Below, piece by piece: positions 1-64,000 of a stretch of 64,000 bases of DNA. Below the pieces are notes generated by a model. It was given only the letters and a program-made list of their open reading frames with translations, was not told the DNA's origin and searched no databases. Position 1 is the stretch's first letter. Each line of letters begins with the position of its first letter. Source of the stretch: Ischnura elegans (taxonomy: Eukaryota; Arthropoda; Insecta; Odonata; Coenagrionidae); the NCBI RefSeq assembly GCF_921293095.1, contig NC_060254.1, positions 806,001 to 870,000 of the forward strand, read 5' to 3'. The translations under genes were made by a program, and so were the position numbers.

Positions 1-2008
1 CGATTAAAATCGATCGCAAGTTCTAAAAAAAATATTGTCATCACAAACGGCCTCCATGTAGCTAAATTAGGGCGCACAAAATGAGGATAATTTAATCGTT
101 ATATTTTTAACCTAGCACATTTTCCCAAGAATTGCCCCGAGTGCAGCGCCATTTTCATCAACTAACGAAGTTTATTACACGATTCCCTTCCTAATTAATA
201 AAAAAAAGTGTGGTCACGGGCTTAATTCCACCACATGTTATACTTCTTACATTTATGGACCAAATGATATAACGAAAATTACATCCATCTCATGACACAA
301 TGAGAGAAAATCTATCAAAAACCAACATATATCCGATTCTAAGAACTGCCGCCCGTAGGCGCCAAAACAAATGCGTTGATTATAACAACGAAGTCCAAAA
401 GAGCGTTCGTGACGCCTCCGCAGTGCTTTACCAAAAGAAAACGACTAACATTCCATTCTCACTAGCCCACCGACGGCACAATGTATCATGGGACATGGAG
501 ACTGCGAATTGATATTTAATAAATAAATCTTGATGATTTTCTTTCTTCGATGAGCATTACAGTCGACGTAAATGAAATATGAAAATCAACGTAATCAATC
601 ATGAAAAAGCTACCCTGGAAGTCAGCCATTACGTGACCTAAGATTATGTCATTTCAATCTTGGCCCTATACGCAGAGGGAGGCGAGGTGGCGTGATCAGG
701 CGTTTGACGGACGCCGTTGCATAACATCCTGGCCACGAGCATACAGCTCAACATGGGAAACCAGCCTGGACCTGGAAGGTGCGAAAGAACAGCTCCCCAA
801 ATGACATCGCTGATGCATGTATTGCTCACACGCACCGAATCGCGTTTACACCGAATTTGCTATACGCAGGTTTGTAACCAGATCACCTAATTCATAACTC
901 CCAGACAAAAATTTTAATACACGATATTCTTTTCGTTCTCTTCTTAGAGGATACTGATAAGTATATAAAGATTATTCTTAAAAACTTAATGTATGGCAGT
1001 TAATTTGATAATTGCGGCATGCCATAAATAATCCATTATGCCATGGACAAGATTTCCTGGCATTTCGACGATTTGCCTGGCCTACTTCAAATCCCCTGAC
1101 CTGATCCTAATAACCCTGACCGGTAACAACCCTGATATAATATTCGCAACCACTTAACTCAATGGCTGGGTTCAATAGGCGATTACGCCACGGGGTGTGA
1201 ATGTCACCTGGGAGCAGTTCCTTTCTCCACATGCACATTAGGCAATGAGAAACAATTTATCTCCTAATTGAAGCGTAGAGAATACTTGGGGAGCTGCTTC
1301 CATGGCTTCCTCAACAAATTTTGGACAGCATGAAAAATACACTAATGTCTTTTTCCGTTTTTCGAACCGTCGCCTTCTTCTAGAGCTATTCGCCACGAAA
1401 AATCTAGAGATCTAAATCGCTCGTAGATAAATTGAAGACGTCACAGCTTACTGAATAACCGCTCCCAGCTACTCATCGGCCTTACAAGGGTCTTTGCTAT
1501 TTACACTACAGAGGGAATGCTTTAAGGGGTAGTTTTCCTTCGAACTATCGACTTTATTCGTTTAACGAATTGCGACTTCGATACTGAATGAATAACTTAT
1601 ACCGCGCGCGCACCGAGCACCGCTCGGAGTGGCCCAAGAGAAAGAAAATGGCCAGCACGAGCGGCCCCGTCTAAAATAGAAATCTTTTCAATCGAAAGGA
1701 AAAAGGCCCGCGTTCGATAGGCAGCAGCCACTCAGTTTTGTTATAATCGATAGGCGACGGTAACCCAGGGAAACCGACGAGGGGCACACACGCTTAGGGT
1801 CCGCCCGGGGCGGCGCCGAGTCACGCAAACAGGGCACGCCCCTGAGGCGACACTCAACAACAGTCACGCATACTCCCAGAGCAAGCAATTCCTGGAAAAA
1901 GTGATGCAACCATCCCACTTGCAACGGCCTACATCCAAGGAATATTACCATGGAGGATTCTTAAGTCGGCCAATTTCCATCACCCACGTCGAAGTCACAA
2001 GGTTTAAA
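1..2008. other. No gene recognised; GC-rich patch inside
   Basis: I see no supported gene here. Open frames are short and resemble nothing I know. The stretch at about 1595-1860 is clearly richer in G+C and CpG than its surroundings. It could be a promoter or CpG-rich exon of a gene outside the window, or old transposon sequence. No splice-bounded coding exon could be supported. Confidence 0.5.
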
Positions 2009-2237
2009 GGCCGTTTTACACGGGGCACGGAATTGTACAGGTTGGAACTGCATTAATTCCTAAAATTGCGTGGAATTGCGCGAATGCATGAACGAAATTA
2101 GAGCGAGCTATTCTTCCATATACGTCAACATTCTCGCATGTGTTCTAGCAATTTACACCGATTTAAACCACGCAATTTTGACTGCTCCTTCGTACACACG
2201 TCGGATAGTGCAAGTACGTGCCCCGTGTAAAACGGCC
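2009..2237. mobile_element. MITE with perfect 21-bp terminal inverted repeats
   Basis: Short non-coding element of 229 bp. Its two ends (2009-2029 and 2217-2237) are perfect 21-bp inverted repeats beginning GGCCGTTTTACACGGGGC. A second inner inverted pair lies just inside (AAAATTGCGTGG near 2063 and its complement near 2169). The terminal sequence resembles PIF/Harbinger-type ends, but the flanks do not show a clean 3-bp duplication, so the superfamily is left open. No internal reading frame is meaningful. Perfect TIRs suggest fairly recent activity. Confidence 0.75.
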
Positions 2238-3630
2238 ATAAGTCAAGTCACCACGCGCGTAGCTAAAGTTAGAGCGACCCGATTTCCAAGACGATGTGAA
2301 CAATAATACGGCTTTGAATTCAAATTTATATTCTAGAATGCATAATCTAACGGATTCGAGAGGTGTCACTGTAATTTCCTGCGCGTGCAAATAATCAATT
2401 GACAATGGAAATAAATAGATAAGGCCCGCGCACATAGCCTCACTGCAAACGCTTTTGAAAGCAGATTAAAAAATGCACTGAAGCGACTAAGTACACACAG
2501 TCTTAAATAGCTGTTTTTTAACCTTCCCTCAGCAGTATAACTATCAATTGATTCAAATGCTATGCATACACAACTTAAATATAGTATATGTAAAAATATT
2601 TGGAGTCAAAGACAATGTAAGGTCAGCATCACCTGCTAAATAACAATTCTTCACTGATTAGCATAGTATTAGCCGTTTGCAAATTAGAAACAAGTGTTAA
2701 AAAATCCTTCACAAATATGAACGGAACATTGGATGACTTATGCAATGTGCGCGTTTACCACCCATTCTAGCCCGCATTCACATACCATAAGGTACATTAG
2801 ATTATTCACTAAATAGAGACAACTTGTTAACCCGATTTGACACAATTTAACAGCAAACTTGGCGAAGATATGGCAAATAATAATAGCTTCGACGACCTAG
2901 CCTGTACGCAGGAATTGAGAAACAGGACAGCATCCGAAAAGTACAAGATAATTCCGAATTATATGAATATGATTTCCACCCAATGAACTTAAAATAAAAA
3001 TTTGAGAAAAATCTTCCTCAAAAAACACATCATGGGAGAAAAAAATACCATATCTCCACATTATAAAACTCAGATGAGTTTGATTCAATTATCCACACTC
3101 ATTCTGATTGTACCACAAAAATAAATTCTGGCGCCTAGTAATTGCCTATAATGCAGGCTGAGATAAGATGTACAAAGGCGTCTCCCACTCCATGAAATAG
3201 GTAATCAGTAAAATTAAGTTGCAATTATTGAAAGAGTATCAATAGAATTATGTAGTCATTTTTTCTTGTTCAGTCAGCAAAACAAAAAAGTCTTCCCCTT
3301 CATAATTAAGACCTAACAATTAGTGTTCATTGGAATAACTACTACAGACCCACCAATCTATTCACTGAACTGGTAAATTAAGAAACATACCTTTTAAATT
3401 GATAGGGATAAATTCTTCAAGCCCTTTATGAGAATGAAATAATTGCAATTTTATACACACTTGTAGTACCAGAACTTTTGCCCATGTAGAGACTGCGCTA
3501 TTCCTTTAATGTAAACCTCGACCTTCTCAAAAGAAATTCATCCCTTTTTTCCAGGTTGATAGAATAAATTAATACGTAAATATATTGGATAGTATATAAT
3601 GAAAACAAATATAATATATATATTTGTGTG
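2238..3630. other. AT-rich intergenic DNA, nothing recognised
   Basis: AT-rich sequence with only short open frames. No homology, TIR or RNA-gene signature was recognised. A TA/TG microsatellite begins near 3611. Confidence 0.5.
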
Positions 3631-3631
3631 T

Positions 3632-3890
3632 GTGTGTATTTTCTTTTCCCCCTTCAACCACAGCACCGTTATCCTCATCCTTTTTCTATTGTTGAAACAA
3701 AGAGAGAGAAACATAAAAACAGGAGGAAGACACAATATATATATATCATGTAGCATTTTTACCCTCAGATTTCTGGCTTTTCCCATCTACCACAGCATCG
3801 TTGACCTCGTCCTTATTCTATTATATGCTCCTATCCCTTTCTTTCCTTACCTCTCAATTTATTTGAATATATATATATATATATATGTAT
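3632..3890 (+). mobile_element. Two adjacent SINE-tail copies
   Basis: 3752-3890 matches, on the + strand, the body and tail of the SINE found inverted at 26590-26825. Both share a TTTTTACCCTC start, a TTTCTGGCTTT segment, an ACCACAGCA block, a CCCTTTCTTTCCTTACCT block and a terminal TA microsatellite. 3632-3740 is a partial second copy of the same body (ACCACAGCACCGTTATCC). The tRNA-like head is missing from both, so they are 5'-truncated insertions in the same direction. SINEs of this kind are Pol III transcripts mobilised by a partner LINE; the partner is not identified. Confidence 0.6.
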
Positions 3891-4035
3891 GACACAGCGT
3901 GGTGTGAAGATGGAATTAAGGCCAAAAACACATGGAAAAATTTCACATGAACCAGGAATCAATTCATGGACCTTCTGCTTTCCAGGCAGATGCTCAGACC
4001 ACCAAGCTATCCAGGCTACTCTTATCCCCAGTGTT
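3891..4035 (-). mobile_element. tRNA-derived SINE copy 1
   Basis: Read on the minus strand, this has a tRNA-like head: an A-box-like TAGCTTGGTGGTCTGAGCA, a hairpin resembling an anticodon arm, and a degenerate B box. The block beginning GCCAAAAACACATGG on the + strand recurs at about 4320, so this is a dispersed family and not a tRNA gene. The acceptor stem does not pair. Confidence 0.55.
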
Positions 4036-4289
4036 TTATATACATATACACACACACAATAAAAACTTTTGGGCTATGCCGCCTCGTCAATTTGTGCCCC
4101 CAACATTTACCATGTTGGTCCCTTTCTCCCATATGATTATGACTCCTTTTTTAACCTTTAATATTATGTGCAACATGCATCATTTTCGACATCATTGTGT
4201 GGGTGTGTATTCACGTGACGCCATTCGCACAAAGGCTGCTCAACGCACACAAACATCATTACCGACGGAAGTTGAAACAAACATATGAC

Positions 4290-4432
4290 AATGACTCAGC
4301 GGTGGCGTGGAGATGAACGATAGCCAAAAACACATGGAAAAATTTCACCTTGCCCAGGAATGTAACCATGGGCCTACTTTCCCAGAAGATTCTCAGACCA
4401 CAGGGTTATTGAGGCTACTTAAGTGTTTCCCT
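4290..4432 (-). mobile_element. tRNA-derived SINE copy 2
   Basis: Diverged direct repeat of the element at 3891-4035. Both share GACNCAGCG near the border, GCCAAAAACACATGG and a following AAAAATTTCAC. The internal box region is more degraded than in copy 1. Roughly 250 bp of unrelated sequence separates the two. Confidence 0.55.
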
Positions 4433-7400
4433 TGGGGAGTTTAGGGGACCAAATCCCCCTGAATTGAGCCCAATATTTTATGTACTAATGACTTTTGGAA
4501 GCTTAATTTCACAATCTCCATTCATAACAAAATGAAGGTCCATAGAAAGTTTCATTAAAATCCAGCTCAGTGAGTGTCAGGGCATGGTTGATTTGACATA
4601 GAATGACCCTAAGGAGTTTCAGGCTGGGGCATAGTAGCATAGAGGGGTCAAGTCCTAGGCTGCTGATAAGTCCCAGGTTCAGATAACGGAGGAAGCCTTC
4701 AGACACCCCACATCAAAATCAACTAAAAGCTAAGCACCACATGAAAAGGATTTTGCCCCAAACTGGTATGTAATTCAAGCCCCTGTGGCTTTTTCTGGGG
4801 TGATCTCTCTCCAGTATTTCATTATATTTTATCAGCACTGAAAAATGAATACGTGGACATCCATCCAAAAAATACCATTAATAAGCATCATCAGTATGAG
4901 AAATTACCAACAGAAGTCAAGCAGGCCAAAACCTCATAGATATTCTATTTCTAAACATTAAACACATACCATAATTGTAAGAAATCAAGATAACTTCAAG
5001 TAATCCTAAGTGAACAGCTAATGAGGAAGTATCCTATTGTCTAGGCTAGCAAAAGCATTAAATTGAGGAGACAAACATGATGTACCAGAAAATGGAATGG
5101 AAATATAATGAAGTACATTACTTTATCAAACTATCTTTGGTTCTTTCTCCTTACCCAATTAATGAAATTTAGCTTTGAAGGAAGACTCAGTACTAAACCA
5201 AACCTTTTGGACTTTTTCCAGTTTTTCAAACTCACAAGGCACTGTAAATTGGTTGTTATGGGATCACGGACCAATTAAAAGCAGTTTATTCAGGAATGAG
5301 GGTCGTAATCACCATAAAGGGTGCGCAATTCTTGCACGAAAAAAAACAAGTTAAATTACTAATTCTCAACATTCCCACAAATTTAATAGCCTGCTATTCC
5401 CCTATCAATTTAACTTACTCAAATACCACATACAACACAATTCCATGACTACCAGAATACTGACATGGTAGATAACACTTAGATAACAATGTGAGGAAGC
5501 TACGTTGGCCACTGAGAGCAATCAATGGACACCCACCTCCTTCCTGGCAGAATTGTTGCACATTACCAATGTAACTTTGCAATCTGTACAACTTGACCAA
5601 TGAAATACATGAAGCCACAGTATAACTGACCACCTATCTATTACAGAACAAAACAGCTACACCCTTCAACGATGCCAACCATCTTACCACTGAGGGTCCG
5701 TAAAACCTCCTCCAACAAGAATTTCTACTTCAAAGAATACTCAATGCAGCAAAAAATCATGTGTTAAATACAAACAATGTTGATGACAAACTTGAACATT
5801 AGCAACCTCAGGGCTCTGCAAATACATACCACCTATTTCAGCCGCACTGTGGATATACATATCATAACACGTAAGTCAGATGAGGTATTTTTTCAATGCA
5901 GAAGTATAAAAAAAATGGAAACTTCCATAATGCCTTGCAGCTACCCACAACTCCTTCTACCCCTACAATTAAATATAAACCCCATGCGCAATGAAGATGA
6001 TCATTAAAACTAATGAAATCTTCAGCATAGGGGACAAAACATTGGTACTTTAATACTTGACAAAGGAATTAACCCAAAAGGTACATCAATGGACAGCCTG
6101 ATTGGAGGTCTAAAACTTTTTTCGAACACCGGTATACCACCACTGTTCAAACAGTGTTGCAACCTCATATACATTACTTATTTGGGAATTTGTTTGAAAA
6201 AGTTTAAATGCCTGCATTGTGCCATTACGTAAAAAAGTTTCTAACTATATAGACATAAGCATTATTGCCGGGACACAAACTTAAAAACGTTAAGGTCATG
6301 CACAGCAGAATATTTTTTTAAATATATAGAAACGTATAAAAATTGCATGATTCAGGTATAAGTTAAAAATTTCAGAGGCACAATAGAGTAGAATTGAAGA
6401 GGACTGGGTGAAAATTAGATGGTTCTAACAGTATATGATATACGGCCTACCAGTGTCAGTTGCCCCTTGATTTTACAATGACAAACCCAAATTTTGACAG
6501 TGGGCTTTGCTGTAATTGAAGCGCTGATAGTTGTACCAGAGTTTGTGCCCCCTTAATGTTCCTAATATTTAGAACAGAGGGGGTGAATGCCCCACCACAT
6601 AAGTTCTTCACAGTCCCCACAAAACGAAGTATTTCATACAAGCACTACAAGCAGTTGTGATTCACACCTCATCAAAATTCATTGAAGCAATTAAAAATTG
6701 CACTTAACAAGCGCAGCTTTTCAGATCATTTGTCAGGCCTCAGGAGTCAGCATATACCCTTATTTGCATGCCATGCTTTCATATTAGTGCAGTAACTCAG
6801 GGAGCTAGCTGCATGTGACCCACGCATTTCCCACCCCAATGTCTAAATAGTTATCGAATGAAATGTTTCCACAAGCCCACAAGAATTCATTTGTGCCGTT
6901 AGGTCATTTAGCCTTAAATTTGCTAACATACAAAGCCTCAGAAACTAGAATCAGAAGTATAATGAGATACCCATTCTTGGATGGTGTGGAGGAGAGCCAT
7001 CTCGGCCTTCTCCTTTAATTCAACTCCTGACATTTTATCCTTAAACTCAAAGGAAAAAGGCTATCGATTAAGAAGAAAGACTGCATGATTTGTTTTAATA
7101 ATTAAGGTATGATTTACGACAATTCCCATTTTTCTCCTTATTTTGGAGGGGGTTAATGGGCGGCCCTCTTCCCTCTTGTGTAAGTCCCCTATTGAAATGC
7201 ATGATAAGAGGATAATTTCGATAGATTGTAAATAGTGAATACTATTTCCCCAAGATAATTCCGCGTCATCTCGCAACCAACGGGGCGCCCGCACAATCCT
7301 GATTCCAAAAGGAATTTGGACACGGAACACGGCCGTGCTGGTCATATCAGATGGAGAAGCCCCGAGGGTCTTTTAACGGAAGCCGATCGCGGCGGAGAAT

Positions 7401-7670
7401 CATAAACGGAACATCCGGCCCGGGACGCCGCAGCCAAGTGAATTCGGACGACATTAAGGTCTGAGCAAGAAGCGAAAAGGAAAGAACACTAGAATATCGC
7501 TAGGTAAATGCGTCCAAAAGACAAGGTCCGGCAAAGTTAGAAGCAATTATTAATATTAAATAAGGGAGAATAATGTCATTACTTCCGCAAGGGACATTAG
7601 GACAGTGAAATTCTCTCCTACACTTCTGCATATGCACTTACAACCAGGCCTAAGATAGTAAAAACCGCCA
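4433..7670. other. Intergenic, no gene recognised
   Basis: No coding exon, repeat family or RNA gene could be supported across about 3.2 kb. The interval 7260-7460 is CpG-rich and could be regulatory or exonic, but no frame with splice sites was convincing. Confidence 0.45.
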
Positions 7671-7745
7671 CCCCAATATGATTCGAACCTGCGACCAGGG
7701 TTTTCCAGCGAGGACGTTACCTCCAGAGCATTTTTCTACAACTCT
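7671..7745 (-). mobile_element. tRNA-like SINE head fragment
   Basis: On the minus strand there is a good Pol III B box (GGTTCGAATC) preceded by an A-box-like segment at tRNA-like spacing. The acceptor and anticodon stems do not fold convincingly, so a functional tRNA is unlikely and a SINE head or tRNA relic is preferred. Confidence 0.4.
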
Positions 7746-10700
7746 TACAGCAAAGCGGAGAAACGAGATGACGAGTATAATTCAATTTTACATATAAATG
7801 TAGTACAATTAAATAAAGACTTCAACTATTTTTCCTGATCGTAAAGCCTAGTTTGTGTAACTAACCTCACTACATTGTGATTTCATTCTCACTATTACGA
7901 ATTTCAGTCACTCAGGAGACCGGTATTACAATAAATTGAAAGTATAAGACGGGAAGCTCTTTCCCATTGCAAAATGATATTAAGGTAACTTTACAAAGAC
8001 ATTTTCATTATTCAAGCAAGTACGCGGTTAAATTATCCGGAAAAACATCAAATTATTGTATAGAGATCCCGCTCCGATTCCACCCTCACCACTTTTCTAG
8101 TTAGGATTCGTATGATGACCTTAAGTTATGTCTATGAAAACTGCTAACAGAAACACACCCCGTACTCAATGTTTACGACCTATCAAACGAGAGAGAGATA
8201 GGATGGGCTCGGAACGATTCAAGACCCAACTACCTCTCAACCTTGATTAGCTTGCGGCAACTAGTCTTCATTATTGCTAACCGGAAGTTACTCCATTTCT
8301 AAAAATATTTTTTAATGCTACGGTCCGAATGAAACTGTTTACTGCGATTAGCAAAATCAGATCCCCGGAAAATGCACTGCGGAACCCACTGCCTCCCAAA
8401 AGTTTTGTTATCCTCCGATCCAGGGCCATTAAAATCGGCACACATGAGTAAAGAAATATTAAAAGGAAACATTTCTATCGCGACGGTGAGAGCATAGCCA
8501 ATTACAACGAACGACTCAATAAAGCTAACGATGACGCATGTACAAATAAAGATAAGAACTGCCAGCATGCGTAAAAAAATCCTTCAAAATTATACCAGTC
8601 CAGCAAACGAAGTACTGAGATGCGTCATTCTCCAAAAGTAACACATAATATTTTAATGCAATTAACTTACTGTAATGAAGATCCTCCAGTTTGAATTTCT
8701 AAAGGCGAAGTCTACTAGACTTCGACAGATTCCACTTAAGCGAACCTGAAAATTACAGAGATTCCCACATGCGTAAATTGTAAAATTATTTCCAAGTGAA
8801 TTTTTTCATCTAAGTCACAGTGGACTACAATAAAAAACATAAAATTCAACCTAAACCACGATCTCCTCCCAATCAAACAATGACCTTGTCAAGATGGCGG
8901 ATGCCGCATAAACGCGGTAAACGCATATTAACATTCACTAGAATATTATTCGACTCAAACCTCCGCTTTCAAACTCAGACACCGGTTATGTCACAGCAAA
9001 ACCGAAACTAATGTGCAATAGAACAATACAAAGTCTGAAAAAAGGTCCCAAGTGAACTAATACATACAACGCGGAACGCCTCGTAAGCCAAGTTAATTTC
9101 ACGTACTATAGCATGAAGTGATAACTCCTCCAGACAAACTATATATATAGTCCCAGGCGTTAACATTGGCGTATGATTGCAAAAAATAATTAAATACAAA
9201 ACACAGTGAACATGCAAGAACGATAAACGCAGTTCTTAACAAAAAAAACTCCACGGCATGTTACGAGTAATGGCGGGACACCAGATAAGCAAGGCTACAT
9301 ACCAGTTACTATGTGACCAGCTAACATTCGCGAATCTACAGTAATAGCTACGAGACGGTATGTTTAAACAATACTTACTTTGCAAAAACCGACGATCTAT
9401 TCACAACTTCCTGAGGTTCACAAAAAAAGACCGGTACACCACTGTGCCACAACGCTATCTTTTGCTAAAAGGGAGGGTCACAACTGCCATCTATGGACTA
9501 TCTGCGCTGTCTAGCGGCGTTTCGAATTTCATGCGCAACTTGTTTTGAGGTGCTTGGCGCGTCCTCAAACACAACAATGAAAAATAGTAATATTAACTCT
9601 ATGGCAACAATATAAGACAAGGTAAAAAAATGTTCCATCATAAATGGAGATTTATTATTCTTGACCATTAAGTAAAGGTTAAATCTTCTCAACATTTACT
9701 TTCGAGTTAGTTCTGAGGAAAAACCCTCAGCTGTTCATGTAATAACAAATATCCAGGGTAGGCTAGTCCACGTTTCGGAATAATATACACAAATTATCTC
9801 AAAATCACGACTCGAAGATGGAGAATACGAAAGTGGTAGTTAAAACAGGCACATGGAATGTCCTGACATCGGCTTTAAGAAAGAAGTCAACATAAAATTG
9901 AAAGACAAATTACATATAATTCAATTGACTCCTTTCTGTATTTTGACATTTCCTTTGGTGAAAAGCACAGATAAACTTTAAATTACGTAGGTAAAAATTC
10001 CTCCAAATGACAAATATTAACATGCCATATACTAACTGTATGCACAATAATGTAATAAGGTAGACAAAAGACATGATTTATTTCGAAGAAACGAGATAGC
10101 ACAGGATTAGCTAATTATCTGTATGGGGGGGATTTCATTTCAAATCAGGCAGAGGGGTGTCAGGTGACCATCACCGATTTCTCTGAAATTTATATATGTG
10201 AAAGCAGTCTCTTTATGATGAATAATGATGACTTTATTTCAGCTCAGAACTGAACTGTTAAAAAGTTACCATCCTTTGAACATTGCAAAGTCAGGCCTCA
10301 AGAGTAAAAAATGAAAAATCACATAAATGCTGATTACTAATGAACCATGGCTTGTTAAGCGGTGGTTGTTGCTTCATTTTGAAGAGAATTCATTTATGCA
10401 CATTCTGGCATAACTTGCAAGTCATTTGAAGCAATAATAAACAAAAAGGACTTGTTTAAACAATAAAAATTAGTCATTATTTAACAATTTATTACTAAAA
10501 AAGGCCACTTTTTATTTTCTTTAAAATTTCTCTGTGGGTAGTTTAAATTTTCTGCTTTCAATTAAAAAAATAAAAAAGGTAGTATTTTTATACTTTAGTT
10601 TTTAAGACATGTCAAAGTTAGGCATGTTTTAGACTCTTTTACACCAAGATTGCATACCTTCAAGGGGGAATAAAATGAAGTTTCCTCCTACTTAGCATTT

Positions 10701-11179
10701 ATAACAGTGAAAAGTTCATATCTGAATGATTGGTTACATCTATTGACTGAAAGCAAGTTCAATCTTGTTTACTTCCATGGCATCCAATGTGTGCAAACAC
10801 CCACTGCAACTGACTGGAAACTGTGAATGAGTCACAATTTGCACTGAGTCTTTTTCAATGGCAATTCATATAAGTCTTCTACTTTGGGCCATGTGTAATG
10901 TTTTGATGGACCACGTGGATGTATAAACGAGTCACTAATGTCATTCTCTTCTGAACAAACTGCAGTGGTTTTAGAAATTCACCAGGCTTTTTGGAAACAC
11001 ACAATGAAGTCATTCATGGTGAGATTTTGAGTACTGTATGTCTTTATATCTGAATTTGCTAGTGTCACAGCCTGTTTGATGGTGTGGTTTGCAGAGCAAG
11101 CTATAGTTGTCGCGTGTCTATGTTAACTACCAAGGCATGAAACTGTTGATCCCATGTACAGGTGTTCCTTTCACCCAAT
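7746..11179. other. Intergenic, no gene recognised
   Basis: No supported gene. A short stretch at 9820-9890 translates on the + strand to a GTWNVLTS-like string, reminiscent of the start of LINE endonuclease domains, but it is too short to call. An AAGATGGCGG motif near 8893, next to an inverted-CCAAT-like block, could be a promoter element, but no exon follows. Confidence 0.45.
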
Positions 11180-11779
11180 CATTTTTTTTGTCTAAATCGA
11201 AAGATTATTACTCTTGGAGTACATATAGGTACTTCCAGTGTTAAGATTTTTAAATGATGATATCTGTTTTTTTACGATTAAATGAAAAGTGCAAATTTTC
11301 AAGCGTACGAAAACGTGACGGCAAAGTATGAATGCTGCGAAAAGCCTGTTGACGTCTGGCTGCTTGCTGCCCAGCATGGCGGTAGCGTAGAGTACCCCGC
11401 TAGTAGTTTGCGCTTAGTTTAAAAAGATTATAAATACCCAATGAATCAAAGGAAACTCTCCGACCAAGGCAATTTTAATAGGTGATTGCTAAGGGATGTT
11501 TCCCTGAGCTCTGTGCCTCATGCATACATTGGTAATCTCAGATGATGTAAAACTCCTGACTACTCGTATAGCGTCTATTTCACTGTGACGTCATGTGGAG
11601 TGGCATTGCATCGTCGCTAATCTGGCCTTTTTCAAATGACATTGAAATTTACCATTAACATTCGCCTAAACTTAGATTTCTAAAAATCAAATAATTTGTA
11701 TATTATGAATACACTAATGGTGGGTAACGAATCACAATCAATGCCTTTCATTTTCTTTGATGAAGGAAATTACCCTGTT
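11180..11779. repeat. About 0.6 kb direct repeat, copy 1
   Basis: Copy 1 of a diverged repeat whose partner is at 12152-12804, in the same direction. Shared blocks include CTAAATCGAAAGATTATTAC near the start, AAAACGTGACGG, a CRE-like TGTGACGTCA, CTGGCCTTTTTCAAATGA, and AATGCCTTTCATTTTC close to the end. No coding capacity is evident. It is probably a mobile element or a segmental duplication; no TIR or TSD was found. Confidence 0.75.
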
Positions 11780-11912
11780 AAACTAGCCAAATAGGGTAAT
11801 TTCCTTCATCTTTCCTTTAACCAAACTTTTAAATTCCAATACTATAGTAATGGAATTTAAAAATTATATATCAATATTGTCAGGGAATATATAAAATATA
11901 TTCCCTGACAAT
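11759..11912. repeat. Three consecutive perfect or near-perfect hairpins
   Basis: Three dyads lie within 154 bp. (1) 11759-11776 with 11793-11810: 18-bp perfect arms, 16-nt loop. (2) 11827-11838 with 11851-11862: 12-bp arms around a 10-bp palindrome TACTATAGTA. (3) 11876-11892 with 11896-11912: 17-bp perfect arms, 3-nt loop. The left arm of hairpin 1 is the end of the flanking direct repeat, so hairpin 1 is an inverted duplication of that end. Confidence 0.85.
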
Positions 11913-12151
11913 GAACCGATAACCCAAACCAATCACCAAAACATCACCTATTACTAAAACACTTAATTTCTCCTTAATTAAATATTAATGAAATTTTTGA
12001 AAAACACAGAAATTGTTGAATTGAAAATTAAGTTAGATCTAACTTGCTCTGCGTCCATCTTCTGCAATGCCTCCCCGGTAAAGAAGAGACTAGGAGCTTC
12101 TTATTGGATGTATTCAGTATTTTAATACATATGAATAATAGGGTGGTTTCC

Positions 12152-12804
12152 CATTATTTTTTTATTGCCTAAATCGAAAGATTATTACTCCTGGAGTACG
12201 TATTTCACTCTTTTAGAGTTTTAAATGACAATATCTATTTTTCGGGATTAAATGAAAAGTGAACATTTTCAAGCTTGCAAAAACGTGACGGCTAAGTAGG
12301 AAGGATGGGAAAAAGTCTGTGTGACGTATTTCTGGTTCCCCCTGCCGCCTTGTGAGGTGACCTTGGGGTGAGGCTTGAGCGCTGATACGACGCAGGCTGC
12401 TAGCAGGTAGCTGAGTACCCTTCTAGCTGGTAGCACTTGGCTTAAATAATGATTATTAATACCTTATCAGATGAAGAAAACTTTCCAACCTTAGCCAGTT
12501 TTAATAGGTGATTATTAAGACATGTTTCCCTGAGCTCTGTGCCTCATGCATGCATTGGTAATCTTGGACGATGTAAAACTCCTATCTACTCATATAGAAA
12601 CTAGGTCCCTGTGACGTCACGTGGAGTGCCATCGCATGGGCGCCAATCTGGCCTTTTTCAAATGAGGATAAAATTGACCATTGACATTCGTCTAAACCAG
12701 TATTTCTAAACCCAAACAATTTGTATATTATGAATACACTAATGGTAGGTAACGAATCGCAATCAATGCCTTTCATTTTCTTTGATGAAGGAAACTACCC
12801 TGTT
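12152..12804. repeat. About 0.65 kb direct repeat, copy 2
   Basis: Second copy of the repeat at 11180-11779. It carries an extra internal segment of about 50-80 bp near 12330-12410 that copy 1 lacks. It keeps the CRE-like GTGACGTCACGTGG segment near 12610 and the AATGCCTTTCATTTTC block near its end. A 16-bp palindrome, AAGTTAGATCTAACTT, sits upstream at 12030-12045 between the copies. Confidence 0.75.
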
Positions 12805-13039
12805 ATACCTATACATGAGCAGGTATTACTGCAAAAGCCAGCCTGCACCCTCCCTCAAGATTCATTGATACTAGAATGGTAATGGGGATCCTTTTCCAAT
12901 TTCATGCCATATTTGTCTTTGTTTACAATCTTGTGAGATATTCTTTCCCTGAACAAGGACGGGGGATATTCCTTTCTGGCGTTGATTAGTCAGTCAGCGA
13001 GGGGACTGCAGGCTCTAGTGAATGCATTAGAGGAGCATT

Positions 13040-13480
13040 GCGAGGAGTATGATGATAATAATAATAATTTTTATTGGCCAATAGTATTCAGAAATACATG
13101 GACCTCGTCAGATAAAAGTAGTACAAAAATATACAAGAGAAATGACATACAATCAAATATATAGGTTACATCAAAATACAATGTCTTCAGTACTATAAGT
13201 AAAAAATTCATCAATAGAATATAAAGGATGAGTGACAAGCCATGCATGGGTCACCCTCTTGAATGTAGATACACTGGTCATTCTAGCTGTAATGGGTAGG
13301 TGGTTAAAAAACCTAATGCTTTGATTAGGAAAGGAAGATTTGGTTTTCGTTAATCGACACTGGTTTATGGATTAGAAGTCCTTATTTCTCGTACTATAAG
13401 TGTGCGTTTCACATCTTTTAGGGAAGATATCAAGATTTTCTTTCACAAATATCAGAGCTTTATACACATACATACTATAT
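13040..13480 (-). mobile_element. LINE 3' end fragment
   Basis: The segment begins with a GATAATAATAATAAT microsatellite followed by TTTTTATTGGCC, which on the minus strand is the 3' terminus of a LINE. The interval near 13200 (AAATTCATCAATAGAATA) matches a block near 18605 in another LINE copy of the same orientation. Only untranslated or badly decayed 3' sequence is present. It is a 5'-truncated insertion. Confidence 0.55.
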
Positions 13481-13482
13481 GG

Positions 13483-14150
13483 GATGGGGATTAATCATAC
13501 GAAGGCCAAGGTAATGCAGTTTTGGAAAGCTTTGTAAGAAAGGAATGTGAGACTCAGGATAAAAGTAGGTGGGGAAAAACTTGAGCAGGTAGAACAATTC
13601 AACTATTTAGGAAGCACAATAGAGGAAAACAGAAATATTAATAAACATCAGGAAGAGATCTGCATTGTAAAGGAGGCTTTCATGAACAGGACATGTAAGA
13701 GTTTAAAGAAAAGGTTAATGAAGAGTTTGATCTGGAGTGTAGCTCTTCACGGTGCAGAAACAAGGACACTTAAAAAGGAGGACGAGAGAAGACTGGAGGC
13801 ATTTGAGATGTGAGTGTGGAGAAGAATGGAGAAGGTGAAGTGGATGGAAAGGAAAAGGAGTGAAGAAGTACTGGACATGGTGAGTGAGGAGAGGCAGCTT
13901 TTAGATGAGCTATAGAGGAGACATAAGGTATGGATGGAGCAAGTTCTGAGTGGGGAGGGGATGTTGAAAACAGTGTTAGAAGGTAGAAAGTTACGTAAAC
14001 GAGGGAGGTGAAGGAAAATAATAGGATTTTTAGATAGAATGAAAGGGAGTAGGCCTTATTCTGAATTGAAGAGGAGAGTGCTTGAAGAAAGAGGATTTTA
14101 CCAGAATGCTTCTAAAGTACTCCATTGAAACCTACCTTAAATGGTAGAAT
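13483..14150 (+). pseudogene. LINE reverse transcriptase C-terminal remnant
   Basis: The + strand reads as the C-terminal part of a non-LTR retrotransposon polyprotein: a KVMQFWK-like segment, then LEQVEQFNYLGSTIEE, then WSVALHGAETRTLKKEDERRLEAFE, then WRRMEKVKWMER. This order (YLGS, ALYGAE, RLEAFEMW) is typical of the region after the palm domain in LINE reverse transcriptases. In-frame stops and frame changes break it, and the palm catalytic residues are absent. The same family recurs at 22130 and at 49375-51590. Confidence 0.8.
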
Positions 14151-16229
14151 AGTATAATAATATTGTGAGACAAAAAGTGGATATCTTGTACCTTGAAAAG
14201 TTCACATGATAGAGAAAAATTGAGGTTATTTTCCTATCCAGAGGCCAAAAGTTAGCCAAAATTAAGTCTCAGATCTAAGATAACAAATCCATTGTTCACC
14301 ACTGCTATAGAGAGGGGGTGGTTACCCCCCCCCCCAGTCATTTCTGAAAAATTGGAAAGATATATGCATATGGTAATTTTCAAGGTGTCTCGCCAGTGTA
14401 AATTTTGTTTCACCAGCTAAAAAAATGGAAATTTAACCACCAAATTTGATACCATTGGGAATTTTAATCCAATGGCTATTTTCTATTACTTCATTATTTG
14501 CTCTTATTTGTTATGCTTTCCTTTTCTAAATACAATGTCCCTAAATATTTTTAAAAGTAATAAATCAAAAGCTAAACGGACTAAAACTTGAACTCCACTA
14601 AAATTGAAAAATCACAGTCAAGGGTGCCAGTAGAAAAATTGTGAGGGGGGATGTGTTCATGGCCACCCATTGGGCATTGTGCTGCCAGATGTGGCAATGA
14701 AGCATTTATTACACAGTAAAGCAATAGTAGTTTAGATCATTTAAACACATATAGTGTGCCAGTACAGGCTCAGGGAAAATACTCTACTCAGTGCCTGTAT
14801 GGGCATGCTAATTTTAGGGCCATAAAAGGGCAAATTATAATTAAATCTGGCAGTGACGGGGGACCTCTGGAAATTTAAACCAAATGGCTAGTAAATAGTA
14901 CTTCTTTCTATCCTTACCCTGATCAAATTTCAAAAGTACTGGGTAGAAACATACCCCAAGATTTTTCATGAGCCAGGTCGGTGCAAGTGAATCCCCTAGC
15001 AATGCCCTCCCGGTACTCATGACCACAGTACAGTTACCACAGCAACTTTTAAGAGCAGTTGCCAAAGGATATCCGCTGCGCATCCGATGCATCCTCTCAC
15101 TGTCTGCAGATTTTCAGGACAGCCAGAGGATGACCGGCTGCTGTCCTTGCCCTTCATCCACACCTGTCCAATCTCCGACGTCCAGCGGTCGTCCAATCAG
15201 TGTCTCATCTGTCCGAAAGTTTTAACCACACTTGCGAAGTCCTCTATAGGACCAAAATTAATGTGGACAGTCTCTATGAAAAATTTTCTTAAGGTCACAC
15301 TTAGGCGCAAAAGAATGAAAATTGAGTCATCCAAATATAATTGCTAATTTACCCTTTTTTACGCAAAGACTTTGCATTGTGCTTGTTTTATAATCATCAA
15401 ATAAAGTATGGCATCGTAAAGAGAGATATTTAAAACAAATATTCTGGATGTCTTGATAATTCATACCGAAAGTCGTAAAAAGTCATCACACAAAAGTGTC
15501 CGTCAGTTAACCACATTTTTTCACAGAGACAAAATTTCCAAGTCAAGAGTCAAATTGTCAAGACAAAATATAAATAGCAACAATCGTACCGTGAAGCCCA
15601 GCACCCGCTGTCCGTAGGTGAGTACGATTCTGAAAAAGATATGCTTCCCCGGCAAATGATGTGGGTTAACTTCTCTCGGGATCCCCACCCGGTTATGAGT
15701 TCCATTTCCGCCGATGCGTCGGCGCCATGACATTCCGTGCCTTGAGTTGGAGCTTATAACGTCGGCAGAAATTGTGTTTCTAACCCAGAGGGAATCCCGG
15801 GAGAATGTTAATCCACAATAAAATTTTAACTTATTGAGTATTCTTAAATATATCTACAGAGGCTGAGTTAAGGACCTTGGAGGAGCACTTAAAAAATGAA
15901 CCAATTTTGCTGATAGGTAGGATATGTAATTCCAAAATATTTAACATTCATATTTCACGGTATCATATGTTATGTTGGCTTTATAAACAATGTTACAAGC
16001 TACCAATCATATTAAACAGGTAAACAATATTCCTTGAGGATAATAGGAAGGAATACTGCCCCAGATGCCACCCGGTGAATTATGATTAGGGTGATCCGTG
16101 ATGATATGGCCACAGAATTTAGGTTAGCTGGTGCTGGCAGAAAGCGATCCTTCACAGTCCTAAGATTGTTATCCGTAAGTACATTCCTATTGGTTTTTTA
16201 TAATAGCTGTCTAGCTTCTACATGGAAAA
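14151..16229. other. No gene recognised
   Basis: No supported gene. There is an 11-nt C run at 14325-14335. Small open frames on both strands around 14840-15350 overlap each other and resemble nothing I know. Confidence 0.45.
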
Positions 16230-17445
16230 AGTATCTTCTCATCCATGGTTTCTAAATGTGTACTTCATAACAAGGTCAATGAGTTTTCTTCCGCACCAGC
16301 TTGTTTACAGACAACAGTTTTGCTGGCTATCCTGCCAGCGTCTTCAGGTCGAAGGCTGGTTTCTGCCTCAGTTATACACCGTAGGCTGGATGGGAGCTGC
16401 TCTGTGATTGGCTGTCTGACTGGGTGCTTCTCTCTGATTGGCTCTCTCTTTGATGACTCTTTTCCAGGCGCTATGAAGGAAGTATCCATCTTCTCTATTG
16501 AAATTCAACGGAGTTTTTGAATTCATATTGCTTCCCTGATTTGACAAGGGAAGTATCGGCACTCCTTTACTAAAAGTTTCTTTTCTTCAAATTGGATATC
16601 GTGGCCAGGTTCCCACCATGCATGTTCGGCGATGGCGGAGAGCTGAAACTGTTTGTTCTTGGTCGCCCTTTGGTGTTCTTTAATACTTACATACATGGAG
16701 CGGCAAGTTTCCCCAATCTAGGATTTTCCACAGGAGCAAGGCACCTTGTATACCTCCTCATATAGTTCTTGCGGAATGATGTCCTTGGGTCCGGGGAGGA
16801 AGTCCCTTATCTTTGTCACTCAATTATATCTGGTGACCACTCATTTTTTAAAAATATTCTAGCGATCCTTTCTGACATTCCAGCAGTGAAAAGGATGGTG
16901 ATGTATAGCTTTCTTGAAGATTCTGCCTCTCCATCGTCATCACTGTGGTTTTCTATGGGGGCCTTGCGTCGCTTTTCCTCTTCCTCAGTGGTCCTTCTAA
17001 GAACCAATTCTCTCCAATAGCCATTTTCTGCTGTGCCGTTGTGAGGTGCTTTATCTCCGTGGAGAGGGAGTTATCATCGGAGATAATATATGCTCTGTTT
17101 ATCCATGTAGCCAATGGTGAGGCCTTCTGACTGGGATGATGGTGAGATGCTGCGTTTAGGTAGCGGTCGGTGTGCATAAGCTTTCTGTAGACAGCATGGC
17201 TGAGTCCCCCATTGTCTTTTACAGCCACGAGGACATCTAGAAAATTTAATGACTGCTTCTCCATGTCCATAGTAAATTGGACTCCATGATGCTGTGAGTT
17301 CAGGTGTCGCAGGAACACTTGTAATTACTGTACACCATGGAGCCAGATGATGAACGCGTTGTCCACAAATCTTAGCTACAACTTCGGCTTCTTTTCACAG
17401 GGTTTGAGTGTCTCCTCCTCGAATTTCACAATGAAGAAAGGTAAA
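16230..17445 (-). pseudogene. Penelope-like element fragment (RT palm to GIY-YIG)
   Basis: Minus-strand remnant of a Penelope-like retroelement. From high to low coordinates it reads FEEETLKPC, then LRFVDNAFIIW, the palm motif in which the second catalytic Asp is Asn. Next comes LNSQHHGVQFTMDMEKQSLNFLDVLV, then a GIY-YIG-type endonuclease segment near 16600-16770 (VPCSCGKS followed by IGETCRSM). The 3' end near 16340 carries CCTGAAGACGCTGG, as in other Penelope tails here. Stops and frame changes plus the Asp-to-Asn change make it inactive. The N-terminal RT is absent. Confidence 0.8.
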
Positions 17446-17450
17446 GTGAA

Positions 17451-17472
17451 CAGTAGGGATATATCCCTACTG
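17451..17472. repeat. 22-bp perfect palindrome at an element junction
   Basis: Uninterrupted palindrome whose halves are CAGTAGGGATA and its complement. It lies exactly between the minus-strand Penelope fragment and the plus-strand LINE fragment, as expected if a fold-back or template switch occurred when the elements were joined. Confidence 0.85.
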
Positions 17473-18384
17473 AATAGATTCCTAGAATATATTCTTACTC
17501 TAAAAAATGATGATGGGGTTAACCTATCAAATCCAAAATAAATTACACAGTATGCAAACAAATACATTGCTAACATTCCTCTGAACTAAATGATCGGGAA
17601 TGATGATGATTTTAATGTACAGAATTGTCACCACGTGAGCTCATCCATGGGTATAATTCCCATCACAGAGAACGAGGTCCAAAAGTGCATTAATAAACTA
17701 AAGAGTAAAATTTCTGTAGGAATTGACGACATTCCTATCATGATAATAAAAAATGTGCTAATATAATAAGTAAACCTTTAACCTTCATCATAAATGAATC
17801 ATTTGTAAATGGTAAATTCCCAGACTATGCTAAAATTGCGATGTGGATAGCATAAGCAATTACCGACCAGTTTCTCTACTGACCAACTTTTCAAAGATTT
17901 TTGAAACCCTTATGTAAGAAAGACTTTACAACTACAAAAAGAAAAACAAAATTTTAAATGAATTACAGTATGGTTTACAAGAAGGTAAAAGTACAAATGA
18001 GGCTCTGGCCATTTTTTTGTAAAAGAATATATTTTCTTGGGATTCGAATGAGTACTCAGTTGGTGTCTTTTATGATCTGACTGGCATTTGATACAGTGGA
18101 CCACAAAATTCTTCTTTCTAAATGTGAATGTTATGGAATCAGGGGCATAAATGGTTACAATCGTATTTAAAGGACAGGAAACAGATGGTGGCCTTAGAGC
18201 TGACAATGTTGTGACCAGCTACTTATCCCATGCTGAAATCATAAATGTCGGAGAGCCACAGGGTAGCTTCCTGGGACCCTTATTATTTCTACTATACATC
18301 AACGATTTGCCAACAGCTCTGTAAACAAAAACAGTGCTTTGTATGCAGATGATACAGCTTAGCAATAGGAGACAATAGGATCCT
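17473..18384 (+). pseudogene. LINE reverse transcriptase remnant
   Basis: The + strand translation, in broken frames, gives a linker ending ENEVQKCINKLKSK, then YRPVSLLTNFSKIFE, LQYGLQEGKSTNEAL, and GEPQGSFLGPLLFLLYINDL followed by a degenerate ADD box. These are the ordered palm motifs of a jockey/CR1-like non-LTR reverse transcriptase. Many in-frame stops are present. The 3' part is cut off at about 18384 by the 3' end of an opposing LINE, so the junction is a nested or head-on insertion. Confidence 0.8.
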
Positions 18385-19370
18385 AATAATAATAATTATT
18401 TATTCGCTGAAGGCAAATACAATTGCATAGTTTCGTCAAGTTACATTACATAAAGGATAAAAACACAAACAAACGATGGCAATAGAACACAGTATGTACG
18501 CAAATGACAATTAAAGATACATCAGGACAATATTTAATACATTAATTTACATTTAAGTTCTTCCTTACATACAACATAACTCATTTAAGTTTTTCTTTAC
18601 ATACAGCATAAAATTCATCAGTAGAATACAAAGGTTTTTGTATTAAAAAATGTTTATGCTCAGTTTTGAATTTAAACAAATTGTTGATTTTTTTAATATT
18701 TTGAGGGAGCCAAACTCCACAATTCACTAGTGAATTGTGGAGTTTGGCTCCTTTGTGGTATGGACCCTCAGTATTTAGTGTGGTAGATCTAGTTTTGATG
18801 TGGATATCTAGGTTTGACCTGGTATGATGCTGGTGAATGTTATGCAGTTTAACTCATATAAATTCATGTTATTTTTAACAAACAGGAATGAGTTCAAAAA
18901 TATACAAGGAGGGTAGGGGCATTATACTGGCCTTACTAAAATAAGGTCTACAGGACTCTCTATAAGATAGGTTGAAGAGAGTCCTTATATGGCCTGCTTT
19001 TGCAATTTAAAAATTTTTGCACTGTGGCAGGAACTGCCCCATAAAATGAGGCCATATGCCAGTATGGATTGGAAGTTAGAAAAATATAGCATCTTCAGAA
19101 TATTAAAGCTTACGCTAAGGCGAAGATATCTAAGCTGATACAGAGATTTACTTAGCTTGGGTATTATTGAATTGATGTGTGAGGACCATTTTAAGGATGG
19201 CTCGAATACAACACCAAGGAATTTTACATTGTCTGCAAATATGAGGTCAACATCGTTAAGTTGTACTGATGTACACTGTTCTTTGCTAAAATTTAGGCAC
19301 ACAGATTTTTGGACATTTATGGCCAACAGATTATCATGTAACCAATTTTAAAAAAGATTTCATGGTACAA
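18385..19370 (-). mobile_element. LINE 3' fragment, RT C-terminus
   Basis: Minus-strand LINE fragment starting at an AATAATAATTATTTATT microsatellite, the 3' end of the element. It includes a 113-codon open stretch at 18985-19326. That stretch reads VKFLGVVFEPSLKWSSHI, LSKSLYQLRYLRLSVSFN and YGLILWGSS, the post-palm region of jockey/CR1-type LINE polymerases. EN and palm domains are missing (5' truncation). It contains the 46-bp perfect palindrome at 18706-18751, which lies in the presumed 3' untranslated region. Confidence 0.75.
18706..18751. repeat. 46-bp perfect palindrome without spacer
   Basis: The two 23-nt halves (18706-18728 and 18729-18751) are exact reverse complements with no loop, centred on ACTAGT. 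The outer bases are GGAGCC and GGCTCC. The next base pair outward is mismatched. Perfect palindromes of this length are not expected by chance and are unstable, so it is either recent or an assembly feature. Confidence 0.95.
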
Positions 19371-19610
19371 TTTATTTTGTATTTTAATGACTCTGGAGTA
19401 GTCCCTTGAATTAATACACTAAGTTACAGTCAAAGGTAAACACCTCTTTAAAGCACCCATGTTCAAGTCATGTTGAAACTTGATGTTCAAGGTAAACAAT
19501 GAAATGAGGGAATAGCCACTGACCTAGCCACCCACTGACTCAAGGTATTGCGATTTTTATTTGTTTCCATATCACCAAAAACAGCTCCATATATTGCCTT
19601 TGTGGCCTAA

Positions 19611-19658
19611 GGGCATGGTTGTTTGTGTACATGCTAATGTACACAAACAACCATGCCC
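19611..19658. repeat. Perfect hairpin, 22-bp arms and 4-nt loop
   Basis: Arms at 19611-19632 and 19637-19658 are exact reverse complements (GGGCATGGTTG at the outside) around GCTA. The right arm runs directly into a tRNA-derived SINE, so one arm is element sequence and the other looks like an inverted copy of it. Confidence 0.95.
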
Positions 19659-19795
19659 TGGGCAGGGGTAACTTACCCAGGCGGGACTCGAACCCGCGAC
19701 CTCCTAGTTTGGCATCCAAAGACTTTACCCTGCCACCACCGAGCCCTGCACTCAATGGTGGGTGCAGTGGCAAGTAAATGGCTCTACGTGGTCCT
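19640..19795 (-). mobile_element. tRNA-derived SINE
   Basis: On the minus strand there is a perfect B box (GGTTCGAGTCC) inside a good T arm (CGCGG/CCGCC type stem), preceded by an A-box-like GGCTCGGTGGTGG. The anticodon arm is abnormal (3-nt loop between TTTGG and CCAAA) and the acceptor stem does not close, so this is a SINE head and not a tRNA gene. It is a different family from the SINE at 26590-26825. Confidence 0.6.
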
Positions 19796-20048
19796 TGCAA
19801 TAGCTGAAATGACCCCCGACGGATTGCCCATTTCACCCAAGAAGGCCTTGGTTTCATCCTTCAGACACGTACATTGAATCGCCACCACTCCAAGGGGCGC
19901 TCCGTTTCATTTATTTCCGTAACACATCTTTGTCACACCGTGGAAAGCGGTGGAAAGGGACCGGGATGGACCGGGATTTCAGAACAGCAGCATTTCGAAT
20001 TGGGTTGCTAAGGAGTTATTGCAAGAGCCCTATTGGAAAAAATCTGCC

Positions 20049-20298
20049 GATTCAATTGAATTTCTTCATATCCAATTTTATTTGCGAAAATTCAATTGAA
20101 TTACCAAATATTCAATAGAAAATACGAACATTCAAATGAATATTGGTAAATTCAATTTTATTCGAAGGAAAGATTCAATTGAATTATCAATTACATATTC
20201 GTGTTTTCTATTGAATATTTGGAAATTCAATAGAATTTTTAAAAATTTAATTGAATATGAGGAAATTCAATTTAAATGCTCAATATTCAATTGAATTC
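20049..20298. repeat. TTCAATTGAA minisatellite-like array
   Basis: About ten imperfect copies of a palindromic core ATTCAATTGAAT, separated by 8-15 bp spacers such as ATTTGGAA. Variants include TTCAATAGAA and TTCAAATGAA. The left flank TATTGGAAAAAATC followed by CGATTCAATTG recurs in inverted orientation at about 34405-34432, so the array belongs to a dispersed element and not a local satellite. Confidence 0.85.
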
Positions 20299-20922
20299 AC
20301 CCACAAGGTCTCCGCTGGAATTCGTTTTCACTATTATCACAAACCACCAATGACGGCTAATTGATCACATAAATTAAAATTACTATCATGACTTTTATTT
20401 ACATTAAATCCGTTACTTCTCGACTTGTCCTATAAAGAGATAATGGGCATAGTGATGGCGCCTGCATAGCTAAGAACGACAAAAACGCCGATACCATTAT
20501 CTCTTATTCATATTTATACGTGCACGTGGTTGACTGAATTGTGGTTAAGTTTTTGCCGTTGGAGAAAACATTTATTAATATCAGTATTATTTAACCTGTG
20601 CTAAATCCCAGAAGCGTTGAGTTAGGTCATTCGTAGGACTCTTCAGCGATATAGCGAAATCGCCGTGAGTAATGTTTTCGCTGTATTCGCAATTGTAATG
20701 TTAACGCGTGAAACCACAGTAGATACTATAGTGAAACGAACCGCACAACTAATTTCATGCCTTCGGTACGAAAAGTTAATTTTTGCCAAAGGGAGTGATT
20801 ATAGCATTGCGTCAGTGTCACGTTTAGACTTAACTCATGTTGTGATGTTGTCCAGCGAAGTTCTGCCACAATAGTTGCCCGGCGCGGCAATGGCCGATCA
20901 CGCGGTTTCGAAAGTTACGATG

Positions 20923-20936
20923 GTTACCATGGTAAC
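20923..20936. promoter_or_regulatory. X-box-like palindrome (RFX site) upstream of coiled-coil gene
   Basis: GTTACCATGGTAAC is a perfect 14-bp palindrome that fits the RFX X-box consensus GTNRCC-N(0-3)-RGYAAC with a 2-nt spacer. It lies 185 bp upstream of the ATG at 21121. In animals, X-boxes near start sites mark RFX-regulated genes, many of them ciliary. Function here is inferred from motif and position only. Confidence 0.5.
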
Positions 20937-21120
20937 GTTCGTCACAAGGACACAGAAGTTAGAAAGCTTAGAAAGAGTAGTTTTCTTATGAGACTCGAGG
21001 AGACGGCTTGTTGAACTATCGGCGCTAATCACGAAAAGAGAGTTATATTCCACAACAGCTGTCATTTCTTTACTTAACGTTGCTTTTAAAGAATATTTTT
21101 ACCTGATATTTGTGGTCGCA

Positions 21121-21250
21121 ATGGTGGACAAGAGCTTAACTGCTTTTCCGTCAGTTTTGAAAGACACAAGCAGAATGTGCGAGCAGATTGCGATAAAATT
21201 ACGCGATGCCAAGGCCAATTTAGAAATAGTCAGGAAAAACCAGAATATTG
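21121..21250 (+). CDS. Coiled-coil protein gene, exon 1
   Basis: Proposed first coding exon of a six-exon gene (21121-21250, 21360-21542, 23063-23109, 23472-23631, 47826-47962, 52824-52943) encoding about 258 residues. The ATG at 21121 has G at -3 and G at +4. It is the first ATG after an in-frame stop at 20989. The exon reads MVDKSLTAFPSVLKD and continues with charged helical sequence (CEQIAIKLRDAKANLEIVRK). It ends in phase 1 at ATT-G before GTATAG, a weak donor. Intron 1 is 109 bp. An X-box-like palindrome lies 185 bp upstream. I do not recognise the protein. Length and helical content resemble small ciliary, centrosomal or kinetochore coiled-coil proteins, but that is only a guess. Confidence 0.65.
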
Positions 21251-21359
21251 GTATAGAATTGAATGAAGGACATTGGTTTCTGATGTATTGACTTGAGGTC
21301 AATTTCCGGAATAGGATTACATTTATTTTAAACACTCGTATATTTTCTCTTTATCATAG

Positions 21360-21542
21360 AAAAAGTATATTTGAGGAAGATGGCTGTCAAGAAACTTCGT
21401 TCGGAGAGACGTCTATGCTGTTTAGAGGAACTGATTCTGATGCTGAAAAATGAATTAAGTGACCTTGATAAGGAAAAAAAGGTTCGAAACGTTGAGCTGA
21501 AGGAGGATATTTTCCATGAGTTGCATTTCCATCATCTGGGTA
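21360..21542 (+). CDS. Coiled-coil protein gene, exon 2
   Basis: Begins after TTTCTCTTTATCATAG, a good acceptor, and completes the split codon G|AA. The frame continues through VYLRKMAVKKLRSERR, CLEELILMLKNELSDLDKEKK and ELKEDIFHELHFHHLG, all rich in Leu, Glu and Lys with heptad-like spacing. Two donors 3 nt apart are possible: after 21542 (GTAAGA, stronger) or after 21539 (GTAGTA). Both leave phase 1, so they differ by one residue. Without splicing the frame stops 14 nt later at TAG. Intron 2 is about 1.5 kb and contains a small LINE remnant. Confidence 0.65.
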
Positions 21543-22129
21543 GTAAGATACTTTAGATAAGATACTCTAGATAAACCTTGGCCGCACATTGAGTACCAAC
21601 ATCTTCGTCTATACTGTTTTTGTAATCAAAGACCACAAAAAACAACCTCTGAACTCTACTTCAGACCAAAATATTACGTTCACCACTTATAAACCAACAA
21701 AATTGCACAGTATTCTTAAAAACTCCACTTTCATGGATCATATGGGAGCACAGCTTTATTCAATATCTTTACTTCTTAGTAATCTATGTTCAATGTCTGT
21801 GAGACTTACCACTAGTGGCTCACACAGAATATTCATTCATTCTATTTAGCAAAATGGGTTTTTGGGCCATAATACTACTTTTTTGCATGATGCTCTCATT
21901 ACTTGCTGGAATTGGAGGGATAGGTGACTGATTCATAATCTGTACATGGACATGTACATCTGGCCCAGACTGCTCAAGTGAGAGTAGCAAATGGAGATTA
22001 AGGGAGGACAGGTATTGGCCAAGATTTGAGATTAGTCTGTCCACTCTCACCTTTGCTTCATAATATGCATGCTGAGATGATGATAAAGGAGGCATGGGAT
22101 AAGTCGGAAGCAGGAGTTAATTAAGACAA

Positions 22130-22290
22130 AGTTGAGGGCCCTAAACTTGAATAGGTGGATCAGTTAAAATATTTTGGCAGCATAATAAAGGAAAACAGAT
22201 ACAGCAGTAAGGAATACAGGAAGTTCATAGCCATAGCAAAGGAGACGTTCAAAACAAGAAAGAGCACATGTGTGGAAAAAAGAAAACTTT
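22130..22290 (+). pseudogene. LINE reverse transcriptase fragment
   Basis: Short remnant within intron 2. The + strand reads VDQLKYFGSIIKENRYSSKEYRK followed by IAKETFKTRKST. This aligns by eye with the corresponding part of the remnant at 13547 (EQFNYLGSTIEENRNINKHQEE). It is a dead fragment of the same LINE family. Confidence 0.65.
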
Positions 22291-23062
22291 CATGCATTGA
22301 TTGAAGAATCAATTTTTTTTAGATGCCTTATTATCCATACATGCAGAGACATGGTGACGTATTGTACTTTGTGGTGATGTCTTACACTTTGTGCCTTTGC
22401 CCCTTTAATTGAATCATCACAGTGATTTTTCATCACACTTGAGAGGCACATACGTATGTGTACACTGCAAAAATACACAGTGAAGGCTAGTGAATAATTT
22501 CAACAAACAAAAATTGAGAAATTCACATCTTAGTTGTTGATCATAGTTCAGTTTTTGAGGGAATATGAAAAGATTATTGACATAGAAAATTAAAGCTTTA
22601 ATGGTATCTGATTGCTTAAGCCCTATACCATAACATGGCTATTTGTCTGGATTTACAGTTTCCTGGACAGCAGACAATGAAAACCATGACGTTATGGGTA
22701 CGTAGCAGAGTAGTTAAGCTGTTAATGAGAGCGATGACCATATATTTTTACATACACCTGCATTGTATTTGTTGAGGCAATTGAGCACTCACAAAGGCAT
22801 TTACCCTTCGGAACTATTCACCCCAGTTTGGGAGATATTCCCCACAGTATTAACTTATTTGGATGAGTAATTGTCGATACCTCAACTGCAAAAATGCTCA
22901 ACAATCACCCAATGAATCAATTACGCTCATTTAGTACTACAATGGGCTATCTAATGAGTAGTCAGGAACCTGATGGGCACTCCAATACCAGTATTCAAAT
23001 ACATTTGGCACATTCCTATCAAGCACCACATAATAGAGAGTATTGATTTTACTTTATCAAAG

Positions 23063-23109
23063 GATACAGAGGAAATGGAAAATATGCAGACCAATCATTA
23101 ATATCACAA
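23063..23109 (+). CDS. Coiled-coil protein gene, exon 3 (47 nt)
   Basis: Small exon between TTTTACTTTATCAAAG and a strong donor GTAAGA. It starts in phase 1 (GA completes the codon left by exon 2) and ends in phase 0. It encodes YRGNGKYADQSLISQ. It is supported because it alone supplies the phase change needed to connect exon 2 (phase 1) with exon 4 (phase 0). The acceptor tract is modest. Being short, it is one of the least certain exons. Confidence 0.5.
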
Positions 23110-23471
23110 GTAAGACATATAAATAATATTCAAAAGCTAAACAAGATTATTTTGCAAATGTATCGATTAAAATTTTCAGCCATGAAGAAGGAAATAAGTT
23201 CGTCAAAATGTAGGACAAAAACGAAATACATACGCCTCATACAACCAATGCTCAAGAAAAGTATGAAGATACTACCATCACAGTAAAAAAAACAGTTCGT
23301 TTAGACTGCTATTATCATCTAAAGATAAATTTAAAATGACTCATCCACACTGATTCTTTTAAAAAGAGAAACTACTAAATCAGCCCATTTCTCCAGTCTG
23401 ATGGTAGTGTGTTCATTTGGTAACATTATTTAAAAACAAATTAGCATAATTCTAATACCTTACATCCTCAG

Positions 23472-23631
23472 GAGATCCTGCAAAAAATCAGCAGCATTAC
23501 TTGGAGTCAAAGCAAAGCAGATCTTATAGTAGCCTCTGAAAGAAAACTTTATGATGGTAAGGAAGAATTCAGTCAGAGTTTCATAACAGAGAATGAAGCG
23601 CAGGATTTAATTACCAGCAAGAATAGTACAA
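23472..23631 (+). CDS. Coiled-coil protein gene, exon 4
   Basis: A 160-nt exon entered through TACATCCTCAG and left through a near-perfect donor (ACAA|GTAAGT). It starts in phase 0 with EILQKISSITWSQSKADLI and continues KLYDGKEEFSQSFITENEAQ; all 53 codons are open. It ends in phase 1, matching the exon at 47826. Intron 4 that follows would be 24.2 kb, made largely of transposable elements. It is rich in Lys, Glu, Ser and Gln, consistent with the helical protein encoded by its neighbours. Confidence 0.6.
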
Positions 23632-23812
23632 GTAAGTTCGACTAATGTTTGTTAAGAAATTTGGATTGGGTTGATGTCATAACTTTACGCGAACCAGAAT
23701 ATGTTTGATTCATTCCTCTCCACTCCTGACTCTGCACCGAGAGAGATACACTTTCCTATAATAATTATCTTCCAATTAGGTATGTAAATGCCAATACATA
23801 CCTATATACAGG

Positions 23813-24680
23813 GTATGTTCTGAAAGTAAAGCAATTACTTTTTTTTTAAAGAAGTTGATTGAACAGATTTTTACAAACACTCAATTAAATTCTTTAAATC
23901 ACTGTCCTTGGACCAGTACACATTTTTCATAGCTACTCTGACATGACCAGTTCCAGCCCTGGAAGACTTCTTCAGGGATCCCTGGCAAGGTCTTTGTCAT
24001 GGGTGATTGGAACTCTTCTAAGGACAAAAAAATGGGTTAATTTCAAGGCTGCCTTTATCCGAGGGATCAGGGAGAAGTCTACTGGGGTGACTTCAGGACT
24101 ATAGGGGGGAAGGGCCAGCTTTTGAACCTGGTATTTGGGCAGGAAATTGCGGACTTGTAGTGTGTAGTTGAGATGAAGTAGCTAGGTAGCAGAGATGTCT
24201 TTTGTCATCCTGAGCCTTTTTTGGAATCTTTACAGCCCATTCCTAGTTGGATATAAGGGGCACGTGCCCCCCATACACTTACAAAATGGACAAGATTTTT
24301 AGTACAGTTATCATTACATTCATTTTGTTTTGTGTATTTTGGAGACTTAATCATGTAATTTCATATGAATAAGTTTCACATTAAAATACAGAAAAGATTT
24401 CATACAGTAATTGTGTATGTTGTTTTTAATCTCAAAAATGAGAAGATGGTTTGCCTGTCAGGCACCCCACCACCCCAGAAAAAAATCCTGCATCCGCCCT
24501 TGAGCCCATTCATGTAATAGGCAGCTTTAATTGTCTATCCTTAAGGACAAAAAATACTCATAGATCACTCCTTTACTGTCGAAAAAGACAATGAGCACTG
24601 ATTTCACTTTTGATTCGCTCGTACTAGCCTTTTTGGGTGAGAACCTCTTCCTGGCCCTCCTTTAAGGCCTTTAACCACCT
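23813..24680 (-). pseudogene. mariner-type transposase remnant
   Basis: The minus strand preserves two blocks of a mariner-family DD34D transposase: VLIVFFDSKGVIYEYF near 24570, containing an Asp of the catalytic triad, and SPEVTPVDFSLIPRIK near 24080, corresponding to the YSPDLAPCDFFLF region. Further downstream FQGWNWSCQSSYEKCV matches the usual C-terminal end. Stops and frame changes abound, and a hAT-like MITE (24243-24503) is inserted between the blocks. The 5' part beyond 24680 is less clear. Mariner transposases cut and paste at TA; this copy is inactive. Confidence 0.75.
24243..24503. mobile_element. hAT-like MITE with perfect 8-bp TSD
   Basis: A 261-bp non-coding insertion flanked by GCCCATTC on both sides (24235-24242 and 24504-24511), a perfect 8-bp target duplication typical of hAT elements. 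The left end reads CTAGTTGGATATAAGGGGC. The right end complement reads TCAAGGGCGGATGCAGGAT, a diverged form of the GGCGGAT-containing termini seen elsewhere in the window. It interrupts the mariner transposase, so it is younger. Confidence 0.8.
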
Positions 24681-24979
24681 CAACAGTAGTACATAGTAGG
24701 ACAGAAAAGTCTCTGGAAGCCTCATGAATCATTATGTTGGTCTCTTCAAGAAATCTTTTCAGTTCAGCACAACACTTAAACTTAGCTCGATCGTTCTGCC
24801 GCTTCCACAGCTTGGAGAGCACTAAGACTGGTTTTAAGACAAAGCTTAGAGTCCACCTCACCTACTTCAAGTTGTTTGATACCACTGCAACCAAAAGGAG
24901 CAGCGCAAGAAATTAAATTGCATTAATTTTGGAAAGTATCCATTATCCTTGTTGTAAAATGATTTCTGTTGCATGGTCT

Positions 24980-26426
24980 CAGTGGCGGATCCAGAATAGG
25001 GAAAAGGGGGGCTAGATGGTAGGCCTGGGGGGTAACCTCCCAGCAGTGCTAGGGGTCTGAACAAAATTACCATTTATCTAAACAGTTCCTCACCATCTAA
25101 GACATTTCTCTTCCCAACCGATCCATTCTATGTCAGCAAAGCCTTGAATACATTCTCTAACAAATGGTCTTCAGGATTAAAAAAAATCCCCATCCATATC
25201 TTGAAGGCAGTCAAAGATTATATGTACATATGACCCCCTAGCTCACATAATTAATGCTACCCTTGCTGAAGGTCATTTCCCTAACTACCTGAAATTAGCC
25301 TATGTTAACCCTATCCACAAAAAAGGTCCTCATGCTGACCCTAACAATTACCGGCCAATATCAGTGCCTCCTAGTCTTTCCAAAATTTTTCTCAATCGTC
25401 TCACAAACTTTCTTAAGTCATTCCACCTTTAAGACCAAGCCCAGCATGGCTTCTTAGCTGGGAAATCCACCACCATTACCACATTTCAGCTACTTAGCCA
25501 TATCCACAAGGCCCTTGATAGGGGAAATGCTACACTAAGGATCTTCTATGATCTTAGTAAGGCCTTTGATAGTGTCAATCATAAGATACTATTCTCCAAA
25601 CTCTCAAGGCTAGGGATTACGGGCAATGCCCTGCTTTGGATAAAATCTTTCCTCTCCAACTGGCAGCAGCAAGTAAAATATTGCTACCAATCAGACACTG
25701 GCACTAACATAACTCTATCTAAACCACTTCAAGTATGCCAAGGTGTCCCCCAAGGCTCAATACTTGGACCCCTGCTCTATATAATTTTTATAAATGACCC
25801 CTCCACATTCAATTTCAGCTGGTAAGGTACTTCTCTATGCTGATGATACCTCCAGTCTTTTAGTCAAAAAATTCAGCTGAACTAGGAGATATTTCCCAAA
25901 CCTCAATCTCAGATATGAGCTTCAAATTGGTGCAATACAAATGTACTCAACATTAACTCCCATAAATCTCTTCACCTGCAGTTCCACCACAAAAGGTACC
26001 CACCCACGTCCAGCTTCTTACTTTGTTTAAATGATAATATCCTCATCAGATCTCATTCTGTCAAGTTTCTTGGTCTAGTAATCAATGAAAACCTGGACTG
26101 GTCTGACCACATACAGAACACCATGCAAAAAAATCACTCTTGGAATCTTCCTAATTAGAAAACTAGCCCTAATTGTCACTCTGGACACCCTGGAACTCCT
26201 ATTTCACTCAAAAATCCAATCTCACATCTCATACACCATTTTATTCTGAGGAAATGACCTTTCCCAAAAGATATTTTCCTTCAAAAGCAGGCCATTAAGG
26301 CAATGCTTCGCCTCAAAGCTGTTTGCTATTATATATCACTTTTTTTCTCCCTTTGAGGATTTCTTATCATTATTATTATAAGTGGATACCAAAGGGGCCT
26401 CTAGCCTCTCTCTGGAACCACCACTG
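24980..26426. mobile_element. hAT-like non-autonomous element carrying a nested LINE
   Basis: Ends are CAGTGGCGGATCCAGA on the left and the complement of CAGTGGTGGTTCCAGAG on the right. Flanks are CATGGTCT (24972-24979) and CATGGTTT (26427-26434), an 8-bp target duplication with one mismatch. The left 110 bp also match, in inverted orientation, the MITE at 33769-34069 (shared GAACAAAATTACCATT and GGTAACCTC). Most of the interior is a LINE fragment (25083-26330), so the original MITE was a few hundred bp and was later expanded. Confidence 0.7.
25083..26330 (+). pseudogene. LINE reverse transcriptase pseudogene
   Basis: On the + strand, broken frames give NNYRPISVPPSLSKIF, then QHGFLAGKSTTITTFQLL, then RIFYDLSKAFDSVNH, GVPQGSILGPLLYIIFIND and a degraded ADD box, then VKFLGLVINENLDWSDHI. 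These are palm and thumb motifs of a jockey/CR1-like non-LTR polymerase in correct order. Several stop codons and frame changes are present, and EN and the 5' part are absent. It sits inside the hAT-like element at 24980-26426. Confidence 0.85.
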
Positions 26427-26439
26427 CATGGTTTTGAAA

Positions 26440-26570
26440 GCTCAAAATGTTTTCAAATTTTGCTTATGAGTATTGTGGCAATTTCTGTTCTTTAACAAAC
26501 ATAACAATAAGAGTTAATCACTTTAAAGACCTGGGAGTAATCTGTGATAACAGGTCATCATTGAACCCTT
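26440..26570 (+). pseudogene. Small LINE RT fragment
   Basis: The + strand reads NHFKDLGVICDNRSSLNPY, a typical post-palm LINE motif (DLGV-x-D-x-x-L-x-x-x-x-H). It stops at a TA microsatellite at 26571. The final 30 bp (26541-26570) reappear inverted at 27009-27038. Confidence 0.55.
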
Positions 26571-26589
26571 ATATATATATATATATACT

Positions 26590-26825
26590 ACTTCATTCAT
26601 TCACACGACGCCTTAAGCGCAAATATGCATATAAATTCACAGGTAAGGAAAGAAAGGGAAAGGAACATGGAATAGAAAAAGGACAAGGACAACGGTGCTG
26701 TGGTAGATGGAAAAAGCCAGAAATCAGAGGGTAAAAATGCGGCCTGGCTGGGACTCGAACCCAGAACCTCCTGGTTGCCGGCCAGGTGCTCTACCAGGAC
26801 GCTTAGATTTACCATGATTTCGGCG
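26590..26825 (-). mobile_element. tRNA-derived SINE with Ala-like anticodon arm
   Basis: Minus strand. The head has an A-box-like TGGTAGAGCACCTGG, an anticodon arm CCTGG-loop-CCAGG whose 7-nt loop places GGC at the anticodon (alanine-type), and a T arm CTGGGTTCGAGTCCCAG with a perfect B box. The acceptor stem does not close. After the head come the body and a TA-rich tail shared with 3752-3890. This is the best-preserved copy in the window and defines the family. Confidence 0.75.
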
Positions 26826-27008
26826 GGGGTTTATATACAGTAAACTCCCTTTGCTTTGGCCCACAAGAGTAACCAATAGATGGCACTGGGGCAGCTCACC
26901 ACTCACCAGCAGAAGGAATGGACGAGGACACAAGGATGAAAGGAAAGATACACACTCACACGATAGCAGGAAAGAGACAGGAACATGCGTTTCGGGGCAC
27001 ATATATAC

Positions 27009-27038
27009 AAGGATTCAATGATGACCTGTTATCACAGA
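27009..27038. repeat. Inverted copy of 26541-26570
   Basis: Thirty bases that are the reverse complement of 26541-26570 with one mismatch, both next to TA microsatellites. Together they bracket the SINE and about 180 bp beyond its head. This could reflect recombination or template switching between the TA tracts. Confidence 0.8.
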
Positions 27039-27383
27039 TATATATATATATCGGCGAGGTAAATAACATAAAAAACCCTAGGATAGGCAGTATCAGAACA
27101 CACAAGATTGTGACGTTACGTCGTAAATCTAGTTGATTGTTCACGTAAGCCCAGACAAGGGAAATACTCCAACCGTCGGTCACATGCTGGATCAGGGAAA
27201 AACTCCACAAACAAGAAAAACAGCTCACAAGAAAAAGGTAGCCAAAAATAATTTACAAGTTATTACCGTTCGATATCTATTCAAAATAGAGTATTCAAAA
27301 ATCAGAAGTATTACAGAAAACAATGATAGTAATTCATGATCCCAGAGGAAACATTACCAGCTAAATACCAGCAGAATAATTGC

Positions 27384-27880
27384 TCAAAATTTGCCATGTC
27401 TCACTAGACATGTGTCTCCGACCAGCCCACGAGCAGAAGAGAGATTGCCTATGCAAGGCGAGACAGGATTTGAGGGGAGGGATTCTTCCAGGGAGTGGAG
27501 GGGTAGCCAGGCGAATTCAACTACTGCCCACTGATGCGTCACTGCCCCTGCAGAAACGGCCGCTCCGCAAAACACCATTCCCTGGTTTTGAGACAACAGC
27601 ATACCAGCCAGAATTTTCCCCTCAACTTCTGGGTTGGAGACATCAGTTGAATCAGAGGGATATTCATTGGAACACATGGAGGGGAAGGAGATACTGGGGT
27701 GAGGTGTTGGAGGGAGAGAGAGTTGTGATAGGACAATGGTAAAACTTCTCCCTCCAAGTGCAATACTAAAGCCTTAGCACCGATTTCCCCTTGCTTGCCA
27801 AGGAGTAAGTATTTCTCCGCAGTAGTCCTATATAAGTCTTGCATTGCAGGTAGGTTGGTTCGGGGTTGTTTCGGGGCTGT
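27384..27880. other. No gene recognised
   Basis: Overlapping open frames of about 100 codons occur on both strands, but they are mutually incompatible and show no known domain. This is likely transposon-derived sequence next to the Penelope-like element. Confidence 0.4.
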
Positions 27881-28050
27881 TTCAGAGGCTGATTCCAGAG
27901 GCAGAGTTTCCAGAGGCAGGGTTTACAGAGACAGGATTTTCCAGAGACAGGATTTTGCAGAGACAGGATTTTGCTACAGGGTCCTTTTGCGCGAAAAATC
28001 CTTTGCGCGAAAAAACCTTAGCGCGAAAAGTTCTTGGCGGGAGAAGTTCT
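27881..28050. repeat. Two short tandem repeat arrays
   Basis: 27881-27975 is an array of about five imperfect units around CCAGAGACAGGATTTT, period 18-20 bp. It is followed at 27985-28050 by three or four units around TTGCGCGAAAAATCC, period 16-17 bp. They adjoin each other and the 3' side of the Penelope-like element. Confidence 0.75.
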
Positions 28051-28378
28051 GCGGATAAGTTCGGAGGAAGTTCGAGGAATTTCTGGGGGGGGTACCAGAA
28101 ATTTTTGGGGGGGGCAACACTTAAAAAATGCCACAAGATAAAGGTTAGAAACTCACACTCACTAAATTTTCGGTGGCATTACCACCTTCCTCGGAGTTAG
28201 GTAAAAGACTGTAGGTAGAGGGTAAAGGATAGCTGAGGGAAGGGGAAATAGAGGGGAGGTAGGGTCCAAAGAGGGGGGGAAAAGAAGTGGGTTGAGGCAA
28301 TTAAGGGATTAGCGGTGGATGTTTAAGCCGGGAGGAATAAATGCTTTGAATAGCCAAATGTAACTTAATTCAATAGAA

Positions 28379-29860
28379 TTAAGTTTGAGTGGGTGGTCTG
28401 TGGGGGGAAGGGAGGCTAAAACAAACATTGTAGCAATCATTGAATTGACGCTGATGAGTGGCCGCATGTTTCGCCGCCGGGAAGGACGCAAAGTCAGAGG
28501 AAGTGCATGATGCTCTGTGGTTATTGATTCTAAGGTTAAGGGGAGTTGAGGATTTGCCTATATAAAAGGAGGGACAGTGCTTGCATTGAATAAGGTAAAC
28601 TACATTTTTTGAAGTACAGGAGGCCGCAGGAGGTGGTGGTAGGTAGGAGACGAGATGACTGGGGATAGAAGGAGGGGTAAAAATTGGGCAGGTCTTACAT
28701 CTAGGACAACCGCAGGGCGAAGGTGTGCTAATGGGAGTAGTGGGTGACTTCTGTAAGGGGTTAGTTGAGCGGAATAAATTTAAAAGGTTTGCAGGTCGTC
28801 TGAATGTGACAGTAGGGGGTTTGGCAAAAAGATTGGCTGTCGACTTATTGTTTTTTAGAATAGGGAAGAGGTCTTTAAGGATAGATTGCAGGGATTGTAT
28901 TCCAGGAAAGTAAGTGGTGCAGAGGGAAAGGTCTTGTGGTTTGTTTCTATTGCACGGTTCTGGGGGGCATTTGTGTTTGAGAATTTTTTTACGTAGGAGG
29001 GACTCTGGGTAGCCTCTCTGGAGGAGGGAACGGTGAAGGTTGTGAAGAAAATTATTTAAGGCATCAGGATTATTACAGATACGGTGGCCTCGAATGGAAA
29101 GGGAATAGGGAAGGGAGCGTTTAGTGTGGGAAGGATGACAACTGCTGAAATGAAGGTACTGCTGCTTATTCGTGGGTTTTACATGGACAGAGGTGAGAAA
29201 TTTGTTGTTGACAAGAGAGATATTGACATCAAGGAAGGTAATCTGGGAATTAGAAATGGCTGAGGTGAAAGAAAGAGAGGATGAGGAATTGAGAGTAGCA
29301 ATAAAATTTTCGAGGGAATCATTACCATGTGGCCATAGGAGGAATATGTCATCAATAAATCTGAGCCAAAGGAGGGGTTTCAATGGATATTGGGAAAGGA
29401 AAATTTGTTCAAAGTGGCCTAGGTAGAGGTTTGCATAGGAGGGACTGAATCTACTACCCATTGAGCAACCTTTGATCTGTAAATAATGCTTATTATTAAA
29501 TGAGAACGAATTGTGCGTTAGGACGATATTAGTTAGGTCTAAGAGGAAGTCGGTGCTAGGGGTATGAGGAGTTGGGCGTTGGGAAAGGAAGTGGCGGAGG
29601 GAGGAAAGACCTTCAGAATGAGGAATTGATGTGTAGAGAGAAGTGACATCTATGGTGGCCATGGCAATTTGGGTGTCAGGAGGAATTTGGGTGGATTGGA
29701 GACGGTCTAGGAAGTTATATGTGTCTTTGATATGGGATGGTAGAGACAAAACTAGTGGTTGGAGGTAATAGTCAATGAAAGCGGATATTCTTTCCGTGGG
29801 TGAGTTGCAAGATGAGACAATAGGACGGCCAGGGTGGTTGGGTTTATGTATTTTTGGCAA
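28379..29860 (-). CDS. Penelope-like RT core and GIY-YIG endonuclease
   Basis: An open frame of 493 codons. From the N side it has PKIHKPNHPGRPIVSS, then ATIDVTSLYTSIPH (first catalytic Asp), KGCSMGSRFSPSYANLYLG, and LRFIDDIFLLWPHG (catalytic Asp pair). Then come a Cys-rich linker CGCPRCKTC and a GIY-YIG endonuclease (VVYLIQCKHCPSFYIGKS, then LRINNHRASC). This RT-linker-EN order defines Penelope-like elements. The frame stays open upstream of its nominal start, so the 5' boundary is a frameshift and not a true initiation codon. All catalytic motifs seen are intact. Confidence 0.85.
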   Translation of the reverse strand: MPKIHKPNHPGRPIVSSCNSPTERISAFIDYYLQPLVLSLPSHIKDTYNFLDRLQSTQIPPDTQIAMATIDVTSLYTSIPHSEGLSSLRHFLSQRPTPHTPSTDFLLDLTNIVLTHNSFSFNNKHYLQIKGCSMGSRFSPSYANLYLGHFEQIFLSQYPLKPLLWLRFIDDIFLLWPHGNDSLENFIATLNSSSSLSFTSAISNSQITFLDVNISLVNNKFLTSVHVKPTNKQQYLHFSSCHPSHTKRSLPYSLSIRGHRICNNPDALNNFLHNLHRSLLQRGYPESLLRKKILKHKCPPEPCNRNKPQDLSLCTTYFPGIQSLQSILKDLFPILKNNKSTANLFAKPPTVTFRRPANLLNLFRSTNPLQKSPTTPISTPSPCGCPRCKTCPIFTPPSIPSHLVSYLPPPPAASCTSKNVVYLIQCKHCPSFYIGKSSTPLNLRINNHRASCTSSDFASFPAAKHAATHQRQFNDCYNVCFSLPSPHRPPTQT

Positions 29861-29879
29861 AATGTAAAAATGTGGAGTA

Positions 29880-30769
29880 TGTGGGTTTGGGGGGAAAGGA
29901 TGGAGATGTCAGACGAAGAGAAGCCTTCCGGTGGGGCATGTTCCTTGAGAAAAGACTTGATATTTTCTTGGAAGGTGGGGTTAGGGTCATGAGGCATGAG
30001 TGTGTATGAGGAGGTATCAGTCAGTTGTCTTTCAGCTTCCTTAATGTAATCAGAAGTGTTCAGGAGAACTACTGTGGATCCTTTGTCAGCTGAGGTTATG
30101 ACTATACATATCAGGATTGTGGATGAGTTTTCAGAGGGCAATGTTCTCCGATTGAGAAAGGTTGGGTTTGGGCTGAAGAGATTTTAGGAAAGAATGGTTG
30201 CAGACTTTTGAAAGCAGCAGATCTATAAAAATTTCAATTGGGTGGCCGGTTGGGAGAGGTTTAGGTTCATGGGTCGAGGATGGTCGAAACCTGGAAAGGG
30301 CACTATGGGGAGGAATTGGAGTATTAAGTTCTTTCTGTGTATCCCAAAAGGCTTTCCACCTTAGATTTCTGCAAAATTGCATAATATCTGTGACTAAGGG
30401 GACATGGCGCACTTTAGGGGTGGGAGAGAAGGAAAGGCCTTTGCTGAGGAGGGAAAGTTCTTTGTTTAAGGAGGCAGATGATAGATTGATCACTGGGATG
30501 TTTTCATTTTGACACTCAAGCTCATGGCTTTGGGAGGGGGGGCGTCGAAATTGTTCTCTCTCTGGCAGTCGTCTCGGTGGAGACCAAAGTTGCTGTGGAG
30601 GTGGCGGAGGAAGATTAAATAGGGTGGCTAAATCAGGTCTGTAGAGATGTAGAGGAGGTGGGGAGGGAATGACCACAGCTTTATTGAAAGGTAAAGACAA
30701 CCCGACTTGAAAATGAGACGCACAAAGGGAGGAGAGCTTTCTTAGGGATTTAGTTCGGCGGAGTTCCAA
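29880..30769 (-). pseudogene. Penelope-like N-terminal part, frameshifted
   Basis: Two overlapping frames continue the element upstream. 30131-30769 encodes a Pro-rich start and a helical segment ending LLLSKVCNHSFLKSLQPKPNLSQSE. 29752-30141 encodes TSADKGSTVVLLNTSDYIKEAERQL, the conserved start of the Penelope RT. A frame change near 30135 separates them. A second, near a run of six Gs on the + strand at about 29889-29894, separates the latter from the RT core. The G-run shift could be a sequencing error. Confidence 0.75.
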
Positions 30770-30784
30770 TGAGCGGCGGGATGC

Positions 30785-31126
30785 ATGGAGTATTTCATTT
30801 ATATTGCATTAGGTATTTTCCCCATTGGACTTCATGTGAAATACCCTCTCTCTGACCTCCCTCCACACCTACGGCCATTCCTTCATGCTTTTTCCTTCCA
30901 ACAATCATTTCTTCTTTGTTGTTTTATTCGTGATCAATATGATGTGTTAACTAAAACACTCCATAATTCTATCAAAAATTTAATTAATAATATTTCTGTG
31001 ACAGCACCACATCTACTCAATAATATAAATAAGACTAATTGTAAGTGCCCAACTCTGTTCACATTTGTATCCTTTGGAGCTCCAACAGTTACATATGTAC
31101 ATCATAATTCTCAGTACCATTTTTAA
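30785..31126 (+). other. Unassigned 113-codon open frame
   Basis: An ATG-initiated open frame on the opposite strand to the Penelope-like element, starting at that element's 5' border. It begins with a hydrophobic stretch (FIYIALGIFPIGLH) and has no domain I recognise. It could be chance, given the AT-rich context. I do not assign a function. Confidence 0.2.
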
Positions 31127-31201
31127 GGAACAACTATACTTTTTTCTTAACAATATTCTATGATCTGAGAGAAAACAATGCAAATAATATCATATTGTAG
31201 G

Positions 31202-31341
31202 CAAGGTCAGATCGACAATTTTTTCTGGGGGGGCAATAACACAAAATGACAAATATAAATAAAAACAAATGTAATGACAATGGGACCATATATTTTAAGC
31301 ATCTGGGGGGGAGGTCACGTGCCCCCCTAAATCCGCCTGTG
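31202..31341. mobile_element. Short hAT-like MITE, decayed
   Basis: A 140-bp insertion with G-run/C-run ends: CAAGGTCAGATCG on the left and the complement of CACAGGCGGATTTAGGGGG on the right. Candidate 8-bp flanks are ATTGTAGG and ATTGTCAG, which match at six positions. It resembles the other hAT-type MITEs in the window but is older or less certain. Confidence 0.5.
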
Positions 31342-31429
31342 ATTGTCAGTACATCTCAATGACTTTATGCCATTATTTTAAGTAGCTGTTTTGGCTTATT
31401 TCCGCATTTCCTGATTTCTACTGGTTAAT

Positions 31430-31530
31430 AAACATTATTATTATTATTAAGAGCAAAGGAGCACAGTGGGTATAACATTGGGCAGCTAATCTAAGGGCCC
31501 CAGATTCAAACCAGGGTGAGTCAGTCAAAT
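31430..31530 (+). mobile_element. ATT-tailed LINE end and tRNA-like segment
   Basis: An ATTATTATTATTA tract near 31434 ends a + strand sequence in the way LINE 3' ends do here. It is followed by a tRNA-like stretch, AGTGGGTATAAC (A-box-like) and AGATTCAAACC (B-box-like). The tRNA-like piece is interrupted by the TIR element that starts at 31532. Confidence 0.4.
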
Positions 31531-32189
31531 ACCCTACAAACACAAAAAAGATCAAATCTGTATTTTAGGGAGATTTCATAATACATCAAATCTAGATTTC
31601 CAAATCCTTTTTAAATACGGATTAAATCTGTTTCCGAAGGTTCTGCGCCACTAGCGGCGCTAGCGTCGATGACGTGATTTTGCAAAATGGCCGAAACATT
31701 AGTGATGAACTGTGAAAGTGTGTTTTGTTATTGTTACTAAATGACTGGTTTTGACCGACACGAGCTGCATATGGTTTATTTGCTCCATTATCTGTTATAT
31801 TTTTCCTTAATATCCATCGATTGCATAAGTATCGTATTTGCACCTCACAGTAACCTGGATCTTCCGTATGTAGTGAACTTTATCATTCAATATACATGCA
31901 TAGTTTTTTTAAACCATATTCCATTACGTTGGTGCACATTTATCTATTACGTTGGTTCATTATGAGCTTCATTTTATGACTGTATCGTAATGTTTCAATT
32001 TGTAAAGTGCCTCTGAAAATAGTAACGAGGGATGGTCTTGTCAACAAAAACGACGACGAGGAGAAATATTTCGTTTCCCAATGTTATTCGGTGGGCTTAT
32101 TGAACCCTGAAGTCTGAACTCCGTTTCCATAATTCCCTTCAGATTCCTTCTTTTGAACCTGGTTTCTCCATTAACTTTTTTCTTACTAA

Positions 32190-32560
32190 GCCCATGGTTG
32201 AACTGTGCTTTTAGTGTCCTCAGGTATGTTAACTTCAATGGCTTTGTTATTATGAACTTGTTTTCTAACTGAACCTTGCAATATAAAAATTTTATCATTT
32301 CTCTCCCTAAAAATTCACTAGAGTGACCGTTATTGGGCCCATGGTTAAACTGTGACTTCAATGGGCTCACTTATATTGACTTAAATGGCTTTGTTTTTAT
32401 GAATCTGCTTTCTATCTTAACCTTGTATTATAAGCATTTAACTCTGCCGTGAGTGTCGTCATGTTTGTTGATTTCAATGCCTTTGTTTTTATTGATCTGC
32501 TTTCTCCCTGAACTAGTACTTTAAAAATTTATTTTATATTGACTGCAAAGCCTTTCACTT
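32190..32560. repeat. Internal tandem repeat, about three units
   Basis: Three diverged units of roughly 110-140 bp share CTTCAATGGCTTTGTT, TATGAAC/TCTGCTTTCT and CCTTG segments. They lie inside the TIR element and have no coding potential that recurs between units. Confidence 0.65.
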
Positions 32561-32689
32561 TATCCACCTGCCACTTTTCTATGTAGTATATTGTGTTTAT
32601 CTTTCCTCCCTTTCTGGCTGTGGCAGGCCAGTGCAAGGGGCAGGAGGAGGCAAATGATGCTCAACATCAATTAGATTCATAGTAATTTG

Positions 32690-33060
32690 GAATTCATATA
32701 TAATGATAATAAAAAATACTTGTGATTTTTTAATAAAGCATCAATTACTCTATCTCATGTTTTTTAATCCATATTATTAACCTTTTTCCTCAAGTCAGTG
32801 TATTATTGCGAAGTGGTTACTTAATGTATTTTTCCACCTAAAAATCTATGACATTGAGAAGGGCACATTAAAAGCTAGTTGAATTAATAAATTATTAATT
32901 TCACTTTAATTTGAAATGCTTCGAATTTGTATGTGATATAAATAGATATTTGTACCTTTTTAATAAAATATCAATTATTATGAGTCATGTTTTCTCAATC
33001 CAAATAAACAATCTTTTTCCTTCAAGTCAGTTTATTATCGCATAGTGGTTAGTTAATTTT
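32690..33060. repeat. Internal direct repeat, two units
   Basis: Two units of about 130 bp (roughly 32700-32835 and 32940-33060) share TTTTTAATAAA, TCAATTA, CATGTTTT, CTTTTTCCT, AAGTCAGT and TAGTGGTTA-like blocks. They lie inside the TIR element. Confidence 0.7.
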
Positions 33061-33768
33061 TAAAGATTTTGCTTATTGGGTGCTTGATGATATAATTATT
33101 GTTGGAGCTAAGGGGTGAATAGGTAGAGATCTTATTGTGGTGGTCAGAGGGTTTTCCCTTCAGGGAAGCTTCCTCAATATATTTCATTAATTGTAACGCA
33201 AAGGTTCCTTGATAAAAGTTCAAATGAAAAGCAGTACTATAATGTATGCCTGGAAAATCTAGATACTGAAATCTGGATTTAATCCCTGAAAAATCTGTAT
33301 TGTGGGGCAAGATATTTCATGTATTAAATCTAGATATAATATGAGAAAAAGAGGACATAGCAACACCTTTGCAACAGATTAAATCTAGATATAATTGAGA
33401 TTTCGTGGATTTCAAAATACGTGTTTAATACAGATTTAATCCTTTCTGTGTTTGTAGGGTAACTTCAAAATAATTCTCACAGAGTGTTTTGGCCCACGGA
33501 AAGGATCTGACCTTCATTACCTGAAACTTTTCATGTCTTTGGATCATTCAGGGGTGAGCTGCAGCCAAAATGACTTTTGAATCGGCTCTTTCAACAAATT
33601 TGTCATTTTCCCAATTTTGATAGGGTTTGAAAAATAAAGAAATCTGTATTTTTCCATTTCTCAATCTACTTCGGGAGCTTTTTACTCTGGAAAATCAACA
33701 TCCTTCCCTTTCGCAGATAAGTTGATGACATCACAAACTTCTACTGGCAATGACTCGTTACCCGCTTC

Positions 33769-34069
33769 CAGTGGTGGATCTATGGGTGCTATAGCCCCCA
33801 TGGGTATGGAACACTTTCTCATTCAGCCATTCTCTTGTAAGTTCAAAATAAAACAAAACGCTAAAGTTGCTGCCGTGAGGTAGTGATGTCATTCAAGTTC
33901 CAGTTCATTAACTCCTTCAGGTATAGCTGCTACCCCCCCCCCCCCCCCCCCCCCCCCTTGGGTATCCAATTTACACTAGATAGAATGGTAATTTTGTTCG
34001 GACCCCCACTACTGCTGAGAGGTTACCCACTACGTGGCCCCCCTTGTCCCAATCCTGGATCCGCCACTG
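33769..34069. mobile_element. hAT-like MITE with perfect 8-bp TSD
   Basis: Ends are CAGTGGTGGATCTATGG and the complement of CAGTGGCGGATCCAGGAT. Flanks are a perfect 8-bp duplication CCCGCTTC (33761-33768 and 34070-34077). The right part matches the left part of the element at 24980 in inverted orientation. It contains a 25-nt C run (33933-33957). Bases 33806-33931 are copied exactly, inverted, outside the element. Confidence 0.85.
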
Positions 34070-34272
34070 CCCGCTTCTATACTACTACTTCAACTCATAT
34101 GGTTTGCTGTTGTATACATCCTTGAAAACATTTCTTTCCCTGAATGAGCAGCTATACCTGAAGGAGTTAATGAACTGGAACTTGAATGACATCACTACCT
34201 CACGGCAGCAACTTTAGCGTTTTGTTTTATTTTGAACTTACAAGAGAATGGCTGAATGAGAAAGTGTTCCAT
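33806..34272. repeat. 126-bp perfect inverted repeat with 215-bp spacer
   Basis: 33806-33931 and 34147-34272 are exact reverse complements over 126 bp. The outer ends are ATGGAACACTTTC and its complement. The spacer (33932-34146) holds a 25-nt C run, the right end of the hAT-like MITE with its target duplication, and 70 bp of flank. The left arm is wholly inside the MITE and the right arm wholly outside, so the structure is not a simple TIR. A transcript would fold into a 126-bp duplex. Confidence 0.95.
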
Positions 34273-34336
34273 TTCATAACTTTTCTTTCTCTTCCATTAA
34301 CTGAATTATTTCAATAAATTACAATTCAGTGTCCAA

Positions 34337-34432
34337 ATATTCAATTGAATATTGGTATTTTCAATTGAATATTTGGAAATTCAATTGAATTTTCAGAAAT
34401 TCACTTGAATCGGTTGATTTTTTCCAATAAAG
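34337..34432. repeat. TTCAATTGAA repeat element, second locus
   Basis: Four copies of an ATTCAATTGAAT/TTCACTTGAAT core with TTTGGAA spacers, ending in GATTTTTTCCAATA. This end is the inverted counterpart of the left border of the array at 20049-20298, so both belong to one dispersed family. Confidence 0.8.
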
Positions 34433-36200
34433 ATACTTTAAATGCAGTAACTTGGCAGATTCACACTGCAAACCTATATCACATTGCTGTGCCTTTGCCC
34501 CTTCCCTTTGAAGGCAACTACGTCACATGCAAGATCAGACATGTTCGTCCCTTGCTCCTCCGCTTGTAGCCTCATTGCTTAAAAGACAGAGGGATTACGC
34601 TCCTTCCCCTCTCCTTCAGCGCTCTTCACTTACAAGCATTTACGATGTCTTCTATCCGCCATTTAGTCCAACAATGTACACAGCCGTTTGAGTTTTAATG
34701 CAATCATGATTTTCAATTGCAGCAATACTCATAACAGTGTCTGAAGATGATTTTAGAAAAATCAGGCCCTTAGCATAATGGGAATTACTTGGCAAGACAG
34801 ATGTTGACTATTAACCAGGTATTGTCCTTCAAAACTACGCGTTTCTTAAGTTTGATATGCGATTACTATTTGCAGCATAAATACTGAGAGATTCCCACTC
34901 GTAGCAGTAAATTTAGGATGCCCTCTGGAGTGAAAAATCTCGATCTTTTTCATGTTCACCTCTGAGGTACCGACACGACGGTGCAATGCTTATGAGTAAG
35001 TAATGCAAATAGGAGCATTGTAAAAATACATCACTAAAGGAGAAACTCTCCAATGTACCGCTTGTTTTGTGACTTAGGGTTTCATATGACTGACTCATGC
35101 TGAAAACCTAGGCTACTCGGTTTCCCTTGGACTTGCAACCGGGCAATGGGGGGCTTATTATTATCATAAGAAATTCGTATAAGAGATGCACCCCCCATTT
35201 TTGGCAGCAATTTCTGGAAAAAAGGCGCAACTCTTACACCCGTTTATAATAAGGTACCTACTCGTCCTTACCTAAGTGTGTCCCGAACCCTTCATTTGCC
35301 AGAGCCTTTTGCTACTTCTACCTGTGTGTCAGGATTCAGACTAATTTTTCCATTTTCAATTTTCCCTGATTTACAGTCAGAATTGTTTATTTCCCTGACA
35401 TTATATCAATAGCAAAGGAGTCGTATTAAGGGATTTTGTGTACATTATATTGTGAAATTAAGTAAAAAAAATGCTAGTAGTAAAAGGATAAAAAGTCCAA
35501 TAGCACCGAGTTGGTACAACTCCCTTCCATCCTGCCAGGACAACAACAAAATGCCTACATTGCCGCTTGAATACAGCAACATTCTGTTCATTCAACCATG
35601 ATTTTTATCTTTTCGCTAGCACCTCTGGAGTTTTTTCCCCAGCTTACAGTCCAGATTTTTATTTCCCTGACCAGTATGAACCTTGCAGTTGTTATCCCTT
35701 CTAACCTGGCACTCTTGTACTCAACCCTGCACTGATGCCTTCCATCTCCAACGAGACAACTTTGGCTGGCATGACTCCAGATTAGGGTAATCCTAAAAAT
35801 CCAGAAAGCTTTCAGTGACAACATGCTTATTTTAATGTTATTATTGCATCATTGGTCCATTAACTGTGTTGATATATTGAATTTTTGTATTAATCGCGGT
35901 GTCTTATCAGTGTTCAATTGTCAATTCCATTGACCCTCTTTTTTTTCTTCTTTTGCTATGAATGAATGACTTTTTTTTCCCCAGTTGTACGTTGTCTATG
36001 TGAACATGAAGGTGGTCAATTAAATCAATTTTTCTTGATGCGTGTGCATCCATCTCCGACTTCATTGAAATCAAGAATGAATTAGCAAATCCAATAAACT
36101 GGACCACCAGACGTCTCCCCCTGACGGCATTACACTCTCAAACCGAAGAGCAACCCAAAGAAAATCAGAGTCTAAGGAATCCAGGAGTGCTGAGAGCAGT
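34433..36200. other. No gene recognised
   Basis: AT-rich intronic sequence. Two diverged blocks of about 50 bp containing TTTATTTCCCTGAC occur near 35340-35400 and 35630-35680. A G-run/C-run inverted pair (AATGGGGGG and CCCCCCATT) at about 35146-35205 could be a small MITE. Neither is certain. Confidence 0.4.
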
Positions 36201-36208
36201 GCCTAAAG

Positions 36209-36236
36209 AATCCTACATGCAACTGCATGTAGGATT
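36209..36236. repeat. Perfect hairpin, 13-bp arms and 2-nt loop
   Basis: AATCCTACATGCA, two bases, then its exact reverse complement. GCC (36201-36203) and GGC (36238-36240) further out could extend the pairing. No transcription signal is seen. Confidence 0.85.
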
Positions 36237-39200
36237 TGGCTTTCACCTCAAAAGGATGCACCAAATACACACAATCTAAGCAATCATCAGTTACAAGGAG
36301 AACGTGTATTAACTCACTGATGAATACGCTAAAAAAGAACTCTTTTTGCCAAGCCTTATGGCCTCCACCTATGATTGGCTTTTTGCCTCAATTAAGCGGA
36401 AAGGGCAGGCAATTACATGAACACTCGGGTTTTCTTCTTGGAGGTTTATCGAGAATAAGAGGTTGCCCCTATAATTTGATAGTCTCAATAACTGGCTAAT
36501 GTGCATAGTTAACCCTCTGATTGACACATCAAAGTCACTCACAGAAGTGGGTGCACCGCTGCAATTTTGCTGCAAATATAAATGGCATTCCGATTATAAA
36601 GGTGGAGGTATTTTCCGATATGTAAAGGCTTATCAAGGTTTTAAATTTGCGTGCTTGCGATTTTATTACACTGAGAAAATGTTTTAAATCATCTTCATTC
36701 ACATCTTGGTCTTATTTACCTTTGTGTCTGCTTTCTATTGTCTCTTGAGACAATACCGATCTTATTTAAATTGTGTTAACATCATCAGCAAACAATTTTT
36801 GACCCATTAATTTTATGCTGTGAATGCGACTGTTTGAATGATTTACAATGTCATATATAATACCATCAGTAGTAAATAATTGTGAAATGCATCTTCTTCT
36901 CTCTCACTCCTCAAACTCTGTTCTATGTCACATAATTACTGAGATACTCAGAGGATATATTATCCAGATATCAGAAATACTGCATCTTACGTAGAAAACT
37001 GAGTACCTGCAGACACAACCATAAAATACAAACACCATGAAACAGAGGCCAAAAACCAAAATATGCTGCAATTTGCAGCAGGCGTGCCCTTCAGCTCTGG
37101 TTAATGCTGCATCTGACCACACTCTTCAGCCCATATACGGCTACACAAGTCTCATGCATATGACATTCAGTGTTAAAAAGTATAGATAGCGTAGCGGATG
37201 ACGCGGCTGGGGCGACTGCAGCGCATTCAGCGGAAGTTTTCTGTAAACTAGCACCCTCCCCTACCGTTTCCTCTCCCTCCAGTCCCCATTCCATTTTTAT
37301 TCTTGTTTGGCGTGTTGCATGCTGTAGGGATACTATGCGGTATATCATTGAAATAAAATCACAAAATGTGCAAAGCAAATGCCAATTTATTTTATAAAAA
37401 TTAACATAAAAAAGTCACTCAGTGGCCAAGTACAATGATTTGAATTAGTAGATACATAAACACTAAACACAGGATGGCGATAGCCTGACTAGCATCTCTC
37501 CATGCCTCACTTGTGTCCACATAAGTCCTCGCACCCATACACACACAGCGAACTATAATTCCTCAGTGTCATCACAAATTACGGGATAGGTACACCACAA
37601 AGAAAATTCTTTTACCAGTGGCCACTTCACTGCACTGAATGTAAGATTATTGATTGTTGAAACACACAAATTCGTAAGCAAAATCAAGATCACCATACAA
37701 GTGTTAATGGGCTGAATATACGTGACTACTTTAGATGATCACTTTTTCGATAATATAACGTTGTCAACCACTTCACACACAGGCTTAAAAACTTGATGTA
37801 GAGGGAATGAACCCTTTGAGTGCGGATGGCATAGCATTGATGCCCATCGTAGGTCCTGCCAACGGGCGGGTGGCATCACATTGATGCCACGCCGGCCTAT
37901 GTCCTTCAATCGCTCCCTACGCTCCTCCGCTCTGTTCTATCTACTCTCATGATGGTTTCCCGCACACAAAATGGATTAGGCTACCTGCATATGCCTTCCG
38001 TTTTTGAAAAATAGTTTATATTTTTTGAGTAAATTTTTTTTACATTTATGGAGTACTTTTTTATTTGTAAGATTTTTCGCCATTACAAAAAAATTTAAAA
38101 GTGATATTTTCTTTACTTTTCTGAATATTTGTACTAAGTGTTGCCACATTTGAAGGTTATTATTTTCGTTTTAGTCCTATTAAAATTGTTCAAACAATAT
38201 TTCCTTTCATCTCATTGACGAAAAATATTTTCGTATTTCAAATCACGGTCACTATACCTACACACGCAAAACACAGTTGAATAATCTGTTACTGTTTTTA
38301 TTAATGTTTAAAATTAATATTTACATAATGCTGTTATAACTCCTAACATTCTTCCATAATATATTTGCCACTCATTTTCTGAACGATCCTTTCAATAGGG
38401 GTCTGATTATATTGGCTACGGAAGAAGAAATAGTTTTAGACTTTTTCTCATTTATTTCGTATGAGTTTGTTAAAGTTACTAGGTGGGAATAATTACGACC
38501 AACAATTCGTTATTCACGGGAAATAATGAAGGTTCTAGGGAAACTTTTATATTTTTTCCATTTTGAAGGAGATATTAGAATTGGGGAAATCCTTGGGGAA
38601 AAAATGATCAAATTTCGGGGCTCAAATAAAAAAGTTGTTTTCTGTCACCGCGGAATAGACTACAAGTCGCTCTGTGTCGCCTGTTATCTCTATTTTTAGA
38701 AGTATTTTTGCTATTCTTATTAGAAATCTATGCAACTATTCTGTTGTGTGCATGTCGTAGAAAAGGTCAGCTCTTCCTTCTCAGTTTTTGCGACTCTCGT
38801 TATTAGTACAGTCTCTCCTTCGGACATCTTTCAATTGCGTGCATTTTCACTCCTCTATAGAGATTTTTTTTCTACTATTACCATATGGCCTTTTTCCATT
38901 GGACATTTTGGTATTTTACATATGTTTAGCCACTTACATGGAATATGGGAGACATCTTCGTTTTTAACTTTATTCCTATTTTCAAACCCCAAAGACCGTT
39001 TATGTATCAGCCTTTGGTCAACTAGGCTTAGAATATCTCCTCGCAATAAAACTACCTCTGGCACAATTTACTCAAGTGTATGCATGGAACACTGGGTCTT
39101 CTCCGTGAAGGTTTTTTTTTTAACTTTGAAGCAATTTACATATTTTACTTCGACCAAATAGAGCTATTATAATCAGAAAAGAAAGTCAGCAAAATTTCTA

Positions 39201-39694
39201 TGCGCAAAGAAACAATTATTTTTGCATTATTATACGTTGCCGTTTTATCTGGAGCATTCACGTTTAGATATTTCTTGTACGTCGGTTCTAAACTTTAACG
39301 CTTACATCTCTTTCTGACTGCAAAAGAGCAACCTCATCAGTCTTGTGCATTTTGTAAGTGTAATGTATTTTATTGTAGTATATTTTATAGGTGTTAACTG
39401 AGGTTTACGTTGAGGATGCAAGTATGTGGAGCTGGAGGAAATATTGTCGTCTGAGAGGCTTTGGTCCATATTGCCAATGCCTCTCAACATGCAGTTCTTC
39501 AAGGATAACCAAGCATAGGAATCTTACTCGTGGGGTATGGGAGACATTTTTGGTCCGATATACCTAATGTATGATTGTATGAAGTATTGTAATATGGCCA
39601 TCCATTCCAGATTATTGGAAAAGGTAGGAAAATATCTTCGATTTTTCCCTCCTTCACAGCACTTTTTCCCGAGACCGATTTCAACTGATTTTCC

Positions 39695-40345
39695 GTTACA
39701 TGCAGTTTGGCAGGAACCCTGGAGTAGATGATCCGATACCAAGAGACCCCTTGTATAAAATTCGACCCCTTTTGAAATTATTTACTCAAAGAATGAAAGA
39801 AATTTATTACACGTTTAAAGAACTCTGCTTCATTAGTCCAATGTGCTTTGGCGTCACAAACGCGGCATAACATTATATATGCTTTCTGAGCCTAATGGCC
39901 TCATGCAAGATGCTATAATTTACACTGGGGCGAAGGATCCTGATGTTGGAGGCAGGGGACATGCAAACAAAGTCGTGCGAAAATTAATCGATAGATTTCT
40001 CCTCAGTGGGCACAGTTTATACAGTCACGTAGCCACGATTTTGAAATGGGGGGTTTTTGCCGGAGGTTTGAGGGCCCTTCTGGAGGGTGCGGGGCCATTT
40101 TACCCGTTTTTGGCACCTCAACGGGGGTTGTTACCCATAACCCCCCCTCCCGTGGCTACTCTACTGAGTTTATACATGGAAAATTATAATCATCATAAAA
40201 ATTATAATAATCTGTTCAAATATCTATTGAGTTACTCAAAAAGACACACCACTGAAACTCTAAGGACAAACAGAAGAAATAATCCTCCTCACGTCCTTAG
40301 AACGACTAAAGTGGCGAATCAGTATAACTCTGATGGTGTATGATG
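39695..40345 (+). pseudogene. piggyBac transposase remnant with in-frame MITE
   Basis: The upstream part (about 39695-39845) reads FGRNPGVDDPIPRDPLYKIR and then LFTQRMKEIYYTFKELC. The open frame at 39843-40343 then reads LWRHKRGITLYMLSEPNG, YTGAKDPDVGG and a KVVRKLIDRFLLSGHSLY stretch. These are conserved DDE_Tnp_1_7 (piggyBac) blocks. A 145-bp MITE splits the motif after HSLY; reading resumes at LYMENY. MITE plus duplicated target equals 153 bp, so the frame is preserved. Frame changes upstream make the gene inactive. Confidence 0.8.
40022..40166. mobile_element. 145-bp hAT-like MITE inside transposase
   Basis: Flanked by AGTTTATA on both sides (40014-40021 and 40167-40174), a perfect 8-bp duplication. 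Ends are CAGTCACGTAGCCACG and the complement of CAGTAGAGTAGCCACG, rich in G and C runs just inside. It has no stop codon in the frame of the host transposase, adding 51 codons in total. It is a different family from the GGCGGAT-ended MITEs. Confidence 0.85.
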
Positions 40346-41183
40346 TGCAGATGCTCCAGGGCTGTGTTTGAACCCTTTTTTCAAAGAATTTCACAATTAT
40401 TAGTTAATATTTTCAGCATTAACGCAAAAGAAAATTACAAAAAGATAAAATAACTTTCATATGTTTGCATCCAAATCTAAGTTACTAGTAAATTTAAAAA
40501 TTTAGATGTGAAAATTTAAATTCAAAAACTTTTATTTACCTAAAATTTGATGCATGGATAGTGGATGACATCTGAAAAATTATTTATCTTATTTTATAAT
40601 TCAATTCCGCCATCATTTCAGAAATTATTTCAAGCTCCTTAGTTGCTATGTAAAAATATGTTGTCCGTCGTTTCTAATGTTTGTGTGACGGGTTGCATAA
40701 ATATCTGGAGCATTTATCACATGGGTGCGGATGGCATCACTGTGATGCCATTAACAAATTGTTTAATAAATTGTCAAATTAATATAAAAATCCCTTTTTT
40801 ATTGAAATTGTTTTCATATTTTTGAAAAACAAAGTGAATGCAGTGAAAAAAAATTCTCCGCCAATGTGAAACAACTCTGAGAAAATGTTAACGCAATGAA
40901 AAGGTTAAACTAAAATAGAATCAACAACTATATACAAACAATGCCTAAAAACGTACATTGCGAGAGCACAAGATCTAACCGGTCCACAGTTATGTAGATA
41001 TTTTTATAACGATCAAAACTTTCGAAATGAGGAGGCGAAATTTCATTGGCCGATCCATGATTGGTCAATGGGTGAGACAGAGGAAGCACACATATTTCAT
41101 ATTTCCTATTTATTATTAAAGACATCAACTGAGTGACATTATTCAAATTATGAAATAATTTTTTACGCAATAACTTTTATTAA

Positions 41184-43739
41184 CCCTCCAGCAGGCGCGC
41201 CATATTCTCTGACACTAGCGGGCGCGCGTGGCACTCAGTGCAACACTTGGTTTTCCGCTGATATTAATTACAAAAAATCGAATTAAGAAGCTTACATTCC
41301 TTACCTTGTTTTTTAATAGAACTTTACATAGTTTAGACATACAGTACAGATTTTTAAACACTTTTATAATTCAAAATTTTTATCATATTTTTAAAGCAAT
41401 GCCAAAAACTCAGTTTTTATGTCTTAAGGTTTTTCACGTCATTTACATATGTGCACTTATTTCAGGTAGTAATTGTTTCACAGTGCTTTCGGCAAGAAAA
41501 GTTATTACACCTCCCATATTTGATTGTCGTTGATATGTTCTTTGCACGGCCACACAATATGCACTTTCCACGTTTCTTGCTTGCTGTCTCGCTCACCTCT
41601 TCAACTTGCAAGTCTTCATTTTGATAACTTGACAAGAATATTTTAATGTCAGCTGGTAGAGATAATATGTTTGACCTGTTTTTCAAGTGTGCGTTCATCA
41701 ATGTGTACGATAAGGTTTTCAGGAATGTCCTCCTGCAATGTTCATTTGTAGGATTGTTTGCCCTATAAAATATGTGAGCATTGATTCCTGCAATGTCCAA
41801 AAATCTATAAAATAAAACTAATGGCCACCTTTTCGTAATTCTGGACACAGAATACATAAAACACATTTGGTCAACCATGTCGACACCTGTTTTTGTTGCA
41901 TCGTAATCTAATATAATACATGGTTTATTTGAACCTTCATGTCAATGTCAATTTCATCTGTGATCCCCTCATCATACATTGTTGAAAGCAACAACACCGC
42001 CTTGTTCTTCTTTGTAACATATGATTGGAGGGTAATGTCTTTCTGAAACCCGTAGAGAGATGACCCTACAGCGAGCGTCTTGTTTGGCAAAAATTCAGGC
42101 AGAAAATCTCTTTTATTTTTTTTTCAGCGTGCCAATGGTTGTAATGTTTTTTCTGAGGAGATGCTACTAGAGATGAGATACTAGTATACCAGTTATCTGT
42201 GGTAAGATTGCGATTAGTTGCCTCAATTGATCTTACAAGCCTCTTGACAACGTCTACTGGTGAGTTTGACACTAAATATGGACCGTTCATCTGCTTCCCG
42301 CAATACACTTCGAGATTACTGGTGAAGAATGTTTTGGCATCACACATAGCATAAAACTTTGTCCTGTATTTCGCGGGTTTGCTCGGTATATATTGAATGA
42401 AACTTCAACAGCATCTAAATGGTTGCAGCATTTCGTCAATTGCACAACTTCACTCATTTTATATGTTTTTTCACAATTTCCTATGATCGAGTTTATTATT
42501 GTTCGGATTGCAGCTAATTTATCTGTTTGTTTTTGGAAATCCCTACTTGCCCTGTCGTCAAATCTTACTGATCGCAAAATAAACAAAAATCGATTGTAAC
42601 TCATAGCTGCCCTTAGAATTTGCATTCCTGATCCATCTTCACTCCACAAGTCTAAAGAATTTGCATGAAAACATTTTTTCATGCCAATTAGAAAAAGTAT
42701 ACTCAGCACAGCCATAAATTCTGTTCTTCTCGTTTCCTTACTATCCCTTTCCCTTGAATAGTGGACAAGAGCAATTTTATTTTGAATGTACTTGTTTGTT
42801 TGCATCACAATTTCATCAATGTCTATATCTATACATTTTCGAAAAGCCGCAGCCTTATCAGGAGTATTTCTTGCACAGAGTTTTGTCCTTGGTAGGGTTT
42901 TCATAATGTTTTTGTGCTTGATCTTTGTAGCACCGCAAAAAGAAGTTTTTTTCCACTTGCAAGATTTATCAACTTTTCCAAAAAATAATTATTCTCACCA
43001 TCTATATCACAATCTTCAGCAGTAGTAGGTTCTTCCATGTCACCATCAGACGTAGCTTCATCAGAGTCTCTGCCGTTATCACCAGGGGAAATATTTTCCT
43101 CCTCATCTGTGTCATCGCTTTCCTCAATGCCGACTTCCTGTTCCTCGTCTGACAGCTCTTGTAGTACTCTCAGATAGTCTTCTTCTGTAATGAATCTTCG
43201 TGCCCTAAGCAGTGTGATATTTAGCTTTTGAATTTTTCTACATCGAAATCCCATAAAAGGACAACAAAATATCCTATGGAAATTATTCCTAAAAATGTAT
43301 TCACATCATAGGGCTCACGTTGGAGAAAATGCAACATGTCAATTTCTCTCCACAAACAGCTGCTTCGACACACCATACACTTAGCTGTTAGCTCAACCTG
43401 ATTCAGAGAAGGAATGGTGAAAACTCTTGTGTTCCCACCAACTAACCTCACGCTACATCGTACAGAAATAAACAATGCTGATCAATAATTGCCACTACGG
43501 GATAGTATTACATCACCAGGCGCGTTGCATAGAGTGCAACAAAGATGACCAGTTCATCTACTTATTCGCTTTATTTCGAAATTGGAGAAGCCAGGCGCTT
43601 GAATCAATAACAGAAATCTTCATAGTGATACACAGAAGGAATAATTGGTGCGTTTGGCTCACTGACCAACTACTATTAATAACGTGAGACCGAAACGGCA
43701 CAATGTTGTACTTTGTGCCACAGCACGACCGCTGGAGGG
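41184..43739 (-). mobile_element. piggyBac-type element B
   Basis: Bounded by TTAA on both sides (41180-41183 and 43740-43743), the hallmark piggyBac target duplication. The terminal inverted repeats begin CCCTCCAGC. Subterminal GTGGCACTCAGTGCAAC on the left corresponds to GTGGCACAAAGTACAAC inside the right end. The minus strand carries a broken transposase across 41462-43254. TIR sequences differ entirely from element A, so the two neighbours are separate families. Confidence 0.9.
41462..43254 (-). pseudogene. piggyBac transposase, frameshifted
   Basis: Pieces in minus-strand order: an acidic N-terminal region rich in Asp and Glu (EDYLRVLQELSDEEQEV; 42901-43254); LFLIGMKKCFHANSLDLWSE with MSYNRFLFILRSVRFDD (42287-42904); DAKTFFTSNLEVYCGKQ and NLTTDNWYTSI (42066-42347); KKNKAVLLLSTM (41908-42090); VDQMCFMYSVSRITKRWPLV and a C-terminal Cys-rich finger (CILCGRAKN, CNNFSCRKHC; 41462-41878). 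All Asp-bearing blocks of the DDE_Tnp_1_7 fold are recognisable. At least four frame changes prevent a full product. The finger domain is typical of piggyBac C-termini. Confidence 0.9.
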
Positions 43740-43865
43740 TTAATCAAAACTATCTTACGAAACAATAGCGTTAGTTCAGGAAAACTTCTGGCAAACCGCT
43801 GGTGTTGCACGCTGTCAACAGTTCGCCCGCTCTGTGCCTCCACTGTGGTCTCATGTCAAAACATC

Positions 43866-46800
43866 AATAGCAGTAGTAGTAACCTTTATTTGCCCAGCGG
43901 ACACTGAACACAGTAAAAAATACATGAGTTGAGTGTATAGGACACGTCATATACATATAAATGTTGCAGACAATAATAAAATAAAATACACAAGTGTATG
44001 GCACCATAATTTGACCAAAAGAAGTTCATAAAGTACATAAAATTTATTCCATATTCAATATGATTATTTTTTCCCCAAAAATTCCTTTACGGAATAAAAC
44101 TGTTCTTTCCTTAAAAACGTTATTAATTTCCTTTTGAACAGGACTGGGTCCATTTCGTACTTAAAATCAGTAGGGAGCCTGTTCAGCACAAGAAGGCCCA
44201 TGGATTTAGGCCCCAAGGATGCATTTAAAGTCCTGCAATATGTTTGATGCAGATCTCTACAGGCTCTAGTTTGGTGGGAATGAACATTGTCATTAGACAT
44301 ATAATTAAATAAATTTCTTTTAGCAAACATGCTTATAACATAAATGTAAATGCATGGAACTGTCAAAATATTTAACCTTTTGAAAAAGGAAAGACAAGGT
44401 GCATTAAAAGGAGCATTACATATTAATCGTATTATACATTTTTGAGCTTTGAAAATTGAATCAGAATGGGTGGAAGAACCCCAGAACAGAATACTATAGA
44501 TAATTAAAGAATAAAATTCTCCGTAATAAATTGAGAGTAAAATATCAAGGCTTACAGTTTTCCTGATACTTCTGATAAGGAAGCAAATAGAGTTCAACCT
44601 GTTACGAAGATTGCATATATGTTCGTCCCATGACACATTTTTATTTAAAACAACTCCCAGAAACTTGGAACTAGAAATCTGGGGTATGCGTGATCCCCCT
44701 AGATCAATGGTCAATAAAGCAGGGGGTTTATTTTTATTGGAAAAGTATATAAGTCCAGACTTGTCAGGATTGAGTTTCAAAAGATTTTGTGTACACCATT
44801 CACACAGGAGTTCAGAAACTCTAGATGCCCTCAAGGACAAATTGTTTAACGATGGTGCTGATACAATTACATTAGTATCATCAGCATATAAAATTGGCTC
44901 AACTCCTTGAACCGTCTGCAAAATTTTTGGCAGATCATTAATGTAAAGTAAAAATAGGATAGGGCCCAGGACTGAGCCTTGGGGTACGCCTAATGTAACT
45001 TCTTTACTGGGAGAAATAAAATTAGTGCCATTCTTTGATAAAATAACCTGTTGATGCCTCGCACTGAGGTAAGATTTTATCCAGTTATAAGGGATACCTC
45101 GAATACCATAGTGTCCTAATTTGGACAAGAGTAACTGATGATTGACTAGGTCAAAAGCCTTGGAAAAATCAAAAAATAGCCCCAAGGTTTCGATTCTGTT
45201 ATCAAGATTTGAAAGTATTAAATTTACCAAATGATAGGTGGCTGTAGATGTAGATCTGCATTTCCTAAAACCATTCTGTGAGCCAGACAAAAGGTTGGAA
45301 AATTCAAGAAATGATACAAGTCGATTATGGAAGACCTTTTCAAATAGTTTCCCTATCTGATTTAGTAAGGATATTGGACGATAAGAATTCATATCCTGTT
45401 CGCTACCTTTGCCTTTATATAGTGGTACAACTTTGGCAGATTTAATGGCATCAGGAAAAACTCCAAGTTGTAAGGATTTGTTCATTAAAAAAAGTATATG
45501 TTCCTTGATAGAATTAGCTGATTTTTTTATCACAATGCCTGGGATGCCATCTATACCAGGACTACTTTTGTTAGGAATTTTTTTAATGATGTTCATCAGT
45601 TCCAATTCAGAGCAAGGGAACAGGTACAAAGAATTAGGCAGGCTTGGGTTTAAAGAATGATTGACAGGAATTGAAGTATTTGTAGTAGTCTGGTGGGACA
45701 AATAAAACTCATTTAAGTTAGATGCCATTTGAAAATAGTCAGAAATAATATTACCAGTGGAGTCCAGTAATTTGAAATCATGATGATCATTAATAGAACT
45801 CTTAGCTTCCTTTATGATCTTCCAAATTTCTTTAGATTTATTATCGGGATTAAGAATTCTACAGTTGTTAAATGTTTTCTTAGCCAATTGTAACTTTTGA
45901 CGGTACATTTTTTTTAATGTTCTATACTCCATGCAATCAACTGAGTTATATTTATTTTTATAGGAAATAGCTAGTTCCTTCATTTTCCGAGAGAGGTATC
46001 GTATTTCGTCAGTAACCCAATGGTTTCTATTACTTAAATACAAGTTTCTAGTTTTTTGGGAGACCAGGGGAAAACAAATGTCAAAATAATACTGATATAA
46101 AGAATAAAAATACTCAAATGAGTCATTATAGGATCTGAGTTGATATAAATTAGACCAATCATGGGCCTTCAACATATTATTAAAGATATTAAAGTTTTGC
46201 TCTGTAAACTGCCTTTTATAAATTTTCTTACAATAACTAGGAGATAAGATTAAAATCTTGCATAACAGAGGATAATGATCAGAAATGTGGGACTTAATTA
46301 CTTCAGTATTTACATTTCCCAAGCCAATGTTCGTTAAAATATTATCTGTAATAGTAGAAGAATGGCCATTTACCCTAGTCGGTTCTGCATTAGTAACACA
46401 AATATTATAAGAAGTAAGGATAGCTAAGAATTCCTGTTTAGCTTTGGAATTACTTGAGAAATCACAATTAAAGTCCCCAGTTATAATTAAATTAGGTTTT
46501 GGTATAGCATCATGAATTAACTCTAATAGTTTAGCAAGTTTGTTAAGGAAAACATTAAAATCACTCGATGGTGAACGATAAATAGATAATAAATGATATT
46601 CAACATTGTTTACCCTGAGACCCACTATACAGGACTCAAAGGACAACTCTTCATTGAGAAAATCCTGTGAAAAGCAGGTCGGGAAAAAGCATACACACTG
46701 TGAAACTAAAACTAATACGCCTCCGTTTCTATGCTTCGTCCGGCAAAATACATCAGCGATGGAATAACCAGGTAGATTTAAAAATTTCAAATCACTTAAT

Positions 46801-47000
46801 TTCAACCAGTGTTCGTTGATACAAATCACATGAGGTTTATGTTCACACATCAGGACCTCAAGATCCAGAAACTTGTTACTCAAACATTGTATATTAATGT
46901 GCAGGATCTTGAGGAACCTCGCTACCCTATCGGTGCTGTCGGGCGTGCCCTCCAAAAAGAATAATTTCCGACGTGCACATATTTGGGCCAAAATGAAGGC
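43866..47000 (-). mobile_element. LINE (jockey/CR1-like), 5'-truncated
   Basis: Minus-strand non-LTR retrotransposon with an uninterrupted EN-RT frame (44064-46991) and about 200 bp of 3' untranslated sequence. It ends with AATAAAGGTTACTACTACT on the minus strand. No ORF1 is found upstream, and the EN-RT frame has no in-frame ATG before the EN domain, so the copy looks 5'-truncated near 47000. Two relatives of the same orientation lie at 13040 and 18385. It is inserted about 120 bp from piggyBac element B. Confidence 0.8.
44064..46991 (-). CDS. LINE endonuclease-reverse transcriptase, intact frame
   Basis: A frame of about 975 codons without stops. The apurinic-like endonuclease (roughly residues 28-245) shows LKILHINIQCLSNKF, ITGDFNCDF (near 168) and SDHYPLL (near 236). 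The RT shows KVVPLYKGKGSEQDMNSYRP, QNGFRKCRSTSTA, FFDFSKAFDLVNH, LGVPQGSVLGPILFLLYIND (near 668) and YADD (near 702), then KFLGVVLNKNVSWDEHI. All expected catalytic residues are present. The first in-frame ATG lies inside the EN domain, so the native start is lost or lay upstream. An open frame of this length implies recent insertion. It is a mobile-element gene and not a host gene. Confidence 0.9.
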   Translation of the reverse strand: MAQICARRKLFFLEGTPDSTDRVARFLKILHINIQCLSNKFLDLEVLMCEHKPHVICINEHWLKLSDLKFLNLPGYSIADVFCRTKHRNGGVLVLVSQCVCFFPTCFSQDFLNEELSFESCIVGLRVNNVEYHLLSIYRSPSSDFNVFLNKLAKLLELIHDAIPKPNLIITGDFNCDFSSNSKAKQEFLAILTSYNICVTNAEPTRVNGHSSTITDNILTNIGLGNVNTEVIKSHISDHYPLLCKILILSPSYCKKIYKRQFTEQNFNIFNNMLKAHDWSNLYQLRSYNDSFEYFYSLYQYYFDICFPLVSQKTRNLYLSNRNHWVTDEIRYLSRKMKELAISYKNKYNSVDCMEYRTLKKMYRQKLQLAKKTFNNCRILNPDNKSKEIWKIIKEAKSSINDHHDFKLLDSTGNIISDYFQMASNLNEFYLSHQTTTNTSIPVNHSLNPSLPNSLYLFPCSELELMNIIKKIPNKSSPGIDGIPGIVIKKSANSIKEHILFLMNKSLQLGVFPDAIKSAKVVPLYKGKGSEQDMNSYRPISLLNQIGKLFEKVFHNRLVSFLEFSNLLSGSQNGFRKCRSTSTATYHLVNLILSNLDNRIETLGLFFDFSKAFDLVNHQLLLSKLGHYGIRGIPYNWIKSYLSARHQQVILSKNGTNFISPSKEVTLGVPQGSVLGPILFLLYINDLPKILQTVQGVEPILYADDTNVIVSAPSLNNLSLRASRVSELLCEWCTQNLLKLNPDKSGLIYFSNKNKPPALLTIDLGGSRIPQISSSKFLGVVLNKNVSWDEHICNLRNRLNSICFLIRSIRKTVSLDILLSIYYGEFYSLIIYSILFWGSSTHSDSIFKAQKCIIRLICNAPFNAPCLSFFKRLNILTVPCIYIYVISMFAKRNLFNYMSNDNVHSHQTRACRDLHQTYCRTLNASLGPKSMGLLVLNRLPTDFKYEMDPVLFKRKLITFLRKEQFYSVKEFLGKK

Positions 47001-47825
47001 TTTATAAGCGTTTCCCGTAACTCACTATTCACTGAGATGTGGAAAGAGGCATGGTTGAGGCATCAATGAATGTAGAACCTCACCTGATTCAAGCTGCAAG
47101 ATTATGATCAAGAAGAAGATATTTTGGAATCGACTAAAGGAGTAATTCCAGCTAAATACTGCTGCTAACTAACAAGTGACTGATTCACAATCACTCACAC
47201 TTGTGAGCCATTGAGGCTGGTATGTAGCCAGAAATTTCCTTCAGGAGGAGATTGGGTAGTAGGCGGCTTACCTATACATACTGTCATTTTGTTGTCAATT
47301 CGAATGCATCGGAAAACCATACATTTCATTAAATCAGCTACGTAAGTATTTCATTTGCATTACGCTGAAATACAAAATCATTGTAAGTAATTAACAAAAA
47401 TAATGAAATGTAACTACATATAGTGAAAAATGAATTGTCAGAGGCTTGATTTTCCTGGACTAGTGGTCTCCTCTGCAGATGTATCATGGGTAGCTGCCAT
47501 AAGGCAAAACATTTCAGGAAGGCCAGAAGCCCCTAAAGCTTCATCATGCCAGCGTTGAGGGCAAACCACTGAGGATAAAGACAGCACTCAATGGCTCTGA
47601 GGACCTGTGTCGCAAAAAGCCGCACAGGTCACAGAGAGCTTACGAGCCAAGTGGGTTGAATGTTTTGCTATTCATGAAAAGGATGGGCTCAAATCCAGGG
47701 TAAAGCAGCTTAAAACCTGAAGAAGGTTAAAAAAAAAACCTGACATCAATTTCCGTGGGCCATCTTGGCCATCAATAGTCTGGTTTGATGTACTAACTCA
47801 ATTTGATTTGTTATCCTTCAAATAG

Positions 47826-47962
47826 GCAATGGCAAAGAAGAAAAATCAAAGTTAAATGAGAAAAAGACAACTCTGGAAGAGGAACTAAATGAAATCAATT
47901 CCAAAATAACAAAAACAGCAAGTGATATCTTAAGTATTGAACAAGAAAATAGAGTTTTGCAG
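47826..47962 (+). CDS. Coiled-coil protein gene, exon 5
   Basis: A 137-nt exon with textbook signals: branch-point TACTAAC at 47791-47797, acceptor TTATCCTTCAAATAG, donor CAG|GTAGGT. It enters in phase 1, matching exon 4, and ends in phase 0, matching exon 6. It encodes NGKEEKSKLNEKKTTLEEEL, then NEINSKITKTASDILSIEQ and ENRVLQ, a strong heptad-repeat coiled coil. The preceding 24.2 kb intron is almost all transposon. This exon and exon 6 are the best supported of the gene. Confidence 0.8.
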
Positions 47963-48102
47963 GTAGGTTATGCAAAGCATTTCTTGATCTCACTACAGGT
48001 ACTGCACTAATCATTATTTTTCTGCATGAATTAATGGTTGCATTTCAGTAAATTATAGTGTGAAATAATGAGAGTATGAAATCAAAGCCATCCCAGGTCG
48101 AC

Positions 48103-48365
48103 CAGTAGCGGATACAGGAAACACTCAAAGGGGGGCAGAGGCACAGTATTTTGAGCTACCTATACTTTTATCGTAATGAAAAATAATCAAGTTACATGCA
48201 AAGTTTAAGAAAGTATCATTTAAACTGATTATACACGTACACAAGACAATGCCATCTTATGGTATGAAAAAGTTACAATTGTGGTTCTGCAATGTTAGGC
48301 AATGAAGGCAGCCCCACAATGGGGGGGTGTGCGCCCCCTGCACCCTCCATATGTATCCGCCACTG
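48103..48365. mobile_element. hAT-like MITE with 8-bp TSD
   Basis: A 263-bp non-coding element. Its ends are CAGTAGCGGATACAGG and the complement of CAGTGGCGGATACATATG. Target duplication is AGGTCGAC (48095-48102) against AGGTTGAC (48366-48373), one mismatch. It carries G-runs just inside both ends. It is in intron 5 of the coiled-coil gene. Confidence 0.8.
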
Positions 48366-49374
48366 AGGTTGACAAAGGGCATAATCTACTTTTTATAGTC
48401 CCCTTATTTTTATGGAACCGTAGTCTTATTATCAACTTGTCTACCTCAATTTAGTACACTCCCTCACAATCTTTCGACATAAAATCTGTTGCTTGTCACA
48501 AACTCTCTACACAGATATGTACACAGAGGCAAATACAGATAACATATATCTTTGGGTGAAGCCATGATTAATGCAAGGTTAAGTTCAGTCATTTTAAATA
48601 AGTCACCCTATGATATGTTATGCTTGAAATAAAGGTGAAAGTAACACTAAATTAAGGAGGTGCTATAGTACTAGTGGTTGGAGAGGAATTTCTATGATAG
48701 CTATAAGTAGTGTTGAATGTTAAATATTTTCCTCACACCTGGGAGGGGACCCGGGCCATTGGCACTCCCTTAAAATTAGCCCCTGTGTGCATGGCTACTT
48801 CCAATTAATCACAGCATATGCTGAAGCTAAGTGCAGAACAGTCCAGTTGATTTAGCAGGATGACAAGACTTATAAGTCATTCAAACCCAACAGGCTATTT
48901 TACCATTTCTTTTTTACTGTGATAGTGCTTGAAAAATAAAAGCACCAATATTTTTCCTTTTTCAATCTGTCATCTACTCTTGAGCTATTTTTGGCAAAAA
49001 ATTGACAGCCTCAACCCTTTTGTAGTAAAGTTGATTACGTCACAAACTCATACCAAGTGTGTTGCCGCTTCTACACCACTCCTTGGCTATGTACATTTCA
49101 CAGCAGACAGTCCTGCAGTCAGGGGGAGACTATGGAGCAATCAGCCCCCCTGAGAATTTTGCCTTGTCAACTACCGACAACCACCTGCTGAGGAGATCAC
49201 TAGCCCAGGGGCATCTATCCTCTACACTCCAATTTCTTGATGTAGTGACATTTCTCGATAGTGCAGGTGAATATGCCAACATCAAGCCATTCTGAAAAAT
49301 AATTCCAAGAAATAAATGTATGAGCAACAGGAAGAGCTTCTTGGCTCAGCCAATAGGTAAGAAAACCAGATAGT

Positions 49375-51590
49375 AATATGACATTGGAATGCAGTCGTTG
49401 GAGAGAGGAGTGGATGCAGTAGGAGAGTTTAGACTGGGAAAAAGGAAGGAAAGAGGAGAAAGGTTAGAAAAGTTATGCAATGAGAAGCATTTAGTGGAAG
49501 CACACACCCTCTTTGTGCAACATTGACGAAAAAGATATGTGTACTCGGAAATTGCTTGGTGACAGAGGCAGAAACTAGATTGACAACAGTCTGGTAAGAC
49601 ACAGGTACAAGAGCATTGTGCTTCCATTGACAATAAGCTGGAAATGCTAAAGAGAGATGGAATAGCATCAAGATACCATCACAGAGGTAGCAACTTGGGA
49701 GTAGGACGGTAGAAACCAAGAAAACATGGATTAATGATCACATCATTGCTTGCATAGAAGAAATTGGAAGTACAAGAATACAAGGAATGAAAATAATGGA
49801 AGACCCTTCAAGAGTTTGAGGAATCAAGTCATCTGAGACTCCAAAAAAGGCCAAAGAGAAACAGATTGAAAGCTACTGCGAGAACATCAACTAAAACATG
49901 ATGAAGAGGAACTCCGAAATGGCATACAACCAAATCAAGAAAAAATTCAGAGGCAAGAAATCAAGATGTAATAACATTAGATTCCAATAGAAAACTGCTG
50001 ATGAGAGAGAGGCAATGGGGATAGAAAGAAACAGTTATTGTTAAACAGTTACAGTTAAACTATACCAAGACCTCATACCCCTCAAAGAAGCAGTCCCATA
50101 TGACCAAGAGGAGGAAGACAAATGTTCTCCAGGAATACAAACAAGAGAATTTGAGAGAGCCATTAGAGACTTAAAGAATGGAAAAGGACCAAGATAAGAT
50201 AAAACAAGCAGAGAAATAATCACAGCAATAAATGAGAAATTGCGACATACACTATAAGTACTAATTCAAGACAAACCCGGAAAGCTGCCAGAGGACTTCA
50301 AGAGGAGCACAATGGTGACCATAGTGAAAAAGGCAAGGGCTGAAAAATGTGAGGAGCACCTAACCCTGAGCCTATACATCACATGCCTCCAAAATCCTCA
50401 CTAGGATAATAGGAAGACCACTCAAAGGCATTAATATGGATGAAAATTTCTCAGAAAACCCATTTGGACTGGAAAAATAGAGGAACAAGGGAGTCAATAC
50501 AATGTCTAAGACTACTGATTAAGAAAATGGACCATGAAAGAAAGTCATTGAATATAGCCTAAGTGGACTTAGAAAAGACATTCAATAATGTTGAATGGAA
50601 TAAGATGTTCAATATGATGGAGAAACATGGACTAGACTACCATGACAGAAGAATCATCTACCAGCTCTACAGGGTCTAGGTGACAAATAAAGGCAAACTA
50701 AAGGAAAGAATTCTTTAAATTTAAATATAGGGGCAAAAATTAACGAAGGAGTCCAGCAAGAATATAACCTATCACCAACGCCTAGATGGAGGTGAATGGA
50801 GAAGAATTAATATGATTTGCAGATGACATTACAATCATCGCAGGCAACGAGGAAGGCCCACTGGACTTGATGACCAAAACTGAAACGAGTTTTAGGAATA
50901 CAACATGAAAATAAATAGGAAGAAAACCAAGTTCCTTGTAAATGGAAAGAGAGAAAATTTTGGCCCATATCCTACTCAATGGAGAAAGATGGGAGCAAGA
51001 GGAGTAATTCAGAGTAATATGTTGAGAGCACCACTCCGTGGGCTGTTTGGCATTTAATGGCACAACAGACATCATCAGTCCCTAAACCAGTGCTCATTGC
51101 AAATACTGCTACTATGCTTGAAGAGCATAACACTATAGTACTAGTTAAGACCAGGAAAGAGAACATAAAAACATCCATGTGGGTAGAGGCACTATATGGT
51201 TCAGAAGCTTTGAACATTGGAAGAAGTGATTGGAAAAAAATAGAGGCCATCGAGACCTGGTACTGGAGTAGAATGTTGATGATAAAATGGATGGATAGGG
51301 TGAGTAATGAGGAGGTGCATTTATAGAAGAACAGAGGAAGAAAGGACACAGGATCACTGTAGGCCTAAGGAGAACACGGTGGATAGGCCTTACATTGAGA
51401 GACAGAAGTCAGTTGGGGAACCTAATGGAAGGAAAAATTGATGGAAAAGTCCCCAGAGGAAGACTAACGGACAAGTACTTACGACATATCAAGAATATGA
51501 GGGGAGAAGAGACTCAGGGATGTAAAAGAACAAGCTTCAGATAGGGAAAAATGGAGGGCTAAGGTATACCATTCATAGGACTGCAATGTG
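49375..51590 (+). pseudogene. LINE EN-RT pseudogene
   Basis: A + strand decayed non-LTR element. The endonuclease part (about 49385-49720) reads NAVVGEREVDAVGEF, GLGKRKERGERLEKLC-like and TLFVQH. A linker follows with KKTWINDHI. The RT has FNNVEWNKMFNMMEKHGLDY, YQLYR and IRFADDITIIAGN near 50810. The tail reads VEALYGSEALNIGRSDWKKIE and RMLMIKWMDRVSNEEV (51180-51330). Many stops and frame changes are present. It belongs to the same family as the fragments at 13483 and 22130 and lies in intron 5. Confidence 0.85.
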
Positions 51591-51998
51591 TGCAATGTAA
51601 GCATGTGATATTTCTTGATATATGCAAAACACCAACAATGGATTTAACTTCAGTACTGTGCTAACAAAATAGATAGCTTATTAAGTGAAAATTATGGTGA
51701 GTGCAAATTAACAACAAAATCTAAGTAGGGGTAATCTCCATACACCATGCAAGAGGCCCTGGCTACATGCCTGACAGCTGAAACTTCAAAACTACACTTC
51801 AAAACTCTTCAGTGAGCATGGCCAATGAAGGGTGCACTCAAAATGTGTAAATATTTATGTATTGCTCCCACAGGAAGCTGACATGTCCATTGTCCTCTGC
51901 AACCTTTGCCCAGTCTCAGTTTGATGAAGGGCCCTCCACCACTTCACTTTTGGATGCGGCAAAAAGAGGAGAAAGTAGGGGAACTGAGTGTTCACAGC

Positions 51999-52274
51999 CA
52001 GTGGCGCCGACTCCATGGGGCCTGAGGGGGCCCGAGCCCCCTCAAAAATTTGTTATGGGTGTGAGGAAAAAATGTGTCAGACTTTTTGATTTTCCCCATA
52101 GTGTCCAGATATTTAGATTCGAGTTATCAGGGTTTTAATGTTGATCTTCTAAAATACTTAAAAAACTTTAAACTCACTACTTATAAAATTTTCTGGGGCA
52201 AGATTTGCAGAAACCAAAATTTAAAAAAATTTGGTTTGGGCCCCCCCAATATTTTTTGTAAGTCGGCATCCCTG
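51999..52274. mobile_element. hAT-like MITE (GCCGACT ends)
   Basis: A 276-bp element with ends CAGTGGCGCCGACT and the complement of CAGGGATGCCGACT, and C/G runs just inside. Flanks TTCACAGC and TTTGCAGC match at six of eight positions. It is a third terminal-sequence class of hAT-like MITE in the window and lies in intron 5. Confidence 0.65.
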
Positions 52275-52823
52275 TTTGCAGCCAAGTAGCATTATTTGCA
52301 GAAAAGTTTCTTGGGTTTTCCACCGGTTGATGTCGTCCAAGATATAATATTGAGACAATCCATTTACCACCTCCAAAGCTCAGGGTTTCTTTGAGATCGA
52401 AATCTTTCCTTATTATCTGGGAGAACCAGCAAAATTATTGCGTTCACTAAACGAGTTTATGCAGATTAGTTGCAAATACAAGGGCTATATTTCTCATGGA
52501 TGAATTAGCCTCAAGTTTATTTCATAATTGGTTTGTGGCCAATACACCACAACCATACACATGGGAGGATAGATTTTTGCTCACTTTGTTTTACTTTTGT
52601 AAATTTTTCAATTAATTTGTTGGGTTAATGCAAAATTATTGTAATCTTAACTTCCATTAACACTTCAAGTGTTTTCTCCCCTCTGATTGCCAATCTGCTT
52701 GTGGAAAATATCCAATAAAGCTTTTTATAAAGCTGCCAGCTTTTTCCGGTAAATGTCAGAAAATGTCTCCTACAATCTTGTAACAACAACATCAATAATC
52801 ATGTCTTGATGTTCCTTTCTTAG

Positions 52824-52943
52824 AAACGCAATTCAGCCCTCCTACTGAGACTTCAGAAACAACTCAAAGAAACAGAAACTAGAAGGAACTTGGTTGCAGC
52901 TTCCTTGGAGACAATAAAGCATGATAATGGAACATCATTGTGA
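52824..52943 (+). CDS. Coiled-coil protein gene, terminal exon 6
   Basis: Entered through GATGTTCCTTTCTTAG, a strong acceptor, in phase 0. It encodes KRNSALLLRLQKQLKETETR, then RNLVAASLETIKHDNGTSL and a TGA stop at 52941-52943. Joined to exon 5 it continues the heptad pattern of the coiled coil without a break. A variant poly(A) signal ATTAAA lies near 53028. Intron 5 is 4.86 kb and contains a LINE and two MITEs. I do not recognise the protein family. Confidence 0.8.
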   Translation, partial: KRNSALLLRLQKQLKETETRRNLVAASLETIKHDNGTSL

Positions 52944-54308
52944 AATTACCTTCATAATGTGCTCAGATATGTGGCATGCGCCATGCATCAAATTGGACCG
53001 AAGCTGTCTCCAAGAGCAAGAAGGCTCATTAAAATAATGAACTATAAAATCCTGAGAAAATTCACTTTCATGAAAATTAAATTAATTTCCTTCAATACTA
53101 AAGTAAAACTTCTTGTCTACATTATTAACACCAACAATCAGCACGGCTTAAGCACAGGTTTGAGCGAGTGGCCACAACAATCGCATTGGGAATTAATGTA
53201 GCAATGCTTGTGAGAACTTTTCCAAGTATATACAATGTGAGATCTATAAATATAAAAGAAAGTCGAAAATTTTGTTACACCAATTATAATGAGCAATTTT
53301 GGCGGCTAAGAACAAAGATGTGGATTACTTAAACTTCGTAATACTGAATCTCTGCTCCGCTCTGCATTCACTCAAATCTATTGACTGTGTCCGTGTAATC
53401 TATTGACTGTGTAAGCGAAGACCAAGTCACCAACTATCCATCTGAATTTTTGAACCTCTTCGCAGAGCCTGGTTTACCACCGCACAATTCATAGCTGAAG
53501 GTTAGTTCCGTGGTCATAATGCTTCAAAATCTAAACCAACCAAAACTATGCAATGGAATGCGTTTGGTGATTAAAACAACTGTTAATCAATGTGATTCAC
53601 GCGACTATACTCAAAGTAAATTCAAAGAAGTTCTAATTCTAAGAATTCCCATTATCCCAACCAATATGCTCATTGAGTTTTAGCAAATTCAATTTCCAAT
53701 GTGTGTTGCATTCGTGATGACGATTAAGAAATAATAAGGTGAATGTTTATTGTCTGAATCTAGAAAACCCATATTTTTCTCATGGTCAAACATGTGTGGG
53801 ATGTTTCCGAGTTGGTAAACCATCTTTTTATTTGTTTGTTCGCCTGATAACAAAACAAAAACTGTTGTGCATCAGAAGGTACTTGATCAAGAGAATAAAC
53901 CCGGATGTGTAGAGTAGACTGGGGCACATTTACGCCGTGCACTTTTCCGAACCGAGTTACATGTAGTGCGCCAAGAGTCATGACATTTAATACTGCTCCC
54001 AATGGGCTATTTTCACGAGATTTTGAGCGTCAGTCAAGTATTGGTCTCGAATGACATAAACTTGCCCAAAGAATGGGTTTGACTTTATAAACTGCTTTAT
54101 ATGACCACAATGTCTGAATTTTCCTAAGTTAAAGCATAAAAATTGGAAAATAAATTGAAAAAATCCACGCGTACGTCCTTCATGTAGTTTGAATAAAGAG
54201 AATATATTTCTTAGAAGCCATTGCAATTCTTATTTTTGTATTTTTATTGAATTTTTTTTCATTATATTGCAATAAGTTACAAATTATTAAAATCAGTACA
54301 GCTGCTCT
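52944..54308. other. 3' UTR and intergenic DNA
   Basis: The first part is presumably the 3' untranslated region of the coiled-coil gene. Nothing else was recognised; open frames are short and overlapping. Confidence 0.4.
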
Positions 54309-54410
54309 TACAGTAGGCTGCATTTTCTGGGTTTCACCGCGTAGTGGTTAAACCCGGAAAATGCAGCCTACTGTACCAGCGCACCGCGGAAGCCTTCGTA
54401 CCAACAGCTG
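54309..54410 (+). mobile_element. Penelope-tail-like fold-back
   Basis: Arms 54309-54334 and 54350-54375 are inverted repeats of 26 nt with one mismatch around a 15-nt loop. The right side (AAACCCGGAAAATGCAGCC then GCGGAAGCC) resembles the tail at 57690-57712 (AACCCGGAAACATTGCAGC then GCGGAAGCC). It is therefore probably a 3'-end relic of a Penelope-like element. Confidence 0.5.
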
Positions 54411-54929
54411 CTCTTGATTAATAAATGGTGTAACTAAACTGTACAGTAATTATCAGGCAGTACGAAGTTTGCCGGGTCAGCTAGTATGCTAGTACGTACA
54501 ATGGATATCCATCAGAGTGCACCCATGGTCATCCAATGGATATTCATTAGACTTTCTATGATAGATATATTTTTGAAAATATTAAAAATACAGCATTCGC
54601 ATAATTACAGTAAGAACGCAAAAATTGGTGTCTAAACGTTTTCTGTATTAAAAATGTGGAAAATTATATAATGTCATCAGCAGTTTTGTGAAGTTCGTAA
54701 TTTACTCTGCAAATGAGGATTTGGTTCATATTTTCCACATTTTGCAGCATTCTTAATTAAAGAAGACTGTGTAACAATTTTAATTGACAACATGATAGAA
54801 CTTTGGGTAAGGCTGCTTACGGCCTTACGCGAGACGATTTTCTCTGACTTAATCAATGAGTGACATAATGTTAGACAACAATTCTTGAAGTTGATGGTTT
54901 CTGGTGATACATACTTTATGGAATTATTT

Positions 54930-55740
54930 CATTTTGAATGAAAAATTAAACTGCTTTTCGACAGGATATTTTTATTAGTACACTACCATGATTTCGATGT
55001 TCTGTGTGATCCTCATGTGAGGAGTACATAGGTCCATCGTCTTAAATACCTGACATATAAACAAGGAGGTTTGGGGGGGGGGGACTGTAGAGGTAGGGGG
55101 ACGTTGGGAGGGTGGAAGGGGAGGGGTTGGGTCTTCCCCAGGTTGTAAAAGCCAAGGGGATGTGAGAGGATGGGAAGGTAGGCAGGGCTGATGCACTCAA
55201 ACTGACAAACTGCAGTGAAAGGTGAGAAAAGGAGGGAGAGGTAGGGGAGAGAGGGAAGAATACCATTGGACACTAACAGAACACAAAATTTTCCATGTTC
55301 AAAAGTGTCAACGGAGATGGGTGAAGGTTGAAAGATAGGGAGAAGGGAGAGAAATGGAAACCAATAATGTGTGAAGGAATGGGGTTAATGGAAGAGGGAG
55401 AGGAGAGCCGGAAGTATGTATACATAGAAGGTCATTAACAATTTCACAATTGGACTTAATAGATTTTAAAATTTCAACAAGTTCAAGAGCATCCAGCCTG
55501 GGGCCTTTATCTTCACAATGTAAAATTTCCAAGGAGAAATCGCTGGTCTTTCCAAGGAGAAACCCAACCCCTCACCTACTGTCCCCCCCAACTCCTGGTT
55601 TATGTTAGGTATTTAAGATGATGGGCCAATGTACTCCACGCCTGAGAATGACGTGGAGAGTCAAAACCATGGTAATGTACTAAGAAAAATATCCTGTGGA
55701 AAAACGAAGTTTAACTTTTCATTCACAATTCTTCTTGAAG
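54930..55740 (-). mobile_element. Penelope-like remnant with inverted terminal repeats
   Basis: Two copies of a roughly 120-bp Penelope 3' end face each other (54930-55052 minus, 55605-55740 plus). Shared blocks include GGTATTTAAGA, ATGTACTCC, AACCATGGTA/AATCATGGTA and AAAAATATCCTGT. Between them, on the minus strand, 55440-55532 reads LHCEDKGPRLDALELVEILKS, the conserved C-terminal tail of Penelope proteins. Inverted terminal copies are a known Penelope arrangement. The RT and EN are gone. Confidence 0.65.
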
Positions 55741-56459
55741 ACACAAGAAAACAATGGGAGTCATATATGATGGTGAACTCCTGCACGCGCCGTTGGTCCC
55801 TATTTTTTTTCATGAAGAATTATCCAGGACAAGTGGAACGAAACCCTAGGGCGGGCTCGCGAGGATACACTCCCAGGGGCAGGGTCTGTAAGCGTGAGCT
55901 TTTTACCTCTGCACCCAGAAGGGGGAGGACAGGAAGGAGAAAGGAAGGAGGCGCCATCGCGATAGGAGCCCGACGACGCCTCCTGGGACGGGATAGGTAA
56001 GGAAGGGAAGGGACGAGGAATCCCGCACCGTCACAAAGGCGGGCGGGTCCTACCATCAGCGAAACCAGGCATCAGTCATTACTATTCTAACAACTATGGA
56101 GGGTTATCCTATCAGGAAGAATAATCCAACGGTCAAGTCGTTATAGATAATTATCCAGGACAATTGTGTTTGTGATTTATGATTTAATTTGATTTGTGAA
56201 GTAAAGGTGTACGTTTTCATGGATTATAATCGATTTTTTCCCTGAGGCCAATCAGACAAACTAACGGCTGTAATGAACAAGCTGAGCAATTTTTTATACT
56301 CTTATTGAATTTATTTTTTGAGAGAAATATGGGAATTTTATCTTTAAATCCTCGTGGCTAGATGATGCAGTTCAAAATGTTTTATTTTTGCACGATCCTG
56401 TGCATAAAGATCATATAATATGTATGGTGATTGTTTTTTGGGTTAATTCCGCATTAACT
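55741..56459. other. GC-rich patch, no gene recognised
   Basis: 55790-56050 is much richer in G+C than its surroundings. It has mutually overlapping open frames on both strands and no recognisable domain. It could be an old element or a regulatory CpG patch. Confidence 0.4.
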
Positions 56460-56945
56460 CATTTATTGGAGGATGACAGTTTCGTGTGCATTCCAGCTCC
56501 CGTCTTCAGGTCCAAATGATCTGCAAATCTTTATATGTAAGGCTAGTCAGGCGCATGCTGACTCGCTCGGTGTGAATTCCATAGTTGGAAGAGCCGTTTG
56601 AATGATGAAGCTGAAGGATAGCCATCCTCCTCATTGAAGTTATTTTCATGATACGCAATTTCTATTGTCTCCCTTATCAGCCGAAGAAAATATTTATTCT
56701 CTCTGGCGATGATTTGTGATTCTTGGAATAGAATGATGTGCCTGCAGGTTCCGACCATGCACGCTCCTCAACCACAGAAAGGCGTATATTTTTCTTTTCG
56801 GTTGCCTTGCGATGTTCATCTATTCTGCATTGGAGGGATCTTGATGTTTGCCCGATGTATGATTGACCACAGGAACATATTACTTCATACACTCCTTCGT
56901 AGATATCAGGTGGGTTGAGGTGGGTGATGATCTTTTTCACTCCGG
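56460..56945 (-). pseudogene. Penelope-like GIY-YIG endonuclease fragment
   Basis: The minus strand reads GVYEVICSCGQSYIGQTSRS, then LQCRIDEHRKATEKKNIRLS, then REN-KYFLRLIRETIEI and NNFNEEDGYPSASSF after a frame change. These are the GIY-YIG domain and C-terminal tail of a Penelope-like element. The 3' end near 56495 carries CCTGAAGACGGGAGC and CACACGAAACTG, the conserved fold of these tails. RT sequences are missing. Confidence 0.85.
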
Positions 56946-56954
56946 AGGTCAGAG

Positions 56955-57320
56955 GTGTTCTTTAAGCTTTTGAATCTTGTCAAACCATTGTGCTTGGCGA
57001 GAACTCAAACGATTGGGAGGACATATTTAAATTTAGCGATATTGATACTGATTTTCAAATGTTTTTAATGAAATAATTGTTATTTATAATCACTGCTTTC
57101 CTGAGAAGTGCAGAATAGCCAAACCTCACAAAAAGAAAAATAGCTTTTCTAAGGCTTCACTGGATATGAGGAAACAACTTTTGATATTGAAGAGGAACAT
57201 CAAGGACCTCCTGAAGCATTCGTCAATACCTCAAGGACCATGCATAGGGCATTTAATTATATTGGTTAATGGAAGTAAATTAGGAGTAACGTTTGTAGCA
57301 TTATGCCTGAATCTTTAAAA
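56955..57320 (+). pseudogene. LINE linker fragment (between EN and RT)
   Basis: The + strand reads DWEDIFKFSDIDTDFQ. After a frame change it reads FNEIIVIYNHCFPEKCRIAK, PHKKKNSFSKASLDMRKQ and LLILKRNIKDLL. The NHCFP plus basic-helical pattern matches the EN-RT linker of jockey/CR1-like LINEs. It carries no catalytic motif. Confidence 0.6.
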
Positions 57321-57594
57321 AATTATTAAATTTAATTTTAATAATGGTAATGAAAGCAAAATATATATTTATATAATAAATAAAAATATATTTATATAAA
57401 AATAATATACCATATGGTACACTGGGTCATATAGGATTAAAAAGCACACCATTTTACCGTATATATGAGATAACCACTAACCTTTTCTTCGAAATACTCA
57501 TGGAAAACACAAACTTAAGTTAAAAAAATGAGAATTATTACGATGTTTTACGGCGAAACTCGGTACGGAGAAACGGAAAGGTTCTCCAAGGGTC

Positions 57595-57725
57595 ACTGAC
57601 AAGGTGCCTATTCTCTGGGTTTAAGTCTGAAGACGCCTGCTGCAACGCCGTCGAAACTTTCCCTAAGAAGATGAATCGAGGCGGAGGTTAACCCGGAAAC
57701 ATTGCAGCACCAACAGCGGAAGCCT
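57595..57725 (+). mobile_element. Penelope 3' tail fragment
   Basis: Contains GTCTGAAGACGCCTGCTGC and CGCCGTCGAAACTTTCCC, then GGTTAACCCGGAAAC and GCGGAAGCC. The CTGAAGACG and CGAAAC pair is the recurring tail signature of the Penelope copies here, related to the hammerhead-like motifs described for this class. No coding sequence accompanies it. Confidence 0.55.
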
Positions 57726-58154
57726 ACATTAACAATTTAAGGATTTGAGTGATGATCACTTAAAAAGCCATGATTCTTGAAATAAAATATTAAATTTTCG
57801 ACCTTTATTATTTCCGTGACCCACCGTTACAAGAACATTCAGCCACCATCACGGCCGACACTCAAAATACGTCTAAGACACTTAAGATAAAGCACCATTC
57901 AAAATAATTCAAATCCATGGTCATTATGTACGGACCACGTTCAAATCAAACCGAGATAGCAAACTACCGCGGGAGCTTTTTTTTTTATTAAAACAAGTGA
58001 AGTACGTTGTAGCGCCTTGGCGAAGTTCCTTGTTTGTGTAACGTCTTATATTGCTTACAGTAAGGATATATTTACTCTGAGGTAAATTATAATTGAGAAA
58101 CGGATTCGGCTACTCCTGCTTCAGTAGGGAAGGATATTGAGTGTCCATTGGCAG

Positions 58155-58254
58155 GTAAGCAATATTTTAATTTTCACATCCTTACATAAATAGTCTAGTT
58201 TTTATTTCCTGTTGGAGTTACATTCAATAATGTACACCGATTTACATTCACCAG
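58155..58254 (+). promoter_or_regulatory. Putative 5' UTR intron of CSN4
   Basis: A strong donor (GGCAG|GTAAGC at 58155) lies 120 bp upstream of the CSN4 start. Acceptors are available at 58254 (TTCACCAG) or at 58217 after TTTTTATTTCCTGTTGGAG. If used, the gene has a noncoding first exon and one coding exon. This would argue for a genuine promoter and not a promoterless retrocopy. Splicing is inferred from motifs only. Confidence 0.4.
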
Positions 58255-58274
58255 CTTTTGCCGTGATTCCTGGT

Positions 58275-59546
58275 ATGGCGACAAACAAGCTCTCTGTCCG
58301 ACAGCAACTGACACAACTGTCCAATTCAGGTGGATCACATAAGGATCAAGCAGAAAAGTATAGATTAGTCCTTGACAACTTACTTGCATCCTCAGAAACC
58401 GAACTTGTTGAGGGTCTAAAAACATTTATCGAGGCAATTGTTAATGAAAATGTCAGTCTTGTTATTTCAAGGCAGATTTTGACCGACGTCAGTGTTCACC
58501 TTTCAAAGCTGCCGGACAACCTGTCTAAGGCTGTCTCCCATTACACACTTGATAAAGTTCAACCCAGGGTCATATCTTTCGAAGAACAAGTGGCTAGCAT
58601 TCGCCAACATCTAGCTGACATTTATGAACGTGAGCAATGCTGGAGGGACGCTGCAAACGTACTGGTTGGAATACCCTTGGAGACAGGTCAAAAGCAGTAT
58701 TCTGTGGACTACAAACTGGACACTTATCTAAAGATAGCGAGGTTGTACTTGGAGGATGATGACCCTATCCAGGCTGAAGCATTTATTAACAGGGCATCTT
58801 TGTTACAAGCAGAGTCAAAGAATGAACAGCTTCAGATTTATTACAAAGTCTGTTATGCTAGAGTTTTAGATTATCGCCGTAAATTCATTGAGGCTGCTCA
58901 GCGGTATAATGAGCTCTCGTACAGGAGTATCATAGACGAAGGTGAAAGGATGACTGCTTTAAGAAATGCTCTCGTTTGCACGGTATTGGCATCTGCTGGC
59001 CAACAACGCAGCAGGATGCTTGCCACGTTGTTCAAGGATGAAAGATGCCAGCAACTCCCTGCGTATGGAATTTTGGAGAAGATGTATTTGGACAGAATCA
59101 TTCGTCGCTCGGAATTGCAAGAATTTGAGTCCATGCTGCAGCCTCATCAGAAGGCATCCACTGCGGATGTTTCAGCCCTATTTCCCGGTTACCAGAAAAA
59201 CCCGAGATGTGGCTCCACCATTTTAGACAGGGCAGTGATTGAGCACAATCTCCTCTCTGCCAGCAAACTCTACAATAACATAACTTTCGAGGAGTTGGGG
59301 GCCTTACTGGAAATACCACCCATCAAGGCAGAGAAAATAGCCAGCCAGATGATTACAGAGGGCAGAATGAATGGCTACATAGATCAGATAGACTCCATTG
59401 TTCACTTTGAAACTCGTGAAGTTTTACCCAGTTGGGATAAACAAATACAGTCCCTGTGTTACCAAGTGAATCAAATCATAGAGAAAATATCTAACTGTCA
59501 GCCTGAGTGGATGACGAAAGCAATGGATGAACAGATGATGCATTAG
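58275..59546 (+). CDS. CSN4: COP9 signalosome subunit 4
   Basis: Encodes 423 residues of COP9 signalosome subunit 4, a PCI-domain scaffold of the complex that removes NEDD8 from cullins. ATG 58275 ([12 protein letters not shown]) is chosen because the family starts just before this helix; an in-frame ATG at 58230 would add 15 residues. Recognisable blocks: [94 protein letters not shown] and [19 protein letters not shown]. It has all TPR-like and PCI/winged-helix parts and a normal C-terminus. Oddities: the coding region is one exon, and 14 extra residues (299-312) follow TAD in the PCI domain. Possible poly(A) signals lie near 59842 and 60100. Confidence 0.95.
59170..59211 (+). other. 42-bp in-frame insertion in CSN4
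   Basis: After GAT-G of the conserved TADGS motif, 42 bp are inserted before GCTCC, adding [14 protein letters not shown] and keeping the frame. GATGT occurs at both edges of the insert. The site lies between the helical part of the PCI domain and the helix leading to the winged helix. It has no GT-AG borders that would restore the frame, so it is not a retained micro-intron in a simple way. Confidence 0.75.
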
Positions 59547-60735
59547 GTAGGTTCATTCATTTCACTCTTGGTATGTTCATTATTATGTCATTCCATGTTG
59601 GTTCAACCACTCCATGCTAACCAGTGTATCAGATTTTGATTGCCCTTTGTAAAATTCACCATTTTGCTAATGCAAGAAACAATCCTTATTTATAATGACT
59701 CACCATTCAATGCAGGTATTGATAGCAGAGTTACACATCACATTCACCATTTCAATCAATAATGTTTCCTCTTCAGCTTAAAAAAACAACTATTGTCAAG
59801 GTGCCATTGGCACAAGTTGCCAAAACCATGGTCGGTGAAAATAAAATAGTGTGGAAATAGACAAGTTGTTTTAATAAGCTGAATATCAAAGATTTCCACC
59901 GCATCACGCCGGACACTGTATCTTTTAAACGTTTCCTCTCTTAAAAAAAGTATTTCCATTGATTCTATTCCAGTTAGTCGGCTATGTCCACATGTCTAAT
60001 GAGGACTAATGAGAAATTGCACGGCTCTTGAACTGGCCTCTCCTTTAAAAACTGTTAATCTTATCATTTGCTACAACTTTTGGCACATAAAGTGGTGATA
60101 AATAAATGCCTTGATTGCCTTATGGGTGTAAATATATATTAGTAAAAATATTTTGTACCATAAATTAAAATTAAGGTATTGGCTTTCAACCATTGAAATA
60201 TGAAGAATGTCTATGTGTTAATTTAATGAAATTAATGTTATTTAAATGTATGTACTTCTCTCAGGATAGATGTCAAGAGTTTTTATTATTTCCACATGAA
60301 TTTGAAGATTATGTAATTCAGTAGTGGTGGAGCTGCGTTTCAAATCCAAAATTTTCTGAAGTATGTATGTAATGATTGGTTGGATGAATGAGACTAACAA
60401 CTTTTCTTCAAGTGAAAAATCTTATAGAGAAAAAAATCTTCATTGACCAGAATTCGAAACTGGTCTTCCAAATTTGTTTCCACTACCAAAGCATCTTTCA
60501 CCCCGATGACATTTTGTTGAAATCACAGTCAAAGAAAATGAATTTTTCTCTACAAAATTTTCAAACTTAATGTGCAATTGCAGTTGACCTTACACAGGTG
60601 CACTACTGGCTAATTTATGGTTATTTGTTTGAATAATTACATGTTCAACACAAATTTCCCATTGTGAATGCTCAAGATTAGCCCTTGGCATTTTAAAATG
60701 TTTTTTTTTAAGGAAGGCCTCAAATGTTAAACATA
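59547..60735. other. CSN4 3' region
   Basis: Presumed 3' untranslated and downstream sequence. The stop codon is followed at once by GTAGGT, and a CAATGCAG acceptor-like site lies near 59715, so a 3' UTR intron is conceivable. No A-tract and no flanking duplication typical of a processed retrocopy was found. Confidence 0.4.
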
Positions 60736-60744
60736 GTTCTCAGC

Positions 60745-63039
60745 CAAGGTTCTTAGAGTAAAGGTTGCCTCATTCGCGACTCGGGCTCCCATTGGCTTGA
60801 CGTCACTGTAGACCCAACTCCTAGCGCCATTTCAAATTCTAGCCTTTCCGCGGGCGTAACTGCTTACCGCAGCTAGTTCTTGAAGTTACCCTCTATCGAA
60901 CACTATAAGCCGAATTTTAAATTGAATGCCGATTTATGAAAATAATGATGTTAAGATTTAAAAAAAGATAAATTCGTGTATTCAGACGCTATAATTTCCT
61001 GATGAAGTGATGAAATGGGAAGGTGTGCGAATTAATTCCGTGTCCACACTTCCTTCCTGTAACTCTCAAAACACTGTTTTCCTTGCTACTTCCGCAATAT
61101 AATTTAAACTTAGATTAATATGGCTTGGAGGGAAATACGCAAAAAAACGAATTAGTTGCTTCAAAAAATTACAGTTCCGCCACTTTTTAAATAGAAATTA
61201 TGCTCGTCTTCATTCCTCGCCGGGCTTTTAAAATACGTACATAAGATAAAGAAAATTATGCAAGAGGACATTGAAATCCTTTGCTTCAATGGGAAGAAAA
61301 AAATAAGCATATTGAGTGATAAGAGTTGTAAATTTACCGTTATTAACATTTTCAAATCATTTGTAATAGGAATTCAAAGTGATCATACGTTAAGCAAAAA
61401 ATCATACAGATGAAATGGAACTAACTTCAATATTATGCTGAGAGAAATAAGAATTCCCAGGTAAAATAATTCTAGAAATGGAAAATGAACCACCAACAGT
61501 TGCCGCTATCAAAACAGCACCATAGTTGCCCACTTGAGTGGAGAACAGCCTTCGAATCAAAGGACTCTTCTCTATCTTAAATCCCACAGAAAGTTTCCAC
61601 TGTAGCCTTTGGTCAAAAAACCTAAAAGAAAAATGTTTCATGGCACCAAAAAGCACTACAGGAAACAAATTCGATTATTTTCAGTGACAATTGCTGAAAC
61701 AAAAACTTAAACTAATGCATATCAGCTATTTGGTCGATCATAAGTCTGTTGTAGAAATTTAGCTCCAAGGTCAAGGATCATTTTGAAGAGGGTATACATA
61801 ATAAGACTCAAGAATTTATGTAAAAGGATTTAATGAACAATTTTTAAATCTTTTTAGTGGCACTACCAAAGTTGCTCTTCTTTGTTGCATTTTTTTGTTC
61901 AAACATTTTATTCTTGTGAAGACCCTCTGCTTGGCGTAACATTTAATAATTGCTTTGTCCAAGTTGGAGACACAGCACAGAACATTGGTAATTTGTCGAA
62001 TTAGTCCTAATTAGAGGGTAGAGTCTACTTCATTACAGTTCGCAGGTAAATATAAACGTGAAGGAGTGCATGAAAATATTATATGGTTTGACTCAAGTTA
62101 TCATTCATAATTTTATATAGGCTATTCTTAACCAATTTACTAGTTTGAGAGAAAATATTATGATTAAAATTAACGTAATTTTCTTTTATGTGAACTACGA
62201 TTTAACATTTGATTCCTGATAAATATTTTTATACACGCTAAAACTTATCTGCCCCTAAATTAGTAAACAATTTTGCGCAACCGTGGCCTCGAAAATTTGT
62301 CAATAGCTGTCAAAGGCACACGAAAGGACTCAAATTTACAGACTTAGTACTAGAAATTTCTTTACGTGATATCTTACCATTGCCACACGATGTTACTCAT
62401 AGCATACGAGGTAAACGATGAATTTACAAAATAGTCCCTGCATGAATGAGTGCGCAATTATTTAGTTCAATTTGCATTAAAAGGGAATAATTCCTGATTT
62501 TCGAATGCAATAGGGGCATCTAAGTTCTTGATTACGAAATCTTTAGCATATCCACTTAGTTTGTCTGACTGATTCACGTTCACCACTTTTTTCACATGTG
62601 TGGGGGGCGATACACGGTCAATGATTCGATTAGTTAATACATACAATAAAAAGACTTTTCAACTTAAGCATCCGCCTGTGATATGAGACATTCCGTCCAG
62701 CTTTCTTCGTTTTCGACAAGCTGTTGGAGCACGTTGTCACAGTACAACGGGAGCCTGGCATATCCGACGATTAAAGGCGCTCTTTACCCACAAAAAGTTT
62801 GTCTTATGAGTAGTGGATTACAAAGACGATTTCCAGTGAAATTGCAGGAAATGTGTTCAGATTCACGTTAAACACAAGGCGGCACAATGTCTCAGGAACT
62901 TATTCTCTCTCAATGTCTAGCGTGCAAACAATGAAATGGCTAGGATCAGCTGGGATACAGGGTCTACAGTGACGTAACGGGACTTCTGCTGGCGCATGCG
63001 CAGTTACGAATGAGGCAACCTTACAGTCTAAGAACCTTG
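60745..63039. mobile_element. 2.3 kb TIR transposon with perfect 9-bp TSD
   Basis: Flanked by GTTCTCAGC on both sides (60736-60744 and 63040-63048). Terminal inverted repeats start CAAGGTTCTTAGA and continue for roughly 75 bp with gaps, including AAGGTTGCCTCATTCG and ACGTCACTGTAGACCC (a CRE-like core). No transposase is present. A 9-bp duplication suggests a Mutator-like or related superfamily, but the termini alone do not decide it. It lies about 1.2 kb downstream of CSN4. Confidence 0.85.
61402..61621 (-). other. Exon-like open frame inside the TIR transposon
   Basis: On the minus strand an open stretch follows an acceptor-like CATTTTTCTTTTAG. It reads FFDQRLQWKLSVGFKIEKSP, then RRLFSTQVGNYGAVLIAATV and GGSFSISRIILPG before a stop. 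It includes a likely membrane or hydrophobic segment. It could be a captured host exon or chance. No family was recognised and no partner exon was found. Confidence 0.25.
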
Positions 63040-63329
63040 GTTCTCAGCCATATCCATATACAATAAATATTTCAGATTTCTATTGAAACAATTTGGAACC
63101 AGTGGAGGTTTTTGCTTTGAAGTGATATGACATTTGAGTTCCACATGGTGTTTACTGAAGTCTTTCATTTTTGAGGAAAAAAGAATTGCTAGGAACACCC
63201 ATCCGATTCGATAAGTATGTCAGTTATTTTATGTTCCTCTCTACCTGGAAAGATAGGTTCTTAGATTAGTTTAGATGCATTGCTCAGAGAGTTATATATT
63301 CTTAATTGCTTGAAGTCCAAGCATAACGT

Positions 63330-63540
63330 GTAACATTGAAGTCTCTTGCAGCTGCCAGTTCAATTTGTGCAATGGTTTTGGTACTCCCGTAGCAGTTATT
63401 GATGAATTTCACACCATATCTTGGTGTTTGTTGAAGTTCACAAGTCCTTCTGTGCTAGATCCCAAATACATATTAGTTGCATATTCAAGGTGTGGCATGA
63501 TAAGTGCAAAATACCACTCCATAGCTCTCCAACACTTTTC
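63330..63540 (-). pseudogene. Possible LINE RT C-terminal fragment
   Basis: The minus strand reads WYFALIMPHLEYATNMYLGS then FNKHQD, resembling the post-palm LINE motif (Y-x-x-L-x-x-P-H-L-x-Y). It is short and broken, hence uncertain. Confidence 0.35.
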
Positions 63541-64000
63541 CGTTTAAAAACATGCATTAATTACTGGAGCATATACTTGAATTGGATTGCCATACCTAAC
63601 CAAGGACGTGCTCAATTATGAAATAATGAGCATTAAGGATTACATATTCCATACTAGAATCAATCTCAAACGAACGATTTGTGCATACACACATTCAAAG
63701 CAAGTGCAGGTGAAGGACTTAGTTCTAGATCTTACGTGACCAATTTCAAATCTAAATTTTCCACGCAAAGTGTTACCATGGGCGTACACAGCTCCCCCCA
63801 TGGAAGCAAAAGTCGCATGTATTCAAAAATTTTCTTTAAACCCACAACAAATGATACATAGTAGATAAGATGTGTAACTAAAATAAAACTATTTTTTCAA
63901 GGAAATAATTTCATAAAATAATAAAGCGCTGTTATAATTTTCTTAAAATGTTGGTTTAATTCTCCTTTTCCATACTAAAATGTCACAAATTGGCTTGCCT
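63541..64000. other. No gene recognised
   Basis: AT-rich sequence to the end of the window with short open frames and no recognisable feature. Confidence 0.4.

Follow-up and report, generated by a model that had tools for sequence, protein, structure and literature searches.

Six open segments with splice signals are dispersed over the forward strand of a 64,000-nt stretch of chromosome 9 of the damselfly Ischnura elegans, called the window here. Do these segments belong to one spliced gene, and if so, what might its protein do? An earlier note proposed a host gene that escapes detection when ORFs are scanned singly. The segments probably represent one real spliced protein-coding gene of about 258 residues, possibly driven by an RFX factor and with a ciliary or flagellar role. 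The proposal of an overlooked host gene is supported by a retrocopy for the join of exons 1 and 2, by the single-copy exons and by the codon score of exon 5. The gene may already figure in the public annotation of the assembly.

Exons, splice borders and the predicted long intron

The AG and GT borders claimed for the six exons were all present, and the cumulative phases were 1, 1, 0, 1, 0, so that the six-segment structure given in the earlier note was confirmed by the border and phase check. Joining of the exons in Table 1, which span 31.8 kb, resulted in 777 nt, corresponding to 258 codons followed by TGA, with no internal stops. Stops were present in the other two frames across the exon joins.

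Table 1. Positions of the predicted gene, its upstream elements and its retrocopy (window coordinates unless a chromosome is given)
Feature	Position	Strand	Remarks
CpG-rich stretch	20401..21200	+	CpG o/e 1.3-1.5 vs window median 0.52
X-box (RFX site) GTTACCATGGTAAC	20923..20936	+	Perfect palindrome, exact match
5' untranslated stretch	21040..21120	+	Present in retrocopy
Exon 1	21121..21250	+	Coding from ATG; once in genome, plus retrocopy
Intron 1	21251..21359	+	109 nt; missing from retrocopy
Exon 2	21360..21542	+	Retrocopy reaches as far as 21424
Exon 3 (candidate)	23063..23109	+	47 nt; weakest exon; would provide phase change 1 to 0
Exon 4 (candidate)	23472..23631	+	Evidence: borders, splice score, codon score
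Intron 4 (candidate)	23632..47825	+	24,194 nt; transposon-rich
Exon 5 (candidate)	47826..47962	+	Coiled coil starts; evidence: borders, splice and codon score
Exon 6 (candidate)	52824..52943	+	Coiled coil ends; TGA stop
Retrocopy	C4:46129382-46129649		5'UTR, exon 1 and part of exon 2; intron 1 cleanly missing

A crude consensus score was used to rank the splice borders among all AG sites (acceptors) or GT sites (donors) of the window. Seven of the ten borders were found within the top 5.5% of these sites, namely the acceptors of exons 2, 4, 5 and 6 and the donors of exons 3, 4 and 5. The acceptor of exon 3 was middling, as 12.6% of the AG sites in the window score equally high. Poor scores were obtained for the donors of exon 2 (GTA/GTAAGA, 44.0%) and exon 1 (TTG/GTATAG, 75.7%), yet the latter is confirmed by the intronless retrocopy described below. 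Exon 2 ends in a tandem donor, three bases apart, which makes the end of this exon uncertain by one codon and leaves the phase unaffected.

A codon score trained on CSN4 was applied to the 102 candidate internal exons, taken from either strand, that have good splice sites. Only 13 candidates outscored exon 5 and all 13 were inside CSN4, making exon 5 the best-scoring candidate outside CSN4. Exon 4 ranked 19th of the 102, sixth outside CSN4. Compared with the other open segments of the window that have splice borders, exon 5 is thus conspicuous, and exon 4 less distinctly so. Absolute codon scores were low, with 0.0 per codon for exon 4 and -0.04, below background, for exon 3.

The description of intron 4 as filled with transposons was borne out in part. 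Transposon-protein ORFs with Pfam support occupy 5,028 nt of its 24,194 nt, and a 1.5 kb sample of the intron contains two stretches, each about 230-250 nt long, that are present at many genomic locations. The domains of the ORFs were assigned from Pfam, and the elements are presumably Penelope-like, piggyBac-like and LINE-type. A 24 kb intron with transposon ORFs resembles the transposon-enlarged introns of other large insect genomes, and nothing unusual was seen here. Most likely the gene is otherwise ordinary, with most of its length in this transposon-rich intron. A multi-exon gene spanning such an intron would thereby be recoverable from raw sequence.

Retrocopy on chromosome 4

A DNA search with the exons was performed over the 1.72 Gb genome, very common words being skipped. 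Each exon was found once, apart from one copy on chromosome 4, which argues that the exons are unlike repeats. A match of the segments to repeats had been named in the earlier note as grounds for rejecting the gene; in this search, which also bears on a transposon-derived origin of the segments, every exon had a single genomic place besides the retrocopy.

The chromosome 4 copy is 82% identical to the gene (228 of 277 columns), and none of the 12-mers of intron 1 was found in it. Its differences from the gene are evenly spread over the three codon positions (9/65, 11/64 and 10/64) and the untranslated stretch (9/74), which points to a processed copy evolving neutrally rather than to a second gene. 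The lack of intron 1, the retained 5'UTR and the even decay over codon positions are features shared with processed pseudogenes; the copy differs from these in ending inside exon 2, with no poly(A) end seen. From the decayed processed copy it follows that the gene was transcribed and that intron 1 was spliced out. The splicing of intron 1 is thus shown without RNA, and the retrocopy constitutes RNA-free proof for one intron of the gene. The strong support claimed earlier for the join of exons 1 and 2 was in this way substantiated. Since the retrocopy starts at 21040, the transcript start lies there or upstream.

Introns 2-5 lie beyond the coverage of the retrocopy, and a second retrocopy covering exons 3-6 was not found in the same search of the genome. 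Judged from splice sites, phase and codon bias, introns 2-5 would also be removed; exon 3 and the link over the 24 kb of intron 4 are predicted.

Coiled coil and alternatives to the gene model

The C-terminal coiled coil proposed for the joined protein was borne out by heptad scoring. The best score of residues 172-250 was reached by 6 of 1000 shuffles, compared to 23 of 1000 for the whole joined protein and 206 of 1000 for residues 1-104. The HMM search suggested in the earlier note was run with the joined protein and two parts of it, and identified no Pfam family above its curated cut-off. The best match was TBCA_PH (E 0.0019, 18.4 bits vs a cut-off of 27.8), all others being weaker. No significant relative was found among PDB sequences, where the best match was a Rad50 coiled coil (E 0.032), or for the joined protein among viral contigs and phages, or for exons 1-2 alone among bacterial and archaeal genome contigs. 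CCDC172 is a coiled-coil protein of 258 aa linked to tektin. It is like the predicted protein in length and coiled-coil nature and differs from it in lacking sequence similarity; with the CCDC172 sequence that was used, the best BLASTP E was 0.64 and the alignment score was reached by 117 of 300 shuffles, and this identity was rejected.

It is very improbable that the six segments are a chance chain. Many segments were available and the choice among them was free, but the splicing of intron 1 is attested by the retrocopy, exon 5 is the top candidate outside CSN4 and the coiled coil appears in the joined frame. A misjoining of two neighbouring genes over the 24 kb interval, with exons 1-4 (or 1-2) belonging to the first gene and exons 5-6 to the second, is unlikely. 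Transposon ORFs lie within the interval, coverage by the retrocopy stops part-way through exon 2, and the join over intron 4 is drawn from phase and splice sites only; against misjoining, exon 4 has a near-consensus donor (CAA/GTAAGT) in phase 1 and the acceptor of exon 5 is in the matching phase.

There is a somewhat greater, though still low, probability that the gene is real with details differing from those in Table 1, in that exon 3 is replaced or skipped, the end of exon 2 lies 3 nt further upstream at its tandem donor, or additional exons exist. The shortness of exon 3, its middling acceptor and its codon score under background favour such differences, as does a further candidate exon at 33717-33836 inside intron 4; this candidate is phase-compatible between exons 4 and 5 (entry 1, exit 1), though it overlaps an inverted repeat arm at 33806-33931. 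Speaking for exon 3, its donor (CAA/GTAAGA) is among the best 5.1% of GT sites, and when it is left out of the join, stops arise in exon 4. The earlier statement that this 47-nt exon supplies the required phase change was accordingly upheld. The single six-exon gene is the preferred reading.

Upstream X-box and possible ciliary function

The X-box GTTACCATGGTAAC ends 184 nt before the ATG, inside the CpG-rich stretch. It is the sole exact match in the window, where 0.0009 are expected; genome-wide, the exact X-box occurs at 31 places in 1.72 Gb, compared to 6 for the backwards control. Of these 31, the flanks of 15 were compared, and four shared flanking sequence; these four may be parts of a longer element. 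In CpG richness, the 5' end of the gene is equalled by other stretches of the window. Upstream of the CpG peak, no divergent gene was recognised by eye in the stop-to-stop ORF list, and one RT-like ORF piece among those present there gave no family in a homology search. The CpG peak, the X-box and the retrocopy went unmentioned in the earlier note.

PMC2375033 lists in its Table 2 16 Drosophila genes with a conserved X-box and down-regulation in the dRfx mutant; in 11 of the 16, the distance of the X-box to the D. melanogaster ATG is 60-141 nt. Palindromic sites are over-represented according to this source, and some D. pseudoobscura sites are at distances of up to 239. The present gene resembles those dRFX targets in having a palindromic X-box less than 200 nt from the ATG; its 184 nt exceed the range of the 11 D. 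melanogaster genes and are within some of the D. pseudoobscura distances. For C. elegans, X-boxes 100-250 bp before the coding sequence are described in PMC2873420. Unlike insect RFX-regulated ciliary genes, the gene described here matched no ciliary family, and its RFX-dependent expression is a prediction from the X-box.

A non-ciliary coiled-coil protein, with an X-box that is coincidental or serves another RFX-dependent programme, is a reading of considerable but lesser probability. It is favoured by the lack of a family match for the joined protein and by the common flanks of the four exact X-boxes. According to PMC2375033, RFX-dependent expression cannot be predicted from an X-box upstream of a single gene if the most degenerate consensus is applied, and a single site is thus weak evidence. 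Furthermore, no X-box of the tested consensus was found at three of four tektin loci or at IFT57, in stretches that may omit the first coding exons. The IFT20 family search gave no match here or in 14 control genomes and was hence uninformative for X-box grammar. Against a non-ciliary role, the X-box is an exact palindrome near the ATG that is hardly expected by chance in the window, and one tektin gene in the same genome shows a like arrangement, with an X-box GTTACCATGGCTAC 129 nt before its ATG.

A ciliary or flagellar role of the coiled-coil protein is suggested, with less certainty than the gene itself. Transcription of the six exons and removal of the introns would yield the protein of about 258 residues with its C-terminal coiled coil, and a transcript lacking intron 1 was copied back into chromosome 4. 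Binding of an RFX factor to the upstream X-box, as predicted, would switch the gene on in cells that assemble cilia or the flagella of sperm; there, the coiled-coil protein may have a structural or adaptor function. It is a speculative and rather improbable extension that the protein is a new ciliary component, i.e. an axonemal, basal-body or sperm-tail coiled-coil protein of Odonata without recognisable relatives outside the lineage. If the RFX reading is true, the locus contributes a candidate to the ciliary or sperm genes of damselflies.

Gene model and coding signal

The six segments of the gene were found at the positions claimed in an earlier note, and direct check of the window sequence confirmed the AG/GT borders and the phases of 1, 1, 0, 1 and 0. 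The joined length was 777 nt, corresponding to 258 codons (about 258 had been predicted) plus TGA, with no internal stops; stops were present in the alternative frames of the exon joins. Splice borders were scored with a crude consensus and ranked against all AG or GT sites of the window. Seven of the ten borders, namely the acceptors of exons 2, 4, 5 and 6 and the donors of exons 3, 4 and 5, fell within the best 0.5-5.4% of these sites. The acceptor of exon 3 was middling (12.6% among AG sites), and the donors of exons 1 and 2 were weak, with 75.7% and 44.0% of the window GT sites scoring as high.

Features of the six-exon locus and of its intron 4
Feature	Position	Strand	Basis
X-box GTTACCATGGTAAC, perfect palindrome	184 nt upstream of ATG, within CpG-rich stretch		exact motif match
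Exon 1	21121-21250	plus	gene model
Exon 2	21360-21542	plus	gene model
Exon 3	23063-23109	plus	gene model
Exon 4	23472-23631	plus	gene model
Reverse transcriptase with GIY-YIG domain	28379-29860	minus	Pfam
DDE_Tnp_1_7 transposase	42287-42904	minus	Pfam
Endonuclease-reverse transcriptase	44064-46991	minus	Pfam
Exon 5	47826-47962	plus	gene model
Exon 6	52824-52943	plus	gene model

Open segments on either strand counted as candidate internal exons when they were 90-350 nt long, with scores of at least 10 for the acceptor and at least 7 for the donor (n=102, the terminal exon 6 lying outside this set). They were scored by the codon usage of the CSN4 gene of the window, a training set of about 420 codons, so small that the result is a ranking and not a probability. 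Thirteen candidates, all within CSN4, outranked exon 5, and exon 4 was 19th of the 102 and sixth outside CSN4. Per-codon scores of exons 1 to 6 were 0.09, 0.08, -0.04, 0.00, 0.04 and 0.07, low in absolute terms; the CSN4 rows gave 0.02 to 0.18. Exon 3 does supply the phase change required, as proposed; its codon score was below background, and its main support is the strong donor together with that phase change. Out of 1000 shuffles, 23 reached the best heptad score of the whole joined protein; for residues 172-250 the count was 6, and for residues 1-104 it was 206.

Two plus strand candidates within intron 4 were among the best 25 of the 102. With 26910-27058 (also from 26913) inserted, the phase no longer fits exon 5. 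The segment 33717-33836 is phase-compatible between exons 4 and 5 and is a possible extra exon at this place; it extends into an inverted-repeat arm.

No family was found at the Pfam cut-off with the joined protein, a profile check that had been suggested earlier, and a PDB sequence search gave no significant match. CCDC172 has the same length; no similarity to it was detected, and it was rejected as the identity. Neither the joined protein against viral contigs and phages nor exons 1-2 against bacterial and archaeal contigs gave a relative, as expected for an animal gene.

Retrocopy on chromosome 4 and copy number

The genome searched comprised 1,722,721,009 bases in 110 contigs, and the window corresponds to C9:806001-870000 in it. 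A protein search with E up to 10 returned 11 rows, six of them at the gene's own locus. One matched chromosome 4 (C4:46129545-46129655, E 2.7e-5), and the remaining four, with E values of 3 to 7.4, were taken for chance. At the DNA level the chromosome 4 locus was 82% identical (228/277 columns) over a stretch running from 21040 in the 5'UTR through exon 1 to 21424 in exon 2. The exon 1/exon 2 junction lay at the predicted border, and no 12-mers of intron 1 were found in the locus. Differences were even across codon positions (9/65, 11/64 and 10/64) and UTR (9/74), frame-shifting gaps were present and the ATG was lost. Judged from its sequence, the locus looks like a neutral processed retrocopy. 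For such a copy to arise, the gene must have produced a germ-line transcript that began no later than 21040 and from which intron 1 had been spliced out.

When the complete coding sequence was searched against the genome at the nucleotide level, by a method that skips very common words, the seven rows obtained were one for each of the six exons and one for the chromosome 4 copy. The segments thus do not look like repeats, an origin that would have spoken against the gene. Taken together, the reading of the locus as an ordinary host gene is supported; splicing is proven for intron 1, and we infer it for introns 2-5.

Directly after the retrocopy, at 1606-2000 of the locus (L007), decayed sequence resembled copia-type RNase H by eye; a Pfam scan of this stretch returned no family. 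Template switching into a retroelement may account for it. A dispersed repeat was common to L007:353-705 and window positions 13775-14159 (76% identity).

Intron 4 and other features of the window

Intron 4 measured 24,194 nt. Its description as transposon-filled is borne out in part, and transposon-rich is shown: the Pfam-supported transposon ORFs total 5,028 nt, about a fifth of the intron, and within 1.5 kb sampled from it (35001-36500) two stretches, at sample positions 2-248 and 865-1098, recurred at many genome places, with at least 41 match rows outside the window (40 of 987 candidates scored). We take the element at 28379-29860 to be Penelope-like and that at 42287-42904 to be piggyBac-like.

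A perfect inverted repeat at 33806-34272 had arms of 126 nt, 100% complementary, and a 215-nt loop including a run of 25 C. It is either a hairpin or MITE-like element or an assembly artefact. Repeats of 20 nt of the TTCAATTGAAT type adjoined it (34316-34430) and also occurred at 20047-20296. Two tRNA-like matches, 3753-4016 and 26623-26800 (minus strand), each adjoined one arm of a 118-nt inverted repeat (88%) and are probably tRNA-derived SINEs, not tRNA genes. CSN4 (COP9 signalosome subunit 4; 58212-59546, plus strand) consisted of a single unbroken open frame, over 400 codons long and preceded by CpG-rich sequence at 57401-58200; it is an intronless gene or functional retrogene.

Promoter and X-box

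The CpG observed/expected ratio was 1.3-1.5 at 20401-21200, compared to a window median of 0.52, and dropped to 0.07-0.15 at 21601-22200 within the gene. Other stretches of the window, e.g. 1401-2400 and 7201-7600, were equally CpG-rich. The X-box lies 103 nt upstream of the retrocopy 5' end and was the sole exact match in the window, with 0.0009 expected under a first-order model. Genome-wide the 14-mer occurred at 31 places, compared to 6 for a backwards control.

In Table 2 of a Drosophila study (PMC2375033), 11 of 16 genes with a conserved X-box that were down-regulated in the dRfx mutant had the site 60-141 nt upstream of the D. melanogaster ATG, whereas the distance in the damselfly gene is 184 nt. 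The same study describes palindromic sites as over-represented, and warns that a lone X-box identified with the most degenerate consensus is not predictive of RFX control. C. elegans X-boxes are described as often lying 100-250 bp upstream of the coding sequence (PMC2873420). Membership of the gene among RFX-driven ciliary genes is plausible but unproven.

Upstream stretches of four tektin loci and IFT57 were inspected. GTTACCATGGCTAC ended 129 nt before the ATG of the tektin gene on C5; the tested consensus was absent from the stretches of the three remaining tektin loci and of IFT57, outside which the first coding exons may lie. The background was 4 consensus sites in 103.8 kb flanking the 30 other exact X-boxes, and the support from this genome for the X-box reading is suggestive only. 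Near flanks were inspected for 15 of these 30, and four loci (L017, L029, L030 and L031) shared flanking sequence, being A-rich before the X-box around position 1501 and ending in TGCAT after it. Since their flanks are alike, these four may be parts of one longer element that they have in common, and not of individual promoters.

At C8:28.79-29.40 Mb, tektin exon matches at 28984014 and 29394917 had identical scores and the same profile range (268-345). Both lay downstream of a tektin gene without another match for that range, which suggests a duplicated exon or gene piece. CFAP20 domain matches on opposite strands at C2:48795176-48802931 suggest that two genes with this domain lie in head-to-head orientation less than 8 kb apart in all.
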